A stretch of 50,896 nucleotides of DNA from contig VEQR01000014.1 in the NCBI GenBank assembly GCA_018883125.1, forward strand, positions 1 through 50,896, given 5' to 3'. The stretch comes from Candidatus Kapaibacterium sp. Lineage in GTDB: Bacteria > Bacteroidota > Ignavibacteria > Kapaibacteriales > Kapaibacteriaceae. The position numbers were made by a program, and so were the translations under genes. The notes beneath the pieces were generated by a model, which saw nothing but the letters and a program-made list of their open reading frames with translations, was not told the DNA's origin and made no database searches. Shown here one piece after another: positions 1 to 50,896 of the stretch. Numbering within the stretch: position 1 is the first letter of the stretch; each line of letters opens with the position of its first letter.

Positions 1-2
1 AC

Positions 3-311
3 AAGGCTCTGAAGTCGAAGCGCAATGTATACGCCGTCGGGTGCAGCGTGGTACGCGCACTTGAGTCGAGCGTCCTCACGAGCGGCATCGTCAAGCCCAA
101 CAGGGGATGGACGGACAAGTTCATTCATCCGCCGTATGAGTTCAAGATCGCCAACCGCTTCATTACGAACTTCCATCAGCCGGCATCACCATCGCTTCTT
201 GTTGCCACGGCCTTTGCCGGCGGCAAGGATGCCATGTTCAAGGCGTACAAGCGAGCCATGAAAACAGATTACCGTCTGTTTGCGTATGGCGATGCATTGA
301 TGATCATCTGA
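3..311 (+). CDS. queA: S-adenosylmethionine:tRNA ribosyltransferase-isomerase, C-terminal part (5' truncated by window edge)
   Basis: Frame reads KALKSKRNVYAVGCSVVRALES...KPNRGWTDKFIHPPYEFKIANRFITNFHQPASPSLLVATAFAGG...YRLFAYGDALMII, a typical QueA C-terminus. Confidence 0.9.
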   Translation, partial: KALKSKRNVYAVGCSVVRALESSVLTSGIVKPNRGWTDKFIHPPYEFKIANRFITNFHQPASPSLLVATAFAGGKDAMFKAYKRAMKTDYRLFAYGDALMII

Positions 312-331
312 CCAAACGAACGGAGAATTCC

Positions 332-1828
332 ATGAGTGCGTATGCCGATCTTCAGCGCGTGATGAATACAGCTGCCGATCTTGGCGCAGCTGCGTCTGTG
401 CTTGGTTGGGACCAAGAGACCTACATGCCGGATGGATCTGTCAGTGGCCGAGCCGACCAGTTGGCAACGCTCTCTGGTCTGGTACATGAGACTGTGACGG
501 GCGAGAAAGCCACGACAATTGCTGAAAGGGTACGTTCGGAGTACGCAACGTATGAGGAACGTAAGCGTCGTGTTGCGGCCATGTTTCTTCGTGATTTCGA
601 CAATGCGAAAAAGCTGCCGGGCGAGCATGTGGAAGACATGGCGCGCACAGCTTCAATGGCACAGGACGCATGGAAGCGTGCCCGGGGCGCTTCGGACTTC
701 GCGATCTTTCAGCCCCTTCTTGAGAAAATCGTTGATCTTAAGCGCCGGGAATCTGAGCTTCTTGGTCCAGCAGAGCATCCCTATGACAATCTCTTAGACC
801 AGTTCGAGCCCGGCTTGACTGTAGCCAGCGTCACACCGGTGTTCGACGAACTCCGCGCGGGAACTGTTGAACTCATCCGGTCGATCGCCGAAGTGCAGGG
901 GCGTGTTTCAGACGAGGTCCTTTATCGGTCCTATCCGCCGGAGCAGCAAAAGCAGACCGCAACGTCGATTATTTCGGCACTCGGTTTTGACTTGTCTATC
1001 GGGCGGGTGGATTTGTCGGCGCATCCGTTCTGCACCAACTTCGGAAACAAGGATGTTCGATTGACGACCCGCATCCGCGAGAACGACCTGCGCTCCTGTC
1101 TTTTCGGACTCATTCATGAGGCCGGGCATGGCATGTATGAGCAGGGTATTGCTGATGATCTGAATCGTACCTCGGCAGGGGGCGGCGCAAGCATGGGCAT
1201 CCATGAATCGCAGTCGTTGTTCTGGGAGAACGTCATTGCCCGTAGCGAAGAGTTTTGGACTTGGGCGTTTCCAATCCTGCGGAAGCAGTTCCCCGATCAG
1301 CTTGCAGACCAGACAGTTCGTTCCTTCTACCAGGCCATCAACGTCATGCGTCCGTCACTTAACCGCGTCGAGAGTGATGAGCTGACGTATAACCTGCACA
1401 TTATCCTTCGGTTTGAGATTGAGCGCGAGCTCATTGCCGGTTCGCTGAGTGTTAAGGACATTCCTGAAGTATGGAACGAAAAGATGCAGACATCGCTCGG
1501 AGTCGTTCCTCCAAATGATGCTGAGGGCTGTCTGCAGGATGTTCACTGGTCATTTGGAGGCATCGGGTACTTTCCGTCCTATACCCTTGGCAAGCTCTAT
1601 GCTGCGATGGAGTGGAACACCATGCAGCAGGACATTCCAGACGTTCGCAATAAGGTTGCTTCCGGTGACTTTGCCCCAATCCTATCGTGGCTCCGGGAGA
1701 AGATTCATACGCACGGTCGCACCGAGTTCCCGCATGAGATCGTCCAGCGCGTCTGTGGTCGCCCCCTGACGGCAAAGGACTTCCTCGACTACGTCGGTGG
1801 CAAGGCCCGCGACGTCTATGGCTTCTGA
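332..1828 (+). CDS. Carboxypeptidase Taq (M32) family metallopeptidase
   Basis: 498 aa; HEAGH zinc motif (GLIHEAGHGMYEQG), IHESQS and NRVESDELTYNLHIILRFEIE, all M32 hallmarks; SD-like ggagaa upstream of ATG. Confidence 0.93.
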   Translation: MSAYADLQRVMNTAADLGAAASVLGWDQETYMPDGSVSGRADQLATLSGLVHETVTGEKATTIAERVRSEYATYEERKRRVAAMFLRDFDNAKKLPGEHVEDMARTASMAQDAWKRARGASDFAIFQPLLEKIVDLKRRESELLGPAEHPYDNLLDQFEPGLTVASVTPVFDELRAGTVELIRSIAEVQGRVSDEVLYRSYPPEQQKQTATSIISALGFDLSIGRVDLSAHPFCTNFGNKDVRLTTRIRENDLRSCLFGLIHEAGHGMYEQGIADDLNRTSAGGGASMGIHESQSLFWENVIARSEEFWTWAFPILRKQFPDQLADQTVRSFYQAINVMRPSLNRVESDELTYNLHIILRFEIERELIAGSLSVKDIPEVWNEKMQTSLGVVPPNDAEGCLQDVHWSFGGIGYFPSYTLGKLYAAMEWNTMQQDIPDVRNKVASGDFAPILSWLREKIHTHGRTEFPHEIVQRVCGRPLTAKDFLDYVGGKARDVYGF

Positions 1829-2510
1829 GACATTTGCGGAATTCGTCGAGAGCTTTCTTCGTAACGTCAGCATCCCTGAGCCTCTGCCTTCTGGAATAGA
1901 GGTGTTGCAGCCATATAGCGATGCCGAGGTTCGCCGTGTGCTTCACACAATGTGCGTTCGATACTATGCAAAGTCATCTCGGCGTATTGGCGTATGGGGT
2001 ATCAATCCGGGTCGATTCGGTGCCGGTCTCACGGGGCTTGCCTTTACTGATCCATGGGCCGTACAGCATGATCTCGGCATCAACACAACACTCGGTGGAC
2101 GTCGGGAGATGTCGGCGGAATTCATCTCGATGGTCATTGCCGCCTATGGCGGACCACAGACATTCTACCATGACGTGTACATGTCGGCATTGTCGCCTCT
2201 GGGGTTTATCCGCAAGGGCGTGAACATCAATTTCTACGATGACCCTGCGCTCGAGAAACTGATGACGCCGAATATCATCAGGTGGATGGATGACGTTCTT
2301 TCCCACAACGTGCGCAGGGACGTGACAATTCTGCTCGGATCCGGGAAGCTCCGCACCTTCATGGAACGGTCAGTGAGAGAGGCCGTTGGAGTTTCGGAAG
2401 TGATCTATCTCGACCATCCTCGATACATCATGCAGTATCGACGTAGCTCTGTGCTGGAATACGTTCAGCTGTACGTTGACACCATCCGTGAGGCCGTACA
2501 TTCAACCTAG
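1818..2510 (+). CDS. SMUG2-like uracil-DNA glycosylase family protein (DUF4918-like)
   Basis: GINPGRFGAGLTGLAFTDP motif and late LDHPRYIMQYR segment, as in SMUG-type glycosylases; ATG overlaps the upstream stop codon (ORF track extends to 1797). Confidence 0.7.
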   Translation: MASETFAEFVESFLRNVSIPEPLPSGIEVLQPYSDAEVRRVLHTMCVRYYAKSSRRIGVWGINPGRFGAGLTGLAFTDPWAVQHDLGINTTLGGRREMSAEFISMVIAAYGGPQTFYHDVYMSALSPLGFIRKGVNINFYDDPALEKLMTPNIIRWMDDVLSHNVRRDVTILLGSGKLRTFMERSVREAVGVSEVIYLDHPRYIMQYRRSSVLEYVQLYVDTIREAVHST

Positions 2511-3650
2511 CAGCTTATCGGTCAGCCCAGTAGCAGTGAGCAGTTGTGCGAGCACACGTCTTGATTCATCCCGAGTGATCGTCCATGTCTGCGGTGGAAG
2601 AGCTTTGCATCGATCTCGCAACACGATGTAATCGGCTGCCGTCAGGTCCTTTAGCGCCGCATGGATTCTCTCTGGACTGACGTCATTTAGAACGATTCCG
2701 ATCCCGAGGGCATCATAGTATCTCCCAGTCTCAACGGTGCGCTGCGCAATCGGAACAACTCCTGCACGGCCCGATTCATAGATGCGGTTTGCTAAGGCCA
2801 ATGCAGAGTTCTGACCTTCGAGGAAGAAGTCGATCGTCCACGAGAAGTGGACGCCATCATAGATCTCGTCAAGGCCTTCGGGATACTGATACGGACCTTT
2901 GTAGGCGATCCATGCTGACCGGCCGACGATCTCGTCGAAATCGGGAATCTGATCATGCGAAACCCGACCTCGAATCACCACACGGATCGAACCGTTGGCA
3001 CTGGACGTTAGTTCGTCGAGAATGCGAAGGCTCTTTGCGCACCGTATCGCCCCATTCCACGCGATGATCCATGGGGGAGCCTCGGCAGGGGGCTGACATC
3101 GCGTTGTGGTTGGAACACCAAAGACCTTGTTCTCGATGAGAATTACCGGTAGAGTGATCTTCGCGATAGTCTGGAAATAGCTGTTAACATAGGCCGAGGA
3201 GCTTGTGATGAGTCCGGCGCAGCTTCGCGACAGCCTACGCTCAAGAGCTCGCAAGAGGCGCGGTGCAAGCCCCGTGCCCAGCATCAGCCGGTGAACGTCC
3301 AGGCATTCATAGATCAGGGGAATTTGACGTCCTGCGCGCATTTGCACAACCCGAGCCAGAACCAGCATTTCGAGGTTTCGGGCGATGATCATGTCCGCCT
3401 CGAAGACGGTATCTCGGCGAACAAGAAGCTTCATCGACTGCGCGAGGACGGTGAGCATTCGGTGCAGGAATCGGGCATTATGGGTTTGCGCCAGCACTGT
3501 TGCCGAAGAAAACTCCGGTACAAAGCGACGATCACGCACGAAACCAACCAGAGCTACGTCCGCACCGGCGTCGGTGAACATCTCCACACGTCGTTTCACC
3601 GCTGCGTCGGATAAATCGTGGACGAAATATCGTATGTTCACGCTGCTCAT
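2502..3650 (-). CDS. Glycosyltransferase (GT4-like)
   Basis: ~380 aa; N-terminal RYFVHDLSDAAVKRRVEMF..., IIARNLEMLVLARV, LIYECLDVHRL; resembles GT4 glycosyltransferases. Convergent with the upstream gene, with 9 bp overlap. Confidence 0.65.
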   Translation of the reverse strand: MSSVNIRYFVHDLSDAAVKRRVEMFTDAGADVALVGFVRDRRFVPEFSSATVLAQTHNARFLHRMLTVLAQSMKLLVRRDTVFEADMIIARNLEMLVLARVVQMRAGRQIPLIYECLDVHRLMLGTGLAPRLLRALERRLSRSCAGLITSSSAYVNSYFQTIAKITLPVILIENKVFGVPTTTRCQPPAEAPPWIIAWNGAIRCAKSLRILDELTSSANGSIRVVIRGRVSHDQIPDFDEIVGRSAWIAYKGPYQYPEGLDEIYDGVHFSWTIDFFLEGQNSALALANRIYESGRAGVVPIAQRTVETGRYYDALGIGIVLNDVSPERIHAALKDLTAADYIVLRDRCKALPPQTWTITRDESRRVLAQLLTATGLTDKLLG

Positions 3651-3698
3651 CGGCGTCAATAATAGGTACCCTTTTTCAATCTCATTGGAGTTTGCATC

Positions 3699-4427
3699 GT
3701 GAAGCGCGATTGGTTGCCCACCACTCTACTTGCTGCGGCAATTGTCCTAGCGGCAATTATTGTTTCATATACCGTCATCTCTTCACTGTCGAAGCAAGAG
3801 CAGATCTCTGTTACGGGGCTTGCACAGGTCGACTTCATGAGTGATGTGATCGTTTGGGAAGGAAGCTTTGAGCGAAAGGCCATGGAGCTGAACGAGGCAT
3901 ACGCGCTGATTCGCAGTGATGCGGATGTTATCAGAAAATACCTCGCTGAAAAGGGCGTGAATCCCAAAGAGATTGTCATCGGCGCTGTGGAGATCAAGAA
4001 GTCTTTTGCAGAAGTACCGGTCGGCGACAACCTTGTCCAAAAGTTCGATGGATATCTGCTGACGCAAAGTGTGAAGATCGAGAGCCGAAATGTCGATCAT
4101 ATCGAAATGGTGAGTCGGGAGATTTCGGAGCTTCTCAATTCCGGTCTAGCTCTGCAGTCAGAGGTTCCGAAGTATTACTACTCGAAATTGAAAGACCTGA
4201 AGATTGATCTCTTAAAGCAGGCATCGGCCGACGGTATGGAGCGTGCCAAAGCAATTGCTGTCAATTCAGGTAGCTCGCTCGGTAAGCTGTTTCAGGGTAA
4301 CATGGGGACATTTCAGATCACGGCACCAAACTCCGACGAGGAATACTCCTGGGGAGGTGCCTTTAATACCACCAGCCGTCGTAAAACAGCCAGTATTACC
4401 GTGAAAATGGAGTTTCTGGTCCAATAA
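3699..4427 (+). CDS. SIMPL (DUF541) domain-containing protein
   Basis: N-terminal TM helix followed by ISVTGLAQVDFMSDVIVWEGSF...; SIMPL fold pattern. Confidence 0.75.
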   Translation: MKRDWLPTTLLAAAIVLAAIIVSYTVISSLSKQEQISVTGLAQVDFMSDVIVWEGSFERKAMELNEAYALIRSDADVIRKYLAEKGVNPKEIVIGAVEIKKSFAEVPVGDNLVQKFDGYLLTQSVKIESRNVDHIEMVSREISELLNSGLALQSEVPKYYYSKLKDLKIDLLKQASADGMERAKAIAVNSGSSLGKLFQGNMGTFQITAPNSDEEYSWGGAFNTTSRRKTASITVKMEFLVQ

Positions 4428-4486
4428 TTTCGTAGGCGTTGTTCATCCGTCGGCGTATTTTGCCCAGTCATTTTCTGGGGATTGAA

Positions 4487-7400
4487 ATGTCGACAATGCA
4501 ACGTGCGTTTGGCATCGCATTCGCGATGTTGGTGCTCTGCTTCGTGACTGTCAGTGCAGCTGACGATGTGCAAACCGCTGGCCTTATTCGGAACGCCGGC
4601 CAATGGCCCAACAATGTTGTGGCATACAGTCACATCAGGGGCGTTGATGTATGGGTGACGCGCAACGGAGTCGTCGTCGACGAATATCTCGTGAGTGACG
4701 GCATTAGGACCGGCAACGTGGTTGAAGAGTACTTCGTTGGAGCGTCCGTAGTAGACGTGCCCGCCCCGGCTGGCTCGACGAGCGTGTCGTTCTTTACGAA
4801 CGGCTCTCATACACCGATACTCACGACCGCATCACGGGCTGACGTCATTCCATTCCGGTTCCCATCAGGTGCCGTTGTCAATGTCTCCGTCGCTGCTGAT
4901 GGAAGGATCGTGCGCTCGCTTCGCGAGGGAGACGAATCGCTGGCCAATAGTGTTACATACCTCCGTAAAGGTGATGTCAACAAAAACCAGACTATGGATG
5001 CCACCAAGGCGCAGTCCTTCGTGTACGGTTCGTATCTCGGTGGTGCGCAGTTTGATGCCATTACGAACATGGAGATGATGCCCAACGGGAATGTACTTGT
5101 TGCCGGTACGACACGGGAGCTCGCCTTTCCAACCGGTCTTGGTGGCTATTCTAAGACCATCAAGGCAGACCACGATGCCTTCGTTCTGATCTGTGACGCG
5201 AAGTTTCAGACCATCAAGGCAATGTCGTTTTTGGGAGGGTCAGGAGTAGACCGAACGCGTTCCCTTGCGCGAGACGACCAGAACAACATTTACCTCGCGA
5301 TAGAAACAAATTCGACGGATATGCCCGCCACACCATCTGCACAATCCAAGACGAACAAGGGTGGTTATGATGCCTTTGTTGCTCGGTTTGATTCCACGCT
5401 GACAAAGCTTCTTGCCGGGTTTTATCATGGTGGAAACCGCGATGATTCTCCCCGGAGCATTACGGTAGATCAGACTGGTTTGATCTATCTGGCAGGGGGT
5501 ACGATGTCGACGTCAGGCATGCCCAACAACATGACGCCAACGGCAAGTCTTACGTGGACCTATCAGGAAGGCATGAATACCAAGACGACAACCGTCGTGA
5601 TCAGTGCCGGCAACACCAACATGGGGCAAATGGATGGGTTTGTGGCCATCTATTCTCCGTCTGGCAGCATGCAGAAGTCGCGGTATTATGGCAATACTGG
5701 CAACGACATTATTACCAATGTAGCAGTGGACAGCCGCGGGTACATCGTCGTAACTGGTTCAACGACGTCGACGACCTTTGAAGCAATTCCAGCTGCCCAC
5801 CCAACATGGAGCGGGCGCTTGCCATATCGCAAAACATTCGGTGGTGGCACCACGGATGCCTTCATCGCAAAGATGAGTAGCGGACTGAATTTTTCTCAGT
5901 CAGATGGTGTGACCTTTGCCACTCTCTTCGGCGGTAACAAAGAGGAAGAACCAGTATCGCTATGGCTCGATGACGCAGGGAAGATTTTCGTTGCGGGCAA
6001 TACAACTTCGACGAATCTTCCTACCTCCGGTTCGGTCTACCCTACAGCCCTTGGAAAGCAAGACGGATTTGTCATTCAAATGGCGGACAATGGAACTTCG
6101 CTGTTGAATGGAACATACATTGGTGGTGCCGGTGATGACGTCGTCCGTAATGTGCGCCCAAGTCAGCGGACCTCGGCATTCCTCGTCTGCGGCGCAACAA
6201 CTTCTATGGACTTTCCTATCGAAGGCGTCGGAGCGATGTCCGAACGATTTGGTCCAACCGATGGGTTCTTCACCATGATGAACTTTGGTTCTCTGACGTT
6301 GTCGAGCCTTCTGGGTGGACTCCAGGCTGACACCGTCGCTGACTTCCTCCTTGATTTTCGCGGCGATGCGATGCTTGCCGCAAATACGACGTCTGGAAAC
6401 CTCCGCGTGCACGACTCTGCCTATGCAAAGCCAGGGGGCGGTTCGGACGGCTACCTGACAAAGTACTCGCCGGGTATCCTCGAGATCGTAACGCCAAAGG
6501 GTGGTGAGATATACTGTGTTGGTTCCAGCAAGCCCCTTTCTTGGGATGCCTCTGGTGTTTCCGACACAACGAAGTTCCGAATCGAGTACTCCGTCGAAGG
6601 GTCAGGTAAGTGGTCAGACGTTGTCAAGAGCATCGGCGGACGGTCCTACCTCTGGAAAATCCCGGCAAGCGTTGTCGCTGGCACCTATCGCATCCGAATA
6701 TCAACGGTCAATGGCCACGTAAGTGAGCTCACGACGCCCTTTACCATCGACATTCCGCCGACGATCAGTAAGCAGCCGATTTCGGCAACGGTGTGTGAAG
6801 GGGGCAAGCTGATGGTTGCCGTTACTGCCTCGAGTGTGGCAGCCAAGTACCAATGGAAGAAAGATGGGGTTGTGATTCCTGGCGCAACAGCCGCGACGTA
6901 TTCGGTTGACACCGCAACGTCGGCAATGGCTGGGCGCTATGAGTGCGTTATCACAGGAGATTGTCCGCCCGCCGTAACATCGCAGCCAGCCACCATCACA
7001 ATCACGGCAAAACCCGTCATCACGTCGCAGCCTGTGTCGCAGACACTTGATCTTGGCAAGCCCCTTACGTTGACGGTTGCTGCAACTGGACCGGGCCTAA
7101 CCTACCAGTGGATGAAGGATGGCGTGAAGGTAGATCAGGCCACCACGGCTACACTTAGCATTGCTTCCGTAAGCAAGAGTGACGAGGGAAGCTATGCGTG
7201 TGACGTAACGGGTGCATGCGGTATAACAACGTCTTCTGCCGCTATAATTCGCGTTAACAATGGGACGTCAGTTGGTGAGTACAGTGATAAGGATCTCGCC
7301 ATTCATCTTGTTGGACCTTCACCGGCATCAGATGTTGTCGTTTTCGCTGCTACTGCAACATCAGAGGCAGTTGGTCGCTTGACGATCATCGATATTCTCG

Positions 7401-7552
7401 GTTCTCCAGTGAAGGTTGTGGATTATCGGACTGTACCTACGCAGGAAGTACGTCATTCGGTGGACATTCATGACCTTGCGGCTGGTGTTTACGTGGCTGA
7501 GTTCCTGATCGGCGGTAGCCAGGTTGACATCCCGTTCACTGTGCGCCGCTGA
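4487..7552 (+). CDS. Secreted SBBP beta-propeller / Ig-like repeat protein with T9SS-type C-terminal sorting domain
   Basis: Signal peptide MSTMQRAFGIAFAMLVLCFVTVSAAD; repeated GSYLGGxxxD...VAGTT units; Ig-like YQWKKDGV.../YQWMKDGV...; C-terminal GVYVAEFLIGGSQVDIPFTVRR. ORF track starts at 4439. Confidence 0.85.
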   Translation: MSTMQRAFGIAFAMLVLCFVTVSAADDVQTAGLIRNAGQWPNNVVAYSHIRGVDVWVTRNGVVVDEYLVSDGIRTGNVVEEYFVGASVVDVPAPAGSTSVSFFTNGSHTPILTTASRADVIPFRFPSGAVVNVSVAADGRIVRSLREGDESLANSVTYLRKGDVNKNQTMDATKAQSFVYGSYLGGAQFDAITNMEMMPNGNVLVAGTTRELAFPTGLGGYSKTIKADHDAFVLICDAKFQTIKAMSFLGGSGVDRTRSLARDDQNNIYLAIETNSTDMPATPSAQSKTNKGGYDAFVARFDSTLTKLLAGFYHGGNRDDSPRSITVDQTGLIYLAGGTMSTSGMPNNMTPTASLTWTYQEGMNTKTTTVVISAGNTNMGQMDGFVAIYSPSGSMQKSRYYGNTGNDIITNVAVDSRGYIVVTGSTTSTTFEAIPAAHPTWSGRLPYRKTFGGGTTDAFIAKMSSGLNFSQSDGVTFATLFGGNKEEEPVSLWLDDAGKIFVAGNTTSTNLPTSGSVYPTALGKQDGFVIQMADNGTSLLNGTYIGGAGDDVVRNVRPSQRTSAFLVCGATTSMDFPIEGVGAMSERFGPTDGFFTMMNFGSLTLSSLLGGLQADTVADFLLDFRGDAMLAANTTSGNLRVHDSAYAKPGGGSDGYLTKYSPGILEIVTPKGGEIYCVGSSKPLSWDASGVSDTTKFRIEYSVEGSGKWSDVVKSIGGRSYLWKIPASVVAGTYRIRISTVNGHVSELTTPFTIDIPPTISKQPISATVCEGGKLMVAVTASSVAAKYQWKKDGVVIPGATAATYSVDTATSAMAGRYECVITGDCPPAVTSQPATITITAKPVITSQPVSQTLDLGKPLTLTVAATGPGLTYQWMKDGVKVDQATTATLSIASVSKSDEGSYACDVTGACGITTSSAAIIRVNNGTSVGEYSDKDLAIHLVGPSPASDVVVFAATATSEAVGRLTIIDILGSPVKVVDYRTVPTQEVRHSVDIHDLAAGVYVAEFLIGGSQVDIPFTVRR

Positions 7553-7650
7553 CCATATTCACCACCACGCAGTTGCGCACATGCCGGTTTCAGTAATGTG
7601 CATTCTGTACAGACAATGAACGTGTTCGGTGTCAACTGTTCGTCACGTGT

Positions 7651-10600
7651 ATGAGACGACTGTTATTATCTTTTCTCGCGATTCTCACTGCCTGGCTCGA
7701 CGTCAGCGCGATTTGTAGGCAGGTAACATCGGAGGATGATGCAACACCCATCGGCATCATTCGAAATGGTGGACAGTGGCCCGATAGCGTGCTGGCCTTG
7801 TACCATGCATCAGGACGTGATGTGTGGTTTACCAAAAGTGGTGTGATTCGTGACTCATACATCACCAGTGGTGCTAATCGTGTCGGACAGGTAGTGTATG
7901 AACCCTTCGGTGACGCGAAACCTTTTGACCAAACTGACAGCATCGGGGATGTTCCAATCACGTATATCAAAGGCAGCGTGGGTTCGACCATATCCACAGT
8001 TGCATCCATAAATCAATCGGTACGATACATTCATCCAGAAAATAGGGAAGTAACGTTTCGGATTTCGCGTGCGGGTGACCTAGTTCGCATCGAGCGGGGA
8101 ATCACTACTCTCGACACGAAGCTGTTGCGCCAAAGCGCTCGAAATGATAAGGGGCAGGAATCTGTTCTGGCAAAGGCATCCTCTGTGTTTACGGTGGGAA
8201 GCTATTTCGGAGGACCGGGCATTGATGAGATCGCGGCGATGGAGACTTTGCCCGACGGTACAATACTGATAGCTGGTTCCACAACACAAACAATGTTCCC
8301 GGAAAACCTTGGTGGATATTCTCGAGTGCTTGGTGGAAACTCCGATGGTTTCCTCGCTCGCATCGATGGATCATTTCGGAAAATCTATCGTTGGACGTTC
8401 ATTGGAGGTTCCGGTATCGACAGGATCAAGGGAATCGCGTTTGATAAAGCACGACGTATCTGCATCGTGACGCAGACCGACTCCTATGACATGCCTGTTC
8501 TGGCATTGGGATATACGCCCAAAACATCAGGTGGATATGAGGCTCACATTGCAGTTCTCGATTCAACGATGTCGAAGCTGGAGATGGGAACCTACCATGG
8601 CGGTACGAGCGATGACATCCCCTGTTGCATATCTGCTGACATCTTCGATGAAATCGTCATTGCAGGAACCACGACGTCGTACACAGGAATGCCCACAACG
8701 AAATCCACGCTTGAAGCAATCAGCGGCACCTACGAGTCGGGCGGTCGTACACTTGGGTACAGCTTTCAAGTGTCGAGCGGTAGACAAAGTGGAGGTAAAT
8801 CGGATGGTTTTATCGCGATTTATACAACGATGGGACAGCTCCGTGCTGCTCGCTACTATGGGGATGAGGGGAATGACACGATCACGGCCATGACAACGGA
8901 CAAACGTGGAAGAATCGTTTTTGCCGGAACCACAACAAGTCAGACGTTGACGACGGTACCTATTGTCTTTTCGGGATGGCCCGGACGCGTTCCACTTGTA
9001 CGATCCTACGCAGGTGGTGCGTCTGACGGATTCCTTGTGAAGATGAATCGGAATCTGAAATTGACGCAGACAGATAATGACGGCAATTTTGTCACCTACT
9101 TTGGTGGTAATGGAATCGATCGTATCACTGCGATTGACCTTGGAGTAAAGGAAGACATCTTCTTTGTTGGAAGTACCACTTCCAACGGATTTTATCGGTC
9201 GTCAAGCATCCAAAGCTCAGTTGCTGATAAGGGCGATGCGTACGTTGGCTGGTTGCGAACTGATGGAACAACTCTGGATGGTTTTACCTATTGGGGCGGA
9301 TCGGCTGATGATGAGGCACTCGCTGTGCAAGCCGACACCATGGCTGTTCGCGTCCTTTTTGGCGGCCGAACGTATTCCGAGGACTTCCCAACGATCGGGG
9401 CAGGATCTGTAGCCGGAATCAATGGTGAATACGATGGCTTTATTACAGCTCTTGACTTCAAGAGAGCCCGATTCTCGACACTCGTATCTGGAATCGGCAA
9501 CGATGAAGTTGTAGCATTCACGCAAGCGAAGAACTGCGATGCAGTCTTTGCGTTGAATACAACGTCTGATGATCTTCCCGTTACCGATTCGGCAGTTATG
9601 CGAATGCAGATTGGAGCTGGAAGCTATCTCAGTCGATACTCTCTTGGAGAGATAACACTCTCAACTCCTAAGGATGGGGATTTTGTCTGTGCAGGATCCG
9701 TGGTCAACATCTCATGGCAGACCTCAGGGCTTTCTGACACCGTGCGGTACTTCCTGGAGTATCGTAAAGTGGGAGCCAGTAATTGGACTACCATCGCTAA
9801 GAGTCTACGGTCGAAGTCGACCACATGGACAGTTCCTAGGGCAATCGTGCCAGGTGCCTACGAGGTTCGTGTCACGTCGCAGTTTGGGCATGCATCCAAG
9901 ACCACCAATCCGATTACGATAGACGTCAACCCCGCTGTGTCCTTACGATCATCCCCTCCGCGTGATTGTGAGGGGGCCTCAGTGCGGATGGTAGCGATAC
10001 CAGCCAACGTTGTCGCGACGTTTCAATGGCGACGAGATGGTGTCAATCTATCCGGATCAACGGATTCGGTATACGTGATCACGTCACTGGACGCTGGGAA
10101 TGTCGGACAATATGACTGCGTTGTCGGTGGACTCTGTTCACAGAGCGATACGTCAAAACCTCTTGAAGTGGGCGTTACGCTTCGCCCCGTTATCCGATCA
10201 CAGCCAATGTCGATTTCCGTCAATGTTGGCGAACGAATTCGCCTTGGCGTAGCAGTCGATGGGGCTGGCATGTCGTATCAGTGGTTCAGGGACAGTGTAA
10301 AGCTCAAAAACGCCGTCAACTCTGAGTACATCGTCGACAAGGCAACGGCCGCCGATAGCGGTCGATACTGGTGCTCCGTTTCCAATGTTTGCGGAACATC
10401 GGTCTCGGACACCGCCATAGTAGACGTTCGTGTTGGTACGTCGGTTTTCGAACAGCGATTTGATTCCGTCGCTCTTCGTTTGCTCTCGCCTCAGCCAGTT
10501 AGCGATGAACTCCTCATTGAATGTCGTGTGCCGGCCGAAACACTCAGTGTCTGTCTCACCGATCTGCGTGGACGTCAATTGATAGAACCCAAGGGAGTGA

Positions 10601-10725
10601 CGAACCTGCCAGGAGATATGCAGACACTATCATTTCCGGTATCTCACGTCGAGCCGGGACTGATCTTTGTCATACTCCGATCACGTGAACGGGCGTTCAG
10701 CCTCCCCGTGTTGATCGCTCGTTAG
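7651..10725 (+). CDS. Secreted SBBP beta-propeller / Ig-like repeat protein, tandem paralog of the preceding gene, T9SS-type C-terminus
   Basis: Colinear with the 4487-7552 product along its whole length (FTVGSYFGGPGIDEIAAMETLPDG...; RYYGDEGNDTITAMTTDKRGRIVFAGTTTS; FQWRRDGVNL; YQWFRDSVKL). Confidence 0.85.
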   Translation: MRRLLLSFLAILTAWLDVSAICRQVTSEDDATPIGIIRNGGQWPDSVLALYHASGRDVWFTKSGVIRDSYITSGANRVGQVVYEPFGDAKPFDQTDSIGDVPITYIKGSVGSTISTVASINQSVRYIHPENREVTFRISRAGDLVRIERGITTLDTKLLRQSARNDKGQESVLAKASSVFTVGSYFGGPGIDEIAAMETLPDGTILIAGSTTQTMFPENLGGYSRVLGGNSDGFLARIDGSFRKIYRWTFIGGSGIDRIKGIAFDKARRICIVTQTDSYDMPVLALGYTPKTSGGYEAHIAVLDSTMSKLEMGTYHGGTSDDIPCCISADIFDEIVIAGTTTSYTGMPTTKSTLEAISGTYESGGRTLGYSFQVSSGRQSGGKSDGFIAIYTTMGQLRAARYYGDEGNDTITAMTTDKRGRIVFAGTTTSQTLTTVPIVFSGWPGRVPLVRSYAGGASDGFLVKMNRNLKLTQTDNDGNFVTYFGGNGIDRITAIDLGVKEDIFFVGSTTSNGFYRSSSIQSSVADKGDAYVGWLRTDGTTLDGFTYWGGSADDEALAVQADTMAVRVLFGGRTYSEDFPTIGAGSVAGINGEYDGFITALDFKRARFSTLVSGIGNDEVVAFTQAKNCDAVFALNTTSDDLPVTDSAVMRMQIGAGSYLSRYSLGEITLSTPKDGDFVCAGSVVNISWQTSGLSDTVRYFLEYRKVGASNWTTIAKSLRSKSTTWTVPRAIVPGAYEVRVTSQFGHASKTTNPITIDVNPAVSLRSSPPRDCEGASVRMVAIPANVVATFQWRRDGVNLSGSTDSVYVITSLDAGNVGQYDCVVGGLCSQSDTSKPLEVGVTLRPVIRSQPMSISVNVGERIRLGVAVDGAGMSYQWFRDSVKLKNAVNSEYIVDKATAADSGRYWCSVSNVCGTSVSDTAIVDVRVGTSVFEQRFDSVALRLLSPQPVSDELLIECRVPAETLSVCLTDLRGRQLIEPKGVTNLPGDMQTLSFPVSHVEPGLIFVILRSRERAFSLPVLIAR

Positions 10726-10749
10726 CATTTGCCCAGCGTCTCGTGTCGT

Positions 10750-10780
10750 TTGGTCAAGTCTCGTGCGAACACTATTTTTG
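10750..10780 (+). promoter_or_regulatory. Bacteroidetes-type promoter upstream of tRNA-Thr
   Basis: TTG (10750-10752), 20-nt spacer, TATTTTTG (10773-10780), matching TTG-N~19-TAnnTTTG; tRNA begins 11 nt downstream. Confidence 0.7.
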
Positions 10781-10791
10781 CAGTCCTGAGT

Positions 10792-10864
10792 GCCAATGTA
10801 GCTCAGCTGGTAGAGCAGCTCATTCGTAATGAGCAGGTCACCGGTTCAAGTCCGGTCATTGGCT
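10792..10864 (+). tRNA. tRNA-Thr (anticodon CGT)
   Basis: Acceptor GCCAATG/CATTGGC, D-arm GCTC/GAGC, anticodon arm GCTCA-TTCGTAA-TGAGC, T-arm ACCGG-TTCAAGT-CCGGT; CCA not encoded. Confidence 0.95.
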
Positions 10865-10866
10865 CG

Positions 10867-10901
10867 AAAGCCCCCTGAGAGATCCTTTCAGGGGGCTTTT
10901 T
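10867..10901 (+). terminator. Rho-independent terminator downstream of tRNA-Thr
   Basis: Perfect 12-bp stem AAAGCCCCCTGA (10867-10878) / TCAGGGGGCTTT (10888-10899), 9-nt loop, U-rich tail. Confidence 0.93.
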
Positions 10902-10924
10902 CGTAACAACATACCTCTCCGTTC

Positions 10925-11314
10925 ATGGGAAACATCCCGCATAGCCTGATTGCTCTTCTCACCGCTGCCGCGATTGTGATGCTTGGCAGCGCATGTGAGA
11001 GTAAGACCAGATTTGGTCTGCCTGTGGAAGGGGAAGTCGTCGACATTGATTATGCTCTGACACAACCTGCTGTTGGCAGGACGGTGGTTCTGGAGGGGGC
11101 TCTGCACGGCGTCTGCCAGGACGAGGGGTGCTACTTCACGCTTTCTGATCGGGCGCACGAGATCCTTGTCCGGTACACCGGTGAGAACGGCCTTGGAATT
11201 CCGGTCGTTGCCCGCGGTAAGGCGCGTGTGCGCGGAAAAATCCGTGATACGATCATCGGACGAAACCGCGTTTCTGAGGTCCGCGCAACGGGCGTTGAAC
11301 TCCTTGGAGAATGA
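10925..11314 (+). CDS. Small exported OB-fold-like protein preceding the cytochrome c maturation genes
   Basis: 129 aa; hydrophobic N-terminus ending GSAC; VEGEVVDIDY...VLEGALHGVCQDEGCYFTLSD...VVARGKARVRGKIRDTIIG resembles OB-fold/CcmE-like strands. Confidence 0.55.
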   Translation: MGNIPHSLIALLTAAAIVMLGSACESKTRFGLPVEGEVVDIDYALTQPAVGRTVVLEGALHGVCQDEGCYFTLSDRAHEILVRYTGENGLGIPVVARGKARVRGKIRDTIIGRNRVSEVRATGVELLGE

Positions 11315-11362
11315 TTTTCACGACGCAGTTTCACCTGCACGTCTGAACCGTAATTTCGCGCT

Positions 11363-12385
11363 ATGAAATTCGTGATCATGCTTGCCGGGGTTGCCGTTGC
11401 TCTTGTGCTGATGTACCGGCCCGGCGCGATTACCGAACGCAAACCGGCATGGTGGCGGTGGCTGGTTATCACATCGGTTGTGCTTACCTGCATTTTGGGA
11501 ATAATGCCTCCACTTGCTGGCAGCATCACGGATGTTGTTGTGCAGCATCGAGCCGACCCTCTCAAAACCGTTCCGACATTGATTCGAATCGAACCGTCTG
11601 CTGAGTCAGCCGTCGATGCTAGAGACGCTCGGGTCCGCATCCAACTGACGATGTCGCCGGACGTGCGTTCGTTTGTGAACATGATCGGCGAGGACACGCC
11701 GGTCATCGCACACCTTCGACGCCTCGAGAGCGACCGCTCGTATGAGCTCGTGAAGGTAACGTCCGTCGATCCGTTGATGACCATGCCATATATCGTCGGA
11801 CTTGAAGAACGGGCACGGATTCTCTTCTTTCACGTTCCTATGTCGTGGTGTGCCCTGATCGCCTACTGCATTGCCATGATCGCCGCCGTTCGGTACATCC
11901 GAACCAGGTCAATTGTACACGACGAAATGTCCGTTGCCACCGCATCAGTCGGAACATTGTTCACGATCCTGGCAACGACGACCGGTGCTGTGTGGGCAAA
12001 GTTCAACTGGGGAACATTCTGGAACTGGGATCCGAGGCAGACATCCATTCTACTGCTTCTTCTGATCTATGGCGCATACTTTCTTCTTCGTGCATCGATC
12101 GATGATGAGGAGCGTCGCGCTCGTCTTAGTGCGGTCTATTCGATCATTGCCTTTGCAACCGTTCCTTTTCTCATGTTCGTGCTTCCACGGCTACTTCCGG
12201 GTCTTCATCCCGGAAGCGCAGATGACTCCAATATCGGGCCACTGCTCAGTCCACGATCGGATGCGATCAACCCGGTAAAGAATGCCGTCTTTGGCCTCGC
12301 ACTCTTTTCGTTCACCATGGTCTTTGCGTGGCTCGTGAACATCCGCGTTCGAATTGCCCGCCTTGAGCGCACAAGACAGTATTGA
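11363..12385 (+). CDS. ccmC: Heme exporter/cytochrome c biogenesis protein CcmC (CcsA family)
   Basis: Multi-TM; tryptophan-rich WAKFNWGTFWNWDPRQTSILLLLLIYGAYF motif. Confidence 0.88.
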   Translation: MKFVIMLAGVAVALVLMYRPGAITERKPAWWRWLVITSVVLTCILGIMPPLAGSITDVVVQHRADPLKTVPTLIRIEPSAESAVDARDARVRIQLTMSPDVRSFVNMIGEDTPVIAHLRRLESDRSYELVKVTSVDPLMTMPYIVGLEERARILFFHVPMSWCALIAYCIAMIAAVRYIRTRSIVHDEMSVATASVGTLFTILATTTGAVWAKFNWGTFWNWDPRQTSILLLLLIYGAYFLLRASIDDEERRARLSAVYSIIAFATVPFLMFVLPRLLPGLHPGSADDSNIGPLLSPRSDAINPVKNAVFGLALFSFTMVFAWLVNIRVRIARLERTRQY

Positions 12386-12399
12386 CCAAAGGACTACAC

Positions 12400-12534
12400 A
12401 TGATAGACTTTCTCTCGCAAAACCCCGGTTACGTCGTTCTTGTAACGATCCTTGTCCTATGGGCCGGATTGGCTGCGTACTTGCAGCGAATTGATGCGCG
12501 CCTTGGGAAACTTGAAAACACCTCCGATCGTTAA
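12400..12534 (+). CDS. ccmD: Small CcmD-like membrane protein, 44 aa (below the ORF-track cutoff)
   Basis: Own translation: MIDFLSQNPGYVVLVTILVLWAGLAAYLQRIDARLGKLENTSDR*; single TM followed by a basic helix, positioned between ccmC and ccmE. Confidence 0.7.
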   Translation: MIDFLSQNPGYVVLVTILVLWAGLAAYLQRIDARLGKLENTSDR

Positions 12535-12541
12535 CACCTCA

Positions 12542-12946
12542 ATGCAATCCGAAACCTCCGTTAAACGGTCGATACCAATCAAGTTTGTCGTTGCCGCCAT
12601 AGCCATCCTCGGCTTTGCCGGATTAGGTGTATCAGCACTCCTCTCCAGTTCCGTCGAGTACACCAATGCAACCAGGGCAGAGCAGCTCGGCAAGACTGTC
12701 CAGATCGTTGGCACATGGGTAAAGGAACAGGGGGCTGAATATGATCAGCACAAGAACCTGTTCTCCTTTCATCTGCGGGATCAGCAGGGGAAAGTGGTTC
12801 CCGTTGTGCTGACAGGTGCCAAGCCGAACAACTTCGAGATCGCTGTGAGCGTTGTTGCTAAAGGTCGCATGGAAAACGGCGTCTTTCAGGCATCGTCGGT
12901 CCTCACGAAGTGTCCTTCGAAGTATGAGGGCCAGGCAGAGCAATGA
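12542..12946 (+). CDS. ccmE: Cytochrome c maturation protein CcmE, CxxxY-type
   Basis: TM anchor, OB-fold VQIVGTWVKEQGAEYDQHKNLFSFHLRDQQGKVVPVVLTGAKPNNFEIAVSVVAKGRMENGVFQASSVLTKCPSKYEG; CPSKY stands where HDENY is expected. ORF track start 12452 is upstream of the likely start. Confidence 0.85.
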   Translation: MQSETSVKRSIPIKFVVAAIAILGFAGLGVSALLSSSVEYTNATRAEQLGKTVQIVGTWVKEQGAEYDQHKNLFSFHLRDQQGKVVPVVLTGAKPNNFEIAVSVVAKGRMENGVFQASSVLTKCPSKYEGQAEQ

Positions 12947-13296
12947 TCCGTCGAATCATTTTGATCGGTGCGGTACTTAGCATCCCGGTCATTGTATACA
13001 TGGCTGTCTATCACGGACAGCCCCCTAACGTTACGTTCAGCGAAGCAATCGAAAAAACTCAGCACTCGAGTGAATCAGATCCTGCCTCAAAGGTCCTGGT
13101 CGATGTTGAGCTCCTCGACGTAGCGCGACTTACGGACATCGAAGCCAAGGACAACGCTGGACGCGTCTTTCGCATAGAGTACACCGGCACTGAGCCTGAT
13201 CGCCCCCTTGCTCCAAACACGCGTGCCCGGTTTGTTGGCCATGTGCACGGAGGCGAACCACCAATCTTTCACGCTACGCAGGTTCTGCTTCCATGA
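12943..13296 (+). CDS. Membrane-anchored OB-fold (CcmE-like) protein in the ccm operon
   Basis: 117 aa; N-terminal TM; VDVELLDVARLTDIEAKDNAGRVFRIEYTG...RARFVGHVHGGEPPIFHATQVLLP; overlaps both neighbours by 4 bp. Confidence 0.55.
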   Translation: MIRRIILIGAVLSIPVIVYMAVYHGQPPNVTFSEAIEKTQHSSESDPASKVLVDVELLDVARLTDIEAKDNAGRVFRIEYTGTEPDRPLAPNTRARFVGHVHGGEPPIFHATQVLLP

Positions 13297-15626
13297 TTGG
13301 ACAGTTTGCCATACATCTGCTGTTTGGACTGGCAGTTGCCTCAACGGTCATGTACGTTGTAGCACTCCGGAGCGCGTCGGAAGACGTGGCACGGATCGGT
13401 CGACTGCTTTTTCGACTCCTGACGGTTGGACTTGGTGTCTCGGCGGCAGCCTTGGTCACTCTGATCGTGCAGCATGACTTTTCCTACACCTACGTGTGGA
13501 ACTACTCCTCGCGTGAGCTTCCGCTTCACCTTCTTGTAGCCTGTTTCTATTCGGGTCAGGAGGGGAGTATCTTACTGTGGACGTTGCTCGTGTCGGTCAT
13601 CGGCACCGCGCTTCTGCCCTATGCGCGCAGGCATGGATACGAATCAGCGGTGATGGTCTTTTACGGTCTCATCCTCAGCTTTCTCACGCTTCTTCTCGTC
13701 GCAAAGAATCCCTTTGCGTACTATCACGAGACCTTCGCAGCCAATGGCCTGACGCTGGCTGATATTCCACAAAATGGTAGGGGGCTCAATCCGCTCCTCC
13801 ACAATGCGTGGATCACGATTCACCCGCCAATATTATTTACGGGTTTCGCCGCAATGTCCGTGAGCTTTGCGTTTGCCATGGCCGGACTGGTTCGACGCGA
13901 GTATCACCGATGGATCGACATTGCGCTCCCGTGGACGTTGTTCGGTACTGCAGTACTCGGATTCGGCATCATGCTCGGCGGGTTCTGGGCATACGAAACA
14001 CTCGGATGGGGCGGTTTCTGGGGCTGGGACCCGGTTGAAAACTCCTCACTCATACCGTGGCTCGTTGTGGTTGCACTTGTGCATACAATGCTCGTGCAGA
14101 AGCGTACGCACGGCCTTGTGAAGACGAACATGATCCTTGCGGTGGCAAGCTTCGTGATGGTTCTGTACTCGACGTTTCTCACGCGCAGCGGTGTGCTGGG
14201 GGATACGTCAGTTCACTCATTCGTCGACCCCGGCAAGTTTGCCTTCTGGATCCTTCTTGCCTTCTTGGTGGTGTTTGTGCTGATCGGTACGGGACTCGTC
14301 CTGTGGCGTCGGCGCGACATGAATATCAATCGCGAAGAGTTTCGGGGTACAACCCGTGAGTTCATGCTGTCGATCGGTGCAGCCCTCACAACGGCCAGTG
14401 CCATCTTCGTGACCGTAGGGACGTCCTGGCCGGTGATCATGGAGGTTCTGGGTCTGCCAAAGGTTGCCGTCGCGGTTGATTTCTACAATCAAATCCACCA
14501 GTGGCTCGTACCGGCGGTACTCATCGTCAACGGCATTTCATTGGTAGTCCTGTGGCGGTCGACGTCCGTTGATCGAATCAAAAGGGGCGTTCTGCCGGCA
14601 GTGCTTGTCGGGGTAGCTGGGACGATCCTACTTTTCGCCTTCGGTATCCGAACGCTGTGGCCACTCTGCCTCGGATTTGCCGCATGGTTTTCTCTTGCCG
14701 TGAATCTCCGTGAAGGCTGGCGTCTGATCCGCTCGGGTCCGGCAATGATGGGAGCGTATGTTTCGCATACCGGCATTGCTATGCTCATGTTTGGAGTCAT
14801 CTGTACATCATCATACTCAACTACGTACCACGCTGTGCTTCTGCATGGTCTGCCGAAAACCGTAGGGCCGTATGTTCTGACGTACCTCGGTAAGGAGCAG
14901 GTTGAGCGAGAATTCAAGGACCGCGAGAAGTTTCGCTACTACGTTCGAATCGAGAGGGACGGTCAGCGACGTGTGGTTGCTCCTGTGCTGTATTGGAGTG
15001 ACTTCAATCAGCGTCAGTCAGCATTTCTCGAGCCTGGCATAGCCTGGGGTATGCTCACAGATCTCTACATCTCGCCGAAGGCCACCGGACGAGAGGATGT
15101 TTTCCACTCAACAACGGTCATGCGTGGAACCACCATCACCGCACCGATCGACAGCACACTGCGTTTGAATCTGGAACGCTTCACGATGCCGATGGAGGAA
15201 GGGGCTTCTGCCGACGGCAGAATGCAGATGTCCGCAATTGTGAATGTAGCCACGCTAGCTGGTCAGCAAGCCGGACAGATGCGACTGCGCACTCGTATCA
15301 CGACGGGGAGTTCCGGGCCGATGTTCGACCCCGTATGGGAAAACCTGCCAAACTCACGGTGGGCTGTTGGACTTGTTGAGATCAATCGCAACAATGACGA
15401 TCCAACAAAGTCCACCGGGACACTTGCGTTTTACGATACAAGTAAGCCAATGCCTGTTGGGCGGGAAGAGTTCACGGTGGAGTTCAGTGATAAGCCCCTT
15501 ATCTCGTTGGTCTGGTTTGGCGTAATCGCCATGGTGACCGGTTTTGGACTCTCGATCGGAAGAGCACTAACGGCCTTGAAGAAGCAGCGCACGCTCGCGA
15601 GTGTCGAGGGCACGCCAGAAGCCTGA
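13293..15626 (+). CDS. ccmF: Cytochrome c biogenesis protein CcmF
   Basis: 777 aa; WGGFWGWDPVENSSLIPWL, NPFAYYHETFAANG, GRGLNPLLHNAWITIHPPILFTGF signatures. Confidence 0.93.
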   Translation: MIGQFAIHLLFGLAVASTVMYVVALRSASEDVARIGRLLFRLLTVGLGVSAAALVTLIVQHDFSYTYVWNYSSRELPLHLLVACFYSGQEGSILLWTLLVSVIGTALLPYARRHGYESAVMVFYGLILSFLTLLLVAKNPFAYYHETFAANGLTLADIPQNGRGLNPLLHNAWITIHPPILFTGFAAMSVSFAFAMAGLVRREYHRWIDIALPWTLFGTAVLGFGIMLGGFWAYETLGWGGFWGWDPVENSSLIPWLVVVALVHTMLVQKRTHGLVKTNMILAVASFVMVLYSTFLTRSGVLGDTSVHSFVDPGKFAFWILLAFLVVFVLIGTGLVLWRRRDMNINREEFRGTTREFMLSIGAALTTASAIFVTVGTSWPVIMEVLGLPKVAVAVDFYNQIHQWLVPAVLIVNGISLVVLWRSTSVDRIKRGVLPAVLVGVAGTILLFAFGIRTLWPLCLGFAAWFSLAVNLREGWRLIRSGPAMMGAYVSHTGIAMLMFGVICTSSYSTTYHAVLLHGLPKTVGPYVLTYLGKEQVEREFKDREKFRYYVRIERDGQRRVVAPVLYWSDFNQRQSAFLEPGIAWGMLTDLYISPKATGREDVFHSTTVMRGTTITAPIDSTLRLNLERFTMPMEEGASADGRMQMSAIVNVATLAGQQAGQMRLRTRITTGSSGPMFDPVWENLPNSRWAVGLVEINRNNDDPTKSTGTLAFYDTSKPMPVGREEFTVEFSDKPLISLVWFGVIAMVTGFGLSIGRALTALKKQRTLASVEGTPEA

Positions 15627-16145
15627 GCCGATATGAAGGTCAGCCAGATCAAGGCCTCCGCTCCGTACTCGTATGAGACGAAGCGTGGGGTGGCCCACCT
15701 TAGCAGTCATACGCCGCACCTGACGGTTCTTCCCCTCGACAAGCGTCAATTCTAACCACGACGTTGGGATTGATGCTCGTTGACGTATCGGAGGGTTTCT
15801 CTCCCAAATGTCTGGATCGGGAACGAGCAACTTTACCGAGGATGGTAAGGTCGTGTAGTCCTGGATCGCTACGCCATTGGTCAATAAAGCCAGTGCGTCC
15901 TCTGAAGGGATACCTTCGATCTGCACCCAGTACGTGCGCTCATGGGCATTGATCGGTTCGAGCAGGCGAGACACCAGCCCCTTTTCATCCGAGAGCAACA
16001 GCAAGCCTTCACTGTCTGCGTCAAGTCGACCAATGGGATAAACGTCTGGTGGCAGTCCGAACTGCTGCAGTGTTGTGTGGGAGCTGCCGGGTTCCGGAGT
16101 GAACTGAGAGAGCACTCCATAGGGCTTATTCAACGCAATGATCAT
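15567..16145 (-). CDS. rRNA large subunit pseudouridine synthase (RluE/RsuA family)
   Basis: MIIALNKPYGVLSQFT...YPIGRLDADSEGLLLLSDE...EGKNRQVRRMTAKVGHPTLRLIRVRSG. Confidence 0.9.
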   Translation of the reverse strand: MIIALNKPYGVLSQFTPEPGSSHTTLQQFGLPPDVYPIGRLDADSEGLLLLSDEKGLVSRLLEPINAHERTYWVQIEGIPSEDALALLTNGVAIQDYTTLPSSVKLLVPDPDIWERNPPIRQRASIPTSWLELTLVEGKNRQVRRMTAKVGHPTLRLIRVRSGGLDLADLHIGSGFWRALDTRERALLLQGR

Positions 16146-18118
16146 CGGCGGATGTAGATGCCTGGGGGAAGGCCATCGAGCGTTGGTCCAACATAGGAAC
16201 CACGGATATCATAGTATCCCTGGCGCATCACCGGGGCTGGAACACGCGGATCGAAGAGACGTTGCTTGTCTCCGGACTCGCAGACGTTTGTGCATTGTAG
16301 CGCTCCCGGCACATACTTGGTAACGATGCGAAGGGGCTTACGGTCGCCCGAGTACCATGTTGCCGAGTCGACAACGATCGCGGACGAATCAGCAATGCCT
16401 AGCGTATGGTTGCCGATGATCATCGCCAATGTGTCTCCAGGAGCTATGGTCATGATGTCCTTCGTGAACCACATTGATGCAACGGTTCGCATCGAATCCA
16501 GCTCGACAGGTTGTCGGGAGACAAAGGACGTGGCATCGAACTGAACTCGGAACTGTACGGAGCGCATGCCGGCCAGTGCCTCGGTATTCCGCTTGTCGAC
16601 GCTATCAACGATGATAGCGACTGTGTCGCGCTGTCCAGCATTGCCCGCTGCATCAAGCGCACGGAGTCGGATCACAGGGTCGTAAAGACGCTCGAATGCC
16701 ATGCCGCCGGTGTAGCCGTAGGACTCCGCCGGACCATAACCATAGACAAAGATCCCGAACGCCGAATCAGCACGGACGCGGTGTGCACCCGGGGGGACGA
16801 TGGCAGAGGCGATGGAGTAATCGGTGCCGATGATCGAACGTACCGACATGAATGATGAGGAACCATCCAATGTGAGTGACGGCACGGCTGCCGTCGGTAC
16901 AATCACGCTGATATTATGCGTTGTGTAGAGCTGGCGTCCGTTGGCATTTGGTCCGACGCTTCCCACGATGTACGACTTTAGGTACTGTTCAACGGGTGGT
17001 ACGATGATCATCGAGGGGTCCCCTGTGAGACGACCTCCGCTTCGATTGGCTGACCGATCGATGATCGATGCCAGAATCGGCTTCGTACTTGAAAACACAA
17101 GTGCCTGGTCCAGCGGCAGGTCCCAAAACGAACCCTTGTTCAGGAGATAGGGCGGTTGGGAATTGACGGTTACCAGAGTCGAGTCATTCGCTGCTACAAC
17201 CCGACACACTGAAACATCGTTCGACGCAACGATACTTGCGTCAACGGGCAACTCTAATGGTGGTACGATGATGTCTCGGCCCCACGTTTCAATGCCAGGG
17301 AGCTGCTCGATAAGGCAGTCACGAGAAGACGTCGAGGATAGAACAGGCACCTGGGCACGTCGATGCCCGCTCAGCACCACAACGGGGCGGTTCGATGTTA
17401 CGAGGGATCCGGTGAGATCATCCCGCCGGGAATTCTCGACACGCGCCTGAAGGAGATAGGATTCTCCCTTCTTCAGCATTACGCTTCGATTCCTTCCAAG
17501 GGCACGATCTGATCGATCGGGACGGAGGGTAATATCCACAGCAGTTGAGTCTTCCGTTGCCACAACCAAAAACTGGCTAGGGTACACGACGGTACTTCCA
17601 AAACTCTGAGACACGTCAGATGTGTACGACGTCACGATGTAGTCGGTCGACAATGCGTCTGTGGGGAGCACAAGCCAGGCGTCACTCGTCAAAGGGGCGC
17701 GCAGAACAGCATAGAGCGAGATGTCATGCGACGTAGTCACATGAATACTTGCCGGTGACGGCTTTTCACCGTCTGGGCTTGGGCCGTTGACGTTTTCGAC
17801 TCCTTGAAGCTGATAGAGGGCATACTGCGATAAACGGATTTCCCACAACGTGGATGGTGGGGCAATGGCGACGATCGTGTCTGTAACGCCTGTTCTTCGG
17901 CGTGCATAGACTTTCACGGTGGTCGATGCGGTATCCGTAGCAACGAGCAATGAGACGAACGCTGGATCTGATGCCGTGACTGAAGAGTTGTCATTTGGCG
18001 GAACCGCCAGCCAAAAGTCGTTGCCGCGGCTATCGCGGATGTTCTGTGCCAAGCCCCCTACAGAAGCACATAACAGAAACACGAGTAGCAGTGTCAACGA
18101 CCGATAATGCGTTGACAT
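16142..18118 (-). CDS. Secreted IgGFc-binding-domain-like protein
   Basis: Signal peptide; RDSRGNDFWLAVPPND start; VVYPSQFLVVATEDSTAVDITL...; C-terminal LDGLPPGIYIRR resembles a short sorting tail. ORF track starts at 18151. Confidence 0.65.
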   Translation of the reverse strand: MSTHYRSLTLLLVFLLCASVGGLAQNIRDSRGNDFWLAVPPNDNSSVTASDPAFVSLLVATDTASTTVKVYARRRTGVTDTIVAIAPPSTLWEIRLSQYALYQLQGVENVNGPSPDGEKPSPASIHVTTSHDISLYAVLRAPLTSDAWLVLPTDALSTDYIVTSYTSDVSQSFGSTVVYPSQFLVVATEDSTAVDITLRPDRSDRALGRNRSVMLKKGESYLLQARVENSRRDDLTGSLVTSNRPVVVLSGHRRAQVPVLSSTSSRDCLIEQLPGIETWGRDIIVPPLELPVDASIVASNDVSVCRVVAANDSTLVTVNSQPPYLLNKGSFWDLPLDQALVFSSTKPILASIIDRSANRSGGRLTGDPSMIIVPPVEQYLKSYIVGSVGPNANGRQLYTTHNISVIVPTAAVPSLTLDGSSSFMSVRSIIGTDYSIASAIVPPGAHRVRADSAFGIFVYGYGPAESYGYTGGMAFERLYDPVIRLRALDAAGNAGQRDTVAIIVDSVDKRNTEALAGMRSVQFRVQFDATSFVSRQPVELDSMRTVASMWFTKDIMTIAPGDTLAMIIGNHTLGIADSSAIVVDSATWYSGDRKPLRIVTKYVPGALQCTNVCESGDKQRLFDPRVPAPVMRQGYYDIRGSYVGPTLDGLPPGIYIRR

Positions 18119-19200
18119 ATATGCTCCATTTGTTGTGCTGATTGGTCCCATGAGAACTGACGTGCCCAGCGAACGGCACCCTCGGAGAGGGTTGTCCGAA
18201 GGTTCGTATCGGTGAGGATAGTGACGATCTTCCGTGCTAGAACCTCAATATCGCCATAGGGGTACAAGAATCCCGATACGTCATTACTGACAGAGTCCCT
18301 CAGGCCCGGCGAATCCGCCGAAATGACCGGGGTACCACAGGCATTGGCTTCAATGTTCGTAATCCCCCAGCCCTCTTTCTTGGAAGGATTGACAACCGCA
18401 TGCGTCCACGAGAGGAGCTCCACTTTCCGACGGTCATCAACGTACCCATGAAAGGTCACGCTGTTCTTTAGACCCAGCTCTGTAACGATCGACCGTAGTC
18501 GGGATTCGTCATCGCCACGACCAAGTATTTCGAGTCGGGCGTTCGGGACGTCCTTGAGCGCGATTGCAAATGCGCGAATGACATGATCAACGGACTTGTA
18601 CCTCTTCAAACGTCCGAAGTAGGAGACTGTAGGGACAGGCGCCTTGATTCCGACAGCCATGGGGAACTGCGCGGTATCAACTCCGTTATAAACAACCGAG
18701 ATGTTCTCGTCGCGAAGTCCGGACTGGATGCACTCACTGCGCGTGCTGTTTGACACCACAACCGTTGGCGACCGGCGGTAGACTATAGGGATCAATCGTT
18801 CTGCCAGCCACACATAGGACCCAGCCATGAGTCCTGCCTCGGCGAAGATGGCCGACCCGAACAGGTGATGCACGAGCGCTAATACCGGACGATTGACATA
18901 GAGTGGTGTGAGCAGGGGAATCTTGTTGATGTCGTCAACAACGAGATCGTATCTGGCACGCTTTCCATGACGAAGCCACCAGAATGGAACGGCAAAGTTG
19001 TAGGTGGACCTGTTGCCGATGCGAACGACTCGAATGCCGTCGACCGTCTCTTCACGTTCCGAACCGGGGAAATGACATGCTACGAGTGTAACGTCATGTC
19101 CCTTCTTGACAAGTCGGCCGAATATCTCGTGTAGATGCGTCTCCGCACCGCCGGCTTGTGGGTGTGTACGGTCCTGCCAATTGAAGATGATGATGCGCAT
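18094..19200 (-). CDS. Glycosyltransferase family 4 (GT1/PimB-like)
   Basis: PQAGGAETHLHEIFGRLVKKGHDVTL...; VSYFGRLKRYKSVDHVIRAF...; NPSKKEGWGITNIEANACGTPVIS. Confidence 0.9.
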   Translation of the reverse strand: MRIIIFNWQDRTHPQAGGAETHLHEIFGRLVKKGHDVTLVACHFPGSEREETVDGIRVVRIGNRSTYNFAVPFWWLRHGKRARYDLVVDDINKIPLLTPLYVNRPVLALVHHLFGSAIFAEAGLMAGSYVWLAERLIPIVYRRSPTVVVSNSTRSECIQSGLRDENISVVYNGVDTAQFPMAVGIKAPVPTVSYFGRLKRYKSVDHVIRAFAIALKDVPNARLEILGRGDDESRLRSIVTELGLKNSVTFHGYVDDRRKVELLSWTHAVVNPSKKEGWGITNIEANACGTPVISADSPGLRDSVSNDVSGFLYPYGDIEVLARKIVTILTDTNLRTTLSEGAVRWARQFSWDQSAQQMEHICQRIIGR

Positions 19201-21218
19201 TACTTCATTGGCGTCTCAACGATCACCTCGACGGTCCGTGAATAGAAACGCCCTTCAGGTGTTTCGTTGTCATAGAGTGGAAGTGTTTCACCCTGTCCCG
19301 TCACTGTGGACCGTGGCGCCGATAACGCCGTAGAAACCGCTCGTGCGCGTTGCTCACTCAGGCGCTTGTTGTATTCGTCGGTGCCAGTGCGGTCCGTATA
19401 TCCGGTGATCGCAACTGTGGACGTTGGTGTGATGCGCTTCTTGATCGAGTTGATGATCGATTGCTGGTCTGGCGTAATGTCGGACTTGTCGAAACCGAAC
19501 AGGATTAGCGAGAAACGGTCGACAGATTTGTCTGTGCCGCCCCCTGAGCGCTTATCAGCGATGGTGACCTCACTCAAAGGAATAGAACCGGACTCTGTCG
19601 GGATGACGGTGCCGTTTGAGTCCTGGACGACAAGCATGAAGTCGACATTACGCGTTCCGCGCGGAATGAATCGCGACTGTTCAGCGATCCGCCAGTCGAC
19701 ACTGGAAGGGGGCGCTCCAGCTCCGTGGAAGGTCTTGATGATATGGTCGCCTTCGGAGACGAAGAGTGTCCACGACTTTAGCCGCGATCCATTGCTGACG
19801 CCGAGCGAGAATCGCACGGCTGGTGGATCAAACGCCCGCATGGTGTCATTGGATGCAACGGCCGAAAGAATACTCGGATCCGAACTTGAGAGCTCAACGC
19901 GACGATTCTCAGCAGCACCGTCAGCATCCGCTTCGTTTGAGGCCTGTGATGGAAGTCCACGCTGGTCTACAGCAATGCGCGAAGCAGGTACTTTCCATGT
20001 GTCGACGAGGTAATTACGAACGACAACTGCGCGACGCTTTCCAAGATCTTCTGAAGATGCAGATTCCTGTTTATCGGTGCATCCCGTGATGGTTATTGAT
20101 GCATCGGGTTGCTCCTGCAAACGTTTGCCGATAACGTTCAGCACCTGATAATAGGTGACCATTGCATCAAGGTTGTAAAAGTTCTCAAGCGAATAGGATT
20201 CGACTTGCTCGGCGGAGAGCTGGCGGTATCGGGGGCTAAGCGAATTGGAGTTCGGTTCAAAGAAGATGAAGGGGAGCAACGGACGCACGCGATTTGAGGC
20301 AAACTCTTCGATGCGAATTGACTTTTTGTCAACCGTCGTTCCCGATTCCAGAAGGCCCGTGTAGGCAACAGATGGAACGGCAAGGGGCTCGCTTGACGGT
20401 GGAGAAGTTGTCCTTACGTTCCGTGCAACCTCGAACAGTTCCATATCGGAGATTTCATCCTTGTCATCTTCCGGAGAGAACGAAACGACCACACCGGCGC
20501 GGATCATGGTCATAGACCACGAAGTATTCCGAAGGATATTCGTTGGCGACAGTGTGAGGAGAAGTTCGGGACTCATTAGCAAGGACCGATCAGCGTTGAG
20601 AGGCAGATCCGTTCCAATGCCAATCGTTACTCCAACATTCATACTCGAGAGCGACTCGAGGTTGCCTTCCGCCTGATTGCGGGACTTGGTGCCATTGTCA
20701 AACACAGCATTGGAGGGGTTCTCAAGGAACTCGCCCTGTGTGTAACGTCCATTGAGCTGGTAGGCTCCAAAGAGTCCCATACGCAGGCCGATGCTTGGCG
20801 TCAGGGCGTAGATTGCCATCGGCTCAATCGACATCCGAGACACACTCAGCGAGAGGTCGTGGCGGATCGATGCCGACTCAAACGTACCGTTGCTTTGCGA
20901 GATGAGCTTCGACTCCGATGTCGTCATATCAACTCCACCATGCTGGTAGCCGGCACGGACGTCGAGAGACCAAGAAGCATTCAGCGGGGTCAGATACGAC
21001 AGGCCTACAAGCCATCCCATGCCGCTACCACCGGTAAACCCTGGACAGCAGTTGTCGATCTCCGGCAGACGGGTAAATGAGGCAGAATGAAGGTCAAGGC
21101 TTCCTTGAAGGACAGCACCCACAGACGCGCGTTCGCGGGTCTGGCCATGAGCTGCGCTTATGAACAAGAAGAGGACGATGGTGATCGTCAAAGCGGAGGA
21201 AAGCAAACGCATTTTCAT
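19200..21218 (-). CDS. OmpA-family outer membrane protein with two OmpA-like domains
   Basis: Signal peptide MKMRLLSSALTITIVLFLFISAAHG; CCPGFTGGSG motif; internal OmpA-like domain (FIFFEPNSNSLS...RRVEL) and C-terminal OmpA domain (ILFGFDKSDITPDQQSIINSI...GYTDRTGTDEYNKRLSEQRA). ATG overlaps the upstream stop (ATGA). ORF track starts at 21320. Confidence 0.85.
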   Translation of the reverse strand: MKMRLLSSALTITIVLFLFISAAHGQTRERASVGAVLQGSLDLHSASFTRLPEIDNCCPGFTGGSGMGWLVGLSYLTPLNASWSLDVRAGYQHGGVDMTTSESKLISQSNGTFESASIRHDLSLSVSRMSIEPMAIYALTPSIGLRMGLFGAYQLNGRYTQGEFLENPSNAVFDNGTKSRNQAEGNLESLSSMNVGVTIGIGTDLPLNADRSLLMSPELLLTLSPTNILRNTSWSMTMIRAGVVVSFSPEDDKDEISDMELFEVARNVRTTSPPSSEPLAVPSVAYTGLLESGTTVDKKSIRIEEFASNRVRPLLPFIFFEPNSNSLSPRYRQLSAEQVESYSLENFYNLDAMVTYYQVLNVIGKRLQEQPDASITITGCTDKQESASSEDLGKRRAVVVRNYLVDTWKVPASRIAVDQRGLPSQASNEADADGAAENRRVELSSSDPSILSAVASNDTMRAFDPPAVRFSLGVSNGSRLKSWTLFVSEGDHIIKTFHGAGAPPSSVDWRIAEQSRFIPRGTRNVDFMLVVQDSNGTVIPTESGSIPLSEVTIADKRSGGGTDKSVDRFSLILFGFDKSDITPDQQSIINSIKKRITPTSTVAITGYTDRTGTDEYNKRLSEQRARAVSTALSAPRSTVTGQGETLPLYDNETPEGRFYSRTVEVIVETPMK

Positions 21219-24200
21219 CGTACCACCTCCAGGCGCTGCGTGAAGGATTCCGACGGTGTTTGCATAACGATGAAATAGGTGCCGTTGTGAAGTGAGGATA
21301 GATCGATCGGGACGGTCCATCGACCGGGCGGAGTATCAGCCTCGTACAGAAGCCCGAGTGTTCGTCCTTGTGTGTCGTAGAGCGTCAGTGATGTTCGGCC
21401 CCTTTCAACAAGATCAAGTGTGGCCGTTGCCTTGTCGATCGCCGGTGCAGGAGTAACCACGATGCCAACACCTGTGCTCCTGAGCGCAATCAGGCGAGCA
21501 CGACCGCTGATCTTGCAGAGATCCACGAGTCGTACCTCACCATTGAATGTGCGGAACTGCAACGTATCGGCAACAGTGAAACTATCAATGCGGATGACAG
21601 ATCCCGTGTCATTGCCCCATGTTGTCTGGAACGTCAGCATGGTGGCAAGAGAATCCTTCGACGTTAACGGAACGGGAACACTGAATGACCGTGAGCCGTT
21701 GGGCTGCAGCGTACCTACCGGTGTGCTGCCCGACGGAGTGATGATGCGTCCGTTGACTGTACAGTGCATCGTGACTTCTCTCACTGATGTGCGATCCATG
21801 TTCGTGAGGTTCGAAACGTACACAGGAACAGAGACCAGTTCGCCGGAACGCGCATCAACCTTGCCAATGCGGATTCGACCACCGATAACACTCTTTACCG
21901 ATGCCATCAACTTGACTGTTTGCTGTCGGCCACAGATCGTATCGACAAACGTGTAGGTCGTCTCGTAGGATTTGCCGGCTTGTCCACCAGTGAAGGTCAC
22001 AAGCATATCGGAGGTCCGACGTCCGGCGGTAATGTCTGGCGTGATGCTGTCAATCCGGAATGGTCCGAGGTTGATCGACCCGCGGGGCCATTGCAAGGAA
22101 ATGGTTCCAGAGTTGATTATCTGAAGACGGTCGCTCTGCGACTCACCTTCGGCCACGTTCCCAAGATCGACGGTTGTTCGAGAGAGTTCAAAGCCTACGG
22201 AGTCGCGTCGGGCAATCATACTTACAAGGGTCCGACCATTTATGGCATTCGAAGCATTTGATGACGCCACAAGGCGCACATCCTTCACACCAACTCGTCG
22301 AGGGTCAAACTGTACCGTGAAGGTCAGGCTGTCCTTAGCTTCCATGGTGTAGGGGAAGACAGGGGGCGAGATGAGCGAAAACTCATCGGCGTTTGCTCCT
22401 TCAAATCCGACAGAGTAGAGAATGGTCTGTGAGTTGCCGGTGTTTCTCAGGGTTACGTTTCGTTGACTGATCGAAGCCGTACACGGAGTCGATGCAAAGA
22501 GGATCGACGACGTTGCCGAAAGGCGACCTTCGCCCGTTGCCTCACCGTACAAACGAACAACCTGTGCTGGACGAGACTCCATGGTGATGTTGAGCACAGC
22601 TGCAAAGCGCCCAAAGGACTTCGGATCGAAACGCACAACAATCTTGCGCGTTTCCCCGCCAAGCATGGTAAATGGTCCGCCTCCGCTGACGATGCTGAAT
22701 ACCGATGACTGGTAATCGCGAATCTGAGTCAGCGATACTTTGTAAACATTCGTTTGATCGCCACTGGCCACGATGGTGATCGTACTGTCCACCGCCGCCA
22801 CGTTTGCTATGTGACGTCCGAAGTTGAGCGTTTCCGGGAGCTTCAACGATGGAGCGACGCCTTGCCCAGTGATCTCAACGGTTGTGGTACCACGTCCGGT
22901 CTGCAGTTCCAGTGTTGCCGAGCGTCCGCCTGCAGCAGACGGAGTAAAGGACACGTCGGCACGCAATTCACCACCAGCCGATACAGTAATTGGTAGGGCA
23001 GGAAGATTTACGTCGAAGTCCTGAGGTGTTCCTGAGCCGAGCATTTTCGCGGAGCGAATCACAAGAGCTTCGGAACCAGTATTCGTGATCACCGCCTGGA
23101 CCTTGTCAGCCCCTTCACCAACTGTTACGTCACCCATGGAGACATTCGACGATTGGACTGTTCCACCAACGATGCGGAATGTTCCGTCGCTCGCGTCACT
23201 GATGATACCGACCTTGTCAAGTGGCCACACACGACCCGTATAGTCCGTTGATGCCGTTACCACGCTTCTAGCATCACTGGAGAATGATGCGTCGTAAACT
23301 ATTCCCTGATGACCAACCAAGGACGCCTGAGGCGTTAGAGTCGAAGCTGTATAGAGTTTCGCTGATGCATCTCCATTTGCCGTTAGGATTTGCGTGTTAT
23401 CAGGGGAGTACGACAATGAAAGGATGCTTCCAACAGCTGGCGTTGTGCGTCCAAGTAGAGCCCCATTGGAGAACTGAAACTTGCGAAGAACAAAGTCAGC
23501 ACCGCCGGTGATCACAACATCGTTTGTGCTTGGCATACTCACTGAATAGATCGCCCCGCGCTGAGTCGGTTCCCGGAAGGTTCGCAGAGTATCAAACGTC
23601 GCTTGGTCGCGTGCAACAGCGCGCGTTCCTTCGGCCGTAACGATCGTTGCGTTCGAGGCGACGTGAATGTCGTAGACTGGTCCTTCCAAGGCATCTTTTA
23701 TTGATTCAACTCTCCACGAATCGGTGGCAATACGAAGAAGAGACTTATCAGTTCCGGCATAGAGCGTTTTACCGTCGGCAGAGAATGCTAGAGACCAACC
23801 GCGGGTATCGAGATTGATCGTTGCAATACGGCGACTGCTGGTGTAATCCCAAACGCGGATCGTGCCATCATGGCTGATTGAGGCAACGTTTGTGGTGCCT
23901 GGCATTTCGGCAAGCGACCACACCCAACCTCCGTGAATGCCGACGATGCGAGTCTGCTGGCCTGTCCGTGCATCCCACGCACGCACAGACCCGTCGTCAC
24001 CACCCGTAAGAACAGTCTTGTCATCAGCCGTGAAGACGGCGCTGTACAGCGGTTGGGTCTGACCACGCAGTTGAATGACACTGCGCTGGTCGAGGACCGT
24101 CGAGGACACGCGCATCTGGCACTTGTCCCCGACAAGCGGCCCAGGCGTCCATTTATACGAGAGCCCCGTGGCCGATTCGGTTATGCCGTACCAGTTTACC

Positions 24201-25567
24201 CCGTTGTCGTAGCTGACTTCAAGGCGGACAAATTCGTCCGGCAGGGCATTCGTCCATCTGACGGTCGTGTCCTTGCCGGCCGTGAACTGATCATTGCCGG
24301 TCGGTGACACTAGCTGGAGCATTTCTCCCGAATACACGGAGCCGGCTCGAATGACCAGTGATGGCATATCACAAGCGTCAGCCACGAGATTCAACCGGGC
24401 ATACACGGCATCTGTTGACGCAGAGGTGTACTTTATGGTGAACGAAATGACCTGCCCGGGATTGAGCGTTACGGGAAGTGTTGGTGGATCGACGATCTCG
24501 AATGCACCTTTGGTAACGAGATCATACGATGTGATTGTCACTGGAGCATTGACAGACGTCAACACAACGGTCTGTTTCGTCGACTCACCTATTGGGACGA
24601 TACCCAAGTCCACTCCTTTCTCGGTGCCGGTTAGACGTCGCGTATACTTAGCCGGGTAGGAGTAGGACATCTCCTGTCGCGGTACAGGAGTGATACCGAA
24701 GACGACAATTCTCTGAGTATCGCAACGATTGTTTGTCGTCCAGGTAACCGTGCCAATGTGAGGCATTCGCAGAGCATCATAGACATAGGCCCCTGCATAC
24801 TGATTCGCTTCAATTTGCGTGGTGACCTTGCCAATCCACGCTCCACCGGTTGAATCAGCAAGTGTTCGCAGATCCTGATTGACATCTGTTCCGATCCCGA
24901 TTACATACACACGAATAGCATATGTTCGGGCCATAGACACGGCTGCCTTGACGTCAAATGACGAACCACCATCAGTCAACAACAAGAGTGCTCGGGCATT
25001 GCGTGCATTTTGAAGATGGGTAAGTGCTCCACCCGGGACGTCGAACAACCCTCGGCGAAGGTTGAAGCCCCCTGAAGAACGAATGCCACTCACAGCATTC
25101 GTGAAGCCCGTCTTGTCCGACGAAAGTCCACTTTGTAATTCAGCCATTGCACCGATACCAACAAGGCCGATCTCGTCAAAGCTCTTCGCCAGACCCCTCG
25201 AGGCTGCAAGGGCCGCACCCTTAGCCAGATTCAGAGGAGTGAACGTGGATGCCAAGGGTACATCGCTGGATTTTGAGAGGTCCATGGCAACAAGGAGCGA
25301 GAGATTCCCGAGTCCGTTGCCACTATCGGCAACCCAGGCTCCGCGATAGCTGACGCCATTCTCAACAAGATCCAGGTTGGCCGTGGTATTCCGTAGAGGT
25401 TGGCCGCTAGCGTCGCCGAAGGCGAAGATCGCTGCTTTGGCAGTTATCGTTGTTGCATCAATGACATTGATCCGCAGCGGAACCACAGATGTTGTCCGCT
25501 GAGCAACGAGCGAGCTTTGAACTGCTACCATGCAGAAGAATAGCAGAGTCCACGCGAAAGATTTCAT
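21215..25567 (-). CDS. Very large secreted vWA / WD40 / ASH (choice-of-anchor D) protein with T9SS-type C-terminus
   Basis: 1450 aa; vWA with LLVAMDLSKSS MIDAS-like motif; WD40-like GGDDGSVRAWD, SHDGTIRVWDY; repeated ASH-like VQAVITNTGSEALVIRSAKM...; C-terminal GTYFIVMQTPSESFTQRLEVVR. Confidence 0.85.
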   Translation of the reverse strand: MKSFAWTLLFFCMVAVQSSLVAQRTTSVVPLRINVIDATTITAKAAIFAFGDASGQPLRNTTANLDLVENGVSYRGAWVADSGNGLGNLSLLVAMDLSKSSDVPLASTFTPLNLAKGAALAASRGLAKSFDEIGLVGIGAMAELQSGLSSDKTGFTNAVSGIRSSGGFNLRRGLFDVPGGALTHLQNARNARALLLLTDGGSSFDVKAAVSMARTYAIRVYVIGIGTDVNQDLRTLADSTGGAWIGKVTTQIEANQYAGAYVYDALRMPHIGTVTWTTNNRCDTQRIVVFGITPVPRQEMSYSYPAKYTRRLTGTEKGVDLGIVPIGESTKQTVVLTSVNAPVTITSYDLVTKGAFEIVDPPTLPVTLNPGQVISFTIKYTSASTDAVYARLNLVADACDMPSLVIRAGSVYSGEMLQLVSPTGNDQFTAGKDTTVRWTNALPDEFVRLEVSYDNGVNWYGITESATGLSYKWTPGPLVGDKCQMRVSSTVLDQRSVIQLRGQTQPLYSAVFTADDKTVLTGGDDGSVRAWDARTGQQTRIVGIHGGWVWSLAEMPGTTNVASISHDGTIRVWDYTSSRRIATINLDTRGWSLAFSADGKTLYAGTDKSLLRIATDSWRVESIKDALEGPVYDIHVASNATIVTAEGTRAVARDQATFDTLRTFREPTQRGAIYSVSMPSTNDVVITGGADFVLRKFQFSNGALLGRTTPAVGSILSLSYSPDNTQILTANGDASAKLYTASTLTPQASLVGHQGIVYDASFSSDARSVVTASTDYTGRVWPLDKVGIISDASDGTFRIVGGTVQSSNVSMGDVTVGEGADKVQAVITNTGSEALVIRSAKMLGSGTPQDFDVNLPALPITVSAGGELRADVSFTPSAAGGRSATLELQTGRGTTTVEITGQGVAPSLKLPETLNFGRHIANVAAVDSTITIVASGDQTNVYKVSLTQIRDYQSSVFSIVSGGGPFTMLGGETRKIVVRFDPKSFGRFAAVLNITMESRPAQVVRLYGEATGEGRLSATSSILFASTPCTASISQRNVTLRNTGNSQTILYSVGFEGANADEFSLISPPVFPYTMEAKDSLTFTVQFDPRRVGVKDVRLVASSNASNAINGRTLVSMIARRDSVGFELSRTTVDLGNVAEGESQSDRLQIINSGTISLQWPRGSINLGPFRIDSITPDITAGRRTSDMLVTFTGGQAGKSYETTYTFVDTICGRQQTVKLMASVKSVIGGRIRIGKVDARSGELVSVPVYVSNLTNMDRTSVREVTMHCTVNGRIITPSGSTPVGTLQPNGSRSFSVPVPLTSKDSLATMLTFQTTWGNDTGSVIRIDSFTVADTLQFRTFNGEVRLVDLCKISGRARLIALRSTGVGIVVTPAPAIDKATATLDLVERGRTSLTLYDTQGRTLGLLYEADTPPGRWTVPIDLSSLHNGTYFIVMQTPSESFTQRLEVVR

Positions 25568-25661
25568 TCCATGGTCCTAATCAATGAGAATATGCGGGCA
25601 CACGAACCCAGACCCGTCCGCCCATAGGCAAGATAGACAACCCAAAGCGCAATATGTTTCG

Positions 25662-27677
25662 TCAAGGCACCTTTGTTTTCAACTCGATAACTACCGTTCT
25701 ATTGGAAGCCCGGCCTTCCGGCAGCTGATTCGGAAACTGAGGTGATGTCTCACCCTGACCGTCGATGGAGACAGATCCGACGCCAAGAGCACGCGCTACC
25801 TCCCTAGCTCTGCGCAGAGAAAGGTCTCGATTATACTCGTCGGACCCCATTATATCGGTCATGCCGATAATGGAAACACTCGTTTGCGGGGTAAGCCGAG
25901 ATCTGATGATGTTGATGATTTGGCGGTGCTGTTCCCCAAGACCGGCGTTGTTAAAGTCAAAGAGTACGAGCCCGTATCGCTCAATGAGCATGTCTCCGGA
26001 GCGCTCGGCACGCCACTTGTCCATAGACTGCTGCCGAATGGGCACGGTCACCTTTTGGGTGGCCTTTTGACCCGACGTGTCCGTGGCGCTCACGCGGACT
26101 TCAAGACTCGATGACGTCGATGGGGCAACCAGGGATGAAAGATCGATCTCATCTGAGCTCCTTGTCGAAGCCACCTGACGGGGAACACTCATGCGGGAAT
26201 CACCGACGAGTACCTCGCTCTGTACCTCAGCAAGAGCTGGCGTAGCGATTGAATCCACGATACGGATGCGTCGCGGCCACACGGTAACATCTGTTGTACC
26301 AACAGTTATTGGCGCCATCACGGCAAAGTCAGTACAGGACACTTCGACACGTTGATTTTCTTCTATAGCAAGGGGCTTCTGGGAGCTGTCAGAGGCCCGC
26401 GTTGCGGGGAAGAGTGAGGTACCTGTAACGAGGTCGATCCTATCCGGATCCACACCGAGTTCGATGAGCTTCTCGCGGACCGATTCCGCACGACGTCGAG
26501 CAAGCTCAGCCCCCTGATCCTTGGGTGTGTTTGCCGTCATCCCCCCAATCCGCAGCCGGGCCTTCGGCCGCGTTCGTATGCGCGCTGCAATGATCGCCAG
26601 CTCGCCGTGAAGGGCTTCAAGGGGTGTTAGCGATAACGTATCACGCAAGGCCCGTGCAATTCCATCGATGTAGCGCTGGGGAATCGACGATGATCCCTCT
26701 TCGAAATAGACATTGCCCAGCATAGGGTGCAACGTGCGGACAAATATCTCGCGACGATTGATCACCGGGTTCTTTGTTGTGGTACCGTCATCGTTCACAC
26801 CAAGGATCTCCAGGCTGATCTTTGGTGGGGTCTGATCAGTTGTCCTCTTGGTCTCGGTAACGATCGGCGGAACCGCAGGCTTGGTTGTTCGAGGAGGCGC
26901 AGATGGCATCTCGGTAACGGCTGGGGCAGACCAGCCGATGCCAACCGAAAGACGCGCGGCATGAGGGTACCAGTTTGCCCCCTGAGACACCGGCGTCAAT
27001 GCATAGGAAAAGGACACCTCTGGCATCATGTGAATGCTCTGCGATGCGTTGAGCGGGAATGTCCATCCGAGGGCACCGGTTAAGGCCACGCTGGCAAGTG
27101 GAGTGGATGGAATATCACCCGTGTTGCTGATCCATATCCTGCCGGTATTGAGGAACGAACCGAAATCCGCGGGTTCGGCAAGAGTTTCCGACTGCTGGAA
27201 CGTAGAGCTGACGGGAACACCGATGCGCGGACCAATCATAAACCGTCCTCGGGAGGAGATACCAATTGCCAGCAATGGTTCGAGAACAATGTGCACCTGT
27301 TTGGCACTGAGTTCATGGCGGAAGATTGCCGGAACAACCCGCGGCGTATCTCGCACATCAGCGACGAAGGACCGCTCGTCGTAGGTGAATCCGACGGCAT
27401 CGTAGGACATCATTAAACGGCCGACGACGGACAGGGACTTTGAAAGGGGGCGATTCATCCACCCGCCAAACTGAAATCCCACACCCGATCCTCCGGTGAA
27501 CGTAGGACAGCATGAGGGAAAGTCACCGAGCTGCCGAAACTCGGCAGAAGGAATATTCAGAGCAGCCCCTGCAATGATGCCGAGGTCTTGAGCTGATACA
27601 GTGACGGCTCGCGACGAGAACATCAACAGCAGAGCAGCCATTATGGAGGGCAAAAGCCCTAGGATGCGAAGGTTCAT
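25662..27677 (-). CDS. OmpA-family outer membrane protein with two OmpA-like domains, paralog of 19200-21218
   Basis: CCPTFTGGSGVGF motif; internal OmpA-like domain and C-terminal VLFDFNNAGLGEQHRQIINIIRSR...GMTDIMGSDEYNRDLSLRRA. ORF track starts at 27719. Confidence 0.85.
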   Translation of the reverse strand: MNLRILGLLPSIMAALLLMFSSRAVTVSAQDLGIIAGAALNIPSAEFRQLGDFPSCCPTFTGGSGVGFQFGGWMNRPLSKSLSVVGRLMMSYDAVGFTYDERSFVADVRDTPRVVPAIFRHELSAKQVHIVLEPLLAIGISSRGRFMIGPRIGVPVSSTFQQSETLAEPADFGSFLNTGRIWISNTGDIPSTPLASVALTGALGWTFPLNASQSIHMMPEVSFSYALTPVSQGANWYPHAARLSVGIGWSAPAVTEMPSAPPRTTKPAVPPIVTETKRTTDQTPPKISLEILGVNDDGTTTKNPVINRREIFVRTLHPMLGNVYFEEGSSSIPQRYIDGIARALRDTLSLTPLEALHGELAIIAARIRTRPKARLRIGGMTANTPKDQGAELARRRAESVREKLIELGVDPDRIDLVTGTSLFPATRASDSSQKPLAIEENQRVEVSCTDFAVMAPITVGTTDVTVWPRRIRIVDSIATPALAEVQSEVLVGDSRMSVPRQVASTRSSDEIDLSSLVAPSTSSSLEVRVSATDTSGQKATQKVTVPIRQQSMDKWRAERSGDMLIERYGLVLFDFNNAGLGEQHRQIINIIRSRLTPQTSVSIIGMTDIMGSDEYNRDLSLRRAREVARALGVGSVSIDGQGETSPQFPNQLPEGRASNRTVVIELKTKVP

Positions 27678-27741
27678 GGTCGAGGATGACTCCAATATAT
27701 CCCGTCTATGAGCATCCACACGACCATTTCGTGACAGTTAC

Positions 27742-28398
27742 CTACGGTGAAACTTGCGCCGAGGGGCAGAGGTCGGAAATGACGCAGTCCGAGCATCGCG
27801 GACGTAGGGCAATGCAGGCACGTCGGCCATGATTGATGATAAGTCGGTCAAACTCGTTCCACCTCGATGAGTCGAGAATCTCCATGAGCGCAAACTCGAT
27901 CTTCACGGCATCCTTTGTGGAGACAAACCCAAGCAGGTTTGAAATCCTTGTCACGTGAGTGTCAACCGTTAACCCCGGTATTTCAAAGCAGTTACTCAAC
28001 ACGCAGTTGGCAGTCTTCCGGCCAACGCCCGGCAGAGTCACCAGCTCCTCCAAGGTTTTCGGAACCTGGCCCCCAAAGCGATCCTGAAGCTGCAGGCAGC
28101 ATTCCCTGATATGACGGGCCTTGTTCTTGTAGAAGCCGGTGGAGCGTATGTCCTCTTCGAGCTGCTCGACGGGTGCCAGTGCGTAGTCTGTCGCAGTCTT
28201 GTACTTCGCAAAAAGAGCTGGTGTCACCATGTTTACCCGCTCGTCTGTACACTGAGCAGACAGGATTGTGGCAATGAGCAGCTCCAGAGGGTTTGTAAAG
28301 TCGAGACCGACCCGGGCATCGGGATAGGCCGCGGCCAAACGGTCAAGGATCTCATTGAGACGATTTGTTTTTGTCGCCTTACTCTCACGTCGTGCCAT
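27742..28398 (-). CDS. nth: Endonuclease III
   Basis: LIATILSAQCTDERVN, LPGVGRKTANCVL, VDTHVTRISNLLGF, and C-x6-C-x2-C-x5-C iron-sulfur motif (CIALRPRCSDCVISDLC). Confidence 0.96.
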   Translation of the reverse strand: MARRESKATKTNRLNEILDRLAAAYPDARVGLDFTNPLELLIATILSAQCTDERVNMVTPALFAKYKTATDYALAPVEQLEEDIRSTGFYKNKARHIRECCLQLQDRFGGQVPKTLEELVTLPGVGRKTANCVLSNCFEIPGLTVDTHVTRISNLLGFVSTKDAVKIEFALMEILDSSRWNEFDRLIINHGRRACIALRPRCSDCVISDLCPSAQVSP

Positions 28399-29017
28399 AG
28401 GTCCTCGTCAATGCATCAGGTGAATCGCGATAATAGCGGTATGATGGATGGTCGGTGCGGGCGATCAACGTACCCGAACTCGCCACACGTTCAAAAAATT
28501 CGGCATCATCACCATACTCCAGTTCCGAAAATAGTCCGACTCTCGTAAAGAGGTCACGCCTCACCACAAAGGTCCCGCCAATGACGCAGTCGTCAAGATG
28601 GATCCACTGCTCCGGATCGAATCGGTCGCGTACCATGGCATCCCCAATGATCTCCACGCCCCCATGCAGCAGCTGAACATCCGTGTTCGAGAGCAGCATT
28701 TCACGTCGGCTCGAGAGGTGATCGGCACGATACTCGTCATCGCTGTCCAGGAACGTTACGAAGAGCCCCTTTGCATATCCAATTCCAGAATTTCGAGAAC
28801 GTGCCACTCCAACATGGTCATTTCGGAAATACCGAAATCGCTCGTCGCCGTCGGTGTATTTTTGCACCACCTGTTCGGTGTCATCAGTTGACCCATCGTC
28901 GATGATGATCGCTTCCCAGTCCAGCTCTTGCTGAAGCACGAGAGATTGGAGTGCACGTTGAATGAGATGAGCACGCTGGTAGGTGCAGATGATCACACTG
29001 AAGAAGGGTACCGTCAT
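28385..29017 (-). CDS. Glycosyltransferase family 2
   Basis: FFSVIICTYQRAHLIQRALQSL...IIIDDGSTDDTEQVV...FLDSDDEY. ORF track starts at 29107. Confidence 0.9.
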   Translation of the reverse strand: MTVPFFSVIICTYQRAHLIQRALQSLVLQQELDWEAIIIDDGSTDDTEQVVQKYTDGDERFRYFRNDHVGVARSRNSGIGYAKGLFVTFLDSDDEYRADHLSSRREMLLSNTDVQLLHGGVEIIGDAMVRDRFDPEQWIHLDDCVIGGTFVVRRDLFTRVGLFSELEYGDDAEFFERVASSGTLIARTDHPSYRYYRDSPDALTRTYGTT

Positions 29018-29064
29018 ATGATGCGAAACTACGACCTCATCACACCGAACCAGATGTCTGCCCC

Positions 29065-29730
29065 ATGTCGATGACTCCACTTGACTTCTGGACAACGTGC
29101 TCAGCAAATGATATCATCATCGGCAAAGAACAGGTCGATGCGCTGCAGCGATATCATGATGAGCTGATCTACTGGAATGCCAAGGTTAACATGATCTCCC
29201 GCAAGGACGAGCAGAACGTCTGGGATCGTCATATTCTGCACTCACTGACCATCCTTAAATACGTCCCGATAAAGCAGAAGGCACGCGTTCTGGATGTTGG
29301 CACCGGAGGGGGCTTGCCGGGCATTCCGATCAAGATCGCACGGCCCGATCTGAAGATGCTCCTTGTGGACTCCATCCGGAAAAAGGCAACAATGACAGCG
29401 ATGTTCGCACAGCATACAATGCTAAAGGATGTCGATGTGCGCGCCGCACGCGCGGAGGATCTTGCCGCCGAAGCCCACTATAAGGGCTCGTTCGACGTTG
29501 TTATCTCGCGCGCTGTTGCCCGCACTGCCACATTGCTGGACTGGGTTCGCCCCCTGATCAAACCGTCCGCCGTCTGTGCCTTCCTTAAAGGGGGAGACCT
29601 AGACGAAGAGATCAGCGAGGCACTGGCTCAGCATAAGGGGGTGCGCATCGAGGTTATCCCGTTGGAGATCTTCGGTGTTCCCTCGTTTACTCAAGATGAA
29701 AAAAAGGTTGTCGTGTGTCGATTCTCCTAA
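29065..29730 (+). CDS. rsmG: 16S rRNA (guanine(527)-N(7))-methyltransferase RsmG
   Basis: YWNAKVNMISRKDEQNVWDRHILHSL...VLDVGTGGGLPGIPIKIARPD...DVVISRAVA. Confidence 0.95.
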   Translation: MSMTPLDFWTTCSANDIIIGKEQVDALQRYHDELIYWNAKVNMISRKDEQNVWDRHILHSLTILKYVPIKQKARVLDVGTGGGLPGIPIKIARPDLKMLLVDSIRKKATMTAMFAQHTMLKDVDVRAARAEDLAAEAHYKGSFDVVISRAVARTATLLDWVRPLIKPSAVCAFLKGGDLDEEISEALAQHKGVRIEVIPLEIFGVPSFTQDEKKVVVCRFS

Positions 29731-30386
29731 GCGTCATTTCCTTCATCTGCATCGGGACGATAGCAGCGGCTCAGACCGCCCCGGCTTCGGGTTCGGCTGT
29801 AAAGGTCGCCCGCGTGAAGTATTCCGGAGGTGGGGATTGGTATAATGATCCAAGTGCCGAGATCAACCTGCTCAAGTACGTTCGGGCGCACACGTCGATC
29901 GCTGTGGAACCGGTCTATGAGTATGTGGACCTTGGAACAGACAATCTGTTCCTCTACCCCGTGCTCTTTATGACGGGTCATGGCACGGTGAGCTTTACCG
30001 ATGCCGAACTGCGAAATCTTCGGGCGTATCTGACAAATGGCGGATTCCTCTACATCGACGATGACTACGGAATGGATGAATCCGTCCGCCGTGAACTCAA
30101 GCGGGTGTTTCCCGATCAGCAGCTTCGAGAACTTCCATTTTCGCACCCGCTGTATCATGCTCACTTTGACTTCCCCAAGGGGCTTCCTAAGATCCACGAG
30201 CATGACAATAAGTCACCGGAAGGTTTAGCACTGTTTCATGACGGCAAAGTCTGCGTCTTCTACACCTACGAAACCAATCCCAGCGATGGCTGGGCAGATC
30301 CGGAAGTTCACAACGATCCACCCGAGCGTCGTGAAACAGCACTGAAGATTGGAACAAACATTATCGTGTATGCACTTTCTCGATGA
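29715..30386 (+). CDS. DUF4159 domain-containing exported protein
   Basis: Signal peptide; VARVKYSGGGDWYNDPSAEINLLKYVR...LFMTGHGTVSFTDAELRNLRAYLTNGGFLYIDDDYG. Confidence 0.85.
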   Translation: MSILLSVISFICIGTIAAAQTAPASGSAVKVARVKYSGGGDWYNDPSAEINLLKYVRAHTSIAVEPVYEYVDLGTDNLFLYPVLFMTGHGTVSFTDAELRNLRAYLTNGGFLYIDDDYGMDESVRRELKRVFPDQQLRELPFSHPLYHAHFDFPKGLPKIHEHDNKSPEGLALFHDGKVCVFYTYETNPSDGWADPEVHNDPPERRETALKIGTNIIVYALSR

Positions 30387-33300
30387 GCAGTCGTTCAATG
30401 AACTCCGCTAGAGTGCCCATCACAAGACGCCTGACCTCGGTCATCCGGCGTGAACAGGCCTACCACATGATGCGTGGCATTGCAACATCATGCGCGGCGG
30501 CCTGTGGTCTTGCGCTGGTGACAACGCTGCTCGAATCATGGTTCCAGATGGGCGTGCCACTGCGCACACTGATGTGGTGGTGCTCAGTGCTCTGCATCAG
30601 TGCCGTTCTGGGTGTAACCACCGTTCCCTCAATTTTACGATTACTCGGTCTGCTTCCTGTCGAAAACGCCGAACAGGCTGCCTTGCGCGTTGGTGCGGTA
30701 TACCCGGAAATCAGCGACGCTCTGAGCAACGCTCTGCAACTCACGCGCGATTCTGCCGCGCCAAGTGATTTGGCCGAAGCGGCCTTTGATATTGCAGCAT
30801 CCGTCAGTGCTGACAAGGATTTCTCCACCATCATTGATCGCCGTCCTGTGCGGAAGGCGTTTCTCTGGATGTTGACGCTTGCCTGCGTCTTCACGATTGG
30901 ACTGAATATCTGGCCCGGAGTTATCGGTGCGGCCTGGGAGCGTGTTCTGCATTACGATACGTCGTACGTGCCACCGGCCCCTTTCAGGCTAGCGGTAAGG
31001 GGTATGCAGGATACCGTTATGCGTGGTGCTTCATCGTCTGTGCTCATCACCGCACATGGGACGCCACCAGAGACCATCACGCTGAACATTCGTGAGAAGG
31101 GGGCTAGCCAATTCACGCAGCACACGCTTCGGCGCGATTCCGCGAACGTATACTCGTTCCTGTTTGCGGGGCTCACACAGTCCGTCGAGTTCTTTGCTGA
31201 GAGTCCGTGGTTGGATACAAGGGTGACGAGCGACACGGACGCTATCGTTGTGATTGATCGTCCTCTTATTCGAGCACTAAGCGGCTCGATTACGCCACCG
31301 TCCTATACACGTCTTGCGGCGTCGCGGTTAGACGCAACTCATGCAGACGTGACAGCCATCGCCGGATCATCGGTGAGGCTTCTAGTTGAGAGTAACAAAG
31401 AACTCAAGCGAGCATTCATCGTGCTGCACGGCGCGGGGAACGACTCATTGACGTCTGACTCGACCGTGGTTGAGATGACGACCAACGGAAACTCTGCGTC
31501 AGGGGGCTTCCAGGTCCGCCGCTCAGGGTCATACACGATCCGGCTTGTCGACCGCGATGGTACAACCAATCTCGATCCTTTGCGTGCGGGCATTGTTGCT
31601 CTGACAGACTCGTATCCAATGATCTCGCTCACATCACCCCGTGAGAATGTCGTTCTGCGTCAGGTAGCCGTTTTACCGATCGATGTATCGGTGAGCGACG
31701 ATTTTGGATTCTCTTCGCTGAAACTTTTCTACCGTCTTACCGCTTCACGATACGCTCTGCCGGAGAAGAGTTTCCGTTCCGTTGCCGTGCCACTCAGTGC
31801 TGGCGTAACATCTCAGGATGTGCGCTACGTTTGGGATCTGGCAAAGGTGGACATGACTCCAGAGGACACCTACGAATTCTATCTTGAGGTTGCTGATAAC
31901 GACGTTGTGGGCGGTCCGAAGACGGCAAAGACAACAACAATCTCCGTTCGAATGCCATCACTCGATGAAGTGTTTGCCGAGACTGACCGCCAGCAGAATG
32001 ACATCCGCAAAGAGATGAAGAATCTTGCCAAGGAGGCCGAAGACATAAAGAAGGAGGCTGAGCAGTTGCAGCGAGAGCTGCAGAAACAGCAGTCAAAGCA
32101 ACAGATGGAAGCTTCGTGGGCCGACAAAAAAAAGGCCGAAGACCTTGTCAAACGTCAGCAGGAGCTCGAACAGAAGATGGAGAAGATGGCCGACAAGGTG
32201 CAGGAAATGACCGACAAACTGCGCGACAACAAGGCTATCTCAGAAGAGACCCTCAAAAAATACCAGGAGCTTCAGAAGCTCATGCGGGAGGTCAAGAACC
32301 CGGACCTTGCTCGTATGCAGGAGCAGATGCGAAAGAGCATGGAAGAGATCGCGCCTGAGGAGCTTCAGCGAATGATGAAGGACTTCAAGTTCAATGAAGA
32401 GGAGTTTCGGAAGAACCTCGACCGTCAGCTCTCGCTGCTCAAGAGAATGCAGGCCGAGCAGAAGACGGATGAACTCTCTAAGAGGGCCGAAGAACTTGCT
32501 CGAAAGCAGGATGAGCTTCGACAGCGCACAGAGCAGGCAAATCCGAACAACAAGGCCGAAAATCAGCGTCTTGCCGAAGAGCAGAAGCGCCTCCAGGAAG
32601 AGCTAGACAAGCTTGCACAGGAATCCAAGGAGCTAGAGCAGCTCATGAAGGAGATCGGACAGGACATGCCGCAGGAGAAGATGCAGCAGGCCCAGAAGGA
32701 TCTCAATTCCTCGGAGACGAAGGAACAGATGGACAAGGCCGAACAGCAGATGCGGGACGGACAGAACGATAAGGCGTCGGAACAGCAGTCGCAGGCATCG
32801 AAGAATCTGCAGCGATTTGCCCAGCAGATGAAGAACATGAAACGCGAAATGCGTCGCAACAGCCAGCGCGAGGCAATGCGTCAGATGCAAAAGAATACGG
32901 AGGACCTTCTGCAGCTTTCAAAACAGCAGGAGGCTCTTCGTGAGCAGATGAAGGGGCTTGACCCGAATTCCATGCAGATGTCGCAGCTCGCTCAGCAGCA
33001 GCAGCGACTTCAAGAGTCGATGCAGAACATCGCCAACAACATGATGCAGCTCGGTCAAAAGTCCACCTCCGTTTCACCGGAGATGGCTCAGGACATGGGT
33101 GACGCATTACAGTCGATGCGCGACGCCATGAAGGCCATGGCAGATCGCAACAGCATGCAGGCCACGCAGTCACAGTCGAGCGCACTGAGTGCCATGAACG
33201 GAGCAGCGGCGAAGATGGGTAGCGCCATGGCGCAGATGATGCAAGGCGAGGGGGCTGGCCAAGGCGGCAACGGACAAACACCCGGACAAGGTGAAGGGCG

Positions 33301-33859
33301 CGGCATGAGCCCCTTTCAACGCCTTCAGCAGCTTGCCGATCAGCAGCAGTCGATCAATAACGGAATGAATCGTGTTGGTCAAAGCGGACAGATGTCGGAG
33401 CAGCAGCGCGCAGAAATGGGACGACTTGCAGCACAGCAGGGGAAGGCGCTTAAGTCTCTCCAGGAGATCGAAGAGCAGAAGAAGAACGCTTCGGGACAGA
33501 AGCAACCGCTGGGCGACCTGAACCGCATTGCCAAGGACATGGAAGAGGTGATGTCAGACATGCAAACAGGCAATATCACCTCGGATACGCGACTGCGCCA
33601 AGAGCGAATCTTATCTCGCTTGCTGGATGCTTCGCGATCAATGAACGAGCGAGACTACGAGAAGAACCGTGAGTCGTTCACCGGAAAGGATGTCGAAAAG
33701 CGTTCTCCCGCGGAACTTGAGATACAGCGCCAGCAGATGATGTCGCGCTCGAATATTGAGCAGCTGCGTCAGGGCTACACCGCCGATTATGAGAACATCA
33801 TCCGTCAATACTTTGAAGCACTGCAACGTCAGCGGTTAACGCAAGGGAAAGCCCCATGA
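30383..33859 (+). CDS. DUF4175-like membrane protein with long Q/M/K/E-rich coiled coil
   Basis: 1158 aa; N-terminal TM helices, ectodomain, then about 600 residues of QQMKNMKREMRRN.../EQQMRDGQNDKASEQQSQ type. Confidence 0.75.
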   Translation: MSSRSMNSARVPITRRLTSVIRREQAYHMMRGIATSCAAACGLALVTTLLESWFQMGVPLRTLMWWCSVLCISAVLGVTTVPSILRLLGLLPVENAEQAALRVGAVYPEISDALSNALQLTRDSAAPSDLAEAAFDIAASVSADKDFSTIIDRRPVRKAFLWMLTLACVFTIGLNIWPGVIGAAWERVLHYDTSYVPPAPFRLAVRGMQDTVMRGASSSVLITAHGTPPETITLNIREKGASQFTQHTLRRDSANVYSFLFAGLTQSVEFFAESPWLDTRVTSDTDAIVVIDRPLIRALSGSITPPSYTRLAASRLDATHADVTAIAGSSVRLLVESNKELKRAFIVLHGAGNDSLTSDSTVVEMTTNGNSASGGFQVRRSGSYTIRLVDRDGTTNLDPLRAGIVALTDSYPMISLTSPRENVVLRQVAVLPIDVSVSDDFGFSSLKLFYRLTASRYALPEKSFRSVAVPLSAGVTSQDVRYVWDLAKVDMTPEDTYEFYLEVADNDVVGGPKTAKTTTISVRMPSLDEVFAETDRQQNDIRKEMKNLAKEAEDIKKEAEQLQRELQKQQSKQQMEASWADKKKAEDLVKRQQELEQKMEKMADKVQEMTDKLRDNKAISEETLKKYQELQKLMREVKNPDLARMQEQMRKSMEEIAPEELQRMMKDFKFNEEEFRKNLDRQLSLLKRMQAEQKTDELSKRAEELARKQDELRQRTEQANPNNKAENQRLAEEQKRLQEELDKLAQESKELEQLMKEIGQDMPQEKMQQAQKDLNSSETKEQMDKAEQQMRDGQNDKASEQQSQASKNLQRFAQQMKNMKREMRRNSQREAMRQMQKNTEDLLQLSKQQEALREQMKGLDPNSMQMSQLAQQQQRLQESMQNIANNMMQLGQKSTSVSPEMAQDMGDALQSMRDAMKAMADRNSMQATQSQSSALSAMNGAAAKMGSAMAQMMQGEGAGQGGNGQTPGQGEGRGMSPFQRLQQLADQQQSINNGMNRVGQSGQMSEQQRAEMGRLAAQQGKALKSLQEIEEQKKNASGQKQPLGDLNRIAKDMEEVMSDMQTGNITSDTRLRQERILSRLLDASRSMNERDYEKNRESFTGKDVEKRSPAELEIQRQQMMSRSNIEQLRQGYTADYENIIRQYFEALQRQRLTQGKAP

Positions 33860-34212
33860 CGCGCATAGTCATCCTGAGCTTTGTGCAGTCTGCCCTTGCC
33901 GTTGGCGGCATAGGCATGCTACATAGTGTTCTTGACGGTAAGCCGCAGTCAGTGATTGATACGCTTCAGACGCTGGTGTGTTTTCGTGGCATTGCAGGAT
34001 CCGGACTACTACTACTGGGCTTTGTGGTGATGTCGTACATGCTCACACTGACAAAGGCCTCGGTGTTTATCCCGCTGAATACCGCAACGACATTCATCCT
34101 TACGGTGGCCATTGGACTTATCTCTCAGTCAGAAAGGCTGTCCGCGCCACTCATCGTCGGCATGATGCTTGTGCTATCGGGCATCGCCCTCATAGCGACG
34201 CAGCGAGGATAA
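33856..34212 (+). CDS. Small four-TM membrane protein (EamA/DMT-half-like)
   Basis: 118 aa, four hydrophobic segments ending LIVGMMLVLSGIALIATQRG; ATGA overlap with the upstream gene. Confidence 0.55.
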   Translation: MTRIVILSFVQSALAVGGIGMLHSVLDGKPQSVIDTLQTLVCFRGIAGSGLLLLGFVVMSYMLTLTKASVFIPLNTATTFILTVAIGLISQSERLSAPLIVGMMLVLSGIALIATQRG

Positions 34213-34228
34213 CAACACTGCTCTCGGC

Positions 34229-35698
34229 TCAGTAGTTGTCGATCTGCGCCCGTTGCAGGTGACCCGAGTAGTCCACGTAAACTGTCTTCCATTCCGTGAA
34301 GATGTCAAACACCGTCCAGCCCCCTTCACGGTGACCATTGCCGGTTCCCTTTATACCGCCAAACGGCATGTGCGCCTCGGCACCGATCGTCGGTGCGTTG
34401 ATGTAGGTGATCCCTGCCTCGATGTCTCGGATCGCAGCAAAGGCACGGTTAACGTCACGCGTGTAGATGCTTGATGAAAGGCCGTACTGACAGTTGTTGG
34501 CCATCGCTATGGCCTCATCGAATGAGCGTGCCTTGGCGATACTCAGGACCGGGCCGAAGATCTCTTCCTGAAAGATGCGGTGATGGGGCTGAACATTCGT
34601 AAAGATCGTTGGCTTGACGAAGTATCCCTTTGACTTGTCTGCTTCGACATCACGCTCTCCACCAGCAACGCACGTTGCCTCACTTTTGCCGATCTCGATA
34701 TAGGAGAGGATCTTGTCGAGCTGACGCTGGTTGATCACCGGACCAACTTCGGTGCCGTTTTTCCTTCCGTCACCCAAAACTAGTTTCGATGCTGCCGCCA
34801 CAAGTCGATCAACAAATGCATCATGAATCGCTTCGTGCAGGATGAGTCTGCTGGTGGCCGTACAACGCTGTCCAGTGGTGCCAAAGGCACCCCACAGAAC
34901 GCCGTTCAAGGCAAGATCTAGGTCTCCATCTTCCATGACGATCTGAGCGTTCTTGCCACCCATCTCCAGGGAGACCTTCTTGTTGAGTTCGCCGCATCGT
35001 GCAGCGATAGCCTTGCCGGTGGTGGTAGACCCGGTAAAACCGACAACACGTACGTCAGGGTGCTCAACAAGGGCCTGACCTGCTTCGGCATCGCCATGGA
35101 CAACGTTGAAGACGCCTTCCGGAAGACCTGCCTCGAGAAGGATCTCTGCGAAGATGTTGGCACTGTGCGGGGAATCATCGCTGGGCTTGAACACAACCGT
35201 GTTTCCGGCTGCAAGAGCAGGAAGGATCTTCCATGAAGGAACGGCGATCGGAAAATTCCATGCCGTGATGATGCCGCACACTCCGATCGGCATGCGGAAG
35301 GACATGTTCATTTTGTTGGACATTTCCGAAGGGGCGGTGTAGCCAAAGAGACGTCGTGTTTCGGTGGCCGCATAGTACGCCGTGTCGATGGCTTCCTGAA
35401 TGTCACCCTTTGTTTCGGTAACTGTTTTACCCATCTCACGAGTCATGATCTCTGCAAGCTCGTCTTTACGACGAGTGAAGATGTCACCAGCCCGACGCAG
35501 GATATCACCACGCTTCGGTGCTGGCACCAGGCGCCATGCCGCAAAGGCCTTCGCGGCGGCAGAAACCGCAGCGTTCACATCCTCAGCCGATGAACGGGGG
35601 AATGCGCCGATGACGTCGGTTGCATCAGCCGGATTGAGATTGTCGAAGGTGCGTCCGGTTTCGGATGGCAGCCAGGTGTTGTTGATGAAGTTGTTCAT
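34229..35698 (-). CDS. NAD(P)-dependent aldehyde dehydrogenase
   Basis: 489 aa; [34 protein letters not shown] catalytic Cys motif, [12 protein letters not shown]. Confidence 0.93.
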
Positions 35699-35701
35699 TC
35701 A

Positions 35702-35743
35702 GGTTTTGGGTTTTAGGTTTTGGGTTCTGGGTTTTAGGTTTTG
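35702..35743. repeat. Degenerate tandem heptamer array, 6 x GGTTTTR (one unit GGTTCTG)
   Basis: ggttttg ggtttta ggttttg ggttctg ggtttta ggttttg, contiguous 7-bp periodicity in the def-ALDH intergenic gap. Confidence 0.95.
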
Positions 35744-35779
35744 GGTGCAATCGTCGCACGTCCTTCTGGATGCTGTAGG

Positions 35780-36328
35780 TTACTCGGACTGGGGGAATGT
35801 TGGATAGTCGGCTTCGAACTGGCCTCGGGCGATCTTCTTCAGTTTTCCGCTGCCGAGAGTGCGCCGGATGGGGGAGAGCCGTTCAAAGAAGTAAATCCCG
35901 TTAAGGTGATCGATCTCGTGCTGCATGACGCGTGCAACGAGGCCGTCGGCTTCCATCACGCGCTCGGTCATTGACGCATCGAGATACCGAACCTGGATTG
36001 CACTAGGGCGAATGACCGTGTCGCGGTAATCAGGAAGTGAGAGGCATCCTTCTTCAAACTCTTCCTCATCGTCGGAAAATGCCTCGATCACCGGATTGAT
36101 CAAAACGATCTGACCTGGATCTTCGCCCTCGTCACGATCCGAGATATCAATAACGGTGAGGGAAAGCCCCTTTCCCACCTGATTGGCGGCAAGACCAATA
36201 CCGTTGGCCTTGTACATCGTTTCAAACATGTCGCGGATAAGATCCCGCAGCTCGTCGGACATGTCGTCAATCTGAGCCGTACGCTGCTTCAGGACGGGGT
36301 GATTGTAGGTATAGACCGGCAGGATCAT
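35780..36328 (-). CDS. def: Peptide deformylase
   Basis: GIGLAANQVG, EEGCLSLPDY, MQHEIDHLNG motifs. Confidence 0.97.
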   Translation of the reverse strand: MILPVYTYNHPVLKQRTAQIDDMSDELRDLIRDMFETMYKANGIGLAANQVGKGLSLTVIDISDRDEGEDPGQIVLINPVIEAFSDDEEEFEEGCLSLPDYRDTVIRPSAIQVRYLDASMTERVMEADGLVARVMQHEIDHLNGIYFFERLSPIRRTLGSGKLKKIARGQFEADYPTFPQSE

Positions 36329-36996
36329 GCGACGATATCGAGTAGTTGTTTAATGTCGTCCAGGATGAAGTCCACATCCGTCAGGTCTTGGTTGCCGAAT
36401 GAATCTCCGTATTTGGCAAAGGCGGTTCTCATACCAACGTTCTTCGCTCCCCGCATGTCGCGCTCTGTCCAGTCGCCAACCATGATGGCATGCTCGGCAT
36501 CGACCTCCAGCCGCCGAAGGACGGTCTTAAATGGCAAGGGGCTTGGCTTGCGCTCACCTGTATCGTCGAAGGTTACCACCACGTCGAAAAAATGATGGTA
36601 GTTGATGAAGCACAAACGGAGCCACGCCTCCCGCGTGGGAGCATCGCTAAGGATTCCCAGCTTGATACCCATGCGATTCAGCTGCATGAGCGTCGCTGTT
36701 ACGTGTGGATATGGCTTCAGGGCGGCTTCACGAGCCCGACGGTAGGCAATGATGCCGGCCGAGATGATGCGCGGATCGACAAATCCGAGAACGTCCGTCA
36801 GGAGCCGATCAAAGACCTGCTGGTACTCAATGCCAAGCTCCTGATAGATCTTGTCTATGTGGGATTTAACCTGGTCATGGGTAAGGTTCAAACCGGCATC
36901 CATCATCGCAGCGATTGCTGCGTCAACGGCCTGCCGTTTCATGCCCATAAAATCGACAAGCGTGTTGTCGAGGTCGAATACAACGGCTTTTATCAT
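36325..36996 (-). CDS. HAD-superfamily hydrolase
   Basis: MIKAVVFDLDNTLVDF, GILSDAPT, KPSPLPFKTVLRRLEV...MVGDWTERDMRGAKNVGM. Confidence 0.92.
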   Translation of the reverse strand: MIKAVVFDLDNTLVDFMGMKRQAVDAAIAAMMDAGLNLTHDQVKSHIDKIYQELGIEYQQVFDRLLTDVLGFVDPRIISAGIIAYRRAREAALKPYPHVTATLMQLNRMGIKLGILSDAPTREAWLRLCFINYHHFFDVVVTFDDTGERKPSPLPFKTVLRRLEVDAEHAIMVGDWTERDMRGAKNVGMRTAFAKYGDSFGNQDLTDVDFILDDIKQLLDIVA

Positions 36997-37103
36997 GATG
37001 CAAAGATAGCCACCAGGCATCATCACCACCGGATTGGGGGCAATCGCAAAGTGGCCGTATTTTACTGTTCAAGAATTGATCCGTCTCACGAAAACACACT
37101 ACC

Positions 37104-37556
37104 ATGTCACTGACCGAAACCATCAACGAGCAGCTGAAAACTGCCATGAAGTCTGGCGATAAACTCCGTCTCGAGACGTTGCGTTCGCTGCGGGCCGGAA
37201 TTCTTGAATTTGAAAAGAGCGGGGTTGACCGTGCGATGACTCCGGACGACGAGTTCAAGATTCTGAACTCGGCCGCTAAGAAGCGCAAAGACGCCATCGA
37301 GCAGTATGAAGCCGTTGGCCGCACCGACGCGGCCGAGCAGGAACGTTCCGAACTGGCCATCATCATGGAGTTCCTGCCCGAGCAGATGTCTCGCGAAGAG
37401 ATCGATGCTGCCGTTGCTGATATTGCCCGCCAAGTCGGTGCTTCGCAGCAAAGTGATTTCGGCAAGCTTATGGGGGCGGCAACAAAGGCCCTCAAGGGTA
37501 AGGCCGATGGAGGCGCAATTCAACAGGCTGCAAAGGCTCTTCTGAGTGGCAGCTGA
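37104..37556 (+). CDS. GatB/YqeY domain-containing protein
   Basis: MSLTETINEQLKTAMKSGDKLRLETLRSLRAGI...KKRKDAIEQYEAVGRTDAAEQERSELAIIMEFLPEQMS. Confidence 0.93.
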   Translation: MSLTETINEQLKTAMKSGDKLRLETLRSLRAGILEFEKSGVDRAMTPDDEFKILNSAAKKRKDAIEQYEAVGRTDAAEQERSELAIIMEFLPEQMSREEIDAAVADIARQVGASQQSDFGKLMGAATKALKGKADGGAIQQAAKALLSGS

Positions 37557-39933
37557 ACCCTTGAAAGGGGGCGAGCAGCTCCTGCTTGACCAGTCTCTGG
37601 GCGAGCTGGACTTTTCGCGCATCCTCGACACCATTGCCCGTCGATGCATGACCACGACCGGATCTGAGGCCGTGCGCAGACTCGTACCTCAGTCGACATC
37701 TGAAGCCCTTCGGGACGAACTCGAATGCGTTGACGAATGTCTGCGACTATTGCTCTCAAGTGATACGATACCACTTGAGCGATTCGAAGATGTTCGTCAC
37801 CTTGTTGCACGGTGCCGTATCGAGGGCAATTTCATCAGCGCTCCGGATATGCTTAACGTTCTGGAGGCACTGCAGACATCCCGCCACCTAAAAGTGTTTT
37901 TTCGCGATCGGCAGGCGGGTTGTCCAAACGTTTATGCGCTATGCGAGCCCCTTGTCGATGATCGGTTTCTTGAAAAGCATATCACGGATGCTATCGATGA
38001 CACCGGCATGGTTAGGGACACGGCAAGCAGGGAACTGCATTCTATCCGCCGGGAAATCCACGACCTGAGTGCGCGCCTGCGGCTGAGGCTTCAGCGTATC
38101 CTCAAGAAGTTTGGCGAAGAAGACGTCCTGCAGGATGAGTTCATCACCCAGCGGGAGGGACGCTTTGTTCTTCCGCTTCGCGTTGAGAGCAAGCGAGCTG
38201 TGGACGGTATCATCCACGGGGTATCTCAGTCGGGCCAAACGGTTTTCATGGAACCGGCCGAAACCTACGACATGAACAACGAGCTGGCCATTCTCAGGGG
38301 TCGGGAGCAGCGAGAGATCATCAAGATCCTCACGGTCTTGTCGGCAGAGATCGGAACAGTGGCTGACTCTATCCTTGCCGCCGTGGAGATCCTCACCCGT
38401 ATCGATACCATCATCGCTCGTGCAGGGTTCGCAGCAGAGTATGGCGGAATCAAGCCGGTGATCGTAGATGACAATGAGATCGAGATGGTGAATGTGCGTC
38501 ACCCACTGCTGGCCATCCAGATGCGGGGGACGCCTCAGTCGGTGATTCCACTGAGCGTACGATTCAATGATTCTTCCCGCGGCATTCTGATCTCCGGCCC
38601 CAATGCGGGTGGCAAGACTGTTGCTATGAAGACCATCGGACTTTCGCTGGTGATGTCCATGAGCGGCATCTTCCCCCTCGGGATGTGTTCTCTGCGTCCG
38701 AGGCGTGTTATGACGGCCATCGGAGATCATCAGAGTATCGAGTCGAATCTATCGACCTTTTCTTCACAGATCATACGTCTGCGTGACGTGCTAAGCTATT
38801 GCGACCGAGATGCCATCGTCCTGATCGACGAGATCTGTGCCGGTACGGATCCTGCGGAAGGGGGCGCTCTGGCCGCCGGAATTCTCGATTCACTTCTTGA
38901 ACGTCAGGCTTGCTTCGTTGTCACCACTCACCAATCATCACTGAAGCAGTACGCGCTTACCCGTCCGGCAATCACCAATGCCTCATTGGAGTTTGATGAT
39001 GCGAAGCTTCAGCCAACGTTTTCTTTTCTGTACGGCGTTCCCGGTAATTCGTACGCCTTCGTACTTGCTTCGTCCGTCGGCCTTCCCGACGTGGTCATCG
39101 AGCGGGCACGGGGCTATCTCGGCGAACGTCATTCGGAACTCGAAGCCAGTATCAATGCTATTCAGCAATTCCGAACCGAAGCCGAACGAACACGCAATGC
39201 CGCGGCGGCAGATTATGAGGCAGCTCGACGAATGCGGCAGGATGCCGAAGAACGACTTGCCGAAGTCCGCAAGCGTCGAAGCAGTGTTGTCGGAGATGCC
39301 CAGCGAGAAGCAGAGGACATTCTCCGTAAAGCCAATGCCCTTGTTGAGAACACGATCCGTGAGATTCGCGAGCAGCAGCGCGCGGTATCAGAGGTCAAGA
39401 CAGACTTCGAACAGCAGCGTCGCGAGATCCTATCAGCAGCTGATGAAACGGTAAGCCGCGAAGCTCCCACGTCATCGGTGTCTGTCGGTGCAAATGTCAT
39501 CATCACCGGCACGTCAACTCGAGGAACCGTGATCGCCATTGATCAGAAGGGGACAACGGTCACGTTGGAGGCCAACGGCATTCGGTTCAACGTGCCACTT
39601 TCCAGCATATCGCAGGATACCGGGCACACGAAGATTGAGCAACGCAGAGAGCGTCGCCAAAGCTCACCGGTGGAGTTTCTCAAGCTCGACGCATCAACCA
39701 ATCTGGACATGCGTGGGATGAGGGTAGATGAAGGACTGCGGGCACTGGAGAACTTTATCAATGATGCCATCCTCGGAACGATGTCTCACGCAACGATCAT
39801 TCATGGCAAGGGAACGGGAGCGATGCGCAAGGCTGTCCACGAGTATCTGAGTGAGCATCCGCACATCTCATCGTTCCGAATCGGCACCATTCACGAAGGG
39901 GGCGATGGCATCACAATTGTTGAATTCCGATGA
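37546..39933 (+). CDS. mutS2: Endonuclease MutS2
   Basis: GPNAGGKTVAMKTIGL Walker A, VLIDEICAGTDPAEGGALAAGIL Walker B, C-terminal Smr domain (LDMRGMR...HGKGTGAMRKAV). Confidence 0.95.
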   Translation: MAAEPLKGGEQLLLDQSLGELDFSRILDTIARRCMTTTGSEAVRRLVPQSTSEALRDELECVDECLRLLLSSDTIPLERFEDVRHLVARCRIEGNFISAPDMLNVLEALQTSRHLKVFFRDRQAGCPNVYALCEPLVDDRFLEKHITDAIDDTGMVRDTASRELHSIRREIHDLSARLRLRLQRILKKFGEEDVLQDEFITQREGRFVLPLRVESKRAVDGIIHGVSQSGQTVFMEPAETYDMNNELAILRGREQREIIKILTVLSAEIGTVADSILAAVEILTRIDTIIARAGFAAEYGGIKPVIVDDNEIEMVNVRHPLLAIQMRGTPQSVIPLSVRFNDSSRGILISGPNAGGKTVAMKTIGLSLVMSMSGIFPLGMCSLRPRRVMTAIGDHQSIESNLSTFSSQIIRLRDVLSYCDRDAIVLIDEICAGTDPAEGGALAAGILDSLLERQACFVVTTHQSSLKQYALTRPAITNASLEFDDAKLQPTFSFLYGVPGNSYAFVLASSVGLPDVVIERARGYLGERHSELEASINAIQQFRTEAERTRNAAAADYEAARRMRQDAEERLAEVRKRRSSVVGDAQREAEDILRKANALVENTIREIREQQRAVSEVKTDFEQQRREILSAADETVSREAPTSSVSVGANVIITGTSTRGTVIAIDQKGTTVTLEANGIRFNVPLSSISQDTGHTKIEQRRERRQSSPVEFLKLDASTNLDMRGMRVDEGLRALENFINDAILGTMSHATIIHGKGTGAMRKAVHEYLSEHPHISSFRIGTIHEGGDGITIVEFR

Positions 39934-39959
39934 CCACCCGGCGTGGCTGACGTAAACGT

Positions 39960-39967
39960 TATCTTTG
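39960..39967 (+). promoter_or_regulatory. Possible TAnnTTTG -7 element immediately upstream of accC ATG
   Basis: TATCTTTG 4 nt before ATG 39972; no convincing TTG at the expected -33 spacing. Confidence 0.3.
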
Positions 39968-39971
39968 CCAC

Positions 39972-41414
39972 ATGTTCAAACGCGTTCTGATTGCAAATCG
40001 CGGAGAGATCGCACTTCGTGTGATGCGAACCTGCCGTCGGCTCGGTATCGAAACAGTTGCGATCTACTCGGATGCTGATGTCAGCTCACCACACGTGAGC
40101 GAAGCAGATCACGCCATCGGTATCGGTGGGTTTACCCCACGTGAGTCATACCTCGTAGTCGATAAGGTCCTTGATGCCGCCCGCAGATCGGGTGCCGATG
40201 CAATTCATCCCGGATATGGTTTTCTGAGTGAAAATGCCGACTTCGCTCATGCCGTGGCTGAAATGGGATTGACATTCATCGGGCCTTCACCAGAGGCGAT
40301 CGCCATGCTAGGTGATAAAACAGCTGCGCGCGATCTGGCCATTCGGTCGGATGTACCGATCTCTCCCGGTAGTGATGGGGCTGTAGCAACATTCGACGAG
40401 GCCCGGGCTGTAGTTGAGCGCATTGGCTTTCCGGTCATCATCAAGGCTGCGGCCGGTGGTGGCGGTAAGGGGATGCGAATCGTCGAGGAGCAGAAGGACA
40501 TCGAAACGGCCTTTCGAGCTGCACAGAACGAAGCACTTGCGTCGTTCAATGACGAGCGGGTGTTCATCGAACGCTACATTGTTCAGCCTCGTCATATTGA
40601 GATCCAAATCCTGGCTGATCATCACGGAACAGTGCTCTATTTCCCGGAACGCGAGTGTTCCGTGCAGCGTCGACACCAAAAAGTCATCGAAGAGTCTCCG
40701 TCAACAGCAGTAACTCCGGCGATACGCCGGGCCATGGGGGAGGCGGCTGCACGACTTGTAACGGCATCCAACTACACCAATGCCGGAACACTTGAGTTTC
40801 TTCTCGACGCCAGCGGTGAATTCTATTTCATGGAAGTCAACACGCGTCTGCAGGTTGAGCACCCGGTGACGGAGATGATCAGCGGTGTGGACTTTGTTGA
40901 GCAACAACTGCTCATCGCCTTTGGCCAGCCCCTTGCCATGTCTCAGCAGGATATCGCCGAGCCCAAGGGGGCAGCAATTGAATGTCGAGTCTGTGCCGAA
41001 GACGTTTTCAACGAGTTTCTCCCAGACACCGGTGTGGTCTCGTTCATGCAGCTCCCCTCTGGTGATGGCATACGAAACGATACCGCCTTGTATGAGGGCT
41101 ACGAGGTTAGCGTTCATTACGACCCGATGGTTGCCAAACTTATCGTTCACGCTCCTACACGTCAGGAGTGCATCGAACGGACAATCGCCGCACTGGACGA
41201 CTATCACATTGTCGGCTTCAAGACAACAATTCCTTTTTGCCGACTCGTCCTCGACTCGGAGCCTTTCCGCACCGGTGCCTACAGCACGTTCTACGTAAAG
41301 GAACACTGGCCAATCGATCATGGTGATGAATTTCTCTCCATGCTCTCGCTTGTTTCAGCCGCCGGTTTCTCGGCAGAAGACGACAGACGTTCTCCCATGA
41401 ACCATAATGACTGA
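39972..41414 (+). CDS. accC: Biotin carboxylase (acetyl-CoA carboxylase subunit)
   Basis: MFKRVLIANRGEIALRVMRTCRRLGIETVAIYSDAD; KAAAGGGGKGMRIV; EVNTRLQVEHPVTE. Confidence 0.93.
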   Translation: MFKRVLIANRGEIALRVMRTCRRLGIETVAIYSDADVSSPHVSEADHAIGIGGFTPRESYLVVDKVLDAARRSGADAIHPGYGFLSENADFAHAVAEMGLTFIGPSPEAIAMLGDKTAARDLAIRSDVPISPGSDGAVATFDEARAVVERIGFPVIIKAAAGGGGKGMRIVEEQKDIETAFRAAQNEALASFNDERVFIERYIVQPRHIEIQILADHHGTVLYFPERECSVQRRHQKVIEESPSTAVTPAIRRAMGEAAARLVTASNYTNAGTLEFLLDASGEFYFMEVNTRLQVEHPVTEMISGVDFVEQQLLIAFGQPLAMSQQDIAEPKGAAIECRVCAEDVFNEFLPDTGVVSFMQLPSGDGIRNDTALYEGYEVSVHYDPMVAKLIVHAPTRQECIERTIAALDDYHIVGFKTTIPFCRLVLDSEPFRTGAYSTFYVKEHWPIDHGDEFLSMLSLVSAAGFSAEDDRRSPMNHND

Positions 41415-43644
41415 CATGACCCCACATAGCGAGATTGAAGTAACAGTCGAAACCGCACGCGAACTTGGACTCACTCCTGCGGAGTATGAGCGGATTTGTG
41501 GCGTCCTAGGACGCACCCCGTCATATACCGAGCTCGGTGTGTACTCGGTGATGTGGAGCGAGCACTGCTCCTACAAGAACTCGATTCTGCAGCTGAAGAC
41601 TCTACCGCGCACCGGAAGCCGAATGCTTGTGGCCGCTGGTGAGGAGAATGCCGGTGTTATCGACATCGGTGAAGGGTATGGCGTGGCATTCAAGATCGAG
41701 TCCCATAATCACCCCAGTGCCGTTGAGCCTTTTCAAGGTGCAGCCACCGGAGTTGGCGGTATTCTGCGCGACATCTTCACGATGGGGGCCCGTCCGATCG
41801 CTGCATTGAACTCGCTTCGGTTCGGAGAACCTGATACCGCGCGGACGAAGTATCTCGTCAAAGGGGTTGTCTCGGGAATTGGCCATTATGGTAATTGTTT
41901 TGGCGTGCCGACTGTTGCGGGAGAGATCTACTTCGATCGGTGCTACACAGACAATCCACTCGTCAACGCCATGGCCGTTGGTGTCCTGCGCTCTGATGGT
42001 ATGGCATCGGCAACAGCCAAAGGTCCTGGAAATCCGGTCTTTATCATGGGCTCGGGCACTGGACGTGACGGTATCCACGGGGCTTCACTGCTTGCATCAC
42101 GGGAGTTTGACGAAGAAACCGAAAACATGCGTCCGACGGTGCAGGTTGGCGATCCATTTGCAGAGAAGCTCCTACTTGAAGCATCCCTTGAGCTAATCGC
42201 TGCGGGAGTTGTGGTTGGGATGCAGGACATGGGCGCGGCAGGCATCTCGTGCTCAACGGCGGAAATGAGTGCCAAGGGCAACGTCGGTATGCGCATCGAT
42301 CTCGATAAGGTACCGCTTCGCGAGTCTGATATGTCGGCCTATGAAATCATGCTGTCGGAATCACAGGAACGCATGCTCGTGGTCATTGAACAGGGCTTGG
42401 AGCAACGTGCAGCAGCGATCTGTGCGAAGTGGGATGTCCCGTTTGTGCAGATTGGCCAGGTTACCGATGACGAACATGTAACCATTACTCGTCACGGTAC
42501 GCTTGTTGCACGAGTTCCGGCGCAGTCGCTGGTTCTGGGTGGCGAAGCACCCGTCTACGTGCGCGAACAGAAGCGTCCGGCCTACCTGGATGAGACGCAG
42601 AAGCCTGTTGACCACGGTCCGGTGATAGACGCCGAAGCGTTCGCGACAGTTCTCCCCAAGCTGCTTTCCTCGCCAACGATTGCCAGCAAGCGATGGGTGT
42701 ATGAGCAGTACGATTCGCAGGTCGGGGACAACTCCGTGATGCGCAGTGGAGGTGATGCCGCCGTTCTCCGTATCAAAGAACTTCCCGGCAAGGCCGTGGC
42801 TGTTACGACTGACTGTAATAGTCGTTATGTCTATCTCAATCCGTATCGCGGCGGCCTTATCGCTGTGGCTGAAGCGGCGCGTAATTGTGTGTGCGTTGGC
42901 GCTCTGCCGGTGGCAATCACAAACTGTCTCAACTTCGGAAATCCATACGATCCCGAAGTATACTATCAGTTCGCTGAAGCCATCCGTGGAATGGGGGACA
43001 TGTGCCGTGCACTTGATACGCCGGTAACGGGTGGCAATGTCTCGTTTCACAATGAATCGCAGAGTCATGCCGTATTCCCAACGCCAACGATCGGGATGCT
43101 CGGTCTTATCGATGACGTTTCGACCATCATTGGCAACAGTTTTACACAAGACGGACAGGTCGTTGCACTTCTCGGGTGGCATCGCAGCGAGCTTGGTGGA
43201 ACTGAGTATCAGAAGGTGATCCAAGGACGAATCACCGGAGACGCACCATGGATTGACATCAACGAAGAAGTCCGTCTGCAGCATGTGCTTCTCAATGCGA
43301 TCCGCTCAGGAACAGTCACCGCAGCCCACGACTGTGCTGAAGGTGGTGTGGCTGTTGCGCTTGCGGAGATGACCCTTGGTAAGGGGCTCGGAGCAACATT
43401 GAATTGGCCGTTCGACCGCACGGCGGCTGATCTGTTCGGCGAGGCGCAGAGCCGCGTGATCGTGACAATAGCGCCGGAGAACTACGACCAGTTTGTCGAG
43501 CAATGCCAGACCGATAATGTGCCGGTTCACCGCCTTGGCACGGTCGGTGGAGTTCACCTCGACCTATGGAATGGTTGCCACGTTTCTATTGATTCGATCC
43601 GCTCGGCCTATGAGGGTTCACTCCCTAGCATCATGGCCAGCTGA
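41407..43644 (+). CDS. purL: Phosphoribosylformylglycinamidine synthase subunit PurL
   Basis: 745 aa small-type PurL; MWSEHCSYKNS, FKIESHNHPSAVEPFQGAATGVGGILRDIFTMGARPIA. Confidence 0.97.
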   Translation: MTDMTPHSEIEVTVETARELGLTPAEYERICGVLGRTPSYTELGVYSVMWSEHCSYKNSILQLKTLPRTGSRMLVAAGEENAGVIDIGEGYGVAFKIESHNHPSAVEPFQGAATGVGGILRDIFTMGARPIAALNSLRFGEPDTARTKYLVKGVVSGIGHYGNCFGVPTVAGEIYFDRCYTDNPLVNAMAVGVLRSDGMASATAKGPGNPVFIMGSGTGRDGIHGASLLASREFDEETENMRPTVQVGDPFAEKLLLEASLELIAAGVVVGMQDMGAAGISCSTAEMSAKGNVGMRIDLDKVPLRESDMSAYEIMLSESQERMLVVIEQGLEQRAAAICAKWDVPFVQIGQVTDDEHVTITRHGTLVARVPAQSLVLGGEAPVYVREQKRPAYLDETQKPVDHGPVIDAEAFATVLPKLLSSPTIASKRWVYEQYDSQVGDNSVMRSGGDAAVLRIKELPGKAVAVTTDCNSRYVYLNPYRGGLIAVAEAARNCVCVGALPVAITNCLNFGNPYDPEVYYQFAEAIRGMGDMCRALDTPVTGGNVSFHNESQSHAVFPTPTIGMLGLIDDVSTIIGNSFTQDGQVVALLGWHRSELGGTEYQKVIQGRITGDAPWIDINEEVRLQHVLLNAIRSGTVTAAHDCAEGGVAVALAEMTLGKGLGATLNWPFDRTAADLFGEAQSRVIVTIAPENYDQFVEQCQTDNVPVHRLGTVGGVHLDLWNGCHVSIDSIRSAYEGSLPSIMAS

Positions 43645-43650
43645 ATTCGT

Positions 43651-44841
43651 TCACCGAAATCGCAGTGCCCGGATAGGTCGGATTCGCATGGTGATGATCA
43701 TCGGAACGGTAGCAGCTAGGCAGGCCGCAAGGAGGATCAGCAGACCCGAACGTAGCAGAACCAACGGTTCCAATGCTACGGGCAGATGTTGAACGTAGTA
43801 AATGCTGCCATCGAGGCGGATAACGTGCCACGTCCGCTGCACTGCTATCAATACAGTGGACAACAACAGCCCCACAGAGACACCCGTCACGGAAGTCGTT
43901 AGCACTCGAAATGCCGTGACCAGAGACAGTTTCCACGGCGACATCCCAAGCGTGGCCAGCATTGCAATTGAGCGCGTCTTTTCGACGATTGACAGCAGGA
44001 TTGTTGTGACGACGGTAAACATACTGACGATCGCAATCAAACTCATGATTACCGGTATGGGGCGTCGCTGAAGATCAATCCAGTTCCACATCGATGCGAA
44101 GTGGTCTCGGTATGTCAAAACAAGCATGTTGTTGCTCAACCTCATGTTTATGGACCGGACAATACCTTCTTCGTCGACTCCGGGTAGGCATGTGATCATC
44201 AGCATGCTTGAAGCAGTACTTGGGGCTCGAATGATTTTACGGGCAAAGTCTGTAGAAGTGACCACTGCATGCTCATCGTAGGAGGCCATGCCGCTGGTGA
44301 ACACGCTCGAGATCCGCACACGAGCTATCGCAGGAACCTGTTCCCGAATGGAACGCGTGATAATGGTAAGACTATCGCCAACATGCATGTTGAGTCGACG
44401 AGCAAGACCAGACCCTACCATTACAAAGTCCGACATTCCGGGCGGACAACTATTGGTCATCAAACCGTCGAATGCATGGCGAATGTGGCCGGGCTGCAGG
44501 CCAACAAGAATCGCGCCGTCTAGCTTGTTACGCACTTTCACCAGCGTCTCCTGGCGAATGGCATCGCTGACTGATGAGACCCCGGTGATCGATGAAATCA
44601 CGGCGGCGGCAGCATCGTCAGCAAGGGGAGCCCCATCGTGATTTTGCACCGTTATCGACATTCCGAAACGGGCTGCAGTCTGCTGGATTATCTCCTCATA
44701 CCCCGATAGGATGCTCTGAGAAAGGCACACGGCAAGTGTACCGAGACAAACGCTGGTAACTGCTACCGCAGAGGAGAATCGGGAAAAACCATTTCGCCGC
44801 AGACTGCGAGAAAAACGACGGGCAATGGTCCACGTGAGCAT
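43651..44841 (-). CDS. ABC transporter permease (FtsX/LolC-LolE family)
   Basis: N-terminal IARRFSRSLRRNGFSRFSSAVAVTSVCLGTLAVCLSQSIL; conserved late TM region with EKTRSIAMLATLGMSPWKL. Confidence 0.88.
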   Translation of the reverse strand: MLTWTIARRFSRSLRRNGFSRFSSAVAVTSVCLGTLAVCLSQSILSGYEEIIQQTAARFGMSITVQNHDGAPLADDAAAAVISSITGVSSVSDAIRQETLVKVRNKLDGAILVGLQPGHIRHAFDGLMTNSCPPGMSDFVMVGSGLARRLNMHVGDSLTIITRSIREQVPAIARVRISSVFTSGMASYDEHAVVTSTDFARKIIRAPSTASSMLMITCLPGVDEEGIVRSINMRLSNNMLVLTYRDHFASMWNWIDLQRRPIPVIMSLIAIVSMFTVVTTILLSIVEKTRSIAMLATLGMSPWKLSLVTAFRVLTTSVTGVSVGLLLSTVLIAVQRTWHVIRLDGSIYYVQHLPVALEPLVLLRSGLLILLAACLAATVPMIITMRIRPIRALRFR

Positions 44842-44848
44842 CCTTCAC

Positions 44849-45685
44849 CTAGAGCGTAAAGCCCTTGCCCGATTTTATTCCGTGAAGTCCGGCATCAACA
44901 TACTGCTGCTGCAGTAATGATGGCGTGAAACGGGGCTCATGGAAGAACTGTTCCCATTGCGACTTCGTGACGTCCAAATTGACATCGACTCCAATGAGAT
45001 CCATGAGTTCAAACGGTCCCATCTTAAAACCAAGCCCCTTCAAGAGCGTATCAACTTGGGGTATGGTGCTGGCCCCTTCCATGACGATGCGCTGAGACTC
45101 GTTGTAGTAGTTCCGAGCAATGCGGTTGACGATGAATCCCGGGGCATCAGCGGCAACTACAGGAGTTTTGCCAAGCCCCTTTGCATACTCAACACAGATT
45201 TGAACAGTAACCGATGACGTACGAGGCCCTTTAATGATCTCCACCAGCTTCATGATGTGTGCCGGATTGAAGAAGTGGAGCCCGACAAAACGAGTTGGGT
45301 TTTCCAGTACCCGCGCAAGCGACGCAATGCTGATGCTTGACGTATTTGTTGCGAGAATGGCCTCCGATGCAACAACCTTTTCGAGACTGCTAAAAAGGCT
45401 GTGCTTGATATCGATTCTCTCGGCAATGGCTTCAATGACCATGTCTGCGGCATGTAGCGCACCAAGATCCGTGGATACAGTGACCGATGCCGAAGCCGTA
45501 CCATACTGTTCCTCGGTCATCTTTCCCTTCTCCACGGCCTTACGGAGCTGTTCACGGACTGCGGTCTGAGCAGCTAGGAGGGCAGTCTCAGACAAGTCGA
45601 ACATGATGACCGTATGACCAGCTGACAGGCTGGAAATAGCTATGCCGCGTCCCATCGTACCGGCGCCACAGATACCGATGATCAT
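44849..45685 (-). CDS. 3-hydroxyacyl-CoA (3-hydroxybutyryl-CoA) dehydrogenase
   Basis: [63 protein letters not shown]. Confidence 0.94.
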
Positions 45686-46881
45686 TGGATAACTCCCAAT
45701 TCCTTGCCAACAGAGCCGAATGCTGCAATCGCCTTGTCGAGATGTTCGCGGGTATGTGCCGCCGACACTTGAACTCGGATACGTGCCTTGCCTTTCGGCA
45801 CAACAGGGAAGAAGAATCCGATCACATAGATGCCATGATCAAGGAGTCGGTCAGCCATCTTTTGTGCCAAGGGGGCATCATAGAGCATCACCGGGGTGAT
45901 CGGATGCGTCCCCGGGATGATGTCAAATCCGAGGGCGGACATACCACTGCGGAAGTAGGCGGTGTTTTCCTCCAGTCGATCGCGTAGTTCGGTCGTCGAA
46001 CTCAACAGGTCCATAACCGCAATGCCTGCTCCGACGATAGACGGTGGAAGTGAATTCGAGAAGAGGTATGGACGCGAGCGTTGACGCAACATGTCGATGA
46101 TCTGTTGGCGGCCGGTGGTGAATCCTCCTATGCCCCCTCCAAGGGCCTTGCCGAGAGTCCCGGTGATGATGTCAACGCGTCCGGTAACACCGCAATGTTC
46201 AACAACGCCTCGTCCGTGGGCCCCCATGAAACCCATCGAATGGCATTCATCGACCATGACAAGAGCAGAGTATTGGTCCGCAAGGTCACAGATCTTGTCA
46301 AGGGGCGCGATAGTTCCGTCCATGGAAAACACAGCGTCAGTAACAATCAGAATCGATCGCGCTCCGTCGGCACGAGCCTGGCGCAGCTGAACTTCGAGAT
46401 CCTCCATGTTGCACGACTCATACCGATATCGCTTGGCCTTGCACAAACGCACTCCATCGATGATCGAAGCATGGTTCAGAGAGTCGGAAATGATCGCGTC
46501 TTCTTCGCCGAGAAGGGGTTCAAACACTCCTCCATTCGCATCAAAACATGCGGCGTACAAGATCGTATCATCCGTGCCACAGAAGTCCGCAACCTTGCGT
46601 TCCAGCTCCTTGTGGATGTCCTGCGTGCCGCAGATGAAACGCACGCTCGACATTCCAAAGCCGTGCGAATCCAAGTAGTTCTTTGCGGCGTCAATGACCG
46701 ATGGATGCGATGACAGACCGAGATAATTATTTGCACAGAAGTTCAGTACAGGCTCGCTGCGGCCCTGCACACGGATCTCGGGGCCCTGCTGCGAGACAAT
46801 GATCCGTTCGCGCTTGTAGAGACCGGCATGGTCAATGGATTCAAGCTCAGATGAAAGACGCGATAGAAATGATGCGTCCAT
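45682..46881 (-). CDS. kbl: Glycine C-acetyltransferase (2-amino-3-ketobutyrate CoA ligase)
   Basis: [69 protein letters not shown] track starts at 46923. Confidence 0.94.
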
Positions 46882-47007
46882 AGGGAAGGGTCTCCAGAAA
46901 AATTCGGGGAACAGGGTGCGCAAATATCGGTCGTAAATTGCGGAACTCGATACGACAAACTGGTGTCTATCGTCATATCAAACTGCCTGACTCTTCACTC
47001 GCGATCA

Positions 47008-50000
47008 ATGAAAGTTCAAATGCCGTCTATCCGCTCCAATTCTTTCGTGCTTGTGGTTCTTGCATGCATCATCAGCGCTCCTGATGGTCTCGCACAGAAA
47101 ACGTTCGAAGAACTCCGCCGAGACTATCAGCAGTCCGTTGAAGTGCCAGGCTCCGATGGTAAAGTCAAGATCAACAAACAATTCCGTCGTTGGGAATGGT
47201 TCTGGCAAAGTCGCGTGATGCCGGATGGCACACTTCCGACTGCGTCGGTGTATCTGAAGGAGCTTCAAAGTCTCCAACGGTCCAAGCAGGCAGAAGACGT
47301 ATTGGCTCCAAAGACATGGAAGGAACTTGGCCCGATTGCACCTGACATGCCCTCAGCGCTATCGACGTGGAATGGAATCGGCCGTGTGAACTGCATCGAG
47401 TTCTCGCGGAAGGATCCGAACGTTCTGTATGCCGGGGCAGCTGCCGGGGGTATATGGAAGACAACCAATGGAGGCACGCTCTGGCGACCAGTTCCCATCC
47501 CATCGATTCCGGTGATCGGGATTACTGACATGGCGATTGCGCCATCAAATGACGACGTCATGTACGTGGCCACGGGAGATGCCAACGGTGCGATCGCTGG
47601 ACAGTTGTCGCGATACAATACCTTTAGCTACGGTATCATCAAGACAACAGATGGGGGACAGACGTGGAAGCAGACGAACTTCTCCAATGAGCCTGCCGAT
47701 AATGCGCTTATTGGCCGCCTATGGGTTGACCCACGCGATCCAAACATTGTTGTGGCCGCAACCTATTCGGGGATGTATCGTACGACCAATGGGGGTGCGA
47801 ATTGGACCCGTACAGCCCCGGGTATCTTCCGCGAGCTTATTGGCAATCCTGTGTCAATACCAACGCTGTATGCGGCTACATACGGCTTCAACGGCGGAGC
47901 AACGATCTATCGAAGCACGGACGCTGGTGTGACGTGGAACGACGTTTACTCTATCGCGCAGGCCAATCGCATTCGTCTCGCGGTAACGAAGGCCAATCAA
48001 AACGTTGTTGTTGCGCTTGCATCGAATGCGAGTTCTCAAGGTTTTGAAGGGGTCTATAAGTCGACCGATGCGGGATCGAGTTTCGCTGAGTTGCCTACGT
48101 CTTTGAATCTTCTCGGATGGCAGGCAAGTGGACGCGACAATGGTGGTCAGGGATTCTATGACCTTGCACTCGAGGTCTCGCCGACGAATGCAAACCACAT
48201 CTTTGTAGGTGGCGTCAACATTTGGCGTACCACAACTGATGGCCGAGATTGGGTTTTGTCCGCGCATTGGACTGGCGATGGAGGAGCCCCTTTCGTTCAT
48301 GCCGACCAGCATTCGTTCCGATATCATCCGTCAAACAACCGACTGTATGCCACGCACGACGGCGGTATCGCGCGCTCAACGGATGGCGGTATTACCTGGC
48401 GTGATATTTCAAACGGATTGGCAATTCAGCAGTATTACGGACTTGCCACGTCGAATGTCAATCCGGCGATAACAATCGCTGGTGCTCAGGACAACGGGAC
48501 GGCCCTGTCAAAAAATGGTGGAGCCACGTTCGTTCATACGCTAGACGGAGATGGAATGCTCGGTGCGATCGATGCGGTCTCACCATCGATCATGTACGGT
48601 AGCCAATACTATGGAAACTTCTGGCGCACGAGTAATGCCGGTACGAACTGGACATTTGTCTCAAGTGCTCAAGCACGGGGCGAAAACAATGCATCGTGGG
48701 TAGCTCCGATTGCTGTTGATCCTCGCCTTCAAGGAACTGTTTTTATTGGGTACACACAGGTTTGGAAGAGCACGAATTCTGGATCGAATTGGACGAAGAT
48801 CTCCAACATCCCAACATCGACCTCAGCCCGATTCATTGCCGTTGCTCCGTCGAACTCAAACTACATCTACGTTGCCTACAATACGTCGTTGTACTTCACC
48901 ACGAACGGTGGTACGTCATGGCAGCAGCAGACCGGAATTTCGGGCTTTATTATGGGTGTCGAGGTTCATCCGTCGCAGCCCGACAAATTCTATGTGGCCA
49001 TAGGTGGATTCTCCCAGGCGCAGAAGGTTTATCAAGTCGACAAGGGCGTGGTAAGTAACATCACCGGCACGGGCCTACCAAACGTGCCATGCAATAGCGT
49101 TGTGTACCAGCGTGGTGCAACCAACCGACTGTATGCCGGCACTGACGTGGGGGTCTTTGTGTCTGACGAAGGCTCTGGATTCTGGCAGCTGTATGGAGCA
49201 GGACTTCCACCGGTGATTGTGACGGGAATGCGACTGATATCCTCGTCGAACCTCCTACGAATCTCAACGTATGGTCGTGGAATCTGGGAAGTGGATGTGG
49301 CTCAATGTGCGGCGACAGCGCCAAAGATCTCAGCACTAACGCCAACAACGCGATGCGCTGGAGACACAGTTGTCCTTGAGGCTGATGCAGGATTTGCGAG
49401 TTATCGGTGGTCGAACGGAGATACGACGCGCCAGATCCGCCTGTCGAATGCGGCCCAGTCCGGGTCTTATCAGGTCGGAGTCGAGGACGCGAAGGGCTGC
49501 CGTGCAACGTCGAGCGCTATTGCGGTATCGCTCAGCAAGTTGCCCTCGAAGCCCCTTGTCTCCAAGATTGCGCCGGATACACTTCGTTCATCGGCACTGG
49601 GTGGTGTCACCAGGTTTTCGTGGTCACGCAATGGAGTCGTGATCCCTGGTGCGACGGCGCGCACACTTCAGACAACTCAGAGCGGCACGTATCGTGTTGT
49701 TGTTTCCGATGGTACGTGCATTAACGTCTCGGATGAATTTGCTTTCGTCTATGAAGGTACGTCCGTGAGCGAGGACGGAGCAGGGCAGGGCGTTCTGTCA
49801 ATCACACCAATTCCTGTTATGGATGAGTTGACGGTTAACCTTCCAGCGCGCATACAACGAACCCTAGAGATCGTTGATTTATCGGGCCGTGTGCTCTATC
49901 GCGGATCTGTTGCCGATGACGTTTCGGTCTTCCAGACGTCAACAGCTGCTTGGTCATCGGGTGCGTACATCGTACAATTGCGCAGCGCCAGTGCGATCTG

Positions 50001-50025
50001 GACGGCAACCTTTGTGAAACAGTAA
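47008..50025 (+). CDS. Secreted BNR/sortilin-type beta-propeller protein with T9SS-type C-terminus
   Basis: Signal peptide; repeated KTTDGGQTWKQT / RTTNGGANWTRT / RSTDGGITWRDI / KSTNSGSNWTKI units; C-terminal GAYIVQLRSASAIWTATFVKQ. ORF track starts at 46963. Confidence 0.88.
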   Translation: MKVQMPSIRSNSFVLVVLACIISAPDGLAQKTFEELRRDYQQSVEVPGSDGKVKINKQFRRWEWFWQSRVMPDGTLPTASVYLKELQSLQRSKQAEDVLAPKTWKELGPIAPDMPSALSTWNGIGRVNCIEFSRKDPNVLYAGAAAGGIWKTTNGGTLWRPVPIPSIPVIGITDMAIAPSNDDVMYVATGDANGAIAGQLSRYNTFSYGIIKTTDGGQTWKQTNFSNEPADNALIGRLWVDPRDPNIVVAATYSGMYRTTNGGANWTRTAPGIFRELIGNPVSIPTLYAATYGFNGGATIYRSTDAGVTWNDVYSIAQANRIRLAVTKANQNVVVALASNASSQGFEGVYKSTDAGSSFAELPTSLNLLGWQASGRDNGGQGFYDLALEVSPTNANHIFVGGVNIWRTTTDGRDWVLSAHWTGDGGAPFVHADQHSFRYHPSNNRLYATHDGGIARSTDGGITWRDISNGLAIQQYYGLATSNVNPAITIAGAQDNGTALSKNGGATFVHTLDGDGMLGAIDAVSPSIMYGSQYYGNFWRTSNAGTNWTFVSSAQARGENNASWVAPIAVDPRLQGTVFIGYTQVWKSTNSGSNWTKISNIPTSTSARFIAVAPSNSNYIYVAYNTSLYFTTNGGTSWQQQTGISGFIMGVEVHPSQPDKFYVAIGGFSQAQKVYQVDKGVVSNITGTGLPNVPCNSVVYQRGATNRLYAGTDVGVFVSDEGSGFWQLYGAGLPPVIVTGMRLISSSNLLRISTYGRGIWEVDVAQCAATAPKISALTPTTRCAGDTVVLEADAGFASYRWSNGDTTRQIRLSNAAQSGSYQVGVEDAKGCRATSSAIAVSLSKLPSKPLVSKIAPDTLRSSALGGVTRFSWSRNGVVIPGATARTLQTTQSGTYRVVVSDGTCINVSDEFAFVYEGTSVSEDGAGQGVLSITPIPVMDELTVNLPARIQRTLEIVDLSGRVLYRGSVADDVSVFQTSTAAWSSGAYIVQLRSASAIWTATFVKQ

Positions 50026-50062
50026 GGCCTCTTCTCTGAGGCGCATCCGCGTCTCATGTGAT

Positions 50063-50812
50063 TCACGGTTGGCGTCCGAGAATTGCGTCATAACGCTTTT
50101 CCATTGAGCGTCGGCCGGTAATGAACCTGTCGTACGATGCATGGCTCTCGTTCATAGCGTCTGTGCGGAGCGTATCTCGGACAACTGTTAGGGATTCAGA
50201 GATCATTCTCTGAACAGTGCGAATCGGAGTGCCGGCATCAATATCAAGGGGCTCACCAAATCGCACCCAGCAGCAAGGCCGTTGTTCGCGCAGGAGTTCA
50301 TATCGCATAGCAACAGGAAGAATTCTGCACTGGCCAAGCATGCGGGTAAGAATGCCGATTCCCGGCTCGCAGTCGATCGATTCAACGTCCTGGTGAATGA
50401 GCGTTCCTTGCGGGTACATCCAGAGCATACGGTTGGAATTGCTAAGCCTGGAACCCGCGTATCGCAAGGATTTCATTGCACTGTTCGGATCTTCACGGAT
50501 AACGCTGAACATTCCGAGTCGGGAAAAGAATCGATACCGATGCAATTGTCGGTATTCCATCATCCCATCGGTGTCCAGTCTGTGACGCGAGAACGCAAGC
50601 GACATGGCAACAGCAGCATCCCACCAGGATGCATGTGTCGAGGCAACGATCGTTGGGATGTTGTCGCTACCTCTACTGAGCTTGACAAGGTGATGCTCTC
50701 CGGCGATGTACCCGGCGGAAAAGTGCCGTCGAAGTGTCCACGAGAAGTAGGCACCCCAGAAGCGTCGGTCAAGTGTGCGAGGACGGGCAGGGATGAAGGG
50801 TTGGGTTGACAT
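50063..50812 (-). CDS. Lysophospholipid acyltransferase family protein (PlsC-like)
   Basis: VASTHASWWDAAVAMSLAF (H-x4-D), MYPQGTLIHQD; 249 aa. Confidence 0.8.
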   Translation of the reverse strand: MSTQPFIPARPRTLDRRFWGAYFSWTLRRHFSAGYIAGEHHLVKLSRGSDNIPTIVASTHASWWDAAVAMSLAFSRHRLDTDGMMEYRQLHRYRFFSRLGMFSVIREDPNSAMKSLRYAGSRLSNSNRMLWMYPQGTLIHQDVESIDCEPGIGILTRMLGQCRILPVAMRYELLREQRPCCWVRFGEPLDIDAGTPIRTVQRMISESLTVVRDTLRTDAMNESHASYDRFITGRRSMEKRYDAILGRQP

Positions 50813-50845
50813 GGGTAATTTGCAGGAACTGAAAGCTACTACTAC

Positions 50846-50896
50846 GTGGAACGGAATTCAAATCGCGTCATCGTCGGCATGTCCGGCGGCATCGAC
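50846..50896 (+). CDS. mnmA: tRNA-specific 2-thiouridylase MnmA, N-terminal fragment (cut by window end)
   Basis: GTG start; frame reads (M)ERNSNRVIVGMSGGID, matching the MnmA PP-loop start. Confidence 0.65.
   Translation, partial: MERNSNRVIVGMSGGID

Follow-up and report, generated by a model that had tools for sequence, protein, structure and literature searches.

Motif sites in the window

The window, meaning the whole stretch of 50,896 nt that was analysed, carries 35 ARGGGGC sites on the + strand and 30 on the - strand by exact count (Table 1), against 17.2 expected from composition only. A first-pass annotation of the same DNA had arrived at these numbers by approximate counting. Most of its coordinates lie within 2 bases of the true ones and others are displaced by up to about 40, the largest offset being that of a site placed at 21361 which begins at 21398. 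It had also put CGGGGC and TGGGGC at about a dozen copies each, which is too low, as each occurs 22 times with both strands summed.

Re-use as a terminator, which the first-pass annotation had named as a trait of DUS/USS motifs, has a parallel in the intergenic pair at 10870/10890, which is predicted to fold into a terminator-like hairpin. The DUS of Neisseria is likewise re-used in terminator hairpins.

Table 1 ARGGGGC motif sites and the terminator-like hairpin in the window (site coordinates span the 7 bases of ARGGGGC)
Feature	Position	Strand	Remark
AAGGGGCT	712..718	-	
AGGGGGC	1177..1183	+	
AGGGGGC	1761..1767	-	
AGGGGGCT	3087..3093	+	
AGGGGGC	6433..6439	+	
AAGGGGCT	6532..6538	-	
AGGGGGC	6799..6805	+	
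AAGGGGCT	7060..7066	-	
AAGGGGC	8149..8155	+	
AGGGGGC	9971..9977	+	
Intergenic inverted motif pair, terminator-like hairpin and T run	10866..10901	+	-28.5 kcal/mol, z -6.2
AGGGGGCT	10870..10876	-	5' arm of hairpin
AGGGGGCT	10890..10896	+	3' arm of hairpin
AGGGGGCT	11094..11100	+	
AGGGGGCT	12729..12735	+	
AGGGGGCT	13020..13026	-	
AGGGGGC	13202..13208	-	
AGGGGGCT	13779..13785	+	
AAGGGGC	14582..14588	+	
AAGGGGCT	15199..15205	+	
AAGGGGCT	15494..15500	-	
AAGGGGCT	15977..15983	-	
AAGGGGCT	16331..16337	+	
AAGGGGC	17692..17698	+	
AGGGGGCT	18053..18059	-	
AGGGGGC	19539..19545	-	
AGGGGGC	19707..19713	+	
AAGGGGCT	20382..20388	+	
AAGGGGC	21398..21404	-	
AGGGGGC	22361..22367	+	
AAGGGGCT	23109..23115	-	
AGGGGGCT	25067..25073	-	
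AAGGGGCT	26370..26376	+	
AGGGGGCT	26509..26515	-	
AGGGGGC	26977..26983	-	
AGGGGGC	27445..27451	+	
AAGGGGCT	28765..28771	-	
AGGGGGCT	29307..29313	+	
AGGGGGC	29549..29555	-	
AAGGGGCT	30177..30183	+	
AAGGGGC	30977..30983	-	
AGGGGGCT	31098..31104	+	
AGGGGGCT	31501..31507	+	
AAGGGGCT	32951..32957	+	
AGGGGGCT	33249..33255	+	
AAGGGGCT	33309..33315	-	
AGGGGGCT	34319..34325	-	
AAGGGGC	35329..35335	+	
AAGGGGCT	36166..36172	-	conserved in L009/G002
AAGGGGCT	36536..36542	+	conserved as AGGGGGC in L009/G002
AGGGGGC	37566..37572	+	
AAGGGGCT	37947..37953	-	conserved in L009/G002
AGGGGGC	38859..38865	+	conserved in L009/G002
AGGGGGC	39897..39903	+	conserved in L009/G002
AAGGGGCT	40928..40934	-	
AGGGGGC	40966..40972	+	
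AAGGGGCT	43381..43387	+	conserved in L009/G002
AAGGGGCT	45034..45040	-	conserved in L010
AAGGGGC	45072..45078	-	conserved as GCCCCCT in L009/G002
AAGGGGCT	45175..45181	-	
AGGGGGC	45870..45876	+	
AGGGGGC	46132..46138	-	conserved in L009/G002
AAGGGGC	46300..46306	+	conserved in L009/G002
AAGGGGCT	48286..48292	-	conserved in L009/G002
AAGGGGCT	49551..49557	-	
AAGGGGCT	50246..50252	+	

Genome-wide enrichment

The enrichment is also present outside the window. In the whole genome the 8-mer ARGGGGCT occurs 1971 times (981 + 990), which is 18.6 times the 106 copies (49 + 57) of the reversed control, and AAGGGGCT is found in 473 + 532 copies compared to 34 + 42 for its reverse. This corresponds to about 0.7 sites per kb for ARGGGGCT and 1.4 per kb for ARGGGGC. 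The distances between sites follow a nearly exponential distribution (CV 0.89), which is close to random, and a markedly even spacing was not seen. Close-set pairs of sites are mostly inverted and some of them are intergenic. Sampled stretches of the genome served for analysis, such as the 356 kb in which 502 ARGGGGC sites were observed and about 45 are expected from a trinucleotide Markov model.

Codon usage had been judged a poor explanation from the start, and the codon-aware null that the first-pass annotation named as a refuter yields 64 sites within genes (29 sense + 35 antisense) when synonymous codons are shuffled, whereas 430 (230 + 200) are observed, an excess of about sevenfold. Because shuffling stays so far below the observed count, a codon-aware refutation of the motif fails. 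The notion that the motif is a by-product of codon usage, base composition, sequencing or binning artefacts is already refuted and has a negligible probability. It is further contradicted by a scan of 8-mers that allowed for codon usage in three genomes bearing the motif, by genera whose GC content spans 48 to 60%, by an intergenic motif density at least as high as that of coding DNA, and by conservation at orthologous positions. Nearly all of the compared genomes are MAGs, and the source bacterium is uncultured. An oddity or artefact of a single MAG is ruled out by the presence of the motif in 11 genomes of the same genus and in further genera. The description of a dense, strand-neutral and frame-independent motif is fully supported by the counts in the window, in the genome and in both orientations within genes. 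The enrichment is confirmed as real and exceeds what had been stated for it.

A sharp core with genus-specific flanks

The motif has a non-palindromic core, A-A/G-GGGG-C-T, within the refined consensus t-GG-c/a-A-R-GGGG-C-T-t. The core is sharp, with free variation restricted to bases two and eight; after masking, the remaining one-off forms occur at 0.92x expectation, although two positions within the G-run of AAGGGGCT show a mild excess. The GG at -3/-2, which widens the footprint, is common to the well-sampled motif-rich genera. Further downstream, positions +10 to +14 are genus-specific, reading cc in G000, GGCAT in G014 and gtGgt in G011, with the core constant throughout.

This architecture is reminiscent of known uptake sequences, the self-recognition tags with which a few bacteria select the DNA that they import. 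The DUS of the Neisseriaceae is a short non-palindromic word present in thousands of copies on both strands, its dialects differ among related genera and some family members have none (PMC3630211). ARGGGGCT resembles it in being non-palindromic, in its roughly 2,000 copies on both strands, in its genus dialects, in its motif-free family members, in its re-use in a terminator-like hairpin and in a density of the same order as DUS counts (PMC3630211), and is unlike it in sequence and phylum. With the Pasteurellaceae USS it shares a sharp core with a weaker extended flank, a similar copy number and one-off forms that are much rarer than the perfect core. It departs from the USS in its G-rich core with a degenerate second base, in the pilus machinery, which was not found, and in showing little one-off excess beyond the second and eighth bases. 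For both DUS and USS a graded excess of one-off forms has been reported (PMC1939737), whereas here these forms show no overall enrichment after masking, with an excess at the second and eighth bases and a mild one at two positions of the G-run.

The main rival to an uptake function, though an unlikely one, is that a methyltransferase or mismatch repair acting at the motif creates and keeps its copies on the chromosome, as has been proposed for HIP1 (GCGATCGC) of cyanobacteria, which is also highly iterated, carries flank extensions and is gained and lost in a lineage-specific manner (PMC4390886). Such maintenance requires no pili, and the sharp core, the mostly unenriched one-off forms and the lack of polarity would all fit. 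However, HIP1 is palindromic, symmetrically methylated and tied to GATC/CGATCG methyltransferases, whereas ARGGGGCT is asymmetric, and its genus-specific flank reaching to +14 suggests a longer asymmetric binding site. Short of a systematic survey, no methyltransferase could be linked to the motif.

Strand polarity

The strand use of the motif, 121:92, amounts to 56.8% compared to the 56.6% expected from local composition, and its heterogeneity along the genome gives chi2 12.3 for 19 stretches in G000 and 9.6 for 20 stretches in the single-contig G014. A correlation between motif strand and GC skew (r 0.65) had hinted at a replication bias, but this bias is gone once local composition is taken as the expectation. 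The motif lacks the strong polarity towards ter within replichores that marks KOPS. With no polarity beyond composition KOPS is rejected, in line with the earlier argument, and an E. coli-like Chi, which had been left open, is disfavoured.

That the motif is a Chi-like recombination signal for an AddAB/RecBCD-type enzyme of these bacteria is improbable. Known Chi sites (GCTGGTGG and analogues) are short and G-rich, and the motif is similarly G-rich, short and over-represented; moreover PDDEXK_1 proteins, some of them AddB- or AddA-like in length and thus nuclease candidates, occur in all 23 genomes of the family. Against this, a leading-strand bias of 75%, as for E. coli Chi, is rejected (7e-9), the nuclease is also found in motif-free genera, and the footprint with its dialects is longer than 8 bases.

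Distribution and conservation

Enrichment is limited to one family of Ignavibacteria-like MAGs and is shared by none of 29 other families of the class. Within the family three genera are without the motif and one clade has decayed counts. A codon-aware 8-mer scan showed no alternative dialect in motif-free G015 and G016, and the best word in motif-free G012 (CGGCAAGG/GGCGGCAA) reaches only 3.6x, which is unconvincing. No report of the motif, or of uptake sequences in Ignavibacteria, turned up in the literature searched.

Conservation in orthologues of related genomes had been put forward as a check, and between divergent relatives 11 of 17 motif sites are kept compared to 1 of 16 control words in the same alignments. 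In the decayed clade conservation drops to the control level. An 18.9 kb heavy-metal-efflux island of G014 (38.5% GC), apparently acquired from elsewhere, has 1 site where the genome rate predicts 14.7, a count that is background for its composition in the one island examined.

The dense, genome-wide occurrence of the motif and its conservation at orthologous places could also be explained by a role in chromosome organisation or segregation, as a KOPS, a nucleoid-occlusion or an architecture-protein site. We regard this as improbable, since the absent polarity excludes a KOPS-type guide, whole genera of the family do without the motif, one clade has let it decay and its spacing is near random.

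Competence genes and a candidate surface operon

The proposal to search for competence and pilus genes gave a divided answer. In the 23 genomes of the family ComEC is present in 21, a ComEA-like HhH protein in 22, DprA in 22 and a DUF5689 protein in 20; ComEC had no match in the MAG of the window itself, possibly due to an assembly gap. Neither a confident match to a type IV pilus ATPase (pilT/pilB-type) nor a secretin was found in the 23 genomes searched. As these pilus components were not found, the data do not support carrying the Neisseria/Haemophilus mechanism over directly; in Neisseriaceae the DUS is recognised by a pilin, ComP. The motif may work like DUS and is not classed as a DUS/USS member.

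A candidate operon encodes an outer-membrane CarboxypepD_reg/Plug β-barrel, a DUF4397 lipoprotein and a DUF5689/DNase-like protein. The barrel gene lies just upstream of the DUF5689 gene in seven of the eight genomes examined, with the DUF4397 gene between them in six of the eight. Transformation of Riemerella requires both a DUF5689 protein and the CarboxypepD_reg outer-membrane protein adjacent to it (PMC8459023), and R. columbina shows a preference for its own DNA (PMC7965970). The arrangement described here, compared by domains only, resembles these pilus-independent transformation genes in the adjoining DUF5689 and CarboxypepD_reg genes (PMC8459023), the presence of ComEC, DprA and HhH genes and a nearby NamZ/DUF1343 gene. 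Two differences are apparent, as no convincing uptake motif has been reported for Riemerella (only A-rich words), and the DUF5689 protein of the motif family also contains a DNase I-like domain. A profile search with the latter protein against solved structures gave no match.

Motif-free genera (G012, G015) and the decayed clade likewise carry the operon and the competence genes. The operon is therefore a candidate only, and the presence of the machinery does not predict that of the motif. Loss of ComEC, DprA, HhH or DUF5689 was considered as a cause of motif loss and showed no association across genomes.

The motif as a putative uptake signal

On balance we lean towards a role of the motif in DNA uptake, as a self-recognition signal functioning in the manner of the DUS of Neisseria or the USS of Haemophilus. 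The analogy is partly supported and passes most of the sequence tests run: density, sharpness, dialects, conservation, terminator re-use, the background count in the island and the competence genes speak for it, and the type IV pilus, which was not found, speaks against it. A surface receptor would bind the motif, preferring double-stranded DNA with t-GG-n-ARGGGGC-T-t, and fragments shed by relatives would be imported and integrated into the chromosome by recombination. Motif-bearing alleles would as a result be passed on more often, and such biased uptake could drive the accumulation of the motif regardless of orientation and reading frame, and within terminators as well. The route may be pilus-independent as known from Riemerella, with the β-barrel, the DUF4397 lipoprotein and the DUF5689/DNase-like protein acting at the surface, where the operon would provide the motif receptor, followed by the ComEA-like HhH protein in the periplasm and then by ComEC, DprA and RecA.

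To our knowledge, the characterised or proposed receptors of uptake sequences are type IV pilins. A bolder reading, which we consider tenable though somewhat doubtful, is that ARGGGGCT belongs to a third uptake-sequence system of independent evolutionary origin, which would have no precedent beyond the Proteobacteria and none that works in the absence of type IV pili, and in which the surface operon would recognise the motif with its genus-specific flank dialects. Should uptake be refuted, the dense maintenance of a non-palindromic motif, with dialects that differ among genera, would still need explaining. If the bolder reading is true, DNA self-recognition would have evolved anew with other machinery in a distant phylum, and the motif would open a way into the poorly understood route by which Bacteroidota-like bacteria take up DNA without pili. 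The motif-rich, decayed and motif-free sister lineages of one family also provide a natural experiment.

Abundance and anatomy of the motif

The first-pass annotation had counted 35 copies of ARGGGGC on the forward and 30 on the reverse strand of the window, and the recount returned exactly these figures; most of its coordinates, on either strand, are off by no more than a couple of bases and none by more than about 40. Base composition predicts 17 copies (about 12-18 in the first-pass annotation). The window, contig C121, belongs to a MAG of 2.90 Mb (199 contigs, completeness 98.97%, contamination 4.07%) whose organism can be placed no more finely than as an uncultured relative of Ignavibacteria (NCBI phylum Ignavibacteriota). 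In this genome the fuller form ARGGGGCT occurs 1971 times and its reversed control 106 times; for AAGGGGCT the corresponding figures are 1005 and 76. Under a trinucleotide model of 356 kb sampled from this genome the two strongest 8-mers are AAGGGGCT (138 observed, 5.6 expected) and AGGGGGCT (129 observed, 3.9 expected). Codon usage had been called a poor explanation, and a gene-by-gene shuffle of synonymous codons, with protein and codon usage preserved, bears this out: it yields 29 sense and 35 antisense copies of ARGGGGC, and the real genes have 230 and 200. Independence of frame and gene orientation likewise held, all frames being occupied and the orientations standing at 229:198 (genes were called with a simple codon-score caller). 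The density is 1.67 per kb in intergenic versus 1.37 per kb in genic sequence. Other highly repeated 10-mers in the window and further loci of its genome (L089-L108), namely AGTCATCAGT (43 copies), TACGGAGTTA (26) and GTAACTCCGT (28), look like repeat families separate from the motif.

The core is A-N-GGGG-C-T, where A or G at N far exceed C or T and A-GGGGGG-C is avoided; the terminal T may less often be G or A, and other core substitutions drop to near background. One-mismatch forms, with the motif masked, stand at 0.92 of expectation overall. Weaker preferences flank the core: before it T at -4, GG at -3/-2 and either C or A at -1, after it T at +8 and a patch spanning +10 to +18. The well-sampled motif-rich genera have the upstream GG in common, and the downstream patch reads cc in the window's genome, gtGgt in the relative G011 and GGCAT in G014, a single contig among otherwise fragmented assemblies. 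Judged from these base preferences, motif and flanks look like an asymmetric protein footprint of about two helical turns with genus dialects. Spacing is near random; 27 of the 32 pairs within 60 bp are inverted, and several intergenic inverted pairs form perfect hairpins.

Features located in the window and in related genomes
Feature	Location	Remarks
Motif hairpin followed by a T run	window 10870/10890	intergenic; -28.5 kcal/mol, z -6.2
Barrel, DUF4397 lipoprotein and DUF5689/DNase-like cluster	L255 (G000:C45:14000-24502), 3757-9559	conserved
Low-GC island	L178 (G014:C1:560001-580000), about 1-18500	38.5% GC in 49% GC genome
Surface-protein-like ORF	L183 (G014:C1:1260001-1280000), 1-9822	3,274 residues; motif-free over 10 kb
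Nearly motif-free stretch	L155 (G011:C3:1-20000), 2636-15337	54% GC in 48% GC genome
Adjoining large surface-protein-like genes	window 4439-7552 and 7651-10725	N-terminal stretches alike
CRISPR-like array	L188 (G014:C1:1960001-1980000), about 1078-11440	about 158 repeats, 65-66 base period

Phylogenetic range and conservation

AAGGGGCT is enriched about 4 to 25-fold in all 11 genomes of the window's genus, and enrichment of the motif extends to genera g2, g4 and g5 of the family, is at most marginal in g6 and g7 and is absent in g3; the motif-rich genera range from 48 to 60% GC. None of 29 other families of the class shares it: their counts match the control, and motif/control ratios reach 2 to 3.5 only for very small numbers. 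In a PurL tree the weakly enriched G003, G005 and G008 group as one clade within the genus, next to the most enriched genomes as its sister group, and therefore look like cases of decay of an ancestral motif. Motif-free G012 of g3 (sampled loci L113, L114, L129-L135) has a different repeated word around GGCGGCAAGG, less enriched (about 3.6-fold over a codon-aware null), which may reflect codon context or be a weak alternative signal.

The closest named relatives of the window's organism are 'Ignavibacteria bacterium' MAGs; locus L009 from one of these, which matches G002 of the same genus, has 79% of PurL residues in common with it. G002 and the window align over about 11 kb (73% nucleotide identity). 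Of the 17 window sites in that stretch G002 has the motif at 11; of 16 occurrences of comparable GC-rich degenerate words it has 1 (p 8e-4). In G004 and G010, too, 11/17 are kept, and in the weakly enriched clade 6/40 (15%), which does not differ discernibly from the 12% of the controls; identical window sites recur across several genome pairs, so that pooled p values overstate independence. In the 22 kb of L009, TTATGAC is strongly over-represented (24 versus 1.3 expected), probably as a local repeat array.

Polarity and motif-poor stretches

The motif had been described as strand-neutral, and strand counts are indeed homogeneous between stretches (chi2 12.3 over 19 in the window's genome, 9.6 over 20 in G014). 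In G014 the G-rich strand carries 56.8% of the sites, and local composition by itself predicts 56.6%; the data reject a 75% bias of the kind shown by E. coli Chi (7e-9). A Chi role is among the less likely alternatives, as is an architectural one.

The low-GC island, apparently acquired DNA, encodes a cytosine DNA methylase and CusA-like heavy-metal efflux. At the genome rate its 18.9 kb would carry 14.7 motif sites; it carries one, the background level for DNA of that composition. The L155 stretch, with dnaX- and recR-like housekeeping genes, is possibly a contaminating contig in the G011 assembly. The adjoining surface-protein-like genes of the window are probably a tandem duplication. Spacers of the CRISPR-like array could identify phages infecting the family.

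Competence genes and a possible uptake role

Two competence genes named in the first-pass annotation were recovered, ComEC in 21 of 23 genomes (without a match in the window's own MAG and G003) and a ComEA-like HhH protein in 22, as was DprA in 22; the HhH protein of the window's genome matches the NCBIfam comE and ComEA HhH models, both below cut-off. For the pilus machinery, searches that recovered their targets in control genomes returned no pilus ATPase above cut-off (one weak fragment) and no secretin in the 23 genomes. DUS and USS systems use pilus machinery, whose core parts were looked for here and not found, and for this reason the motif is not filed with them.

In Riemerella (Bacteroidota), transformation uses ComEC, DprA, ComF, RecA and four proteins outside the classical machine, an adjacent pair of a DUF5689 protein and a CarboxypepD_reg outer-membrane protein, an HhH protein and a DUF1343 protein (PMC8459023), and R. 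columbina prefers its own DNA in uptake (PMC7965970). A DUF5689 protein occurs in 20 of 23 genomes. Among eight genomes examined, an outer-membrane barrel gene (about 1,100 residues; CarboxypepD_reg, Plug and OMP_b-brl_4 domains in those scanned) lies directly upstream in seven, and in six the caller, unreliable at this locus in G015, placed a separate DUF4397 lipoprotein gene between the two; several genomes have a NamZ/DUF1343 gene nearby. The DUF5689 protein also has an endonuclease/exonuclease/phosphatase domain in which GDFND-like and SDH-like motifs are conserved; the copy in the window's genome in addition weakly matches a type IX secretion tail, slightly under the cut-off. Judged by domains, the cluster resembles the Riemerella genes and is a candidate for the uptake machine. 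Genomes lacking the motif have it too (the cluster in G012, the DUF5689 gene in G015), so its presence does not explain the motif.

The motif combines a sharp core and dialect flanks with neutrality of orientation, conserved orthologous sites, re-use in terminators, background counts in an apparently acquired island and decay as a unit in one clade. In Neisseriaceae and Pasteurellaceae such a pattern is thought to arise from uptake-biased recombination (PMC3630211, PMC1939737). The main rival, less probable, is maintenance through methylation or repair, as proposed for HIP1 (PMC4390886). On the likeness to those two families there is about an even chance that the motif serves as a DNA-uptake signal.
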